From Periplaneta americana (Eukaryota > Arthropoda > Insecta > Blattodea > Blattidae): a stretch of 64,000 nt of DNA. Location of the stretch: contig NW_027185501.1 in the NCBI RefSeq assembly GCF_040183065.1, positions 1,018,001 to 1,082,000 on the forward strand, in the 5' to 3' direction. Below the pieces are notes generated by a model. The model had not been told where the DNA came from, made no database searches, and saw only the letters and a program-made list of their open reading frames with translations. The translations under genes and the position numbers were made by a program. Each line of letters starts with the position of its first letter. Position 1 is the stretch's first letter. Positions 1 through 64,000 of this stretch are shown here, piece by piece.

Positions 1-166
1 ACCTGAAATCTTGATTTGCATAATACACGTCACTGTTCGTTAACAGAAAACCACAATTTAAGTCACACGGAGTTTGTGTGCACTCGAAGTTGGATGCTTG
101 ACGGTTGTCAGCCCACTTTGAGGACTGTGGATATAGAGGATATATTGGATCGGTGTCGATTAGAGT

Positions 167-291
167 TCCCGAGTAGCTCAGTGGTAGAGCGTTGGTACGT
201 TAAACCAAAGGTCCCGGGATCGATACCCGACCACGTGGTAGAGCGTTGCTACGTTAAACCAAGGTCCCGGGTTCGATACCCGGCTCCGGAA
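167..291 (+). tRNA. Fused double tRNA-like core, type D1
   Basis: A near-complete first body, without its 3' acceptor strand, runs into a second body that starts at the D loop (ACGTGGTAGAGCG). The outer acceptor strands can still pair with each other. The first T loop is ATCGATA instead of TTCGATA. The second anticodon stem TTGCT/ACCAA has a C30-C40 mismatch. Upstream reads GGATATAGAGGATATATTGG. Confidence 0.72.
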
Positions 292-1074
292 CAATTTTTC
301 CCTCGAAATTATTCAAATCAACTTTACAGGGAGTTATACCTGAAATCTTGATTTGCATAATACACGTCACTGTTCGTTAACAGAAAACCACAATTTAAGT
401 CACACGGAGTTAGTGTGCACTGGAAGTTGGATATTTTACGGTTGTCAGGCCACTTTGAGGTCTGTGTATATAGAGGGAAAAATTGAATCGGTGTCGGTTA
501 GATTTCCCGAGTAGCTCAGTGGAAGAGCGTTGGAACGTTAAACCAAAGGTCCCGGGTTCGATACCCGGCTGCGGAACAATTTTTCCCTCGAAATTATTCA
601 AATCAGCTATACAGGGAGTTATACCTGAAATTTTGATTTGCATAAAATACGTCACTGTTCGTTAACAGAAAACCACAATTTAAGTCACACGGAGTTAGTG
701 TGCACTCGAAGTTGGATGCTTGACGGTTGTCAGCCCAATTTGAGTTCTGTGGATATAGAGGGAAGAATTGGATCGGTGTCGGTTAGAGTTTCCGGGTAGC
801 TCAGTGGTAGAGCGTTGGTACGTTAAACCAAAGGTCCCGGGTTCGATACCCGGCTCCGGAACAATTTTTCCCTCGAAATTATTCAAATCAACTTTACAGG
901 GAGTTATACCTGAAATCTTGATTTGCGTAATACACGTCACTGTTCGTTAACAGAAAACCACAATTTAAGTCACACGGAGTTAGTGTGCATTCGAAGTTGG
1001 ATGCTTGACGGTTGTCAGCCCACTTTGAGGTCTGTGGATACAGAGGGAAAAATTGGATTAGTGTCGGTTAGAGT

Positions 1075-1146
1075 TCCCGAGTAGCTCAGTGGTAGAGCGT
1101 TGGTACGTTAAACCAAAGGTCCCGGGTTCGATACCCGGCTCCGGAA
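1075..1146 (+). tRNA. Exact-consensus tRNA-like core
   Basis: Same cloverleaf as the reference core at 20576, with intact A box and B box. The following T run is intact (AACTATTTTTCCC). This unit has no counterpart in the homologous region 14850-16350, so it was gained here or lost there. Confidence 0.7.
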
Positions 1147-1929
1147 CTATTTTTCCCTCGAAATTATTCAAATCAACTTTACAGGGTTTTATACCTGAAA
1201 TCTTGATTTGCATAATACACGTCACTGTTCGTTAACAGAAAACCACAATTTAAGTCACACGGAGTTAGTGTGCATTCGAAGTTGGTTGCTTGACGGTTGT
1301 CAGCCCAATTTGAGGTCTGTGGATATAGAGAAAAAAATTGGATTGGTGTCGGTTAGAGTTCCCGAGTAGTTCAGTGGTAGAGCGTTGGTACGTTAAACCA
1401 AAGGTCCCTGGTTCGATACCCGGCTCCGGAAAAATTTTTCCCTCGAAATTATTCAAATCAACTTTTGAGGGAATTATACCTGAAATCTTGATTTGCATAA
1501 TACACGTCACTGTTCGTTAACAGAATACCACAATTTAAGTCACACGGAGTTAGTGTGCACTCGAAGTTGGATGCTTGACGGTTGTCAGCCCACTTTGAGG
1601 TCTGTGAATATATACGGAAAAATTGGATCGGTGACGGTTAGAGTTCCCGAGTAGGTCAGTGGTAGAACGTTGGATGTTAAACCAAAGGTCCCGGGTTCGA
1701 TAGCCAGCTCCGGAACAATTTTTCCCTCGAAATTATTCAAATCAACTTTACAGGGAGTTATACCTGAAATCTTGATTTGCACAATACACGTCACTGTTCG
1801 TTAACAGAAAACCACAATTTAAGTCAAACGGAGTTAGTGTGCACTCGAAGTTGAAAGCCTGACGGTTGTTAGCGCACTTTGAGGTCTGTGGATACAGAGG
1901 GAAAAATTTGGATAGGTGTCGGTTAGAGT

Positions 1930-2001
1930 TCATGAGTAGCTCAGTGGTAGAGCGTTGGTACGTTAAACCAAAGGTCCCGTGTTCGATACACGGCTCCGGA
2001 A
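1930..2001 (+). tRNA. tRNA-like core with compensated T-stem pair 52-62
   Basis: The T arm reads CCGTG-TTCGATA-CACGG: G52 became T and C62 became A, so the pair is restored as T-A. The acceptor strand is TCATGAG, which adds mismatches. It is homologous to unit 16491, where the same compensated pair sits in an otherwise consensus core. Confidence 0.6.
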
Positions 2002-2497
2002 AAATTTTCCCTCGAAATTATAAAAATCAACATTACAGGGAGTTATACCTGAAATCTTGTTTTGCATAATACACGTCACTGTTCGTAAACAGAAAACCAC
2101 AATTTAAGTCACACGGAGTTAGTGTGCACTCGAAGTTTGATGCTAGACGGTTGTCAGCCCACTTTGAGGTCTGTATATATAGGGGAAAAAATTGGATCGG
2201 TGTCGGTTAGAGTTCCCGAGTAGTATAGTGGTAGAGCGTTGGTACGTTAAACCAAAGGTCCCGGGTTCGATACCCGTCTCCGGAACAATTTTTCCCTCGA
2301 AATTTTTCAAATCAACTTTACAGGGAGTTATACCTGAAATCTTGTTTTGCATAATACACGTCTCTGTTCGTTAACAGAAAACCACAATTTAAGTCACACG
2401 GAGTTAGTGTGCACTCGAAGTTGGATGCTTGACGGTTGTCAGCTCACTTTGAGGTCTGTGGATGTAGAGGAAATATTGGATCGGTGTCGTTTAGAGT

Positions 2498-2623
2498 TCC
2501 CGAGTAGCTCAGAGGTAGAGCGTTGGTACGTTAAAACAAAGATCCCGGGATCGATACCCGGCCCCGTGGTAGAGCGTTGCTACGTTAAAGCAAAGGTTCC
2601 GGGTTCGATACCCGGCTCCGGAA
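2498..2623 (+). tRNA. Fused double tRNA-like core, type D2
   Basis: The first D loop is AGAGGTA and the first anticodon stem TTGGT/AACAA is mismatched. The junction is GGCCCCGTGGTAGAGCG. The second body has ACGTTAAAGC and GGTTCCGGG. The final B box is intact. Confidence 0.7.
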
Positions 2624-4546
2624 CAATTTTTCCCTCGAAATTATTCAAATCAACTTTACAGTTAGTTATACCTGAAATCTTGATTTGCATAATACACGTC
2701 ACTGTTCGTTAACAGAAAACCACAATTTAAGTCACACGTAGTTAGTGTGTTCTCGAAGTTGGATGCTTGACGGTTGTCAGACCACTTTGAGGTCTGTGGA
2801 TATAGAGGGAAAAATTGGTTCGGTGTCGGTTAGAGTTCCCGAGTAGCTCAGTGGCAGAGCGTTGGTACGTTAAACCAAAGGTCCCGGGTTCGATACCCGG
2901 CTTCGGAACAATTTTTCCCTCGAAATTATTCAAATCAACTTTACAGGGAATTATACCTGAAATCTTGATTTGCATAATACACGTCCCTGTTCGTTAACAG
3001 AAAACCACAATTTAAGTCACACGGATTTAGTGTGCACTCGAAGTTGGATGCTTGACGGTTGTCAGCCCACTTTGAGGTCTGTGGATATAGAGGGAAAAAT
3101 AGGATCGGTGTCGGTTAGAGTTCCCGAGTAGCTCAGTGGTAGAGCGTTGGTACGTTAAACCAAAGGTCCCGAGTTCGATACCCGGCTCCGGAACAATTTT
3201 TTCTTCGAAATGATTCAAATCAACATTACAGGGAGTTATACCTGAAATCTTGATTTGCATAATACACGTCACTGTTCGTTAACAGAAAACCACGATTTAA
3301 GTCACACGGAGTTAGTGTGCACTCGAAGTTGGATGCTTAACGGTTGTCAGCCCACTTTGAGGTCTGTGGATATAGAGGGAAAAATTGGATCGGTGTCGGT
3401 TAGAGTTCCCGAGTAGCACAGTGGTAGAGATTTGGTACGTTAAAGAAAAGGTCCCGGCTTCGATTCCCGGCTCCGGAACAATTATCACGTCGAAATTATT
3501 CAAATCATATTTAAAGGGAGTTATACCTGAAATCTTGATTCGCATAGTACACGTCACTGTTCGTTAACAGAAAATCACATGTTCAGTCACACGGAGTTAG
3601 TGTGCACTCGAAGTTGAATGCTTGACGGTTGTCAGCCCAATTTGAGGTCTGTGGATATAGAGGGAAAAATTGGATCGGTGTCGGTAAGAGTTCCCGAGTA
3701 GCTCAGTGGTAGAGCGTAGGTACGTTAAACCAAAAGTCCCGGGTTCGATACCCGGCTCCGGAAAAATTTTTCCCACGAAATTATTCAAATCATCTTTACA
3801 GGGAGTTATACTTGAAATCTTGATTTGCATAATACACGTCACTGTTCGTTAACAGAAAACCACAATTTAAGACACACGGAGTTAGTGTGCACTCGATGTT
3901 GGATGCTTGACGGTTGTCAGCCCAATTTGAGGTCTGTGGATATAGAGGGAAAAATTGGATCGGTGTCGGTTGGAGTTCACGAGTAGCTCAGTGGTAGAGC
4001 GTTGGTACGTTAAATCAAAGGTCCCGGGTTCGATATCCGGCTCCGGACAAATTTTTCCCACGAAATTATTCAAATCAACTTTACAGGGAGTTATAACTGA
4101 AATCTTAATTTGCATAATACACGTCACTGTTCGTTAACAGAATACCACAATTTAAGTCACACGGAGTTAGTGTGCACTCGATGTTGGATGCTTGACGGTT
4201 GTCAGCCCACTTTGAAATCTGTGGATATAGAGGGAAAAATTGGATCGGTGTCGGTTAGAGTTCTCGAGTAGCTCAGTGGTAGAGCGTTGGTACGTTACAC
4301 CAAAGGTCCCGGGTTCGATACCCGGCTCCGGAAAATTTATTCCCTCGAAATTATTCAAATCAACTTTACAGGGACTTATACCTGAAATCTTGATTTGCAT
4401 AATACACGTCACTGTTCGTTAACAGAAAACCACAATTTAAGTCACACGGATTTAGTGTGCACTTGAAGTTGGATGCTTGACGGTTGTCAGCCCACTTTGA
4501 GGTAAGTGGATATAGAGGGAAAAATTGGATCGGTGTGGGTTAGAGT

Positions 4547-4617
4547 TCCCGAGTAGCTCAGTGGTAGAGCGTTGGTATGTTAAACCAAAGTCCCGGGTTC
4601 GATACCCGGCTCCGGAA
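4547..4617 (+). tRNA. tRNA-like core with canonical U33 and anticodon GTT
   Basis: The anticodon arm is TTGGT/ACCAA with loop ATGTTAA, so U33 and G34 T35 T36 are canonical. The variable loop is four bases (AGTC). A box, B box and T5 are intact, and C4-C69 remains mismatched. It is one of the most tRNA-Asn-like copies in the window. Unit 5455 shares the U33 loop. Confidence 0.65.
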
Positions 4618-4829
4618 CAATTTTTCCCTCGAAATTATTCAAGTCAACTTTACAGGGAGTTATACCTGAAATCTTGATTTGCATAATACACGTCACTGTT
4701 CGTTAACAGAAAACCACAATTTAAGTCACACGGAGTTAGTGTGCACTCGAAGTTGGATGCTTGACGGTTGTCAGCCCACTTTGAGGTCTGTGGATATAGA
4801 GGAAATATTGGATCGGTGTCGGTAAGAAT

Positions 4830-4955
4830 TCCCGAGTAGCTCAGTGGTAGAGCGTTGGTACGTTAAAACAAAGGTCCCGGGATCGATACCCGGCCCCGTG
4901 GTGGAGCGTTGCTACGTTAAACCAAAGGTCCCGGGTTCGATACCCGGCTCCGGAA
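4830..4955 (+). tRNA. Fused double tRNA-like core, type D2
   Basis: The first A box is intact (TAGCTCAGTGG). The second body starts GTGGTGGAGCG and has a consensus T arm. The upstream flank GGTAAGAATTCCCG weakens the extended acceptor pairing. Confidence 0.7.
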
Positions 4956-7900
4956 CAATTTTTCCCTCAAAATTATTCAACTCAACTTTACAGTTAGTTA
5001 TACCTGAAATCTTGTTTTGCATAATACACGTCACTGTTCGTTAACAGAAAACCACAATTTAAGTCACAAATAGTTAGTGTGCTCTCGAAGTTTGATGCTT
5101 GACGGTTGTCAGCCCACTTTGAGGTCTGTGGATATAGAGGGAAAAAATTGGATAGGTGTAAGTTAGAGTTCCCGAGTAGCTCAGTGGTAGAGCGTTGGTA
5201 AGTTAAACCAAAGGTCCCGGGTTCGAAACCAGGCTCCGGAACAATTTTTCCCTCGTAATTATTCAAATCAACTTTACAGGGAGTCATACCTGATCTCTTG
5301 TTTTGCATAATACACGTCACTGTTCGTTAACAGAAAACCACAATTTAAGTCACACGGAGTTAGTGTGCACTCGAAGTTGGATGCTTGACGGTTGTGAGCC
5401 CCCTTTGAGGTCTGGGAATATAGAGGGAAAAATTGAATCGGTGTCGGTTAGGGTTCCCGAGTAGCTCAATGGTAGAGCGTTGGTATGTTAAACCAAAGTC
5501 CCGGGTTCGATACCCGGCTCCGGAACATTTTTTCCCTCGAATTTATTCAAATCAACTTTACAGGGAGTTATACCTGAAATCTTGATTTGCATAATACACG
5601 TCACTGTTCGTTAACAGAAAACCACAATTTAAGTCACACGGGTTTAGTGTGCACTCGAAGTTGGATGCTTGACGGTTGTCAGCCCAATTTGAGGTCTGTG
5701 GATATAGATTGAAACATTGGATCGGTGTCGGTTGGAGTTCCCGAGTAGCTCAGTGGTAGAGCGTTGGCACGTTAAACCAAAGGTCCCGGGTTCGATACCC
5801 GGCTCCGGAACAATTTTTCCCTCGAAATTATTCAAATCAACTTTACAGGGAGTTATACCTGAAATCTTGATTTGCATAATACACGTCACTGTTCGTTAAC
5901 AGAAAACAACAATTTAAGTCACACGGATTTAGTGTGCACTCGAAGTTAAATGTTTGACGGTTGTCAGCCCACTTTGAGGTCTGTGGATATAGAGGGAAAA
6001 ATTGGATCGGTGTCGGTTAGAGTTCCCGAGTAGCTCAGTGGTAGAGCGTTGGTACGTTAAACCAAAGGTCCCGGGTTCGATAACCGCCTCCGGAACAATT
6101 TTTCCCTCGAAATTATTCAAATCAACTTTACAGGGATTTATACCTGAAATCTTGATTTGCATAATACACGTCACTGTTCGTTAACAGAAAACCACAATTT
6201 AAGTCACACGGAGTTAGTGTGCACTCGAAGTTGGATGCTTGACGGTTGTCAGCACAATTTGAGGTCTGTGGATATAGAGGGAAAAATTGGATCGGTGTCG
6301 GTTAGAGTTCTCGAGTAGCTCAGTGGTAGAGCGTTTGTACGTTAATCCAAAGGTCCCGGGTTCGATACCCGGCTCCGGAAAATTTTTTCCCTCGAAATTA
6401 TTCAAATCAACTTTACAGGGACTTATACCTGAAATCTTGATTTGCATAATGCACGTCACTGTTCGTTAACAGAAAACCACAATTTAAGTCACACGGAGTT
6501 AGTGTGCACTCGAAGTTGGATGCTTCACGGTTGTCAGCCCACTTTGAGGTAAGTGGATATAGATGGAAAAATTGGATCGGTGTCGGTTAGAGTTCCCGAG
6601 TAGCTCAGTGGTAGAGCGTTGGTATGTTAAACCAAAGTCCCGGGTTCCATACTAGGCTCCCTAACAATTTTTCCCTCGAAATTATTCAAGTCAACTTTAC
6701 AGGGAGTTATACCTGAAATCTTGTTTTGCATAATACACGTCACTGTTCGTAAACAGAAAACCACAATTTAAGTCACACGGAGTTAGTGTGCACTCGAAGT
6801 TTGATGCTAGACGGTTGTCAGCCCACTTTGAGGTCTGTATATATAGGGGAAAAAATTGGATCGGTGTCGGTTAGAGTTCCCGAGTAGTATAGTGGTAGAG
6901 CGTTGGTACGTTAAACCAAAGGTCCCGGGTTCGATACCCGGCTCCGGAACAATTTTTCCCTCGAAATTATTCAAATCAACTTTACAGGGAGTTATACCTG
7001 AAATCTTGATTTGCATAATACACGTCACTGTTCGTTAACAGAAAACCACAATTTAAGTCACACGGATTTAGTGTGCACTCGAAGTTAAATGCTTGACGGT
7101 TGTCAGCCCACTTTGAGGTCTGTGGATATAGAGGGAAAAATTGGATCGGTGTCGGTTAGAGTTCCCGAGTAGCTCAGTGGTAGAGGGTTGGTAAGTTAAA
7201 CCAAAGTTCCCGGGTTCGATACCAGGATCCGGAACAATTTTTCCCTAAAAAAATTATTCAAATCAACTTTACAGGGAGTTATACCTGAAATCTTGGTTTG
7301 CATAATACACGTCACTGTTCGTTAACAGAAAACCACAATTTAAGTCACACGGAGATAGTATGCACTCGAAGTTGGATGCTTGACGGTTGTCAGCACAATT
7401 TGAGGTCTGTGGATATAGAGGGAAAAATTGGATCGGTGTCGGTTAGAGTTCTCGAGTAGCTCAGTGGTAGAGCGTTGGTACGTTAATCCAAAGGTCCCGG
7501 GTTCGATACCCGGCTCCGGAATATTTTTTCCCTCGAAATTATTCAAATCAACTTTACAGGGTCTTATACCTGAAATATTGATTTGCATAATACACGTCAC
7601 TGTTCGTTAACAGAAAACCACAATTTAAGTCACACGGAGATAGTGTGCACTCGAAGTTGGATGCTTGACGGTTGTCAGCGCACTTTGAGGTCTGTGGATA
7701 CAGAGGGAAAAATTGGATAGGTGTCGGTTAGAGTTCCCGATTAGCTCAGTGGTAGAGCGTTGGTACGTTAAACCAAAGGTCCCGTGTTCGATACCCGGCT
7801 CCGGAACAATTTTTCCCTCGAAATTATTCAAATCAACTTTACAGGGAGTTATACCTGAAATCTTGTTTTGCATAATACACGTCACTGTTCGTAAACAGAA

Positions 7901-8303
7901 AACCACAATTTAAGTCACACGGAGTTAGTGTGCACTCGAAGTTTGATGCTAGACGGTTGTCAGCCCACTTTGAGTTCTGTATATATAGGGGAAAAAATTG
8001 GATCGGTGTCGGTTAGAGTTCCCGAGTAGTATAGTGGTAGAGCGTCGGTACGTTAAACCAAAGGTCCCGGGTTCGATACCCGGCTCCGGAACAATTTTTC
8101 CCTCGAAATTATTCAAATAAACTTTACAGGGAATTATACCTGAAATCATGTTTTGCATAATACACGTCTCTGTTCGTTAACAGAAAACCACAATTTAAGT
8201 CACACGGAGTTAGTGTGCACTCGAAGTTGGATGCTTGACGGTTGTCAGCCCACTTTGAGGTCTGTGGATATAGAGGAAATATTGCATCGGTGTCGGTTAG
8301 ATT

Positions 8304-8429
8304 TCCCGAGTAGCTCAGAGGTAGAACGTTGGTACGTTAAAACAAAGGTCCCGGGATCGATACCCGGCCCCGTGGTAGAGCGTTGCTACGTTTAAGCAAA
8401 GGTCCCGGGTTCGATACACGGCTCCGGAA
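8304..8429 (+). tRNA. Fused double tRNA-like core, type D2
   Basis: It lies in repeat A copy 1. The first A box is TAGCTCAGAGG, followed by AGAACG. The second T arm reads CCGGG-TTCGATA-CACGG, mismatched at 52-62. The T run is broken (AACAATTTATCCC). Confidence 0.68.
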
Positions 8430-9212
8430 CAATTTATCCCTCGAAATTATTCAAATCAACTATACAGTTAGTTATACCTGAAATCTTGATTTGCATAATA
8501 CACGTCACTGTTCGTTAACAGAAAACCACAATTTAAGTCACACGTAGTTAGTGTGCTCTCGAAGTTGAATGCTTGACGGTTGTCAGCCCACTTTGAGGTC
8601 TGTGAATATAGAGGGAAAAATTGGATCGGTGTCGGTTAGAGTTCCCGAGTAGCTCAGTGGTAGAGCGTTGGTAAGTTAAACCAAAGGTCCCGGGTTCGAT
8701 ACCAGGATCCGGAACAATTTTTCCCTCGAAATTATTCAAATCAACTTTACAGGGAGTTATACCTGAAATCTTGATTTGCATAATACACGTCACTGTTCGT
8801 TAACAGAAAACCACAATTTAAGTCACACGGAGTTAGTGTGCACTCGAAGTTGGATGTTTGACGGTTGTCAGCCCACTTTGAGGTCTGTGGATATAGAGGG
8901 AAAAATTGGATCGGTGTCGGTTAGAGTTCCCGAGTAGCACAGTGGTAGAGCTTTGGTACGTTAAAGCAAAGGTCCCGGGTTCGATTCCCGGCTCCGGAAC
9001 AATTATCAAGTCGAAATTATTCAAATCAAATTTAAAGGGAGTTATACCTGAAATCTTGATTTGCATAGTACACGTCACTGTTCGTTAACAGAAAACCACA
9101 ATTTAAGTCACACGGAGTTAGTGTGCAGTCGATGTTGGATGCTTGACGGTTGTCAGCCCAATTTGAGGTCTGTGGATATAGAGGGAATAATTGGATCGGT
9201 TTTGGTTAGAGT

Positions 9213-9282
9213 TCCCGAGTAGTCAGAGGTAAAGGGTTGGACGTTAAACCAAAGGTCCTGGGTTCGATACCCAGCTCCGGAA
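9213..9282 (+). tRNA. Degraded tRNA-like core with compensated T-stem pair 50-64
   Basis: The T arm is CTGGG-TTCGATA-CCCAG: both members of pair 50-64 changed, C-G to T-A. The D arm has lost a base (TAGTCAGAGGTAAAGGG) and one base is missing in the anticodon arm (TTGGACGTTAAACC), giving 70 nt. The A box is impaired. Confidence 0.5.
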
Positions 9283-10920
9283 CAATTTTTCCCTCGAAAT
9301 TATTCAAATCAACTTTACAGAGAGTTATACCTGAAATCTTGATTTGCATAATACACGTCACTGTTCGTTAACAGAAAACCACAATTTAAGTCACACGGAG
9401 TTAGTGTGCACTCGAAGTAGAAAGCTTGACGGTTGTCAGCCCGCTTTGAGTTCTGTGGATATAGAGGGAAAAATTGGATCGGTGTCGGTAACAGTTCCCG
9501 AGTAGCTCAGTGGTAGAGTTTTGGTACGTTAAACCAAAGGTCCCGGGTTCGATACCCGGCTCCGGAACAATTTTTCTCTCGAAATTATTCAAATCAACTT
9601 TACAGGGAGTTATACCTGAAATTTTGAATTGCATAATACACGTCACTGTTCGTTAACAGAAAACCACAATTTAAGTCACACTGGTTTAGTGTGCACTCGA
9701 AGTTGGATGCTTGACGGTTGTCAGCCCAATTTGAGGTCTGTGGATATAGATTCAAACATTGGATCGGTGTCGGTTGGAGTCCCCGAGTAGCTCAGTGGTA
9801 GGGAGTTGGTACGTTAAACCAAAGGTCCCGGGTTCGATACCCGGCTCCGGAACAATTTTTCCCTCGAAATTATTCAAATCAACTTTACAGGGAGTTATAC
9901 CTGAAATCTTGATTTGCATAATACACGTCACTGTTCATTAACAGAAAACCACAATTTAAGTCACACGGATTTAGTGTGCACTCGAAGTTAAATGCTTGAC
10001 GGTTGTCAGCCCACTTTGAGTTCTGTGGAAATAGAGGGAAAAATTGGATCGGTGTCAGTTAGAGTTCCCGAGTAGCTCAGTGGTAGAGCGTTGTTACGTT
10101 AAACCAAAGGTCCCGGGTTCGATAACCGGCTCCGGAACAATTTTTCCCTCGAAATTATTCAAAACCAACTTTACAGGGAGTTATACCTGAAATCTTGATT
10201 TGCATAATACACGTCACTGTTCGTTAACAGAAAACCACAATTTAAGTCACACGGAGTTAGTGTGCACTGGAAGTTGGGTATTTTACGGTTGTCAGCCCAC
10301 TTTGAGGTCTGTGTATATAGAGGGAAAAATTGAATCTGTGTCGGTTAGATTTCCCGAGTAGCTCAGTGGAAGAGCGTTGGAACGTTAAACCAAAGGTCCC
10401 GGGTTCGATATCCGGCTCCGGAACAATTTTTCCCTCGAAATTATTCAAATCAACTTTACAGGGATTTATACCTGAAATCTTGATTTGCATAATACACGTC
10501 ACTGTTCGTTAACAGAAAACCACAATTTAAGTCACACGGAGTTAGTGTGCACTCGAAGTTGGATGCTTGACGGTTGTCAGCCCACTTTGAGGTCTGTGGA
10601 TATAGAGGGAAAAATTGGATCGGTGTCGGTGAGAGTTCCCGAGTAGCTCAGTGGTAGATCGTTGGTACGTTAAACCAAAGGTCCCGGGTTCGATACCCGG
10701 CTCCGGAACAATATATCCCTCGAAATTATTCAAATCAACTTTACAGGGAGTTATACCTGAAATCTTGATTTGCATAATACACGTCACTGTTCGTTAACAG
10801 AAAACCACAATTTAAGTCACACGGAGTTTGTGTGCACTCGAAGTTGGATGCTTGACGGTTGTCAGCCCACTTTGAGGACTGTGGATATAGAGGATATATT
10901 GGATCGCTGTCGATTAGAGT

Positions 10921-11045
10921 TCCCGAGTAGCTCAGTGGTAGAGCGTTGGTACGTTAAACCAAAGGTCCCGGGATCGATACCCGACCACGTGGTAGAGCGT
11001 TGCTACGTTAAACCAAGGTCCCGGGTTCGATACCCGGCTCCGGAA
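10921..11045 (+). tRNA. Fused double tRNA-like core, type D1
   Basis: Same organisation as 167. It differs just upstream by GGATCGCTGTCG. The preceding unit (10637) lacks a T5, so a transcript starting there could include three tRNA-like bodies before the T5 after 11045. Confidence 0.72.
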
Positions 11046-12396
11046 CAATTTTTCCCTCGAAATTATTCAAATCAACTTTACAGGGAGTTATACCTGAAAT
11101 CTTGATTTGCATAATACACGTCACTGTTCGTTAACAGAAAACCACAATTTAAGTCACACGGAGTTAGTGTGCACTGGAAGTTGGATATTTTACGGTTGTC
11201 AGGCCACTTTGAGGTCTGTGTATATAGAGGGAAAAATTGAATCGGTGTCGGTTAGATTTCCCGAGTAGCACAGTGGAAGAGCGTTGGAACGTTAAACCAA
11301 AGGTCCCGGGTTCGATACCCGGCTGCGGAACAATTTTTCCCTCGAAATTATTCAAATCAGCTATACAGGGAGTTATACCTGAAATTTTGATTTGCATAAA
11401 ATACGTCACTGTTCGTTAACAGAAAACCACAATTTAAGTCACACGGAGTTAGTGTGCACTCGAAGTTGGATGCTTGACGGTTGTCAGCCCAATTTGAGTT
11501 CTGTGGATATAGAGGGAAGAATTGGATCGGTGTCGGTTAGAGTTTCCGAGTAGCTCAGTGGTAGAGCGTTGGTACGTTAAACCAAAGGTCCCGGGTTCGA
11601 TACCCGGCTCCGGAACTATTTTTCCCTCGAAATTATTCAAATCAACTTTACAGGGTTTTATACCTGAAATCTTGATTTGCATAATACACGTCACTGTTCG
11701 TTAACAGAAAACCACAATTTAAGTCACACGGAGTTAGTGTGCATTCGAAGTTGGTTGCTTGTCGGTTGTCAGCCCACTTTGAGGTCTGTGGATATAGAGA
11801 AAAAAAATGGATTGGTGTCGGTTAGAGTTCCCGAGTAGTTCAGTGGTAGAGCGTTGGTACGTTAAACCAAAGGTCCCTGGTTCGATACCCGGCTCCGGAA
11901 AAATTTTTCCCTCGAAATTATTCAAATCAACTTTAGAGGGAGTTATACCTGAAATCTTGATTTGCATAATACACGTCACTGTTCGTTAACAGAATACCAC
12001 AATTTAAGTCACACGGAGTTAGTGTGCACTCGAAGTTGGATGCTTGACGGTTGTCAGCCCACTTTGAGGTCTGTGAATATATACGGAAAAATTGGATCGG
12101 TGTCGGTTAGAGTTCCCGAGTAGGTCAGTGGTAGAACGTCGGATGTTAAACCAAAGGTCCCGGGTTCGATAGCCAGCTCCGGAACAATTTTTCCCTCGAA
12201 ATTATTCAAATCATCTTTACAGGGATTTATACCTGAAATCTTGATTTGCACAATACACGTCACTGTTCGTTAACAGAAAACCACAATTTAAGTCACACGG
12301 AGTTAGTGTGCACTCGAAGTTGGATGCTTGACGGTTGTCAGCCCACTTTGAGGTCTGTGGATATAGAGGAAATATTGCATCGGTGTCGGTTAGATT

Positions 12397-12522
12397 TCCC
12401 GAGTAGCTCAGAGGTAGAACGTTGGTACGTTAAAACAAAGGTCCCGGGATCGATACCCGGCCCCGTGGTAGAGCGTTGCTACGTTTAAGCAAAGGTCCCG
12501 GGTTCGATACACGGCTCCGGAA
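12397..12522 (+). tRNA. Fused double tRNA-like core, type D2
   Basis: Repeat A copy 2 partner of 8304 with the same defects, including the broken T run. Confidence 0.68.
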
Positions 12523-13305
12523 CAATTTATCCCTCGAAATTATTCAAATCAACTATACAGTTAGTTATACCTGAAATCTTGATTTGCATAATACACGTCA
12601 CTGTTCGTTAACAGAAAACCACAATTTAAGTCACACGTAGTTAGTGTGCTCTCGAAGTTGAATGCTTGACGGTTGTCAGCCCACTTTGAGGTCTGTGAAT
12701 ATAGAGGGAAAAATTGGATCGGTGTCGGTTAGAGTTCCCGAGTAGCTCAGTGGTAGAGCGTTGGTAAGTTAAACCAAAGGTCCCGGGTTCGATACCAGGA
12801 TCCGGAACAATTTTTCCCTCGAAATTATTCAAATCAACTTTACAGGGAGTTATACCTGAAATCTTGATTTGCATAATACACGTCACTGTTCGTTAACAGA
12901 AAACCACAATTTAAGTCACACGGAGTTAGTGTGCACTCGAAGTTGGATGTTTGACGGTTGTCAGCCCACTTTGAGGTCTGTGGATATAGAGGGAAAAATT
13001 GGATCGGTGTCGGTTAGAGTTCCCGAGTAGCACAGTGGTAGAGCTTTGGTACGTTAAAGCAAAGGTCCCGGGTTCGATTCCCGGCTCCGGAACAATTATC
13101 AAGTCGAAATTATTCAAATCAAATTTAAAGGGAGTTATACCTGAAATCTTGATTTGCATAGTACACGTCACTGTTCGTTAACAGAAAACCACAATTTAAG
13201 TCACACGGAGTTAGTGTGCAGTCGATGTTGGATGCTTGACGGTTGTCAGCCCAATTTGAGGTCTGTGGATATAGAGGGAATAATTGGATCGGTTTTGGTT
13301 AGAGT

Positions 13306-13375
13306 TCCCGAGTAGTCAGAGGTAAAGGGTTGGACGTTAAACCAAAGGTCCTGGGTTCGATACCCAGCTCCGGAA
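13306..13375 (+). tRNA. Degraded tRNA-like core, repeat A copy 2 partner of 9213
   Basis: It carries the same changes as the copy 4093 bp upstream: compensated T50-A64 and shortened D and anticodon arms. It is not an independent event. Confidence 0.5.
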
Positions 13376-15013
13376 CAATTTTTCCCTCGAAATTATTCAA
13401 ATCAACTTTACAGAGAGTTATACCTGAAATCTTGATTTGCATAATACACGTCACTGTTCGTTAACAGAAAACCACAATTTAAGTCACACGGAGTTAGTGT
13501 GCACTCGAAGTAGAAAGCTTGACGGTTGTCAGCCCGCTTTGAGTTCTGTGGATATAGAGGGAAAAATTGGATCGGTGTCGGTAACAGTTCCCGAGTAGCT
13601 CAGTGGTAGAGTTTTGGTACGTTAAACCAAAGGTCCCGGGTTCGATACCCGGCTCCGGAACAATTTTTCTCTCGAAATTATTCAAATCAACTTTACAGGG
13701 AGTTATACCTGAAATTTTGAATTGCATAATACACGTCACTGTTCGTTAACAGAAAACCACAATTTAAGTCACACTGGTTTAGTGTGCACTCGAAGTTGGA
13801 TGCTTGACGGTTGTCAGCCCAATTTGAGGTCTGTGGATATAGATTCAAACATTGGATCGGTGTCGGTTGGAGTCCCCGAGTAGCTCAGTGGTAGGGAGTT
13901 GGTACGTTAAACCAAAGGTCCCGGGTTCGATACCCGGCTCCGGAACAATTTTTCCCTCGAAATTATTCAAATCAACTTTACAGGGAGTTATACCTGAAAT
14001 CTTGATTTGCATAATACACGTCACTGTTCATTAACAGAAAACCACAATTTAAGTCACACGGATTTAGTGTGCACTCGAAGTTAAATGCTTGACGGTTGTC
14101 AGCCCACTTTGAGTTCTGTGGAAATAGAGGGAAAAATTGGATCGGTGTCAGTTAGAGTTCCCGAGTAGCTCAGTGGTAGAGCGTTGTTACGTTAAACCAA
14201 AGGTCCCGGGTTCGATAACCGGCTCCGGAACAATTTTTCCCTCGAAATTATTCAAAACCAACTTTACAGGGAGTTATACCTGAAATCTTGATTTGCATAA
14301 TACACGTCACTGTTCGTTAACAGAAAACCACAATTTAAGTCACACGGAGTTAGTGTGCACTGGAAGTTGGGTATTTTACGGTTGTCAGCCCACTTTGAGG
14401 TCTGTGTATATAGAGGGAAAAATTGAATCTGTGTCGGTTAGATTTCCCGAGTAGCTCAGTGGAAGAGCGTTGGAACGTTAAACCAAAGGTCCCGGGTTCG
14501 ATATCCGGCTCCGGAACAATTTTTCCCTCGAAATTATTCAAATCAACTTTACAGGGATTTATACCTGAAATCTTGATTTGCATAATACACGTCACTGTTC
14601 GTTAACAGAAAACCACAATTTAAGTCACACGGAGTTAGTGTGCACTCGAAGTTGGATGCTTGACGGTTGTCAGCCCACTTTGAGGTCTGTGGATATAGAG
14701 GGAAAAATTGGATCGGTGTCGGTGAGAGTTCCCGAGTAGCTCAGTGGTAGATCGTTGGTACGTTAAACCAAAGGTCCCGGGTTCGATACCCGGCTCCGGA
14801 ACAATATATCCCTCGAAATTATTCAAATCAACTTTACAGGGAGTTATACCTGAAATCTTGATTTGCATAATACACGTCACTGTTCGTTAACAGAAAACCA
14901 CAATTTAAGTCACACGGAGTTTGTGTGCACTCGAAGTTGGATGCTTGACGGTTGTCAGCCCACTTTGAGGACTGTGGATATAGAGGATATATTGGATCGC
15001 TGTCGATTAGAGT

Positions 15014-15138
15014 TCCCGAGTAGCTCAGTGGTAGAGCGTTGGTACGTTAAACCAAAGGTCCCGGGATCGATACCCGACCACGTGGTAGAGCGTTGCTACG
15101 TTAAACCAAGGTCCCGGGTTCGATACCCGGCTCCGGAA
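15014..15138 (+). tRNA. Fused double tRNA-like core, type D1
   Basis: Repeat A copy 2 partner of 10921, identical as far as I compared, and again preceded by a unit without T5 (14730). Confidence 0.72.
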
Positions 15139-16490
15139 CAATTTTTCCCTCGAAATTATTCAAATCAACTTTACAGGGAGTTATACCTGAAATCTTGATT
15201 TGCATAATACACGTCACTGTTCGTTAACAGAAAACCACAATTTAAGTCACACGGAGTTAGTGTGCACTGGAAGTTGGATATTTTACGGTTGTCAGGCCAC
15301 TTTGAGGTCTGTGTATATAGAGGGAAAAATTGAATCGGTGTCGGTTAGATTTCCCGAGTAGCACAGTGGAAGAGCGTTGGAACGTTAAACCAAAGGTCCC
15401 GGGTTCGATACCCGGCTGCGGAACAATTTTTCCCTCGAAATTATTCAAATCAGCTATACAGGGAGTTATACCTGAAATTTTGATTTGCATAAAATACGTC
15501 ACTGTTCGTTAACAGAAAACCACAATTTAAGTCACACGGAGTTAGTGTGCACTCGAAGTTGGATGCTTGACGGTTGTCAGCCCAATTTGAGTTCTGTGGA
15601 TATAGAGGGAAGAATTGGATCGGTGTCGGTTAGAGTTTCCGAGTAGCTCAGTGGTAGAGCGTTGGTACGTTAAACCAAAGGTCCCGGGTTCGATACCCGG
15701 CTCCGGAACTATTTTTCCCTCGAAATTATTCAAATCAACTTTACAGGGTTTTATACCTGAAATCTTGATTTGCATAATACACGTCACTGTTCGTTAACAG
15801 AAAACCACAATTTAAGTCACACGGAGTTAGTGTGCATTCGAAGTTGGTTGCTTGTCGGTTGTCAGCCCACTTTGAGGTCTGTGGATATAGAGAAAAAAAA
15901 TGGATTGGTGTCGGTTAGAGTTCCCGAGTAGTTCAGTGGTAGAGCGTTGGTACGTTAAACCAAAGGTCCCTGGTTCGATACCCGGCTCCGGAAAAATTTT
16001 TCCCTCGAAATTATTCAAATCAACTTTAGAGGGAGTTATACCTGAAATCTTGATTTGCATAATACACGTCACTGTTCGTTAACAGAATACCACAATTTAA
16101 GTCACACGGAGTTAGTGTGCACTCGAAGTTGGATGCTTGACGGTTGTCAGCCCACTTTGAGGTCTGTGAATATATACGGAAAAATTGGATCGGTGTCGGT
16201 TAGAGTTCCCGAGTAGGTCAGTGGTAGAACGTCGGATGTTAAACCAAAGGTCCCGGGTTCGATAGCCAGCTCCGGAACAATTTTTCCCTCGAAATTATTC
16301 AAATCATCTTTACAGGGATTTATACCTGAAATCTTGATTTGCACAATACACGTCACTGTTCGTTAACAGAAAACCACAATTTAAGTCACACGGAGTTAGT
16401 GTGTACTCGAAGTTGAAAGCCTGACGGTTGTTAGCGCACTTTGAGGTCTGTGGATACAGAGGGAAAAATTGGATAGGTGTCGGTTAGAGT

Positions 16491-16562
16491 TCCCGAGTAG
16501 CTCAGTGGTAGAGCGTTGGTACGTTAAACCAAAGGTCCCGTGTTCGATACACGGCTCCGGAA
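16491..16562 (+). tRNA. tRNA-like core with compensated T-stem pair 52-62
   Basis: Apart from the T52-A62 pair (CCGTG-TTCGATA-CACGG) the core is consensus, with A box intact and T5 after AACAA. The B box becomes GTTCGATACAC-like and may bind TFIIIC less well. Units 7735 and 22053 carry only the first half of this change. Confidence 0.62.
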
Positions 16563-17059
16563 CAATTTTTCCCTCGAAATTATAAAAATCAACATTACAG
16601 GGAGTTATACCTGAAATCTTGTTTTGCATAATACACGTCACTGTTCGTAAACAGAAAACCACAATTTAAGTTACACGGAGTTAGTGTGCACTCGAAGTTT
16701 GATGCTAGACGGTTGTCAGCCCAATTTGAGGTCTGTATATATAGGGGAAAAAATTGGATCGGTGTCGGTTAGAGTTCCCGAGTAGTATAGTGGTAGAGCG
16801 TTGGTACGTTAAACCAAAGGTCCCGGGTTCGATACCCGTCTCCGGAACAATTTTTCCCTCGAAATTATTCAAATCAACTTTACAGGGAGTTATACCTGAA
16901 ATCTTGTTTTGCATAATACATGTCTCTGTTCGTTAACAGAAAACCACAATTTAAGTCACACGGAGTTAGTGTGCACTCGAAGTTCGATGCTTGACGGTTG
17001 TCAGCTCACTTTGAGGTCTGTGGATATAGAGGAAATATTGGATCTGTGTCGGTTAGAGT

Positions 17060-17185
17060 TCCCGAGTAGCTCAGAGGTAGAGCGTTGGTACGTTAAAACA
17101 AAGGTCCCGGGATCGATACCCGGCCCCGTGGTAGAGCGTTGCTACGTTAAAGCAAAGGTTCCGGGTTCGATACCCGGCTCCGGAA
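17060..17185 (+). tRNA. Fused double tRNA-like core, type D2
   Basis: Counterpart of 2498 at offset 14562 bp, differing by GGATCTGTGTCGG upstream and GGTCCCGGGATCG in the first T arm. Confidence 0.7.
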
Positions 17186-18251
17186 CAATTTTTCCCTCGA
17201 AATTATTCAAATCAACTTTACAGTTAGTTATACCTGAAATCTTGATTTGCATAATACACGTCACTGTTCGTTAACAGAAAACCAAAATTTAAGTCACACG
17301 TAGTTAGTGTGTTCTCGAAGTTGGATGCTTGACGGTTGTCAGACCACTTTGAGGTCTGTGAATATAGAGGGAAAAATTGGATCGGTGTCGGTTAGAGTTC
17401 CCGAGTAGCTCAGTGGTAGAGCGTTGGTAAGTTAAACCAAAGGTCCCGGGTTCGATACCAGGCTCCGGAACAATTTTTCCCTCGAAATTATTCAAATCAA
17501 CTTTACAGGGAGTTATACCTGAAATCTTGATTTGCATAATACACGTCACTGTTCGTTAACAGAAAGCCACAATTTAAGTCAAACGGAGTTAGTGTGCACT
17601 CGAAGTTGGATGCTTGACGGTTGTCAGCCCAATTTGATGTCAGTGGAAATAGAGGGAAAAATTGGATCGGTGTCGGTTACAGTTCCCAAGTAGCTCAGTG
17701 GTAGAGCGTTGGTACGTTAAACCAACGTTTCCGGGTTCGATATCCGGCTCCGGAACAATTTTTCCCTCGAAATTATTCAAATCAACTTTACAGGGATTTA
17801 TACCTGAAATCTTGATTTGCATAATACAGTCACTGTTCGTTAACAGGAAACCACAATTTAAGTCACACGGAGTTAGTGTGCACTCGAAGTTGGATGCTTG
17901 ACGGTTGTCAGCCCACTTTGAGGTCTGTGGATATAGAGGGAAAAATTGGATCGGTGTCGGTGAGAGTTCTCAAGTAGCTCAGTGGTAGAGCTTTGGTACG
18001 TTAAACCAAAGGTCCCGGGTTCGATACCCGGCTCCGGAACAATATTTCCCTCGAAATTATTCAAATCAACTTTACAGGGAATTAAACGAGAAATCTTGAT
18101 TTGCATAATACACGTCACTGTTCGTTTACAGAAAACCACAATTTAAGTCACACGGAGTTTGTGTGCACTCGAAGTTGGATGCTTGACGGTTGTCAGCCCA
18201 CTTTGAGGACTGTGGATATAGATGAAATATTGGATCAGTGTCGGTTAGAGT

Positions 18252-18376
18252 TCCCGAGTAGCTCAGTGGTAGAGCGTTGGTACGTTAAACCAAAGGTCCC
18301 GGCATCGATACCCGACACCGTGGTAGAGCGTTGCTACGTTAAACCAAGGTCCCGGGTTCGATACCCGGCTCCGGAA
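18252..18376 (+). tRNA. Fused double tRNA-like core, type D1 variant
   Basis: The first T arm reads CGGCATCGATACCCGAC and the junction is CACCGTGGTAGAGCG. The preceding unit 17968 ends AACAATATTTCCC, with only T3. Confidence 0.7.
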
Positions 18377-18589
18377 CAATTTTTCCCTCGAAATTATTCA
18401 AATCAACTTTACAGGGAGTTATACCTGAAATCTTGATTTGCAAAATACAAGTCACTGTTCGTTAACAGAAAACCACAATTTAAGTCACACGGAGTTAGTG
18501 TGCACTCGAAGTTGGATGCTTGACTGTTGTCAGCCCAATTTGAGTTCTGTGAATATAGAGGGAAGAATTGGATCGGTGTCGGTTAGAGT

Positions 18590-18661
18590 TCCCGAGTAGC
18601 TCAGTGGTAGAGCGTTGGTACGTTAAACCAAAGGTCCCGGGTTCGATACCCGGCTCCGGAA
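18590..18661 (+). tRNA. Exact-consensus tRNA-like core
   Basis: A complete set of elements: A box 18597-18607, B box 18640-18650, T5 18665-18669, octamer 18721-18728. The spacer hairpin is altered to CTGTTCTTTAACAG. Confidence 0.7.
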
Positions 18662-20582
18662 CAATTTTTCCCTCGAAATTATTCAAATCAACTTTACAGG
18701 GATTTATACCTGAAATCTTGATTTGCATAATACACGTCACTGTTCTTTAACAGAAAACAACAATTTAAGTCACACGGAGTTAGTTTGCATTCGAAGTTGG
18801 ATGCTTGACGGTTGTCAGCCCACTTTGAGGTCTGTGGATACAGAGGGAAAAATTGGATTAGTGTCGGTTAGAGTACCCGAGTAGCTCTGTGGTAGAGCGT
18901 TGGTACGTTAAACCAAAGGTCCCGGGTTCGATACCCGGCTCCGGAACTATTTTTCCCTCGAAATTATTCAAATCAACTTTACAGGGTTTTATACCTGAAA
19001 TCTTGATTTGCATAATACACGTCACTGTTCGTTAACAGAATACCACAATTTAAGTCACACGGAGTTAGTGTGCACTCGAAGTTGGATGCTTGACGGTTGT
19101 CAGCCCACTTTGAGGTCTGTGGATATAGAGAAAAATATTGGATTGGTGTCGGTTAGAGTTCCCGAGTAGTTCAGTGGTAGAGCGTTGGTACGTTAAACCA
19201 AAAGTCCCTGGTTCGATACCCGGCTCCGGAACAATTTTTCCCTCGAAATTATTCAAATCAACTTTAGAGGGAGTTATACCTGAAATCTTGATTTGCATAA
19301 TACACGTCACTGTTCGTTAACAGAATACCACAATTTAAGTCACACGGAGTTAGTGTGCACTCGAAGTTGGATGCTTGACGGTTGTCAGCCCACTTTGAGG
19401 TCTGTGAATATATACGGAAAGATTGGATCGGTGTCGGTTAGAGTTCCCGAGTAGGTCAGTGGTAGAACGTTGGATGTTAAACCAAAGGTCCCGGGTTCGA
19501 TAGCCAGCTCCGGAACAATTTTTCCCTCGAAATTATTCAAATCAACTTTACAGTTAGTTATACCTGAAATCTTGATACACGTCACTGTTCGTTAACAGAA
19601 AACCACAATTTAAGTCACACGGAGTTCGTGTGCACTCGAAGTTGGATGCTTGTCGGTTGTCAGCCCACTTTGAGGTCTGTGTATATAGAGGGAAAAATTG
19701 GATCGGTGTCGGATAGAGTTCCCGAGTAGCACAGTGGTAGAGCGTTGGTACGTTAAACCAAAGGTCCCGGGTTCGATACCCGGCTCCGGAACAATTTTTC
19801 CCTCGAAATTATTCAAATCAACTTTACAGGGAGTTATACCTGAAATCTTGATTTGCGTAATATACGTCAATGTTCGTTAACAGAAAACCACAATTTAAGT
19901 CACACTGAGTTAGTGTGCACTCGAAGTTGCATGCTTGACGGTTGTCAGCCCACTTTGAGGTCTGTGGATATAGAGGGAAAAATTGCATCGGTGTCGGTTA
20001 GAGTTCCTGAGTAGCTCAGTGGTAGAGCGTTGGTACGTTAAACCATAAGTCCCGGGTTCGATACCCGGCTCCGGAACAATTTTTCCCTCGAAATTAGTCA
20101 AATCGTCTTTACAGGGAGTTATACCTGAAATCTTGATTTGCATAATACTCGTCACTGTTCGTTAACAGAAAACCACAATTTAACTCACACGGAGTTAGTG
20201 TGCACTCGAAGATGCATGATTGACGGTTGTCAGCCCACTTTGAGGCCTGTCTATATGGAGGGAAAAATTGGATCGGTGTCGGTTAGAGTTCCCGAGTAGC
20301 ACAGTCGTAGAGCGTTGGTACGTTAAACCAAAGGTCCCGGGTTAAATACCCGGCTCCGGAATAATTTTTCCCTCGAAATTATTCAAATCAACTTTACAGG
20401 GAGTTATACCTGAAATCTTGATTTGCATAATACACGTCACTGTTCGTTAACAGAAAACCACAATTTTAGGTCACACGGAGTTAGTGTGCACTCGAAGTTG
20501 GATGCTTGACGGTTGTCAGCCCACTTTGAAATCTGTGGATATAGAGGGAAAAATTGGATCGGTGTCGGTTAGAGTTCCCGAG

Positions 20583-20593
20583 TAGCTCAGTGG
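20583..20593 (+). promoter_or_regulatory. Pol III A box (reference unit)
   Basis: TAGCTCAGTGG matches the eukaryotic A-box pattern TRGCNNAGTNGG and covers tRNA positions 8-19. Most units keep it. Common variants are TAGCACAGTGG (8928, 19720), TAGTTCAGTGG (1360), TAGGTCAGTGG (1645, 12114) and TAGTATAGTGG (2214, 6878, 8020, 16776). Confidence 0.8.
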
Positions 20594-20625
20594 TAGAGCG
20601 TTGGTACGTTAAACCAAAGGTCCCG

Positions 20626-20636
20626 GGTTCGATACC
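20626..20636 (+). promoter_or_regulatory. Pol III B box (reference unit)
   Basis: GGTTCGATACC matches the B-box consensus GGTTCGANNCC and forms part of the T arm. It lies 43 bp after the start of the A box, a normal tRNA spacing. Some unit classes have a damaged B box: GGTACGATACC (24375 class), GGCTTCGATATCC (40519 class) and GGATCGATACC in the first half of many double units. Confidence 0.8.
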
Positions 20637-20650
20637 CGGCTCCGGAATAA

Positions 20651-20655
20651 TTTTT
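20651..20655 (+). terminator. Pol III T5 terminator (reference unit)
   Basis: A run of five T lies four bases after the tRNA-like 3' end (GGAATAATTTTTCCC). T4 or longer on the non-template strand is the usual Pol III stop. It is the only T run of four or more in the consensus unit. Most units have T5 or T6, but several lack it (10637, 14730, 20861, 3407, 8928, 31588 classes). Confidence 0.7.
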
Positions 20656-20706
20656 CCCTCGAAATTATTCAAATCAACTTTACAGGGAGTTATACCTGAA
20701 ATCTTG

Positions 20707-20714
20707 ATTTGCAT
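20707..20714 (+). promoter_or_regulatory. Perfect octamer ATTTGCAT in spacer (reference unit)
   Basis: ATTTGCAT is the reverse complement of ATGCAAAT, the POU-domain octamer. It sits about 60 bp after the tRNA-like end and is retained in most units. The sequence match is certain; a regulatory role is unproven and could be coincidental in a homogenised satellite. Variants include GTTTTGCAT, ATTTGCGT, ATTTGCAC and ATTAGCAT. The motif is deleted in four units (near 19575, 22185, 26495 and 59760). Confidence 0.35.
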
Positions 20715-20725
20715 AATACACGTCA

Positions 20726-20739
20726 CTGTTCGTTAACAG
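20726..20739 (+). other. Short spacer hairpin CTGTT-CGTT-AACAG
   Basis: A five-base-pair stem with a four-base loop, present in most spacers. Variants mostly alter the loop (CTTT in some) or one arm (CTGTCGTTAACAG in the units that also lost the octamer, TTGTTCGTTAACTG-like in others). Function unknown. Confidence 0.4.
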
Positions 20740-20756
20740 AAAACCACAATTTAAGT

Positions 20757-20773
20757 CACACGGAGTTAGTGTG
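20757..20773 (+). other. Short spacer hairpin CACAC-N7-GTGTG
   Basis: CACAC and GTGTG flank the seven-base loop GGAGTTA. It recurs in nearly every unit just after CACAATTTAAGT. Together with the preceding hairpin it gives the spacer two small palindromic elements within about 50 bp. No function can be assigned. Confidence 0.35.
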
Positions 20774-20860
20774 CACTCGAAGTTGCATGCTTGACGGTTG
20801 TCAGCCTACTTAAAGGCCTGTGTATATGGAGGGAAAAATTGGATCGGTGTCGGTGAGAGT

Positions 20861-20932
20861 TCCCGAGTAGCTCAGTGGTAGAGCGTTGGTACGTTAAACC
20901 AAAGGTCCCGGGTTCGATACCCGGCTCCGGAA
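20861..20932 (+). tRNA. Exact-consensus tRNA-like core without terminator
   Basis: The core is consensus, but the downstream T run is replaced by AACAATATATCCC. Pol III would be expected to read into the double unit 21145. The upstream region is the variant GTGTATATGGAGGG. Confidence 0.68.
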
Positions 20933-21144
20933 CAATATATCCCTCGAAATTATTCAAATCAACTTTACAGGGAGTTATACCTGAAATCTTGATTTGCATA
21001 ATACACGTCACTGTTCGTTAACAGAAAACCACAATTTAAGTCACACGGAGTGTGTGTGCACTCGAAGTTGGATGCTTGACGGTTGTCAGCCCACTTTGAG
21101 GACTGTGGATATAGAGGATATATTGGATCGGTGTCGATTAGAGT

Positions 21145-21269
21145 TCCCGAGTAGCTCAGTGGTAGAGCGTTGGTATGTTAAACCAAAGGTCCCGGGATCG
21201 ATACCCGACCACGTGGTAGAGCGTTGCTACGTTAAACCAAGGTCCCGGGATCGATACCCGGCTCCGGAA
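21145..21269 (+). tRNA. Fused double tRNA-like core, type D1
   Basis: The first anticodon loop is ATGTTAA (U33). Both T loops read ATCGATA, so neither B box matches consensus fully. It follows the terminator-less unit 20861. Confidence 0.7.
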
Positions 21270-23750
21270 CAATTTTTCCCTCGAAATTATTCAAATCAAC
21301 TTTACAGGGAGTTATACCTTAAATCTTGATTTGCATAATACACGTCACTGTTCGTTAACAGGAAACCACAATTTAAGTCACACGGAGTTAGTGTGCACTC
21401 GAAGTTGGATGCTTGACGGTTGTCAGCCCACTTTGAGATCTGTGGATATAGAGGGAAAAATTGGATCGGTGTCGGTTAGAGTTCCCCAGTAGCTCAGTGG
21501 TAGAGCGTTGGTACGTTAAACTAAAGGTCCCGGGTTCGATACCCGGCTCCGGAACAATTTTTCTCTCGAAATTATTCAAATCAACTTTACAGGGATTTAT
21601 ACCTGAAATCTTGATTTGCATAATACACGTCACTGTTCGTTAACAGACAACCATAATTTAAGTGACACGGAGTTAGTGTGCACTCGAAGTTGCATGCTTG
21701 ACGTTTGACATCCCACTTTGTGGTCTGTGGATATAGAGGGAAAAATTGGATCGGTGTCGGTTAGAGTTCCCGAGTAGCTCAGTGGTAGAGCGTTGGTACG
21801 TTAAACCAAAGGTCCCGGGTTCGATAACCGGCTCCGGAACAATTTTTCAATCGAAATTATTCAAATCAACTTTACAGGGATTTATACCTGAAATCTTGAT
21901 TTGCATAATACACGTCACTGTTCTTTAACAGTAAACCACAATTTAAGTCACACGGAGTTAGTGTGCACTCGAAGTTGGATGCTTGACGATTGTCAGCCCA
22001 CTTTGAGGTCTGTGGATATAGAGGGAAAAATTGGAACGGTGTCGTTTAGAGTTCCCGAGTAGCTCAGTGGTAGAGCGTTGGTACGTTAAACCAAAGGTCC
22101 CGTGTTCGATACCCGGCTCAGGAACAATTTTTTCCAAGAAATTATTAAAATCAACTTTACAGGGAGTTATACCTGAAATCTTGATACACGTCACTGTCGT
22201 TAACAGAAAACCACAATTTAAATCACACGGAATTAGTGTGCACTCGAAGTTGGATGCTTGTCGGTTGTCAGCCCACTTTGAGGTCTGTGGATATAGAGGG
22301 AAAAATTGGATCGGTGTCGGATAGAGTTCCCGACTAGCTCAGTCGTAGAGCGTTGGTACGTTAAACCAAAGGTCCCGGGTTCGATACCCGGCTCCAGAAC
22401 AATTTTTCCCTCGAAATTATTCAAATCAACTTTACAGGGAGTTATACCTGAAATCTTGATTTGCGTAATATACGTCAATGTTCGTTAACTGAAAACCACA
22501 ATTTAAGTCACACGGAATTAGTGTGCACTCGAAGTTGCATGCTTGACGGTTGTCAGCCCAATTTGAGGTCTGTGGATATAGAGGGAAAAATTGGATCTGT
22601 GTCGGTTAGAGTTTCCGAGTAGCTCAGTGGTAGAGCGTTGGTACGTTAAACCAAAGGTCCCGGGTTCGATGCCCGGCTCCGGATCAATTTTTCCCTCGAA
22701 ATTATTCAAATCGTCTTTACAGGGAGAAATACCTGAAATCTTGATTTGCATAATACACGTCACTGTTCGTTAACAGAAAACCACAATTTAACTCACACGG
22801 AGTTAGTGTGCACTCGAAGTTGAATGCTTGACGATTGTCAGCCCACTTTGAGGTCTGTGGATATAGAGGAAATATTGGATCTGTGTCGGTTAGAGTTCCC
22901 GAGTAGCTCAAGGGTAGAGCGTTGGTACGTTAAGCCAAAGGTCCCGGGATCGATACCCGGCTCCGGAACAATTTTTCCCTCGAAATTATTCAAATCAACT
23001 TTACAGGGAGTTATACCTGAAATCTTGATTTGCGTAATATACGTCAATGTTCGTTAACTGAAAACCACAATTTAAGTCACACGGAATTAGTGTGCACTCG
23101 AAGTTGCATGCTTGACGGTTGTCAGCCCACTTTGAGGTCTGTGGATATAGAGGGCAAAATTGGATCGGTGTCGGTTAGAGTTCCCGAGTAGCTCAGTGGT
23201 AGAGCGTTGGTACGTTAAGCCAAAGGTCCCGGGATCGATACCCGGCTCCGGAACAATTTTTCCCTCTAAATTATTCAAATCAACTTTACAGGGAGTTATA
23301 CCTGAAATCTTGATTTGCATAATACACGTCACTGTTCGTTAACAGAAAACTACAATTTAAGTCACACGGAGTTAGTGTGCACTCGTAGTTGCATGCTTGA
23401 CGGTTGTCAGCCCACTTAGAGGCCTGTGTATATGGAGGGAAAAATTGGATCGGTGTCGGTTAGAGTTCCCGAGTAGCTCAGTGGTAGAGCGTTAGTACGT
23501 TAAACCAAAGGTCCCGGGTTCGAAACCCGGCTCCGGAAGAATTTTTCCATCGAAATTATTCAAATCAACTTTGCAGGGAGTTATACCGGAAATCGAGATT
23601 TGCATAATACACGTCACTGTTCGTTAACAGAAAACCACAATTTAAGTCACACGGAGTTAGTGTGCACTCGAAGTTGAATGCTTGACGATTGTCAGCCCAC
23701 TTTGAGGTCTGTGGATATAGAGGAAATATTGGATCTGTGTCGGTTAGAGT

Positions 23751-23876
23751 TCCCGAGTAGCTCAAGGGTAGAGCGTTGGTACGTTAAACCAAAGGCCCCG
23801 GGATCGACACCCGGCCCCGTGGTAGTGCGTTGCTACGTTAAACCAAAGGTCCCGGGTTCGATACCCGGCTCCGGAA
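23751..23876 (+). tRNA. Fused double tRNA-like core, type D3
   Basis: The first D loop is AAGGGTA and the first T arm is CGGGATCGACACCCGG. The second body starts GTGGTAGTGCG. The final B box and T5 are intact. Confidence 0.7.
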
Positions 23877-24089
23877 CAATTTTTCCCTCGAAATTATTCA
23901 AATCAACTTTACAGTTAGTTTTTCCCGAAATCTTGATTTGCATAATACACGTCACTGTTCGTTAACAGAAAACCACAATTTAAGTCACACGGAGTTAGTG
24001 TGCACTCGAATTTGGATGCTTCACAGTTGTCAGCCCACTTTGAGCTCTGTGGATATAGAGGGAAAAATTGGATCGGTGTCGGTTAGAGT

Positions 24090-24161
24090 TCCCGAGTAGC
24101 TCAGTGGTAGAGCGTTGGTACGTTAAACCAAAGGTCCCGGGTTCGATACCCGGCTCCGGAA
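24090..24161 (+). tRNA. Exact-consensus tRNA-like core
   Basis: Consensus core followed by AATAATTTTTTCC (T6). It is the left-hand parent type of chimeric core 28688. Confidence 0.7.
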
Positions 24162-24279
24162 TAATTTTTTCCTCGAAATTATTCAAATCAACTTTACAGG
24201 GAGTTATACATGAAATCTTGATTTGCATAATACACGTCACTGTTCGTTAACAGAAAACTACAATTTAAGTCACACGGAG

Positions 24280-25131
24280 TTAGTGTGCACTCGAAGTTGG
24301 ATGCTTGTCGGTTGTCAGCCCACTTTGAGGTCTGTGGATATAGAGGGAAAAATTGGATCGGTGTCGGTTAGAGTTCCCGAGTAGCTCAGTGGTAGAGCGT
24401 AGGTACGTTAAACCAAATGTCCCGGGTACGATACCCGGCTCCGGAACAATTTTTCCCACGAAATTATTCAAATCAGCTTTACAGGGAGTTATACCTGAAA
24501 TCATGATTTGCATAATACACGTCACTGTTCGTTAACAGACAACCACAATTTAAGTCACACGGAGTTAGTGTGCACTCGATGTTGGATGCTTGACGGTTGT
24601 CAGCCCAATTTGAGGTCTGTGGATATAGAGGGAAAAATTGGATCGGTGTCGTTTAGAGTTCCCGAGTAGCTCAGTGGTAGAGCGCTGGTACGTTAAACCA
24701 AAGGTCCCGGGTTCGATACCCGGCTCCGGAACAATTTTTCCCTCGAAATTATTCAAATCAACTTTACGGGGAGTTATATCTGAAATCTTGATTTGCATAA
24801 TACACGTCACTGTTCGTTAACAGAAAACCACAATTATGTCACACGGAGTTAGTGTGCACTCGAAGTTGGATACTTGACGGTTGTCAGCCCACTTTGAGGT
24901 CTGTGGATATAGAGGGAAAATTGGATCGGTGTCGGTTAGAGTTCCCGACTAGCTCAGTGGTAGAGCGTTGGTATGTTAAACGACAGGTCCCGAGTTCGAT
25001 ACCACACTCAGGAACAATTTTTCCCTCGAAATTATCAAATCAACTTTACAGGGAGTTATACCTGAAATCTTGATTTGCATAATACACGTCACTGTTCGTT
25101 AAAAGAAAACCACAATTTAAGTCACACGGAG
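24280..25131 (+). repeat. Three-unit sub-duplication, copy 1 (852 bp)
   Basis: Units 24375, 24660 and 24943 recur 852-853 bp downstream as 25227, 25512 and 25796, sharing GCGTAGG plus GGGTACGATACC in the first, GCGCTGG in the second and ATACCACACTCAGG in the third. The one-base offset change comes from a deletion in the spacer (CAATTATGTC against CAATTTAAGTC). Confidence 0.9.
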
Positions 25132-25985
25132 TTAGTGTGCACTCGAAGTTGGATGCTTGTCGGTTGTCAGCCCACTTTGAGGTCTGTGGATATAGAGGGA
25201 AAAATTGGATCGGTGTCGGTTAGAGTTCCCGAGTAGCTCAGTGGTAGAGCGTAGGTACGTTAAACCAAATGTCCCGGGTACGATACCCGGCTCCGGAACA
25301 ATTTTTCCCACGAAATTATTCAAATCAGCTTTACAGGGAGTTATACCTGAAATCATGATTTGCATAATACACGTCACTGTTCGTTAACAGACAACCACAA
25401 TTTAAGTCACACGGAGTTAGAGTGCACTCGATGTTGGATGCTTGACGGTTGTCAGCCCAATTTGAGGTCTGTGGATATAGAGGGAAAAATTGGATCGGTG
25501 TCGTTTAGAGTTCCCGAGTAGCTCAGTGGTAGAGCGCTGGTACGTTAAACCAAAGGTTCCGGGTTCGATACCCGGCTCCGGAACAATTTTTCCCTCGAAA
25601 TTATTCAAATCAACTTTACGGGGAGTTATATCTGAAATCTTGATTTGCATAATACACGTCACTGTTCGTTAACAGAAAACCACAATTTAAGTCACACGGA
25701 GTTAGTGTGCACTCGAAGTTGGATGCTTGACGGTTGTCAGCCCACTTTGAGGTCTGTGGATATAGAGGGAAAATTGGATCGGTGTCGGTTAGAGTTCCCG
25801 ACTAGCTCAGTGGTAGAGCGTTGGTATGTTAAACGACAGGTACCGAGTTCGATACCACACTCAGGAACAATTTTTCCCTCGAAATTATTCAAATCAACTT
25901 TACAGGGAGTTATACCTTAAATCTTGATTTGCATAATACACGTCACTGTTCGTTAACAGGAAACCACAATATAAGTCACACGGAG
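25132..25985 (+). repeat. Three-unit sub-duplication, copy 2
   Basis: Second copy of the 24280-25131 triplet. Only scattered substitutions separate the copies, such as GGTTCCGGG for GGTCCCGGG in the middle unit and GGTACCGAG for GGTCCCGAG in the third. The right edge grades into the start of the second copy of repeat B. Confidence 0.88.
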
Positions 25986-28700
25986 TTAGTGTGCACTCGA
26001 AGTTGGATGCTTGACGGTTGTCAGCCCACTTTGAGGTCTGTGGATATAGAGGGAAAAATTGGATCGGTGTCGGTTAGAGTTCCCGAGTAGCTCAGTGGTA
26101 GAGCGTTGGTACGTTAAACTAAAGGTCCCGGGTTCGATACCCGGCTCCGGAACAATTTTTCTCTCGAAATTATTCAAATCAACTTTACAGGGATTTATAC
26201 CTGAAATCTTGATTTGCATAATACACGTCACTGTTCTTTAACAGTAAACCACAATTTAAGTCACACGGAGTTAGTGTGCACTCGAAGTTGGATGCTTGAC
26301 GATTGTCAGCCCACTTTGAGGTCTGTGGATATAGAGGGAAAAATTGGAACGGTGTCGGTTAGAGTTCCCGAGTAGCTCAGTGGTAGAGCGTTGGTACGTT
26401 AAACCAAAGGTCCCGTGTTAGATACCCGGCTCAGGAACAATTTTTTCCAAGAAATTATTAAAATCAACTTTACAGGGAGTTATACCTGAAATCTTGATAC
26501 ACGTCACTGTCGTTAACAGAAAACCACAATTTAAATCACACGGAATTAGTGTGCACTCGAATTTGGATGCTTGTCGGTTGTCAGCCCACTTTGAGGTCTG
26601 TGGATATAGAGGGAAAAATTGGATCGGTGTCGGATAGAGTTCCCGACTAGCTCAGTCGTAGAGCGTTGGTACGTTAAACCAAAGGTCCCGGGTTCGATAC
26701 CCGGCTCCGGAACAATTTTTCCCTCGAAATTATTCAAATCAACTTTACAGGGAGTTATACCTGAAATCTTGATTTGCGTAATATACGTCAATGTTCGTTA
26801 ACTGAAAACCACAATTTAAGTCACACGGAATTAGTGTGCACTCGAAGTTGCATGCTTGACGGTTGTCAGCCCACTTTGAGGTCTGTGGATATAGAGGGAA
26901 AAATTGGATCGGTGTCGGTTAGAGTTTCCGAGTAGCTCAGTGGTAGAGCGTTGGTACGTTAAACCAAAGGTCCCGGGTTCGATGCCCGGCTCCGGATCAA
27001 TTTTTCCCTCGAAATTATTCAAATCGTCTTTACAGGGAGTTATACCTGAAATCTTGATTTGCATAATACACGTCACTGTTCGTTAACAGAAAACCACAAT
27101 TTAACTCACACGGAGTTAGTGTGCACTCGAAGTTGAATGCTTGACGATTGTCAGCCCACTTTGAGGTCTGTGGATATAGAGGAAATATTGGATCTGTGTC
27201 GGTTAGAGTTCCCGAGTAGCTCAAGGGTAGAGCGTTGGTACGTTAAGCCAAAGGTCCCGGGATCGATACCCGGCTCCGGAACAATTTTTCCCTCGAAATT
27301 ATTCAAATCAACTTTACAGGGAGTTATACCTGAAATCTTGATTTGCGTAATATACGTCAATGTTCGTTAACTGAAAACCACAATTTAAGTCACACGGAAT
27401 TAGTGTGCACTCGAAGTTGCATGCTTGACGGTTGTCAGCCCACTTTGAGGTCTGTGGATATAGAGGAAAAAATTGGATCGGTGTCGGTTAGAGTTCCCGA
27501 GTAGCACAGTCGTAGAGCGTTGGTACGTTATACCAAAGGTCCCGGGTTAGATACCCGGCTCCGGAACATTTTTTCCCTCGAAATTATTCTAATCAACTTT
27601 ACAGGGAAGTATACCTGAAATATTGATTTGCATAATACACGTCACTGTTCGTTAACAGAAAACCACAATTTAAGTCACACGGAGTTAGTGTTCACTCGAA
27701 GTTGCATGCTTGACGGTTGTCAGCCCACTTTGAGGTCTGTGGATATAGAGGGCAAAATTGGATCGGTGTCGGTTAGAGTTCCCGAGTAGCTCAGTGGTAG
27801 AGCGTTGGTACGTTAAGCCAAAGGTCCCGGGATCGATACCCGGCTCCGGAACAATTTTTCCCTCTAAATTATTCAAATCAACTTTACAGGGAGTTATACC
27901 TGAAATCTTGATTTGCATAATACACGTCACTGTTCGTTAACAGAAAACTACAATTTAAGTCACACGGAGTTAGTGTGCACTCGTAGTTGCATGCTTGACG
28001 GTTGTCAGCCCACTTAGAGGCCTGTGTATATGGAGGGAAAAATTGGATCGGTGTCGGTTAGAGTTCCCGTGTAGCTCAGTGGTAGAGCGTTAGTACGTTA
28101 AACCAAAGGTCCCGGGTTCGAAACCCGGCTCCGGAAGAATTTTTCCATCGAAATTATTCAAATCAACTTTGCAGGGAGTTATACCGGAAATCGAGATTTG
28201 CATAATACACGTCACTGTTCGTTAACAGAAAACCACAATTTAAGTCACACGGAGTTAGTGTGCACTCGAAGTTGAATGCTTGACGATTGTCAGCCCACTT
28301 TGAGGTCTGTGGATATAGAGGAAATATTGGATCTGTGTCGGTTAGAGTTCCCGAGTAGCTCAAGGGTAGAGCGTTGGTACGTTAAACCGAAGGCCCCGGG
28401 ATCGACACCCGGCCCCGTGGTAGTGCGTTGCTACGTTAAACCAAAGGTCCCGGGTTCGATACCCGGCTCCGGAACAATTTTTCCCTCGAAATTATTCAAA
28501 TCAACTTTACAGTTAGTTATTCCCGAAATCTTGATTTGCATAATACACGTCACTGTTCGTTAACAGAAAACCACAATTTAAGTCACACGGAGTTAGTGTG
28601 CACTCGAATTTGGATGCTTCACAGTTGTCAGCCCACTTTGAGCTCTGTGGATATAGAGGGAAAAATTGGATCGGTGTCGGTTAGAGATCCCGAGTAGCTC
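25868..28700 (+). repeat. Higher-order repeat B, copy 2 (rearranged, shortened)
   Basis: Cores start at 26081, 26366, 26641, 26926, 27210, 27495, 27780, 28065, 28349 (double) and 28688. They match 21483 onwards, but the counterpart of 21768 is missing and unit 27495 is extra. The block ends inside core 28688, a chimera. Its left part matches unit 24090 and its right part, from GCGCTGG on, matches units 24660 and 25512. Confidence 0.88.
28349..28474 (+). tRNA. Fused double tRNA-like core, type D3
   Basis: Repeat B copy 2 partner of 23751 (offset 4598 bp), with AACCGAAGG in place of AACCAAAGG. Confidence 0.7.
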
Positions 28701-29160
28701 AGTGGTAGAGCGCTGGTACGTTAAACCAAAGGTCCCGGGTTCGATACCCGGCTCCGGAACAATTTTTCCCTCGAAATTATTCAAATCAACTTTACGGGGA
28801 GTTATATCTGAAATCTTGATTTGCATAATACACGTCACTGTTCGTTAACAGAAAACCACAATTTAAGTCACACGGAGTTAGTGTGCACTCGAAGTTGGAT
28901 GCTTGACGGTTGTCAGCCCACTTTGAGGTCTGTGGATATAGAGGGAAAATTGGATCGGTGTCGGTTAGAGTTCCCGACTAGCTCAGTGGTAGAGCGTTGG
29001 TATGTTAAACGACAGGTCCCGAGTTCGATACCACACTCAGGAACAATTTTTCCCTCGAAATTATCAAATCAACTTTACAGGGAGTTATACCTGAAATCTT
29101 GATTTGCATAATACACGTCACTGTTCGTTAAAAGAAAACCACAATTTAAGTCACACGGAG
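28701..29160 (+). repeat. Bridge between repeat B and repeat C
   Basis: It holds the right part of chimeric core 28688 and unit 28972. Unit 28972 matches unit 24943 in detail: the same GACTAGCTC acceptor junction, TATGTTAAACGACAGG anticodon side, one-base-shorter AAATTATCAAATC and GTTAAAAGAAAACC. This indicates that the stretch descends from the 24943 copy rather than from 25796. Confidence 0.85.
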
Positions 29161-29824
29161 TTAGTGTGCACTCGAAGTTGGATGCTTGACTGTTGTCAGC
29201 CCAATTTGATTTCTGTGGATATAGAGGGAAACATTGGATCGGTGTCGGTTAGAGTTCCCGAATAGCTCAGTGGTAGAGCGTTGGTACGTTAAACCAAAGG
29301 TCCCGGGTTCGATAACCGCCTCCGGAACAATTTTTCCCTCGAAATTATTCAAATCAACTTTATAGGGAGTTATACCTGAAATCGAGATTTGCATAATACA
29401 CGTCACTGTTCGTTAACAGAAAACCACAATTTAAGTCACACGGAGTTAGTGTGCACACGAAGATGGATGCTTGACGGTTGTCAGCCCAATTTGAGGTCTG
29501 TGGATATAGAAGGAAAAATTGGATCGGTGTCGGTTAGAGTTCCCTAGTAGCTCAGTGGTAGAGCGTTGGTCCGTTAAGCCAAAGGACCCGGCTTCGATAT
29601 CCGGCTCCGGAACAATTTTTCCCTCGAAATTATTCAAATCAACTTTACAGGGATTTATACCTGAAATCTTGATTTGCATAATACACGTCACTGTTCGTTA
29701 ACAGAAAACCACAATTTAAGTCACACGGAGTTAGTGTGCACTCGAAGTTGAATGCTTGACGATTGTCAGCCCACTTTGAGGTCTGCGGATATAGAGGAAA
29801 TATTGGATCTGTGTCGGTTAGAGT

Positions 29825-29950
29825 TCCCGAGTAGCTCAGGGGTAGAGCGTTGGTACGTTAAACCAAAGGACCCGGGATCGACAATCGGCCCCATGGTAGT
29901 GCGTTGCTACGTTAAACCAAAGGTCCCGGGTTCGATACCCGGCTCCGGAA
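29825..29950 (+). tRNA. Fused double tRNA-like core, type D4
   Basis: The first T arm is degraded (GGGATCGACAATCGG) and the junction is CCCCATGGTAGTGCG. The spacer after the T5 reads AACAGTTATTTATTCCC. Confidence 0.68.
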
Positions 29951-31303
29951 CAATTTTTCCCTCGAAATTATTCAAATCAACTTAACAGTTATTTATTCCC
30001 GAAATCTTGATTTGCATAATACACGTCACTGTTCGTTAACAGAAAACCACAATTTAATTCACACGGAGTTAGTGTGCACTCGAAGTTGGATGCTAGACGG
30101 TTGTCAGCCCACTTCGAGTTCTATGGATACAGAGGGAAAAATTGGATCGGTGTCGGTTAGAGTTCCCGAGTAGCTCAGTGGTAGAGCGTTGGTACGTTAA
30201 ACCAAAGGTCCCGGGTTCGATACTGGGCTCCGGAAAAATTTTTCCCTCGAAATTATTCAAATCAACTTTACAGGGAGTTATACCTGAAATCTTGATTTGC
30301 ATAATACACGTCACTGTTCGTTAACAGAAAACTACAATTTAAGTCACACGGAGTTAGTGTGCACTCGAAGTTGGATGCTTGACGGTTGTCAGCCCAATTT
30401 GAGGTCTGTGGATATAGAGGGAAAAATTGGATCGGTGTCGGTTAGAGTTCCCGAGTAGCTCAGTGGTAGAGCGTTAGTACGTTAAACCAAAGGTCCCGGG
30501 TTCGATACCCGGCTCCGGAACAATTTTTCCCTCGAAATTATTCAAATCAACTTTACAGGGATTTATATCTGAAATCTTGATTTGCATAATACACGTCACT
30601 GTTCGTTAACAGAAAACCACAATTTAAGTCACACGGAGTTAGTGTGCACTCGAAGTTGGATGGTTGACGGTTGTCAGCCCACTTCGAGTACTATGGATAC
30701 AGAGGGAAAAATTGGATTGGTGTCGGTTAGAGTTCCCGAGTAGCTCAGTGGTAGAGCGTTGGTACGTTAAACCAAAGGTCCCGGGTTCGATACTCGGCTC
30801 CGGAAAAATTTTTCCCTCGAAATGATTCAAATCAACTTTACAGGGAGTTATACCTGAAATCTTGATTTGCATAATACACGTCACTGTTCGTTAACAGAAA
30901 ACTACAATTTAAGTCACACGGAGTTAGTGTGCACTCGAAGTTGGATGCTTGACGGTTGTCAGCCCAATTTGAGATCTGTGGATATAGAGGGAAAAATTGG
31001 ATCGGTGTCGGTTAGAGTTCCCGAGTAGTTCAGTGGTAGAGCGTTAGTACGTAAAACCAAAGGTCCCGGGTTCGATACCCGGCTCCGGAACAATTTTTCC
31101 CTAGAAATTATTCAAATCAACTTTACAGGGATTTATATCTGAAATCTTGATTTGCATAATACACGTCACTGTTCGTTAACAGAAAACCACAATTTAAGTC
31201 ACACGGAGTTAGTGTGCACTCGTAGTTGGATGCTTCACGGTTGTCAGCCCACTTTGAGCTCTGTGGATGTAGTGGGAAAAATTGGATCGGTGTCGGTTAG
31301 AGT

Positions 31304-31375
31304 TCCCGAGTAGCTCAGTGGTAGAGCGTTGGTACGTTAAACCAAAGGTCCCGGGTTCGATACCCGGCTCCGGAA
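31304..31375 (+). tRNA. Exact-consensus tRNA-like core
   Basis: Consensus core in repeat C copy 1. The T run here is AATAATTTTCCCC (T4), shorter than in copies 2 and 3 (T5). The upstream stretch reads GGATGTAGTGGG, the mark of this unit type. Confidence 0.7.
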
Positions 31376-32914
31376 TAATTTTCCCCTCGAAATTATTCAA
31401 ATCAACTTTACAGGGAGTTATACCTGAAATCTTGATTTGCATAATACACGTCACTGTTCGTTAACAGAAAACCACAATTTAATTCACACGGAGTTAGTGT
31501 GCACTCGAAGTTGGATGCTAGACGGTTGTCAGCCCACTTCGAGTTCTATGGATACAGAGGGAAAAATTGGATCGGTGTCGGTTAGAGTTCCGAGTAGCTC
31601 AGTGGTAGGGCGTTGGTATGTTAAACCAAAGGTCCCGGGTTCGATACCCGGCTCCGGAACAATTATTCCCTCGAAATTATTCAAATCAACTTTACAGGCA
31701 GTTATATCTGAAATCTTGATTTGCATAATACACGTCACTTTTCGTTAACAGAAAACCACAATTTAAGTGACACGGAGTTAGTGTTCACTCGAAGTTGGAT
31801 GCTTGACGGTTGTCAGCCCAATTTGAGGTCTGTGGATATAGAGGGAAAAATGGGATCGGCGTCGGTTTGAGTACCCGAGTAGCTCAGTGGTAGGGCGTTG
31901 GTACGTTAAACCAAAGGCCCTGGGTTCGATACCCGGCCACGGAACAATTTTTCCCTCGAAATTATTCAAATCAACTTTACAGGGAGTTATACTTGAAATC
32001 TTGATTTGCATAATACACGTTACTGTTCGTTAACAGAAAACCACAATTTAAGTCACACGGAGTTAGTGTGCACTCGAAGTTGGATGCTTGACGGTTGTCA
32101 GCCCACTTCGAGTTCTGTGGATACAGAGGGAAAAATTGGATCGGTGTTGGTTAGAGTTCCCGAGTAGCTCAGTGGTAGAGCGTTGGTACGTTAAACCAAA
32201 GTTCCCGGGTTCGATACTCGGCTCCGGAAAAATTTTTACCTCGAAATTATTCAAATCAACTTTACAGGGAGTTATACCTGAAATCTTGATTTGCATAATA
32301 CACGTCACTGTTCGTTAACAGAAAACTACAATTTAAGTCACACGGAGTTAGTGTGCACTCGAAGTTGGCTGCTTGACGGTTGTCAGCCCAATTTGAGGTC
32401 TGTGGATATAGAGGGAAATTTGGATCGGAGTCGGTTAGAGTTCCCGAGTAGCTCAGTGGTAGAGCGTTAGTACGTTAAACCAAAGGTCCCGGGTTCGATA
32501 CCCGGCTCCGGAACAATTTTTCCCTCGAAATTATTCAAATCAACTTTACAGGGAGTTATATCTGAAATCTTGATTTGCATAATACACCTCACTGTTCGTT
32601 AACAGAAAACCACAATTTAAGTCACACGGAGTTAGTGTGCACTCGAAGTTGGATGCTTGACGGTTGTCAGCCCACTTTGAGGTCTGTGGATATAGAGGGA
32701 AAATTGGATCGGTGTCGGTTAGAGTTCCCGACTAGCTCAGTGGTAGAGCGTTGGTATGTTAAACGACAGGTCCCGAGTTCGATACTACGGTCAGGAACAA
32801 TTTTTCCCTCGAAATTATCAAATCAACTTTACAGGGAGTTATACCTGAAATCTTGATTTGCATAATACACGTCACTGTTCGTTAACAGAAAACCACAATT
32901 TAAGTCACACGGAG

Positions 32915-35900
32915 TTAGTGTGCACTCGAAGTTGGATGCTTGACTGTTGTCAGCCCAATTTGATTTCTGTGGATATAGAGGGAAACATTGGATCGGTGTC
33001 GGTTAGAGTTCCCGAATAGCTCAGTGGTAGAGCGTTGGTACGTTAAACCAAAGGTCCCGGGTTCGATAACCGCCTCCGGAACAATTTTTCCCTCGAAATT
33101 ATTCAAATCAACTTTATAGGGAGTTATACCTGAAATCGAGATTTGCATAATACACGTCACTGTTCGTTTTCAGAAAACCACAATTTAAGTCACACGGAGT
33201 TAGTGTGCACACGAAGATGGATGCTTGACGGTTGTCAGCCCAATTTGATGTCTGTGGATATAGAAGGAAAAATTGGATCGGTGTCGGTTAGAGTTCCCTA
33301 GTAGCTCAGTGGTAGAGCGTTGGTCCGTTAAACCAAAGGACCCGGCTTCGATATCCGGCTCCGGAACAATTTTTCCCTCGAAATTATTCAAATCAACTTT
33401 ACAGGGATTTATACCTGAAATCTTGATTTGCATAATACACGTCACTGTTCGTTAACAGAAAACCACAATTTAAGTCACACGGAGTTAGTGTGCACTCGAA
33501 GTTGAATGCTTGACGATTGTCAGCCCACTTTGAGGTCTGCGGATATAGAGGAAATATTGGATCTGTGTCGGTTAGAGTTCCCGAGTAGCTCAGGGGTAGA
33601 GCGTTGGTACGTTAAACCAAAGGCCCCGGGATCGACAATCGGCCCCATGGTAGTGCGTTGCTACGTTAAACCAAAGGTCCCGGGTTCGATACCCGGCTCC
33701 GGAACAATTTTTCCCTCGAAATTATTCAAATCAACTTAACAGTTATTTATTCCCGAAATCTTGATTTGCATAATACACGTCACTGTTCGTTAACAGAAAA
33801 CCACAATTTAATTCACACGGAGTTAGTGTGCACTCGAAGTTGGATGCTAGACGGTTGTCAGCCCACTTCGAGTTCTATGGATACAGAGGGAAAAATTGGA
33901 TCGGTGTCGGTTAGAGTTCCCGAGTAGCTCAGTGGTAGAGCGTTGGTACGTTAAACCAAAGGTCCCGGGTTCGATACTCGGCTCCGGAAAAATTTTTCCC
34001 TCGAAATTATTCAAATCAACTTTACAGGGAGTTATACCTGAAATCTTGATTTGCATAATACACGTCACTGTTCGTTAACAGAAAACTACAATTTAAGTCA
34101 CACGGAGTTAGTGTGCACTCGAAGTTGGATGCTTGACGGTTGTCAGCCCAATTTGAGGTCTGTGGATATAGAGGGAAAAATTGGATCGGTGTCGGTTAGA
34201 GTTCCCGAGTAGCTCAGTGGTAGAGCGTTAGTACGTTAAACCAAAGGTCCCGGGTTCGATACCCGGCTCCGGAACAATTTTTCCCTCGAAATTATTCAAA
34301 TCAACTTTACAGGGATTTATATCTGAAATCTTGATTTGCATAATACACGTCACTGTTCGTTAACAGAAAACCACAATTTAAGTCACACGGAGTTAGTGTG
34401 CACTCGAAGTTGGATGGTTGACGGTTGTCAGCCCACTTCGAGTACTATGGATACAGAGGGAAAAATTGGATTGGTGTCGGTTAGAGTTCCCGAGTAGCTC
34501 AGTGGTAGAGCGTTGGTACGTTAAACCAAAGGTCCCGGGTTCGATACTCGGCTCCGGAAAAATTTTTCCCTCGAAATTATTCAAATCAACTTTACAGGGA
34601 GTTATACCTGAAATCTTGATTTGCATAATACACGTCACTGTTCGTTAACAGAAAACTACAATTTAAGTCACACGGAGTTAGTGTGCACTCGAAGTTGGAT
34701 GCTTGACGGTTGTCAGCCCAATTTGAGGTCTGTGGATATAGAGGGAAAAATTGGATCGGTGTCGGTTAGAGTTCCCGAGTAGTTCAGTGGTAGAGCGTTA
34801 GTACGTAAAACCAAAGGTCCCGGGTTCGATACCCGGCTCCGGAACAATTTTTCCCTAGAAATTATTCAAATCAACTTTACAGGGATTTATATCTGAAATC
34901 TTGATTTGCATAATACACGTCACTGTTCGTTAACAGAAAACCACAATTTAAGTCACACGGAGTTAGTGTGCACTCGTAGTTTAATGCTTCACGGTTGTCA
35001 GCCCACTTTGAGCTCTGTGGATGTAGTGGGAAAAATTGGATCGGTGTCGGTTAGAGTTCCCAAGTAGCTCAGTGGTAGAGCGTTGGTACGTTAAACCAAA
35101 GGTCCCGGGTTCGATACCCGGCTCCGGAATAATTTTTCCCTCGAAATTATTCAAATCAACTTTACAGGGAGTTATACCTGAAATCTTGATTTGCATAATA
35201 CACGTCACTGTTCGTTAACAGAAAACCACAATTTAATTCACACGGAGTTAGTGTGCACTCGAAGTTGGATGCTAGACGGTTGTCAGCCCACTTCGAGTTC
35301 TATGGATACAGAGGGAAAAATTGGATCGGTGTCGGTTAGAGTTCCGAGTAGCTCAGTGGTAGGGCGTTGGTATGTTAAACCAAAGGTCCCGGGTTCGATA
35401 CCCGGCTCCGGAACAATTATTCCCTCGAAATTATTCAAATCAACTTTACAGGCAGTTATATCTGAAATCTTGATTTGCATAATACACGTCACTTTTCGTT
35501 AACAGAAAACCACAATTTAAGTGACACGGAGTTAGTGTTCACTCGAAGTTGGATGCTTGACGGTTGTCAGCCCAATTTGAGGTCTGTGGATATAGAGGGA
35601 AAAATGGGATCGGCGTCGGTTTGAGTACCCGAGTAGCTCAGTGGTAGGGCGTTGGTACGTTAAACCAAAGGCCCTGGGTTCGATACCCGGCCACGGAACA
35701 ATTTTTCCCTCGAAATTATTCAAATCAACTTTACAGGGAGTTATACTTGAAATCTTGATTTGCATAATACACGTTACTGTTCGTTAACAGAAAACCACAA
35801 TTTAAGTCACACGGAGTTACTGTGCACTCGAAGTTGGATGCTTGACGGTTGTCAGCCCACTTCGAGTTCTGTGGATACAGAGGGAAAAATTGGATCGGTG

Positions 35901-36668
35901 TTGGTTAGAGTTCCCGAGTAGCTCAGTGGTAGAGCGTTGGTACGTTAAACCAAAGTTCCCGGGTTCGATACTCGGCTCCGGAAAAATTTTTACCTCGAAA
36001 TTATTCAAATCAACTTTACAGGGAGTTATACCTGAAATCTTGATTTGCATAATACACGTCACTGTTCGTTAACAGAAAACTACAATTTAAGTCACACGGA
36101 GTTAGTGTGCACTCGAAGTTGGCTGCTTGACGGTTGTCAGCCCAATTTGAGGTCTGTGGATATAGAGGGAAATTTGGATCGGAGTCGGTTAGAGTTCCCG
36201 AGTAGCTCAGTGGTAGAGCGTTAGTACGTTAAACCAAAGGTCCCGGGTTCGATACCCGGCTCCGGAACAATTTTTCCCTCGAAATTATTCAAATCAACTT
36301 TACAGGGAGTTATATCTGAAATCTTGATTTGCATAATACACCTCACTGTTCGTTAACAGAAAACCACAATTTAAGTCACACGGAGTTAGTGTGCACTCGA
36401 AGTTGGATGCTTGACGGTTGTCAGCCCACTTTGAGGTCTGTGGATATAGAGGGAAAATTGGATCGGTGTCGGTTAGAGTTCCCGACTAGCTCAGTGGTAG
36501 AGCGTTGGTATGTTAAACGACAGGTCCCGAGTTCGATACTACGGTCAGGAACAATTTTTCCCTCGAAATTATCAAATCAACTTTACAGGGAGTTATACCT
36601 GAAATCTTGATTTGCATAATACACGTCACTGTTCGTTAACAGAAAACCACAATTTAAGTCACACGGAG
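32915..36668 (+). repeat. Higher-order repeat C, copy 2 (3754 bp, 13 units)
   Basis: Cores start at 33010, 33295, 33579 (double), 33918, 34203, 34488, 34773, 35058, 35342, 35627, 35912, 36196 and 36480. Differences from copy 1 are sparse: GTTCGTTTTCAG near 33165, and TTTAATGC plus CCCAAGTAG in unit 35058. The C1/C2 pair therefore looks recent. Confidence 0.93.
33579..33704 (+). tRNA. Fused double tRNA-like core, type D4
   Basis: Repeat C copy 2 partner of 29825, with AAAGGCCCCGGG where copy 1 has AAAGGACCCGGG. Confidence 0.68.
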
Positions 36669-37332
36669 TTAGTGTGCACTCGAAGTTGGATGCTTGACTG
36701 TTGTCAGCCCAATTTGATTTCTGTGGATATAGAGGGAAACATTGGATCGGTGTCGGTTAGAGTTCCCGAATAGCTCAGTGGTAGAGCGTTGGTACGTTAA
36801 ACCAAAGGTCCCGGGTTCGATAACCGCCTCCGGAACAATTTTTCCCTCGAAATTATTCAAATCAACTTTATAGGGAGTTATACCTGAAATCGAGATTTGC
36901 ATAATACACGTCACTGTTCGTTAACAGAAAACCACAATTTAAGTCACACGGAGTTAGTGTGCACACGAAGATGGATGCTTGACGGTTGTCAGCCCAATTT
37001 GAGGTCTGTGGATATAGAAGGAAAAATTGGATCGGTGTCGGTTAGAGTTCCCTAGTAGCTCAGTGGTAGAGCGTTGGTCCGTTAAACCAAAGGACCCGGC
37101 TTCGATATCCGGCTCCGGAACAATTTTTCCCTCGAAATTATTCAAATCAACTTTACAGGGATTTATACCTGAAATCTTGATTTGCATAATACACGTCACT
37201 GTTCGTTAACAGAAAACCACAATTTAAGTCACACGGAGTTAGTGTGCACTCGAAGTTGAATGCTTGACGATTGTCAGCCCACTTTGAGGTCTGCGGATAT
37301 AGAGGAAATATTGGATCTGTGTCGGTTAGAGT

Positions 37333-37458
37333 TCCCGAGTAGCTCAGGGGTAGAGCGTTGGTACGTTAAACCAAAGGCCCCGGGATCGACAATCGGCCCC
37401 ATGGTAGTGCGTTGCTACGTTAAACCAAAGGTCCCGGGTTCGATACCCGGCTCCGGAA
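37333..37458 (+). tRNA. Fused double tRNA-like core, type D4
   Basis: Repeat C copy 3 partner, matching copy 2 across the junction. It is the likely right-hand parent of the chimera at 41427. Confidence 0.68.
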
Positions 37459-38811
37459 CAATTTTTCCCTCGAAATTATTCAAATCAACTTAACAGTTAT
37501 TTATTCCCGAAATCTTGATTTGCATAATACACGTCACTGTTCGTTAACAGAAAACCACAATTTAATTCACACGGAGTTAGTGTGCACTCGAAGTTGGATG
37601 CTAGACGGTTGTCAGCCCACTTCGAGTTCTATGGATACAGAGGGAAAAATTGGATCGGTGTCGGTTAGAGTTCCCGAGTAGCTCAGTGGTAGAGCGTTGG
37701 TACGTTAAACCAAAGGTCCCGGGTTCGATACTCGGCTCCGGAAAAATTTTTCCCTCGAAATTATTCAAATCAACTTTACAGGGAGTTATACCTGAAATCT
37801 TGATTTGCATAATACACGTCACTGTTCGTTAACAGAAAACTACAATTTAAGTCACACGGAGTTAGTGTGCACTCGAAGTTGGATGCTTGACGGTTGTCAG
37901 CCCAATTTGAGGTCTGTGGATATAGAGGGAAAAATTGGATCGGTGTCGGTTAGAGTTCCCGAGTAGCTCAGTGGTAGAGCGTTAGTACGTTAAACCAAAG
38001 GTCCCGGGTTCGATACCCGGCTCCGGAACAATTTTTCCCTCGAAATTATTCAAATCAACTTTACAGGGATTTATATCTGAAATCTTGATTTGCATAATAC
38101 ACGTCACTGTTCGTTAACAGAAAACCACAATTTAAGTCACACGGAGTTAGTGTGCACTCGAAGTTGGATGGTTGACGGTTGTCAGCCCACTTCGAGTACT
38201 ATGGATACAGAGGGAAAAATTGGATTGGTGTCGGTTAGAGTTCCCGAGTAGCTCAGTGGTAGAGCGTTGGTACGTTAAACCAAAGGTCCCGGGTTCGATA
38301 CTCGGCTCCGGAAAAATTTTTCCCTCGAAATTATTCAAATCAACTTTACAGGGAGTTATACCTGAAATCTTGATTTGCATAATACACGTCACTGTTCGTT
38401 AACAGAAAACTACAATTTAAGTCACACGGAGTTAGTGTGCACTCGAAGTTGGATGCTTGACGGTTGTCAGCCCAATTTGAGGTCTGTGGATATAGAGGGA
38501 AAAATTGGATCGGTGTCGGTTAGAGTTCCCGAGTAGTTCAGTGGTAGAGCGTTAGTACGTAAAACCAAAGGTCCCGGGTTCGATACCCGGCTCCGGAACA
38601 ATTTTTCCCTAGAAATTATTCAAATCAACTTTACAGGGATTTATATCTGAAATCTTGATTTGCATAATACACGTCACTGTTCGTTAACAGAAAACCACAA
38701 TTTAAGTCACACGGAGTTAGTGTGCACTCGTAGTTGGATGCTTCACGGTTGTCAGCCCACTTTGAGCTCTGTGGATGTAGTGGGAAAAATTGGATCGGTG
38801 TCGGTTAGAGT

Positions 38812-38883
38812 TCCCGAGTAGCTCAGTGGTAGAGCGTTGGTACGTTAAACCAAAGGTCCCGGGTTCGATACCCGGCTCCGGAA
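38812..38883 (+). tRNA. Exact-consensus tRNA-like core
   Basis: Repeat C copy 3 counterpart of 31304, with consensus core and T5. The copy 2 counterpart (35058) differs by CCCAAG in the acceptor strand. Confidence 0.7.
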
Positions 38884-39095
38884 TAATTTTTCCCTCGAAA
38901 TTATTCAAATCAACTTTACAGGGAGTTATACCTGAAATCTTGATTTGCATAATACACGTCACTGTTCGTTAAAAGAAAACCACAATTTAATTCACACGGA
39001 GTTAGTGTGCACTCGAAGTTGGATGCTAGACGGTTGTCAGCCCACTTCGAGTTCTATGGATACAGAGGGAAAAATTGGATCGGTGTCGGTTAGAG

Positions 39096-39167
39096 TTCCG
39101 AGTAGCTCAGTGGTAGAGCGTTGGTATGTTAAACCAAAGGTCCCGGGTTCGATACCCGGCTCCGGAA
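39096..39167 (+). tRNA. tRNA-like core with U33; one-base acceptor deletion
   Basis: The acceptor strand reads TTCCGAG because GAGTTCCCGAG lost one C, giving T2-G71 wobble with C4-C69 still opposed. The anticodon loop ATGTTAA has U33. The D stem is intact (GTAGAGCG). The T run is interrupted (AACAATTATTCCC), so termination is doubtful. The same type occurs at 31588, 35342 (both TAGGGCG) and 43190. Confidence 0.6.
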
Positions 39168-40802
39168 CAATTATTCCCTCGAAATTATTCAAATCAACTT
39201 TACAGGCAGTTATATCTGAAATCTTGATTTGCATAATACACGTCACTTTTCGTTAACAGAAAACCACAATTTAAGTGACACGGAGTTAGTGTGCACTCGA
39301 AGTTGGATGCTTGACGGTTGTCAGCCCACTTTGAGGTCTGTGGATATAGAGGGAAAAATGGGATCGGCGTCGGTTTGAGTACCCGAGTAGCTCAGTGGTA
39401 GGGCGTTGGTACGTTAAACCAAAGGCCCTGGGTTCGATACCCGGCCACGGAACAATTTTTCCCTCGAAATTATTCAAATCAACTTTACAGGGAGTTATAC
39501 TTGAAATCTTGATTTGCATAATACACGTTACTGTTCGTTAACAGAAAACCACAATTTAAGTCACACGGAGTTAGTGTGCACTCGAAGTTGGATGCTTGAC
39601 GGTTGTCAGCCCACTTCGAGTTCTGTGGATACAGAGGGAAAAATTGGATCGGTGTTGGTTAGAGTTCCCGAGTAGCTCAGTGGTAGAGCGTTGGTACGTT
39701 AAACCAAAGTTCCCGGGTTCGATACTCGGCTCCGGAAAAATTTTTACCTCGAAATTATTCAAATCAACTTTACAGGGAGTTATACCTGAAATCTTGATTT
39801 GCATAATACACGTCACTGTTCGTTAACAGAAAACTACAATTTAAGTCACACGGAGTTAGTGTGCACTCGAAGTTGGATGCTTGACGGTTGTCAGCCCACT
39901 TTGAGGTCTGTGGATATAGAGGGAAAATTGGATCGGTGTCGGTTAGAGTTCCCGACTAGCTCAGTGGTAGAGCGTTGGTATGTTAAACGACAGGTCCCGA
40001 GTTCGATACTACGGTCAGGAACAATTTTTCCCTCGAAATTATCAAATCAACTTTACAGGGAGTTATACCTGAAATCTTGATTTGCATAATACACGTCACT
40101 GTTCGTTAACAGAAAACCACAATTTAAGTCACACGGAGTTAGTGTGCACTCGAAGTTGGATGCTTGACTGTTGTCAGCCCAATTCGAGGTCTGTGGATAT
40201 AGAGGGAAAAATTGGATCGGTGTCGGTTAGAGTTCCCGAATAGCTCAGTGGTAGAGCGTTGGTACGTTAAACCAAAGGTCCCGGGTTCGATAACCGCCTC
40301 CGGAACAATTTTTCCCTCGAAATTATTCAAATCAACTTTATAGGGAGTTATACCTGAAATCGAGATTTGCATAATACACGTCACTGTTCGTTAACAGAAA
40401 ACCACAATTTAAGTCACACGTAGTTAGTGTGCACACGAAGTTGGATGCTTGACGGTTGTCAGCCCAATTTGAGATCTGTGGATATAGAAGGAAAAATTGA
40501 ATCGGTGTCGGTTAGAGTTCCCGAGTAGCTCAGTGGTAGAGCGTTGGTCCGTTAAACCAAAGGACCCGGCTTCGATATCCGGCTCCGGAACAATTTTTCC
40601 CTCGAAATTATTCAAATCAACTTTACAGGGAGTTATACCTGAAATCTTGATTTGCATAATACACGTCACTGTTCGTTAACAGAAAACCACAATTTAAGTC
40701 ACACGGAGTTAGTCTGCACTCGAAGTTGAATGCTTGACGATTGTCAGGCCACTTTGAGGTCTGTGGATATAGAGGAAATATTGGATCTGTGTCGGTTAGA
40801 GT

Positions 40803-40928
40803 TCCCGAGTAGCTCAGGGGTAGAGCGATGGTACGTTAAACCAAAGGCCCCGGGATCGACACCCGGCCCCGTGGTAGTGCGTTGCTACGTTAAACCAAAG
40901 GTCCCGGGTTCGATACCCGGCTCCGGAA
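40803..40928 (+). tRNA. Fused double tRNA-like core, type D5
   Basis: The first body has GAGCGATGG, putting A27 opposite A43. The junction is CGGCCCCGTGGTAGTGCG. The second body ends with a consensus T arm and T5. Confidence 0.69.
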
Positions 40929-41426
40929 CAATTTTTCCCTCGAAATTATTCAAATCAACTATACAGTTAGTTATTCCCGAAATCTTGATTTGCATGATAC
41001 ACGTCACTGTTCGTTAACAGAAAACCACAATTTAAGTCACACGGAGTTAGTGTGCACTCGAATTTGGATGCTTCACGGTTGTCAGCCCACTTTGAGCTCT
41101 GTGGATATAGAGGGAAAAATTGGATCGGTGTCGGTTAGAGTTCCCGACTAGCTCAGTGGTACAGCGTTGGTACGTTAAACCAAAGGTCCCGGGTTCGATA
41201 CCCGGCTCCGGAATAATTTTTCCCTCGAAATTATTCAAATCGACTTTACAGGGAGTTATACCTGAAATCTTGATTTGCATAATACACGTCACTGTTCGTT
41301 AACAGAAAACCATAATTTAAGTCACACGGAGTTAGTGTGCACTCGAAGTTGGATAATTGTCGGTTGTCAGCCCACTTTGAGGTCTGTGGATATAGAGGGA
41401 AAAATTGGATCGGTGTCGGTTAGAGT

Positions 41427-41552
41427 TCCCGAGTAGCTCAGTGGTAGAGCGTAGGTACGTTAAACCAAAGGCCCCGGGATCGACAATCGGCCCCATGGTA
41501 GTGCGTTGCTACGTTAAACCAAAGGTCCCGGGTTCGATACCCGGCTCCGGAA
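41427..41552 (+). tRNA. Chimeric fused double tRNA-like core
   Basis: The left part (GATAATTGTCGG spacer, GCGTAGGTACG) is of the 45805 type. The right part, from AAAGGCCCCGGG through CGACAATCGGCCCCATGG, is of the D4 type. The switch falls within the shared string ACGTTAAACCAAA in the anticodon arm. Confidence 0.72.
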
Positions 41553-42905
41553 CAATTTTTCCCTCGAAATTATTCAAATCAACTTAACAGTTATTTATTC
41601 CCGAAATCTTGATTTGCATAATACACGTCACTGTTCGTTAACAGAAAACCACAATTTAATTCACACGGAGTTAGTGTGCACTCGAAGTTGGATGCTAGAC
41701 GGTTGTCAGCCCACTTCGAGTTCTATGGATACAGAGGGAAAAATTGGATCGGTGTCGGTTAGAGTTCCCGAGTAGCTCAGTGGTAGAGCGTTGGTACGTT
41801 AAACCAAAGGTCCCGGGTTCGATACTCGGCTCCGGAAAAATTTTTCCCTCGAAATTATTCAAATCAACTTTACAGGGAGTTATACCTGAAATCTTGATTT
41901 GCATAATACACGTCACTGTTCGTTAACAGAAAACTACAATTTAAGTCACACGGAGTTAGTGTGCACTCGAAGTTGGATGCTTGACGGTTGTCAGCCCAAT
42001 TTGAGGTCTGTGGATATAGAGGGAAAAATTGGATCGGTGTCGGTTAGAGTTCCCGAGTAGCTCAGTGGTAGAGCGTTAGTACGTTAAACCAAAGGTCCCG
42101 GGTTCGATACCCGGCTCCGGAACAATTTTTCCCTCGAAATTATTCAAATCAACTTTACAGGGATTTATATCTGAAATCTTGATTTGCATAATACACGTCA
42201 CTGTTCGTTAACAGAAAACCACAATTTAAGTCACACGGAGTTAGTGTGCACTCGAAGTTGGATGGTTGACGGTTGTCAGCCCACTTCGAGTACTATGGAT
42301 ACAGAGGGAAAAATTGGATTGGTGTCGGTTAGAGTTCCCGAGTAGCTCAGTGGTAGAGCGTTGGTACGTTAAACCAAAGGTCCCGGGTTCGATACTCGGC
42401 TCCGGAAAAATTTTTCCCTCGAAATTATTCAAATCAACTTTACAGGGAGTTATACCTGAAATCTTGATTTGCATAATACACGTCACTGTTCGTTAACAGA
42501 AAACTACAATTTAAGTCACACGGAGTTAGTGTGCACTCGAAGTTGGATGCTTGACGGTTGTCAGCCCAATTTGAGGTCTGTGGATATAGAGGGAAAAATT
42601 GGATCGGTGTCGGTTAGAGTTCCCGAGTAGTTCAGTGGTAGAGCGTTAGTACGTAAAACCAAAGGTCCCGGGTTCGATACCCGGCTCCGGAACAATTTTT
42701 CCCTAGAAATTATTCAAATCAACTTTACAGGGATTTATATCTGAAATCTTGATTTGCATAATACACGTCACTGTTCGTTAACAGAAAACCACAATTTAAG
42801 TCACACGGAGTTAGTGTGCACTCGTAGTTGGATGCTTCACGGTTGTCAGCCCACTTTGAGCTCTGTGGATGTAGTGGGAAAAATTGGATCGGTGTCGGTT
42901 AGAGT

Positions 42906-42977
42906 TCCCGAGTAGCTCAGTGGTAGAGCGTTGGTACGTTAAACCAAAGGTCCCGGGTTCGATACCCGGCTCCGGAA
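42906..42977 (+). tRNA. Exact-consensus tRNA-like core
   Basis: Mosaic-segment counterpart of 38812 (offset 4094 bp), with the same GGATGTAGTGGG upstream mark and T5 downstream. Confidence 0.7.
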
Positions 42978-44516
42978 TAATTTTTCCCTCGAAATTATTC
43001 AAATCAACTTTACAGGGAGTTATACCTGAAATCTTGATTTGCATAATACACGTCACTGTTCGTTAACAGAAAACCACAATTTAATTCACACGGAGTTAGT
43101 GTGCACTCGAAGTTGGATGCTAGACGGTTGTCAGCCCACTTCGAGTTCTATGGATACAGAGGGAAAAATTGGATCGGTGTCGGTTAGAGTTCCGAGTAGC
43201 TCAGTGGTAGAGCGTTGGTATGTTAAACCAAAGGTCCCGGGTTCGATACCCGGCTCCGGAACAATTATTCCCTCGAAATTATTCAAATCAACTTTACAGG
43301 CAGTTATATCTGAAATCTTGATTTGCATAATACACGTCACTTTTCGTTAACAGAAAACCACAATTTAAGTGACACGGAGTTAGTGTGCACTCGAAGTTGG
43401 ATGCTTGACGGTTGTCAGCCCACTTTGAGGTCTGTGGATATAGAGGGAAAAATGGGATCGGCGTCGGTTTGAGTACCCGAGTAGCTCAGTGGTAGGGCGT
43501 TGGTACGTTAAACCAAAGGCCCTGGGTTCGATACCCGGCCACGGAACAATTTTTCCCTCGAAATTATTCAAATCAACTTTACAGGGAGTTATACTTGAAA
43601 TCTTGATTTGCATAATACACGTTACTGTTCGTTAACAGAAAACCACAATTTAAGTCACACGGAGTTAGTGTGCACTCGAAGTTGGATGCTTGACGGTTGT
43701 CAGCCCACTTCGAGTTCTGTGGATACAGAGGGAAAAATTGGATCGGTGTTGGTTAGAGTTCCCGAGTAGCTCAGTGGTAGAGGGTTGGTACGTTAAACCA
43801 AAGTTCCCGGGTTCGATACTCGGCTCCGGAAAAATTTTTACCTCGAAATTATTCAAATCAACTTTACAGGGAGTTATACCTGAAATCTTGATTTGCATAA
43901 TACACGTCACTGTTCGTTAACAGAAAACTACAATTTAAGTCACACGGAGTTAGTGTGCACTCGAAGTTGGCTGCTTGACGGTTGTCAGCCCAATTTGAGG
44001 TCTGTGGATATAGAGGGAAATTTGGATCGGAGTCGGTTAGAGTTCCCGAGTAGCTCAGTGGTAGAGCGTTAGTACGTTAAACCAAAGGTCCCGGGCTCGA
44101 TACCCGGCTCCGGAACAATTTTTCCCTCGAAATTATTCAAATCAACTTTACAGGGAGTTATATCTGAAATCTTGATTTGCATAATACACCTCACTGTTCG
44201 TTAACAGAAAACCACAATTTAAGTCACACGGAGTTAGTGTGCACTCGAAGTTGGATGCTTGACGGTTGTCAGCCCACTTTGAGGTCTGTGGATATAGAGG
44301 GAAAATTGGATCGGTGTCGGTTAGAGTTCCCGACTAGCTCAGTGGTAGAGCGTTGGTATGTTAAACGACAGGTCCCGAGTTCGATACTACGGTCAGGAAC
44401 AATTTTTCCCTCGAAATTATCAAATCAACTTTACAGGGAGTTATACCTGAAATCTTGATTTGCATAATACACGTCACTGTTCGTTAACAGAAAACCACAA
44501 TTTAAGTCACACGGAG

Positions 44517-47416
44517 TTAGTGTGCACTCGAAGTTGGATGCTTGACTGTTGTCAGCCCAATTCGAGGTCTGTGGATATAGAGGGAAAAATTGGATCGGTG
44601 TCGGTTAGAGTTCCCGAATAGCTCAGTGGTAGAGCGTTGGTACGTTAAACCAAAGGTCCCGGGTTCGATAACCGCCTCCGGAACAATTTTTCCCTCGAAA
44701 TTATTCAAATCAACTTTATAGGGAGTTATACCTGAAATCGAGATTTGCATAATACACGTCACTGTTCGTTAACAGAAAACCACAATTTAAGTCACACGTA
44801 GTTAGTGTGCACACGAAGTTGGATGCTTGACGGTTGTCAGCCCAATTTGAGGTCTGTGGATATAGAAGGAAAAATTGAATCGGTGTCGGTTAGAGTTCCC
44901 GAGTAGCTCAGTGGTAGAGCGTTGGTCCGTTAAACCAAAGGACCCGGCTTCGATATCCGGCTCCGGAACAATTTTTCCCTCGAAATTATTCAAATCAACT
45001 TTACAGGGAGTTATACCTGAAATCTTGATTTGCATAATACACGTCACTGTTCGTTAACAGAAAACCACAATTTAAGTCACACGGAGTTAGTCTGCACTCG
45101 AAGTTGAATGCTTGACGATTGTCAGGCCACTTTGAGGTCTGTGGATATAGAGGAAATATTGGATCTGTGTCGGTTAGAGTTCCCGAGTAGCTCAGGGGTA
45201 GAGCGATGGTACGTTAAACCAAAGGCCCCGGGATCGACACCCGGCCCCGTGGTAGTGCGTTGCTACGTTAAACCAAAGGTCCCGGGTTCGATACCCGGCT
45301 CCGGAACAATTTTTCCCTCGAAATTATTCAAATCAACTATACAGTTAGTTATTCCCGAAATCTTGATTTGCATGATACACGTCACTGTTCGTTAACAGAA
45401 AACCACAATTTAAGTCACACGGAGTTAGTGTGCACTCGAATTTGGATGCTTCACGGTTGTCAGCCCACTTTGAGCTCTGTGGATATAGAGGGAAAAATTG
45501 GATCGGTGTCGGTTAGAGTTCCCGACTAGCTCAGTGGTACAGCGTTGGTACGTTAAACCAAAGGTCCCGGGTTCGATACCCGGCTCCGGAATAATTTTTC
45601 CCTCGAAATTATTCAAATCGACTTTACAGGGAGTTATACCTGAAATCTTGATTTGCATAATACACGTCACTGTTCGTTAACAGAAAACCATAATTTAAGT
45701 CACACGGAGTTAGTGTGCACTCGAAGTTGGATAATTGTCGGTTGTCAGCCCACTTTGAGGTCTGTGGATATAGAGGGAAAAATTGGATCGGTGTCGGTTA
45801 GAGTTCCCGAGTAGCTCAGTGGTAGAGCGTAGGTACGTTAAACCAAATGTCCCGGGTACGATACCCGGCTCCGAAACAATTTTTCCCACGAAATTATTCA
45901 AATCAGCTTTACAGGGAGTTATACCTGAAATCATGATTTGCATAATACACGTCACTGTTCGTTAACAGACAACCACATTTTAAGTCACACGGAGTTAGTG
46001 TGCACTCGATGTTGGATGCTTGACGGTTGTTAGCCCAATTTGAGGTCTGTGGATATAGAGGGAAAAATTGGATCTGTGTTGTTTAGAGTTCCCGAGTAGG
46101 TCAGTGGTAGAGCGCTGGTACGTTAAACCAAAGGTCCCGGGTTCGATACCCGGCTCCGGAACAATTTTTCCCTCGAAATTATTCAAATCATCTTTACAGG
46201 CAGTTATATCTGAAATCTTGATTTGCATAATACACGTCACTTTTCGTTAACAGAAAACCACAATTTAAGTCACATGGAGTTAGTGTGCACTCGAAGTTGG
46301 ATGCTTGACGGTTGTCAGCCTACTTTGATGTCTGTGGATATAGAGGGAAAAATTGGATCGGCGTCGGTTAGAGTTCCCGATTAGCTCAGTGGCAGGCCGT
46401 TGGTACGTTAAACCAAAGGCCCTGGGTTCGATACCCGGCCACGGAACAATTTTTCCCTCGAAATTATTCAAATCAAATTTACAGGGAGTTATACTTGAAA
46501 TCTTGATTTGCATAATACACGTTACTGTTCGTTAACAGAAAACCACAATTTAAGTCACACGGAGTTAGTGTGCACTCGAAGTTGGATGCTTGACGGTTGT
46601 CAGCCCACTTCGAGTTCTGTGGATACAGAGGGAAAAATTGGATCGGTGTTGGTTAGAGTTCCCGAGTAGCTCAGTGGTAGAGCGTTGGTACGTTAAACCA
46701 AAGTTCCCGGGTTCGATACTCGGCTCCGGAAAAATTTTTACCTCGAAATTATTCAAATCAACTTTACAGGGAGTTATACCTGAAATCTTGATTTGCATAA
46801 TACACGTCACTGTTCGTTAACAGAAAAGTACAATTTAAGTCACACGGAGTTAGTGTGCACTCGAAGTTGGCTGCTTGACGGTTGTCAGCCCAATTTGAGG
46901 TCTGTGGATATAGAGGGAAATTTGGATCGGAGTCGGTTAGAGTTCCCGAGTAGCTCAGTGGTAGAGCGTTAGTACGTTAAACCAAAGGTCCCGGGTTCGA
47001 TACCCGGCTCCGGAACAATTTTTCCCTCGAAATTATTCAAATCAACTTTACAGGGAGTTATACCTGAAATCGAGATTTGCATAATACACCTCACTGTTCG
47101 TTAACAGAAAACCACAATTTAAGTCACACGGAGTTAGTGTGCACTCGAAGTTGGATGCTTGACGGTTGTCAGCCCACTTTGAGGTCTGTGGATATAGAGG
47201 GAAAATTGGATCGGTGTCGGTTAGAGTTCCCGACTAGCTCAGTGGTAGAGCGTTGGTATGTTAAACGACAGGTCCCGAGTTCGATACTACGGTCAGGAAC
47301 AATTTTTCCCTCGAAATTATCAAATCAACTTTACAGGGAGTTATACCTGAAATCTTGATTTGCATAATACACGTCACTGTTCGTTAACAGAAAACCACAA
47401 TTTAAGTCACACGGAG
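44517..47416 (+). repeat. Higher-order repeat D, copy 1 (2900 bp, 10 units)
   Basis: Cores start at 44612, 44897, 45181 (double), 45520, 45805, 46090, 46375, 46660, 46944 and 47228. Each recurs 2900 bp later, apart from small shifts towards the right end. Diagnostic features are GGTCCGTTAAACC with GGCTTCGATATCC at 44897, GGTACAGCG at 45520, and GGATAATTGTCGG before 45805. Confidence 0.92.
45181..45306 (+). tRNA. Fused double tRNA-like core, type D5
   Basis: Repeat D copy 1 counterpart of 40803 (offset 4378 bp) with the same A27 change. Confidence 0.69.
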
Positions 47417-50318
47417 TTAGTGTGCACTCGAAGTTGGGTGCTTGACTGTTGTCAGCCCAATTCGAGGTCTGTGGATATAGAGGGAAAAATTGGATCGGTG
47501 TCGGTTAGAGTTCCCGAATAGCTCAGTGGTAGAGCGTTGGTACGTTAAACCAAAGGTCCCGGGTTCGATAACCGCCTCCGGAACAATTTTTCCCTCGAAA
47601 TTATTCAAATCAACTTTATAGGGAGTTATACCTGAAATCGAGATTTGCATAATACACGTCACTGTTCGTTAACAGAAAACCACAATTTAAGTCACACGTA
47701 GTTAGTGTGCACACGAAGTTGGATGCTTGACGGTTGTCAGCCCAATTTGAGGTCTGTGGATATAGAAGGAAAAATTGAATCGGTGTCGGTTAGAGTTCGC
47801 GAGTAGCTCAGTGGTAGAGCGTTGGTCCGTTAAACCAAAGGACCCGGCTTCGATATCCGGCTCCGGAACAATTTTTCCCTCGAAATTATTCAAATCAACT
47901 TTACAGGGAGTTATACCTGAAATCATGATTTGCATAATACACGTCACTGTTCGTTAACAGAAAACCACAATTTAAGTCACACGGAGTTAGTCTGCACTCG
48001 AAGTTGAATGCTTGACGATTGTCAGGCCACTTTGAGGTCTGTGGATATAGAGGAAATATTGGATCTGTGTCGGTTAGAGTTCCCGAGTAGCTCAGGGGTA
48101 GAGCGATGGTACGTTAAACCAAAGGTCCCGGGATCGACACCCGGCCCCGTGGTAGTGCGTTGCTACGTTAAACCAAAGGTCCCGGGTTCGATACCCGGCT
48201 CCGGAATAATTTTTCCCTCGAAATTATTCAAATCAACTATACAGTTAGTTATTCCCGAAATCTTGATTTGCATAATACACGTCACTGTTCGTTAACAGAA
48301 AACCACAATTTAAGTCACACGGAGTTAGTGTGCACTCGAATTTGGATGCTTCACGGTTGTCAGCCCACTTTGAGCTCTGTGGATATAGAGGGAAAAATTG
48401 GATCGGTGTCGGTTAGAGTTCCCGACTAGCTCAGTGGTACAGCGTTGGTACGTTAAACCAAAGGTCCCGGGTTCGATACCCGGCTCCGGAATAATTTTTC
48501 CCTCGAAATTATTCAAATCGACTTTACAGGGAGTTATACCTGAAATCTTGATTTGCATAATACACGTCACTGTTCGTTAACAGAAAACCATAATTTAAGT
48601 CACACGGAGTTAGTGTGCACTCGAAGTTGGATAATTGTCGGTTGTCAGCCCACTTTGAGGTCTGTGGATATAGAGGGAAAAATTGGATCGGTGTCGGTTA
48701 GAGTTTCCGAGTAGCTCAGTGGTAGAGCGTAGGTACGTTAAACCAAATGTCCCGGGTACGATACCCGGCTCCGAAACAATTTTTCCCACGAAATTATTCA
48801 AATCTGCTTTACAGGGAGTTATACCTGAAATCATGATTTGCATAATACACGTCACTGTTCGTTAACAGACAACCACATTTTAAGTCACACGGAGTTAGTG
48901 TGCACTCGATGTTGGATGCTTGACGGTTGTTAGCCCAATTTGAGGTCTGTGGATATAGAGGGAAAAATTGGATCTGTGTTGTTTAGAGTTCCCGAGTAGG
49001 TCAGTGGTAGAGCGCTGGTACGTTAAACCAAAGGTCCCGGGTTCGATACCCGGCTCCGGAACAATTTTTCCCTCGAAATTATTCAAATCATCTTTACAGG
49101 CAGTTATATCTGAAATCTTGATTTGCATAATACACGTCACTTTTCGTTAACAGAAAACCACAATTTAAGTCACACGGAGTTAGTGTGCACTCGAAGTTGG
49201 ATGCTTGACGGTTGTCAGCCTACTTTGATGTCTGTGGATATAGAGGGAAAAATTGGATCGGCGTCGCTTAGAGTTCCCGATTAGCTCAGTGGCAGGCCGT
49301 TGGTACGTTAACCAAAGGCCCTGGGTTCGATACCCGGCCACGGAAAAATTTTTCCCTCGAAATTATTCAAATCAACTTTACAGGGAGTTATACCTGAAAT
49401 CTTGATTTGCATAATACACGTTACTGTTCGTTAACAGAAAACCACAATTTAATTCACACGGAGTTAGTGTGCACTCGAAGTTGGATGCTTGACGGTTGTC
49501 AGCCCACTTCGAGTTCTATGGATACAGAGGGAAAAATTGGATCGGTGTCGGTTAGAGTTCCCGAGTAGCTCAGTGGTAGAGCGTTGGTACGTTAAACCAA
49601 AGGCCCCGGGTTCGATACTCGGCTCCGGAAAAATTTTTCCCTCGAAATTATTCAAATCAACTTTACAGGGATTTATACCTGAAATCTTGATTTGCATAAT
49701 ACACGTCACTGTTCGTTAACAGAAAACTACAATTTAAGTCACACGGAGTTAGTGTGCACTCGAAGTTGGATGCTTGACGGTTGTCAGCCCAATTTGAGGT
49801 CTGTGGATATAGAGGGAAAAATTGGATCGGTGTCGGTTAGAGTTCCCGAGTAGCTCAGTGGTAGAGCGTTAGTACGTTAAACCAAAGGTCCCGGGTTCGA
49901 TACCCGGCTCCGGAACAATTTTTTCCCTCGAAATTATTCAAATCAACTTTACAGGGATTTATATCTGAAATCTTGATTTGCATAATACACGTCACTGTTC
50001 GTTAACAGAAAACCACAATTTAAGTCACACGGAGTTAGTGTGCACTCGAAGTTGGATGCTTGACGGTTGTCAGCCCACTTTGAGGTCTGTGGATATAGAG
50101 GGAAAATTGGATCGGTGTCGGTTAGATTTCCCGACTAGCTCAGTGGTAGAGCGTTGGTATGTTAAACGAAAGGTCCCGAGTTCGATACCAGGCTCAGGAA
50201 CAATTTTTTCCTCGAAATTATTCAAATCAACTTTACAGGGAGTTATACCTGAAATCTTGATTAGCATAATACACGTCACTGTTCGTTAACAGAAAACCAC
50301 AATTTAAGTCACACGGAG
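47417..50318 (+). repeat. Higher-order repeat D, copy 2 (about 2900 bp, 10 units)
   Basis: Cores start at 47512, 47797, 48081 (double), 48420, 48705, 48990, 49275, 49559, 49844 and 50129. The left seven match repeat D copy 1. From 49559 the units are of related C-like types but more diverged, so homology decays towards the right edge. Unit 49275 has lost one base in the anticodon loop (ACGTTAACC). Confidence 0.88.
48081..48206 (+). tRNA. Fused double tRNA-like core, type D5
   Basis: Repeat D copy 2 partner, with GGTCCCGGGATCG in the first T arm and AATAATTTTT after the core. Confidence 0.69.
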
Positions 50319-50864
50319 TTATTGTGCACTTGAAGGTGGATGCTTGACTGTTGTCAGCCCAATTTGAGGTCTGTGGATATAGAGGGAAAAATTGGATCGG
50401 TGTCGGTTAGAGTTCCCGAATAGCTCAGTGGTAGAGCGTTGGTACGTTACACCAAAGGTCCCGGGTTCGATAACCGCCTCCGGAACAATTTTTGCCTCGA
50501 AATTATTCAAATCAACTTTATAGGGAGTTATACCTGAAATCGAGATTTGCATAATACACGTCACTGTTCGTTAACAGAAAACCACAATTTAAGTCACACG
50601 GAGTTAGTGTGCACTTGATGTTGGATGCCTGACGGTTGTCACCCCAATTTGAGATCTGTGGATATAGAGGGAAAAATTGGATCTGTGTCGGTTAGAGTTC
50701 CCGAGTAGCTCAGTGGTAGAGCGTTGGTACGTTAAACCAAAAGTCCCGGGTTCGATATCCGCCTCCGGAACAATTTTTCCCTCGAAATTATTGAAATCAA
50801 CTTTACAGGGAGTTATACCTGAAATCTTGATTTGCATAATACACGTCACTGTTCGTTAACAGAA

Positions 50865-51036
50865 TACTTACTTACTTACAAATGGCTTTTAAGGAACCCG
50901 AAGGTTCATTGCCGCCCTCACATAAGCCCGCCAGCGGTCCCTATCCTGTGCAAGATTAATCCAGTCTCTATCATCATATCCCACCTCCCTCAAATCCATT
51001 TTAATATTATCCTCCCATCTACGTCTCGGCCTCCCC
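50865..51036 (-). mobile_element. 5'-truncated non-LTR retrotransposon (LINE) 3' end
   Basis: About 173 bp of foreign DNA splits the spacer between cores 50699 and 51157. On the minus strand it reads as an open frame to a stop, a short 3' UTR, and then a tail GTAAGTAAGTAAGTA. A microsatellite-like tail together with 5' truncation is typical of LINE insertion; I recall tails of this kind in RTE-type elements. The left flank ends CAGAA and the right resumes AAACCACAATTTAAG, so no target bases were lost. No target-site duplication longer than one or two A can be seen. It is the only non-array DNA in the window and is inserted antisense to the tRNA-like cores. Family placement is inference. Confidence 0.85.
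50889..51035 (-). pseudogene. Reverse transcriptase C-terminal fragment (48 codons)
   Basis: Translating the minus strand gives 48 uninterrupted codons and a TAA stop. The peptide begins GRPRRRWEDNIKMDLREVG and later contains DWINLAQDRDRW and AAMNLRVP at the end. From memory this arginine- and tryptophan-rich stretch is the region downstream of the RT domain at the C terminus of many arthropod LINE ORF2-type proteins. There is no start codon, RT catalytic motif or endonuclease domain, so it is a dead 5'-truncated fragment. The frame has no stop or frameshift, which suggests a fairly young insertion. The exact LINE clade cannot be settled without a database search. Confidence 0.8.
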
Positions 51037-52864
51037 AAACCACAATTTAAGTCACACGGAGTTAGTCTGCAACCGAAGTTGGATGCTTGACTGTTGTCAG
51101 CCCACCTTGGGGTCTGTGAATATAGAGGGAAAAATTGGATCGGTGTCGGTTAGAGTTCCCGAGTAGGTCAGTGGTAGAACGTTGGACGTTAAACCAAAGG
51201 TCCCGGGTTCGATACCCAGCTCTGGAACAATTTTTCCCTCGAAATTATTCAAATCAACTTTACAGGGATTTATACTTGAAATCTTGATTTGCATAATACA
51301 CGTCACTGTTCGTTAACAGAAAACCACAATTTAAGTCACACGGAGTTAGTGTGCACTCGAAGTTGGATGCTTGACGGTTGTCAGCCCACTTTGAGGTCTG
51401 TGGATATAGGGGAAAAAATTGGATCGGTGTCGGTTAGAGTTCTCGAGTAGCTCAGTGGTAGAGCGTTGGTACGTTAAACCAAAGGTCCCGGGTTCGATAC
51501 CCGGCTCAGGAAAAAATTTTCCCTCGAAATTATTCAAATCTACTTTACAGGGAGTTATACCTGAAATCTTGATTTGCATAATACACGTCACTGTTCGTTA
51601 ACAGAAAACCACAATTTAAGACACACGGAGTTAGTGTGCACTCGAAGTTGGATGCTTGACGGTTGTCAGCCCAATTTGAGGTCTGTGGATATAGAAGGAA
51701 AAATTGGATCGGTGTCGGTTAGAGTTCCCGAGTAGCTCAGTGGTAGAGCGTTGGTACGTTAAACCAAAGGTCACGGGTTCGATACCCGGCTCCGGAACAA
51801 TTTTTCCCTCGAAATTATTCAAATCAACTTTACATGGAGTTATACCTGAAATCTTGATTTGCATAATACACTTCACTGTACGTTAACAGAAAACCACAAT
51901 TTAAATTACACGGAGTTAGTGTGCACTCGAAGTTGGATGCTTGACGGTTGTCAGCCCACTTTGAGGTCTGTGGATATAGAGGGAAAAATTGGATCGGTGT
52001 CGGTCAGAGTTCCCGAGAAGCTCAGTGGTAGAGCGATGGTACGTTAAACCAAAGGTCCCGGGTTCGATACCCGGCTCCGGAACAATTTTTTCCTCGAAAT
52101 TATTCAAATCAACTTTACAGGGATTTATACCTGCAATCTTGATTTGCATAATACACGTCACTGTTCGTTAACAGTAAACCATAATTTAAGTCACACGGGG
52201 TTAGTGTGCACTCGAAGTTGGATGCTTGACGGTTGTCAGCCCACTATGAGGTCTGTGGATATAGAGGGAAAAATTGGATCGGTGTCGGTTAGAGTTCCCA
52301 AGTAGCTCAGTGGTAGAGCGTTGGTACGTTAATCCAAAGGTCCTGGGTTCGATACCCGGCTCCGGAACAATTTTTCCCTCGAAATTATTCAAATCATATT
52401 TACAGGGTGTTATACATGAAATCTTGATTTGCATAATACACGTCTCTGTTCGTTAACAGAAAACCACAATTTAAGTCACACGGAGTTGGTGTGCACTCGA
52501 AGTTGGATGGTTGACGGTTGTCAGCCCACTTTGAGGTCTGTGGATATAGAGGGAAAAATTAAATCGGTGTCGGTTAGAGTTACCGAGTAGCCAGTGGAAG
52601 AGCGTTGGTACGTTAAACCAAAGTTCCCGGGTTCGATACCCGGCTCCGGAACAATTTTTCCCTCGAAATTATTCAAATCAACTTTGCAGGGAGTTATACC
52701 TGCAATTTTGATTTGCATAATACACGTCAATGTTCGTTAACAGAAAACCACAATTTAAGTCACACGGAGTTAGTGTGCACTCGAAGTTGGATGCTTGACG
52801 GTTGTCAGCCCACTTTGAGGTCTGTGGATATAGAGGGAAAAATTGGATCGGCGTCGGTTAGAGT

Positions 52865-52936
52865 TCCCGAGTAGCTCAGTGGTAGAGCGTTGGTACGTTA
52901 AACCAAAGGTCCTGGGTTCGATACCCAGCTACGGAA
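52865..52936 (+). tRNA. tRNA-like core with compensated T-stem pair 50-64
   Basis: The T arm is CTGGG-TTCGATA-CCCAG with B box intact. D and anticodon arms are consensus. The 3' acceptor strand is CTACGGA, so G5 now faces A68. Units 31873 and 46375 have only the T50 change, giving a T-G wobble. The local context differs from 9213, so this may be an independent event. Confidence 0.58.
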
Positions 52937-53148
52937 CAATTTTTCCCTCGAAATTATTCAAATCAACTTTACAGGGTTTTATACCTGAAATCTTGATTTG
53001 CATAATACACGTCTCTGTTCGTTAACAGAAAACCACAATTTAAGTCACACGGAGTTGGTGTGCACTCGAAGTTGGATGCTTGACGGTTGTCAGCCCACTT
53101 TGAGGTCTGTGGATATAGAGGAAAAATTGGATCGGTGTCGGTTAGAGT

Positions 53149-53274
53149 TCCCGAGTAGCTCAGGGGTAGAGCGTTGGTACGTTAAACCAAAGGTCCCGGG
53201 TTCGACACCCGGCCCCGTGGTAGTGCGTTGCTACGTTAAACCAAAGGTCCCGGGTTCGATACCCGGCTCCGGAA
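53149..53274 (+). tRNA. Fused double tRNA-like core, type D6, both B boxes close to consensus
   Basis: The first T loop is TTCGACA (GGTTCGACACC), so this is the only double unit in which both B boxes match GGTTCGANNCC. The first D loop is AGGGGTA. It is followed by GGAAGAATTTTT. Confidence 0.71.
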
Positions 53275-54339
53275 GAATTTTTCCCTCGAAATTATTCAAA
53301 TCAACTTTACAGTTAGTTATACCCGAAATCTTGATTTGCATAATACACGTCTCTGTTCGTTAACAGAAAACCACAATTTAAGTCACACGGAGTTGGTGTG
53401 CACTCGAAGTTGGATGGTTGACGGTTGTCAGCCCACTTTGAGGTCTGTGGATATAGAGGGAAAAATTGGATCGGTGTCGGTTAGAGTTCCCGAGTAGCTC
53501 AGTGCTAGAGCGTTGGTAAGTTAAACCGAAGGTCCCGTGTTCGATACCCGCTCCGGAACAATTTTTCCCTCGAAATTATTCAAATCAACTTTACAGGGAG
53601 TTATACCTGAAGTCTTGATTTGCATAATACACGTTACTGTTCGTTACCAGAAAACCACAATTTTATCACACGGAGTTAGTGTGCACTCGAAGTTGGATGC
53701 TTGACGGTTGTCAGCCCAATTCGAGGTCTGTGGATACAGAGGGAAAAATTGGAACGGTGTCGGTTAGAGTTCCCGGGTAGCTCAGTGGTAGAGCGTTGGT
53801 ACGTTAAACCAAAGGTCCCGGTTTCGATACCCGGCTCCGGAACAATTTTTCCCTCGAAATTATTCAAATCAACTTTACAGGGTTTTATATCTGAAATCTT
53901 GATTTGCATAATACACGTCACTGTTCGTTAACAGAAAACCACAATTTAAGTCACACGGAGTTAGTGTGCACTCGAAGTTGGATGCTTGACGGTTGTCAGC
54001 CCACTTTGAGGTCTGTGGATATAGAGGGAAAAATTGCATCGGTGTCGGTTAGAGTTCCCGAATAGCTCAGTGGTAGAGCGTTGGTACGTTAAACCAAAGG
54101 TCCCGGGTTCGATAACCGCCTCCGGAACAATTTTTCCCTCGAAATTATTCAAATCAACTTTATAGGGTGTTATACCTGAAATCGAGATTTGTATAATGCA
54201 CGTCACTGTTCGTTAACAGAAAACCACAATTTAAGTCACACGGAGTTAGTGTGCACTCGAAGTTGAATGCTTGACGATTGTCAGCCCACTTTGAGGTCTG
54301 TGGATATAGAGGAAATATTGGATCTGTGTCGGTTAGAGT

Positions 54340-54466
54340 TCCCGTGTAGCTCAGGGGTAGAGCGTTGGTACGTTAAACCAAAAGTCTCGGGATCGACACC
54401 CGGCCCCGTGGTAGTGCGTTGCTACGTTAAACCAAAAGGTCCCGGGTTCGATACCCGGCTCCGGAA
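54340..54466 (+). tRNA. Fused double tRNA-like core, type D6
   Basis: The acceptor strand is TCCCGTG, the first T arm is TCTCGGGATCG, and the second variable region has one extra A (CCAAAAGG). Confidence 0.68.
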
Positions 54467-56102
54467 CAATTTTTCCCTCGAAATTATTCAAATCAACTTT
54501 ACAGTTAGTTATTCCCGAAATCTTGATTTGCATAATACACGTCACTGTTCGTTAACAGAAAACCACAATTTAAGTCACACGGAGTTAGTGTGCACTCTAA
54601 TTTGGATGCTTCACGGTTGTCAGCCCACTTTGAGCTCTGTGGATATAGAGGGAAAAATTGGATCGGTGTCGGTTAGAGTTCCCGAGTAGCTCAGTGGTAG
54701 AGCGTAGGTACGTTAAACCAAATGTCCCGGGTACGATACCCGGCTCCGGAACAATTTTTCCCACGAAATTATTCAAATCAGCTTTACAGGGAGTTAAACC
54801 TGAAATCATGATTTGCATAATACACGTCACTGTTCGTTAACAGACAACCACAATTTAAGTCACACGGAGTTAGTGTGCACTCGATGTTGGATGCTTGACT
54901 GTTGTCAGCCCAATTTGAGGTCTGTGGATATAGAGGGAAAAATTGGATCGGTGTCGTTTAGAGTTCCCGAGTAGCTCAGTGGTAGAACGCTGGTACGTTA
55001 AACCAAAGGTCCCGGGTTCGATACCCGGCTCCGGAACAATTTTTCCCTCGAAATTATTAAAGTCATCTTTACAGGCAGTTATATCTGAAATCTTGATTTG
55101 CATAATACACGTCACTTTTCGTTAACAGAAAACCACAATTTAAGTCACACGGAGTTAGTGTGCACTCGAAGTTGGATGCTTGACGGTTGTCAGCCCACTT
55201 TGATGTCTGTGGATATAGAGGGAAGAATTGGATCGGCGTCGGTTAGAGTTCCCGAGTAGCTCAGTGGTAGGCCGTTGGTACGTTAAACCAAAGGCCCTGG
55301 GTTCGATACCCGGCCACGGAACAATTTTTCCCTCGAAATTATTCAAATCAACTTTACAGGGAGTTATAACTGAAATCTTGTTTTGCATAATACACGTTAC
55401 TGTTCGTTAACAGAAAACCACAATTTAATTCACACGGAGTTAGTGTGCACTCGAAGTTGGATGCTTGACGGTTGTCAGCCCACTTCGAGTTCTATGGATA
55501 CAGAGGGAAAAATTGGATCGGTGTCGGTTAGAGTTCCCGAGTAGCTCAGTGGTAGAGCGTTGGTACGTTAAACCAAAGGTCCCGGGTTCGATACTTGGCT
55601 CCGGAAAAATTTTTCCCTCGAAATTATTCAAATCAACTTTACAGGGAGTTATACCTGAAATCTTGATTTGCGTAATACACGTCACTGTTCGTTAACAGAA
55701 AACCACAATTTAAGTCACACGGAGTTAGTGTGCACTCGAAGTTGGATGCTTGACGGTTGTCAGCCCAAATTGAGGTCTGTGGATATAGAGGGAAAAATTG
55801 GATCGGTGAGGTTAGAGTTCCCGAGTAGCTCAGTGATAGAGGGTTGGTACGTTAAACCAAATGTCCCGGGTTCAATACCCGGCTCCGGAACAATTTTTTC
55901 CTCGAAATTATTCAAATCAACTTTATAGGGAATTATACCTGAAATCTTGATTTGCATAATACACGTCACTGTTCGTTAACAGAAAACCACAATTTAAGTC
56001 ACACGGAGTTGGTGTGCACTCGAAGTTGGATGCTTGACGGTTGTCAGCCCACTTTGAAGTCTGTGGATATAGAGGAAATATTGGATATGTGTCGGTTAGA
56101 GT

Positions 56103-56227
56103 TCCCGAGTAGCTCAGGGGTAGAGCGTTGGTACGTTAAACCAAAGGTCCCGGGATCGACACCCGGCCCATGGTAGTGCGTTGCTACGTTAAACCAAAGG
56201 TCCCGGGTTCGATACCCGGCTCCGGAA
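56103..56227 (+). tRNA. Fused double tRNA-like core, type D6
   Basis: The junction is shortened to GGCCCATGGTAGTGCG, giving 125 nt. The second body has a consensus T arm and T5. Confidence 0.68.
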
Positions 56228-56440
56228 CAATTTTTCCCTCGAAATTATTCAAATCAACTTTACAGTTAGTTATACCCGAAATCTTGATTTGCATAATACA
56301 CGTCACTGTTCGTTAACAGAAAACCACAATTTAAGTCACACGGAGTTAGTGTGCACTCGAATTTGGATGCTTCACGGTTGTCAGCCCACTTTGAGCTCTG
56401 TGGATATAGAGGGAAAAATTGGATCGGTGTCGGTTAGAGT

Positions 56441-56512
56441 TCCCGAGTAGCTCAGTGGTAGAGCGTTGGTACGTTAAACCAAAGGTCCCGGGTTCGATAC
56501 CCGGCTCCGGAA
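56441..56512 (+). tRNA. Exact-consensus tRNA-like core
   Basis: Consensus core in repeat E, with T5 after AATAA. It belongs to the unit type marked by GATGCTTCACGG and GAGCTCTGTGG upstream. Confidence 0.7.
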
Positions 56513-58148
56513 TAATTTTTCCCTCGAAATTATTCAAATCAACTTTACAGGGATTTATACCTGAAATCTTGATTTGCATAATACACGTCACTGTTCGTTA
56601 ACAGAAAACCATAATTTAAGTCACACGGAATTAGTGTGCACTCGAAGTTGGATGCTTGTCGGTTGTCAGCCCACTTTGATGTCTGTGGATATAGAGGGAA
56701 AAATTGGATCGGTGTCGGTTAGAGTTCCCGAGTAGCTCAGTGGTAGAGCGTTGGTACGTTAAACCAAATGTCCCGGGTACGATACCCGGCTCCGGAACAA
56801 TTTTTCCCACGAAATTATTCAAATCAGCTATACAGGGAGTTATACCTGAAATCTTGATTTGCATAATACACGTCACTGTTCGTTAACAGAAAACCACAAT
56901 TTAAGTCACACGGAGTTAGTGTGAACTCGAAGTTGGATGCTTGACGGTTGTCAGCCCACTTCGAGTTCTGTGGATACACAGGGAAAAATTGGATCGGTGT
57001 CGGTTAGAGTTCCCGAGTAGCTCAGTGGTAGAGCGTTGGTACGTTAAACCAAAGGTCCCGGGTTCGATATTCGGCTCCGGAAAAATTTTTCCCTCGAAAT
57101 TATTCAAATCAACTTTACAGGGAGTTATATCTGAAATCTTGATTTGCATAATACACGTCACTGTTCGTTAACAGAAAACCACAATTTAAGTCACACGGAG
57201 TTAGTGTGCACTCGAAGTTGGATGCTTGACTGTTGTCAGCCCAATTTGAGGTCTGTGGATATAGAGGGAAAAATTGGATCGGTGTCGGTTAGAGTTCCCG
57301 ACTAGCTCAGTGGTAGAGCGTTGGTATGTTAAACGAAAAGTCCCGAGTTCGATACCAGGCTCAGGAACAATTTTTCCCTCGAAATTATCAAATCAACTTT
57401 ACAGGGAGTTATACCTGAAATCTTGATTAGCATAATACACGTCACTGTTCGTTAACAGAAAACCACAATTTAAGTCACACGGAGCTAGTGTGCACTCGAA
57501 GTTGAATGCTTGACTGTTGTCAGCCCAATTTGAGGTCTGTGGATAAAGAGGGAAAAATTGGATCTGTGTCGGTTAGAGTTCCCGAATAGCTCAGTGGTAG
57601 AGCGTTGGTACGTTAAACCAAAGGTCCCGGGTTCGATAACCGCCTCCTTAACAATTTTTGCCTCGAAATTATTCAAATCAACTTTATAGGGAGTTATACC
57701 AGAAATCGAGATTTGCATAATACACGTCACTGTTCGTTAACAGAAAACCACAATTTAAGTCACACGGAGTTAGTGTGCACACGAAGTTGGATGCTTGACG
57801 GTTGTCAGCCATATTTGAGGTCTGTGGATATAGAAGGAAAAATTGGATCGGTGTCGGTTAGAGTTCCCGAGTAGCTCAGTGGTAGAGCGTTGGTCCGTTA
57901 AACCAAAGGTCCCGGCTTCGATACCCGGCTCCGGAACAATTTTTCCCTCGAAATTATTCAAATCAACTTTACGGGGAGTTATACCTAAAATCTTGATTTG
58001 CATAATACACGTCACTGTTCGTTAACAGAAAACCACAATTTAAGTCACACGGATTTAGTGTGCACTCGAAGTTGAATGCTTGACGATTGTCAGCCCACTT
58101 TGAGGTCTGTGGATATAGAGGAAATATTGGATCTGTGTCGGTTAGATT

Positions 58149-58274
58149 TCCCGAGTAGCTCAGGGGTAGAGCGTTGGTACGTTAAACCAAAGGTCCCGGG
58201 ATCGACACCCGGCCCCGTGGTAGTGCGTTGCTACGTTAAACCAAAGGTCCCGGGTTCGATACCCGGCTCCGGAA
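58149..58274 (+). tRNA. Fused double tRNA-like core, type D6
   Basis: Upstream GTTAGATTTCCCG weakens the extended acceptor pairing. The first T arm is CGGGATCGACACCCGG. The final B box and T5 are intact. Confidence 0.68.
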
Positions 58275-59902
58275 CAATTTTTCCCTCGAAATTATTCAAA
58301 TCAGCTTTACAGTTAGTTATTCCCGAAATCTTGATTTGCATAATACACGTCACTGTTCGTTAACAGAAAACCACAATTTAAGTCACACGGAGTTAGTGTG
58401 CACTCGAATTTGGATGCTTCACGGTTGTCAGCCCACTTTGAGCTCTGTGGATATAGAGGGAAAAATTGGATCGGTGTCGGTTAGAGTTCCCGAGTAGCTC
58501 AGTGGTAGAGCGTAGGTACGTTAAACCAAATGTCCCGGGTACGATACCCGGCTCCGGAACAATTTTTCCCACGAAATTATTCAAATCAGCTTTACAGGGA
58601 GTTAAACCTGAAATCATGATTTGCATAATACACGTCACTGTTCGTTAACAGACAACCACAATTTAAGTCACACGGAGTTAGTGTGCACTCGATGTTGGAT
58701 GCTTGACGGTTGTCAGCCCAATTTGAGGTCTGTGGATATAGAGGGAAAAATTGGATCGGTGTCGTTTAGAGTTCCCGAGTAGCTCAGTGGTAGAACGCTG
58801 GTACGTTAAACCAAAGGTCCCGGGTTCGATACCCGGCTCCGGAACAATTTTTCCCTCGAAATTATTAAAATTATCTTTACAGGGAGTTATAACTGAAATC
58901 TTGATTTGCATAATGCACGTCACTTTTCGTTAACAGAAAACCACAATTTAAGTCACACGGAGTTAGTCAGCACTCGAAGTTGGATGCTTGACGGTTGTCA
59001 GACCACTTTGATATCTGTGGATATAGAGGGAAAAATTGGATCGGCGTCGGTTAGAGTTCCCGAGTAGCTCTGTGGTAGGCCGTTGGTACGTTAAAACAAA
59101 GGCCCTGGGTTCGATACCCGGCCACGGAACAATTTTTCCCTCGAAATTATTCAAATCAACTTTACAGGGAGTTATAACTGAAATCTTGATTTGCATAATA
59201 CACGTTACTGTTCGTTAACAGAAAACCACAATTTAATTCACACGGAGTTAGTGTGCACTCGAAGTTGGATGCTTGACGGTTGTCAGCCCACTTCGAGTTC
59301 TATGGATACAGAGGGAAAAATTGGATCGGTGTCGGTTAGAGTTCCCGAGTAGCTCAGTGGTAGAGCGTTGGTACGTTAAACCAAAGGTCCCGGGTTCGAT
59401 AACCGCCTCCGGAACAATTTTTCAATCGAAATTATTCAAATCAACTTTACAGGGATTTATACCTGAAATCTTGATTTGCATAATACACGTCACTGTTCTT
59501 TAACAGTAAACCACAATTAAAGTCACACGGAGTTAGTGTGCACTCGAAGTTGGATGCTTGACGATTGTCAGCCCACTTTGAGGTCTGTGGATATAGAGGG
59601 AAAAATTGGAACGGTGTCGGTTAGAGTTCCCGAGTAGCTCAGTGGTAGAGCGTTGGTACGTTAAACCAAAGGTCCCGTGTTCGATACCCGGCTCAGGAAC
59701 AATTTTTTCCAAGAAATTATTAAAATCAACTTTACAGGGAGTTATACATGAAATCTTGATACACGTCACTGTCGTTAACAGAAAACCACAATTTAAATCA
59801 CACGGAATTAGTGTGCACTCGAAGTTGGATGCTTCACGGTTGTCAGCCCACTTTGAGCTCTGTGGATATAGAGGGAAATATTGGATCGGTGTCGGTTAGA
59901 GT

Positions 59903-59974
59903 TCCCGAGTAGCTCAGTGGTAGAGCGTTGGTACGTTAAACCAAAGGTCCCGGGTTCGATACCCGGCTCCGGAA
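59903..59974 (+). tRNA. Exact-consensus tRNA-like core
   Basis: Consensus core with T5. Its upstream spacer is chimeric: the left part, with CTGTCGTTAACAG and AAATCACACGGAATTAG, comes from a 22328-like unit. The right part, from GATGCTTCACGG, is from the 56441 type. Confidence 0.7.
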
Positions 59975-62181
59975 TAATTTTTCCCTCGAAATTATTCAAA
60001 TCAACTTTACAGGGAGTTATACCTGAAGTCTTGATTTGCATAATACACGTCACTGTTCGTTAACAGAAAACCATAATTTAAGTCACACGGAGTTAGTGTG
60101 CGCTCGAAGTTGGATGCTTGTCGGTTGTCAGCCCACTTTGAGGTCTGTGGATATAGAGGGAAAAATTGGATCCGTGTCGGTTAGAGTTCCCGAGTAGCTC
60201 AGTGGTAGAGCGTTGGTACGTTAAACCAAATGTCCCGGGTACGATACCCGGCTCCGGAACAATTTTTCCCACGAAATTATTCAAATCAGCTATACAGGGA
60301 GTTATACCTGAAATCTTGATTTGCATAATACACGTCACTGTTCGTTAACAGACAACCACAATTTAAGTCACACGGAGTTAGTGTGCACTCGATGTTGGAT
60401 GCTTGACGGTTGTCAGCCCAATTTGAGGTCTGTGGATATAGAGGGAAAAATTGGATCGGTGTCGGTTAGAGTTCCCGAGTAGCTCAGTGGTAGAGCGCTG
60501 GTACGTTAAACCAAAGGTCCCGTGTTCTATACCCGGCTCCGGAACAATTTTTCCCTCGAAATTATTCAAATCAACTTTACAGGCAGTTATATCTGAAATC
60601 TTGATTTGCATAATACACGTCACTTTTCGTTAACAGAAAACCACAATTTATGTCACACGGAGTTAGTGTGCACTCGAAGTTGGATGCTTGACGGTTGTCA
60701 GCCCACTTTGAGGTCTGTGGATATAGAGGGAAAAATTGGATCTGCGTCGGTTAGAGTTCCCGAGTAGCTCAGTGGTAGGGCGTTGGTACGTTAAACCAAT
60801 GGCCCTGGGTTCGATACCCGGCCACGGAACAATTTTTCCCTCGAAATTATTCAAATCAACTTTACAGGGAGTTATACTTGAAATCTTGATTTCCATAATA
60901 CACGTTACTGTTCGTTAACAGAAAACCACAATTTAAGTCACACGGAGTTAGTGTGCACTCGAAGTTGGAAGCTTGACGGTTGTCAGCCCACTTCGAGTTC
61001 TGTGGATACTGAGGGAAAAATTGGATCGGTGTCGGTTAGAGTTCCCGAGTAGCACAGTGGTAGAGCGTTGGTACGTTAAACCAAAGGTCCCGTGTTCGAT
61101 ACTCGGCTCCGGAAAAATTTTTCCCTCGAAATTATTCAAATCAACTTTACAGGGAGTTATACCTGAAATCTTGATTTGCATAATACACGTCACTGTTCGT
61201 TAACAGAAAACTACAATTTAAGTCACACGGAGTTAGTGTGCACTCGAAGTTGGATGCTTGACGGTTGTCAGCCCAATTTGAGGTCTGTGGATATAAAGGG
61301 AAAAATTGGATCGGTGTCGGTTAGAGTTCCCGAGTAGCTCAGTGGTAGAGCATTATTACGTTAAACCAAAGGTCCCGGGTTCAATACCCGGCTCCGGAAC
61401 AATTTTTCCCTCGAAATTATTCAAATCAACTTTACAGGGAGTTATATCTGAAATCTTGATTTGCATAATACACGTCACTGTTCGTTAACAGAAAACCACA
61501 ATTTAAGTCACACGGAGTTAGTGTGCACTCGAAGTTGGATGCTTGACGGTTGTCAGCCCACTTTGAGGTCTGTGGATATAGAGGGAAAAATTGGATCGGT
61601 GTCGGTTAGAGTTCCCGAATAGCTCAGTGGTAGAGCGTTGGTACGTTAAACCAAAAGTCCCGGGTTCGATAACCGCCTCCGGAACAATTTTTCCCTCGAA
61701 ATTATTCAAATCAACTTTATAGGGAGTTATACCTGAAATCGAGATTTGCATAATACACGTCACTGTTCGTTAACAGAAAACCACAATTTAAGTCACACGG
61801 AGTTAGTGTGCACACGAAGTTTGATGCTTGACGGTTGTCAGCCCAATTTGAGGTCTGTGGATATAGAGGGAAAAATTGGATCGGTGTCGGTTAGAGTTCC
61901 CGAGTAGCTCAGTGGTAGAGCGTTGGTCCGTTAAACCAAAGGTCCCGGCTTCGATACCCGGCTCCGGAACAATTTTTCCCTCGAAATTATTCAAATCAAC
62001 TTTATAGGGTGTTATACCTGAAATCGAGATTTGTATAATGCACGTCACTGTTCGTTAACAGAAAACCACAATTTAAGTCACACGGAGTTAGTGTGCACTC
62101 GAAGTTGAATGCTTGACGATTGTCAGCCCACTTTGAGGTCTGTGGATATAGAGGAAATATTGGATCTGTGTCGGTTAGAGT

Positions 62182-62308
62182 TCCCGAGTAGCTCAGGGGT
62201 AGAGCGTTGGTACGTTAAACCAAAAGTCCCGGGATCGACACCCGGCCCCGTGGTAGTGCGTTGCTACGTTAAACCAAAACGTCCCGGGTTCGATACCCGG
62301 CTCCGGAA
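62182..62308 (+). tRNA. Fused double tRNA-like core, type D6
   Basis: Repeat E copy 2 partner of 54340. The acceptor is consensus (TCCCGAG) and the second variable region reads CCAAAACG. Confidence 0.68.
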
Positions 62309-63944
62309 CAATTTTTCCCTCGAAATTATTCAAATCAACTTTACAGTTAGTTATTCCCGAAATCTTGATTTGCATAATACACGTCACTTTTCGTTAACAG
62401 AAAACCACAATTTAAGTCACACGGAGTTAGTGTGCACTCTAATTTGGATGCTTCACGGTTGTCAGCCCACTTTGAGCTCTGTGGATATAGAGGGAAAAAT
62501 TGGATCGGTGTCGGTTAGAGTTCCCGAGTAGCTCAGTGGTAGAGCGTAGGTACGTTAAACCAAATGTCCCGGGTACGATACCCGGCTCCGGAACAATTTT
62601 TCCCACGAAATTATTCAAATCAGCTTTACAGGGAGTTAAACCTGAAATCATGATTTGCATAATACACGTCACTGTTCGTTAACAGACAACCACAATTTAA
62701 GTCACACGGAGTTAGTGTGCACTCGATGTTGGATGCTTGACTGTTGTCAGCCCAATTTGAGGTCTGTGGATATAGAGGGAAAAATTGGATCGGTGTCGTT
62801 TAGAGTTCCCGAGTAGCTCAGTGGTAGAACGCTGGTACGTTAAACCAAAGGTCCCGGGTTCGATACCCGGCTCCGGAACAATTTTTCCCTCGAAATTATT
62901 AAAGTCATCTTTACAGGCAGTTATATCTGAAATCTTGATTTGCATAATACACGTCACTTTTCGTTAACAGAAAACCACAATTTAAGTCACACGGAGTTAG
63001 TGTGCACTCGAAGTTGGATGCTTGACGGTTGTCAGCCCACTTTGATGTCTGTGGATATAGAGGGAAGAATTGGATCGGCGTCGGTTAGAGTTCCCGAGTA
63101 GCTCAGTGGTAGGCCGTTGGTACGTTAAACCAAAGGCCCTGGGTTCGATAACCGGCCACGGAACAATTTTTCCCTCGAAATTATTCAAATCAACTTTACA
63201 GGGAGTTATAACTGAAATCTTGTTTTGCATAATACACGTTACTGTTCGTTAACAGAAAACCACAATTTAATTCACACGGAGTTAGTGTGCACTCGAAGTT
63301 GGATGCTTGACGGTTGTCAGCCCACTTCGAGTTCTATGGATACAGAGGGAAAAATTGGATCGGTGTCGGTTAGAGTTCCCGAGTAGCTCAGTGGTAGAGC
63401 GTTGGTACGTTAAACCAAAGGTCCCGGGTTCGATACTTGGCTCCGGAAAAATTTTTCCCTCGAAATTATTCAAATCAACTTTACAGGGAGTTATACCTGA
63501 AATCTTGATTTGCGTAATACACGTCACTGTTCGTTAACAGAAAACCACAATTTAAGTCACACGGAGTTAGTGTGCACTCGAAGTTGGATGCTTGACGGTT
63601 GTCAGCCCAAATTGAGGTCTGTGGATATAGAGGGAAAAATTGGATCGGTGAGGTTAGAGTTCCCGAGTAGCTCAGTGATAGAGGGTTGGTACGTTAAACC
63701 AAATGTCCCGGGTTCAATACCCGGCTCCGGAACAATTTTTTCCTCGAAATTATTCAAATCAACTTTATAGGGAATTATACCTGAAATCTTGATTTGCATA
63801 ATACACGTCACTGTTCGTTAACAGAAAACCACAATTTAAGTCACACGGAGTTGGTGTGCACTCGAAGTTGGATGCTTGACGGTTGTCAGCCCACTTTGAA
63901 GTCTGTGGATATAGAGGAAATATTGGATATGTGTCGGTTAGAGT

Positions 63945-64000
63945 TCCCGAGTAGCTCAGGGGTAGAGCGTTGGTACGTTAAACCAAAGGTCCCGGGATCG
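63945..64000 (+). tRNA. Fused double tRNA-like core, truncated by the window end
   Basis: It matches 56103 at offset 7842 bp up to the final base, GGTCCCGGGATCG. The second half lies outside the window. Confidence 0.65.

Follow-up and report, generated by a model that had tools for sequence, protein, structure and literature searches.

Tandem arrays built on tRNA-like sequence have been described in plants and vertebrates. In maize, a satellite named for tRNA (tRNASAT_ZM, or tRNAsat) forms a long tandem array of 91.95 kb on chr4L, going by extracts of the report (PMC10335936). Extracts of an account of amphibian families describe tandem units of about 360 nt in Cynops PolIII/TAN, longer in Xenopus OAX, 250 nt in Rana/polIII and 200 nt in Hydromantes Hy/polIII; the first three, at least, include tRNA-like sequence, and PolIII/TAN is transcribable in vitro (PMC10702118). 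The pike 5S rDNA arrays, termed potentially functional, likewise combine a tandem Pol III-type unit with higher-order structure, and their pi is 0.0145 in the genic part versus 0.0508 in the spacer (PMC5437419, extracts). Regular tandem repeats are also formed by the tRNA arrays of Entamoeba (PMC2652664), Hydractinia (PMC11067881), human 1q23.3 (PMC4041453) and the Arabidopsis SYY cluster (PMC12308677). The window analyzed here, a stretch of DNA of 64 kb in all, resembles these systems but differs from each: (i) maize is a plant, its satellite is likened by description, not by unit sequence, and the extracts say nothing of higher-order repeats in it; (ii) the amphibian families are from vertebrates, and in the extracts Rana/polIII is 64% tRNA-like over 64 nt and Hy/polIII has no B box, whereas the units here reach 64.3 bits (Rfam); (iii) the 5S gene of pike is less diverse than its spacer, whereas in the present array the gene-like part and the spacer are equally diverse; and (iv) the four arrays last named are described, in the text available from each report, as made of tRNA genes, with units that often combine several kinds, whereas the bodies here are pseudogene-like. 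The initial annotation was fair in calling such a satellite unusual, but the kind is not new, since tRNA satellites are already known from maize (PMC10335936) and amphibians (PMC10702118); no insect report was found in the literature searched, much of it in extract.

Segmentation with an nhmmer model of the unit resolved the whole window into a single head-to-tail array of 220 units on the plus strand. The 245 plus-strand matches cover the window except for an interruption and very short gaps, each a few bases long; 24 of them are partial tRNA bodies and two are the halves of one interrupted unit, giving 220 units and 244 bodies, while the 12 minus-strand matches were weak (13.1 to 17.0 bits) and lay over plus-strand units. 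This agrees closely with the 220 units, about 245 bodies, single strand and one small interruption reported in the initial annotation, the interruption at 50868-51036 being the sole one. Unit starts were spaced 283 to 287 bp apart in 189 of 217 stretches, 275 to 276 bp in 4 and 337 to 339 bp in 23, and the one remaining stretch, of 742 bp, holds one whole unit plus the interrupted unit. TRF reported the period of 285 twice, over 235-62250 and over 62250-64000. Because the window begins and ends within a unit, truncating the first and the last of the 220, the array very likely continues on both sides.

Table 1. Positions of the array, of example units and of higher-order repeat (HOR) domains within the window
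Feature	Positions	Strand	Basis
Whole array, 220 units of 285 bp	1..64000	+	nhmmer segmentation; TRF period 285
Standard unit, example: spacer, tRNA-like body, start of T tract	869..1153	+	nhmmer model 1-285, 356.2 bits
tRNA-like body, 72 nt, equal to consensus; anticodon GTT, C33, C4:C69 mismatch, A73	1075..1146	+	RF00005 60.7 bits; consensus and site counts
Extended unit, example: 53-54 bp internal duplication, D loop to 3' acceptor strand, giving a second, partial body	2293..2630	+	TRF period 53-54
HOR domain, period ~4.09 kb (14 units)	6892..16559	+	6892-12465 vs 10989-16559, 98.1% identity over 5578 bp; commonest lag 4093 in 0-18 kb
HOR domain, period ~3.75 kb (13 units)	28417..40871	+	28417-37117 vs 32172-40871, 98.55% identity over 8705 bp; commonest lag 3754 in 28.4-41 kb
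HOR domain, period ~2.90 kb (10 units)	42350..50864	+	42350-47962 vs 45249-50864, 97.4% over 5617 bp; commonest lag 2900 in 41-53 kb
HOR domain, period ~7.84 kb	53217..64000	+	53217-56158 vs 61057-64000, 98.0% over 2944 bp; commonest lag 7842 in 53-64 kb
Interruption, 169 bp: coding end of a repeat, then TAAG-type tail	50868..51036	-	sequence; open frame then stop; relatives

Higher-order repeats, also proposed earlier, are evident from the relationships among units. The neighboring unit was the closest copy for none of 216 units, and the nearest copy lay 13 to 15 units off for 83 of them; closest copies differ by 1.4% on average versus 7.2% for adjacent plain units (168 pairs), copies one block apart thus being more alike than neighbors. 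Periods of 2.9, 3.75, 4.09 and 7.84 kb were found in four separate domains (Table 1).

The unit contains a part homologous to tRNA above chance. RF00005 of Rfam gave 201 matches that reached the gathering score (the best with E 1.2e-11 at 64.3 bits), those on the list, 150 of the 201, being all on the plus strand, and ARAGORN called 133 genes, none of them on the minus strand (128 Asn-GTT, 4 Tyr-GTA and 1 undetermined), versus no gene in each of 10 dinucleotide-preserving shuffles. Here the shuffle control is that of ARAGORN, and the covariance-model support consists of RF00005 scores and E-values on the real sequence; both results agree with the tRNA-like core of the initial annotation and are at odds with the possibility, raised there, of a core scoring like shuffled sequence. 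A search of two units (869-1438, E up to 5) for other Rfam RNAs gave five non-tRNA matches, all far under their gathering scores. In single-RNA folding, the best fold of the consensus body was not a cloverleaf (z -1.55), that of a U33 body at 5455-5526 was (z -2.39), and a third body gave z -1.89; as the values for two spacer pieces (z -2.32 and -1.26) overlap those of the bodies, fold energy fails to distinguish the body. That a gene finder calls so many tRNA genes within 64 kb is a warning for annotation, and such arrays may inflate totals of the kind given for P. americana, whose RefSeq annotation has 4,974 tRNAs (PMC12774602, extracts).

The tRNA part is without detectable constraint. Among 193 plain units, pi was 0.0799 in the tRNA part versus 0.0625 in the spacer; among 69 collapsed unit types, it was 0.0946 versus 0.1021 at GC sites and 0.0538 versus 0.0488 at AT sites, and the composition-matched divergence ratio of tRNA part to spacer was 1.09 (95% site bootstrap 0.83-1.40), so the gene is not more conserved than its spacer. 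In the stems, changes disrupt pairing as often as neutrality predicts: pairing is retained by 16 of the 79 distinct stem variants observed versus 14.8 +/- 3.1 predicted by the spacer spectrum, and, tallied as unit-by-pair cells, disruptive single changes number 276 and compensated double changes 16. Because the tRNA part has drifted no less freely than the spacer, we read the array as a passively amplified satellite, not a tRNA gene cluster. With a probability of about 0.78, it is a tRNA-derived satellite, most likely of a cockroach-like insect, exchanged in blocks and persisting passively, whose 285-bp unit joins some 210 bp of other sequence to a part descended from a tRNA gene or a tRNA-like element. 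Unequal exchange or a comparable amplification process, working on blocks of about 3 to 8 kb (10-28 units), would have enlarged and homogenized the array, which would now persist passively and probably silenced, while about one third of the units, those that keep both boxes and the terminator, may be bound by TFIIIC or yield low-level transcripts, though not working tRNAs. The initial annotation was right to describe one type of satellite, derived from tRNA and arranged in higher-order repeats, and of its three functional readings that of a simply selfish satellite fits best, the core being unconstrained. The locus appears to show clearly how a tRNA gene, here probably that of an insect, became a satellite of higher-order repeats, and its copies are numerous enough to test for selection on the gene part, of which none was found.

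Several alternatives were weighed against a tRNA-derived satellite. A tRNA-Asn(GUU) gene cluster, expanded and still working, like the Entamoeba arrays or the Arabidopsis SYY cluster, would accord with the 128 Asn-GTT calls and with the anticodon GTT in 189 of the 193 plain units. However, U33 is near-invariant in tRNAs and eukaryotic Asn tRNA has G73, whereas plain units carry C33 in 166 cases and A73 in 190; position 4-69 is C4:C69 in 177 and paired in none, so that U33 and a paired 4-69 are found together in 0 of 193, and an average of 2.6 of 21 pairs are broken per unit, 4-69 counted in. The bodies look like pseudogenes by their sequence, and the cluster, which we hold to be exceedingly improbable, was rejected because of C33, the mismatched acceptor pair and the absence of constraint. 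False expansion of a short array in the assembly is hardly more credible: it could claim the higher-order copies up to 98.55% identical across 8.7 kb, but would have to accommodate 157 distinct sequences among the 193 plain units, 85 types at 3% among 216 units, four domains of differing period and one unique insert. Tandem amplification of a SINE is a possible but unlikely origin, encouraged by tRNA-headed SINEs in Blattella (PMC9191728) and Periplaneta (PMC12774602) and by the SINE-derived satellites of reptiles (PMC10702118), all as given in extracts of these sources; against it, the unit consensus has a T5 tract directly downstream of the tRNA body and CAA, where a transcript would probably stop, without a SINE body.

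The remaining alternatives assign the array a chromosomal function. By strict patterns scored over 217 stretches, the A box is present in 167, the B box in 123, a T tract of at least 4 after the body in 203, and both boxes plus the terminator in 75. With the T tract and A box kept so often, some units are perhaps still transcribable, a point against the passive reading. The B box, however, which is the main TFIIIC site, has a pi of 0.1004 (0.1466 at its 6 G/C sites), above that of the whole core (0.0771) and spacer (0.0703). This count and diversity of the B box, and a core unconstrained as a whole (ratio 1.09), make it improbable that the array is maintained as a chromatin platform for Pol III/TFIIIC (an insulator, boundary or pericentromere) with the boxes, not the tRNA, as its functional part, despite the A-box and T-tract counts, the low pi of 0.0517 at the 6 A-box G/C sites and a human tRNA tandem repeat implicated as a boundary via a CTCF motif (PMC4041453, extracts). 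A maintained domain or a defined RNA source predicts constraint on boxes or fold, and the core shows none, so that neither the Pol III/TFIIIC-rich domain nor the source of tRNA-like small RNAs suggested in the initial annotation finds support. Selection might act instead on a spacer element, the least variable stretch of the unit being at about positions 54-125, overlapping the octamer ATTTGCAT, with decayed tRNA promoters giving only diffuse TFIIIC binding; we regard such a platform as just as improbable, but it would represent an insect satellite seeded by a tRNA gene whose function later moved to the spacer. The CENP-B box core pattern is absent from the unit consensus.

Exact patterns of the tRNA core and the spacer had 0 matches each in bacterial/archaeal and in viral contigs (weak evidence, the patterns being exact and the collections those of bacteria, archaea and viruses), and unit stretches searched as words in papers gave no match relevant by title. 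A trace of CpG methylation was sought without finding an excess, C>T changes numbering 23/1035 at CpG versus 72/2898 elsewhere and G>A changes 16/1035 versus 65/3795. Loops are less variable than stems (pi 0.051 versus 0.101), with P 0.007 for the 69 types and 0.37 at G/C sites alone, a difference that we counted against the passive reading, as we did the retention of the GTT anticodon.

Within the interruption lies an open frame for a repeat-derived peptide, and among the 120 relatives listed the nine named by organism are all from Periplaneta americana. The host is therefore probably cockroach-like, in keeping with the arthropod source implied by the initial annotation. We take the insert to be the putative 3' end of a non-LTR retrotransposon; Pfam gave 0 families for the insert peptide and no match reaching the cut-off for four relatives. 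The extra partial tRNA body is carried by 24 of the 220 units, which measure 337-339 bp when whole, and the junction of the duplication is common to all 24, apart from point differences.

The entire window is a single satellite array. A profile search over its whole length returned 245 plus-strand matches to the repeat unit. Partial tRNA bodies account for 24 of these and the halves of one interrupted unit for two, which gives 220 units, with 244 bodies in all. At a length of 285 bp, the consensus unit is divided between a tRNA-like body, a short 3' tract and a spacer. The 193 plain units, which lack an additional body, comprise 157 distinct sequences with a mean pairwise difference of 7.0%.

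Positions of features in the consensus unit and in the window
Feature	Position	Strand
tRNA-like body	consensus unit 207-278	
CAA then T5 tract, continuing into the next unit	consensus unit, directly 3' of the body	
Spacer	consensus unit, remainder outside body and CAA/T5	
Octamer ATTTGCAT	consensus unit 53-60; e.g., window 351-358	
Units of 275-276 bp	near 19523-19798, 22134-22406, 26447-26719, 59709-59981	
Bodies called Tyr-GTA by ARAGORN	31019-31091, 34773-34845, 38527-38599, 42621-42693	
Bases foreign to the satellite unit	50868-51036	
Open frame to stop, then TAAG-type tail	within 50868-51036	-

The Rfam tRNA model gave 201 matches in the window that reach its gathering score, the strongest with 64.3 bits, and the best 150 of these 201 all lie on the plus strand; ARAGORN called 133 genes, vs 0 in each of 10 dinucleotide shuffles. 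The consensus body has canonical arms and the anticodon GTT and departs at C33, a C4:C69 mismatch and A73; U33 is a near-invariant tRNA base, and eukaryotic Asn tRNA carries G73. Fold energy alone did not distinguish the body (z of -1.55 for the consensus and -2.39 and -1.89 for two units) from two spacer pieces (-2.32 and -1.26). When A and B box patterns were matched strictly in the 217 stretches between successive unit starts, one of which contains two units, we found an A box in 167, a B box in 123, a T4 tract in 203 and all three together in 75.

The tRNA part shows no detectable constraint, as several comparisons indicate: (i) before correction, the body (0.0799) is more diverse than the spacer (0.0625), G and C sites vary more in the array, the body is richer in both, and the composition-matched divergence ratio of body to spacer is 1.09 (0.83-1.40); (ii) pairing is kept in 16 of 79 distinct stem variants, with 14.8 +/- 3.1 expected from the spacer mutation spectrum; and (iii) counted as unit-by-pair cells, pairs broken by single changes number 276 and compensated double changes 16. 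Loops are less variable than stems (P 0.007), a difference absent at G/C sites alone (P 0.37). In pike 5S arrays, on the other hand, genic diversity is 0.0145 and that of the spacer 0.0508 (PMC5437419). The least variable 72-bp stretch of the unit is spacer, starting at position 54 (P 0.003 by permutation within base classes, with 0.005 for windows of 40 bp and 0.03 for windows of 20 bp, uncorrected for the use of three widths), and would point away from the tRNA part; since the permutation assumes independent sites, which gene conversion would violate, we treat this as a lead only. The octamer ATTTGCAT, overlapping the edge of this stretch, is in place in 163 of the 193 plain units and occurs 184 times in the window. 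It corresponds to an Oct-type site found in certain snRNA-type promoters of vertebrates, and it may be a chance occurrence.

Higher-order structure is evident from the relationships among units. The neighbouring unit was the closest relative in none of 216 units, while in 83 of them the closest relative lay 13-15 units away; the mean difference to it was 1.4%, vs 7.2% between adjacent plain units. The commonest lags of shared 41-mers in the four higher-order domains were 4,093, 3,754, 2,900 and 7,842 bp, one per domain, and between 18 and 28.4 kb the commonest was the single unit, 285, with 4,598 a close second. Block-wise unequal exchange or amplification would produce such a pattern. The 24 extended units (23 whole plus the first, cut unit), which carry the additional partial body, all share the same junction from 3' acceptor strand to D loop, point differences aside; on the simplest reading, one duplication then spread along the 64 kb. 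The four Tyr-GTA bodies sit in units 105, 118, 131 and 145, and as this spacing of 13, 13 and 14 units matches that of the higher-order copies, they probably represent one inherited anticodon change. Four units lack about 10 bp, providing a further variant for following block exchange.

The 410 distinct unit variants comprise 136 transitions and 274 transversions, a ratio of 0.50 that equals the no-bias value, and no CpG excess was found among unit variants in the window. Because variants common to more than 10 units behave likewise (20 transitions, 28 transversions), the missing bias does not reflect sequencing errors solely; a comparable absence is reportedly seen in grasshopper pseudogenes.

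Tandem tRNA-like satellites are already a known kind, of which this array is an additional case, given those described in maize (92 kb; PMC10335936) and, several of them, in amphibians (PMC10702118). Insect satellites with higher-order repeats are known from grasshoppers (PMC7754599). Arrays of tRNA genes are described in Entamoeba, Hydractinia, human and Arabidopsis. No insect tRNA satellite is named in the titles or abstract openings of the papers listed by searches on tRNA and insect satellites (for one search, 20 of 147 papers), drawn from a collection with few subscription journals. The RefSeq annotation of P. americana contains 4,974 tRNAs (PMC12774602). tRNA satellites or SINEs could explain this high count. 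It exceeds the number usual for an animal.

The sole break in the array is a 169-bp insert, putatively a non-LTR retrotransposon 3' terminus, given what these termini look like in insects. A protein search with its peptide, in which no Pfam domain was found, gave at least 7920 candidates at E<=0.001 among 8000 scored. The nine organism-named relatives among the 120 matches listed are all from P. americana, with 86-100% identity across 82-98% of the query; they make a cockroach or one of its relatives the probable host and support the reading of the insert as a dispersed repeat of this species.
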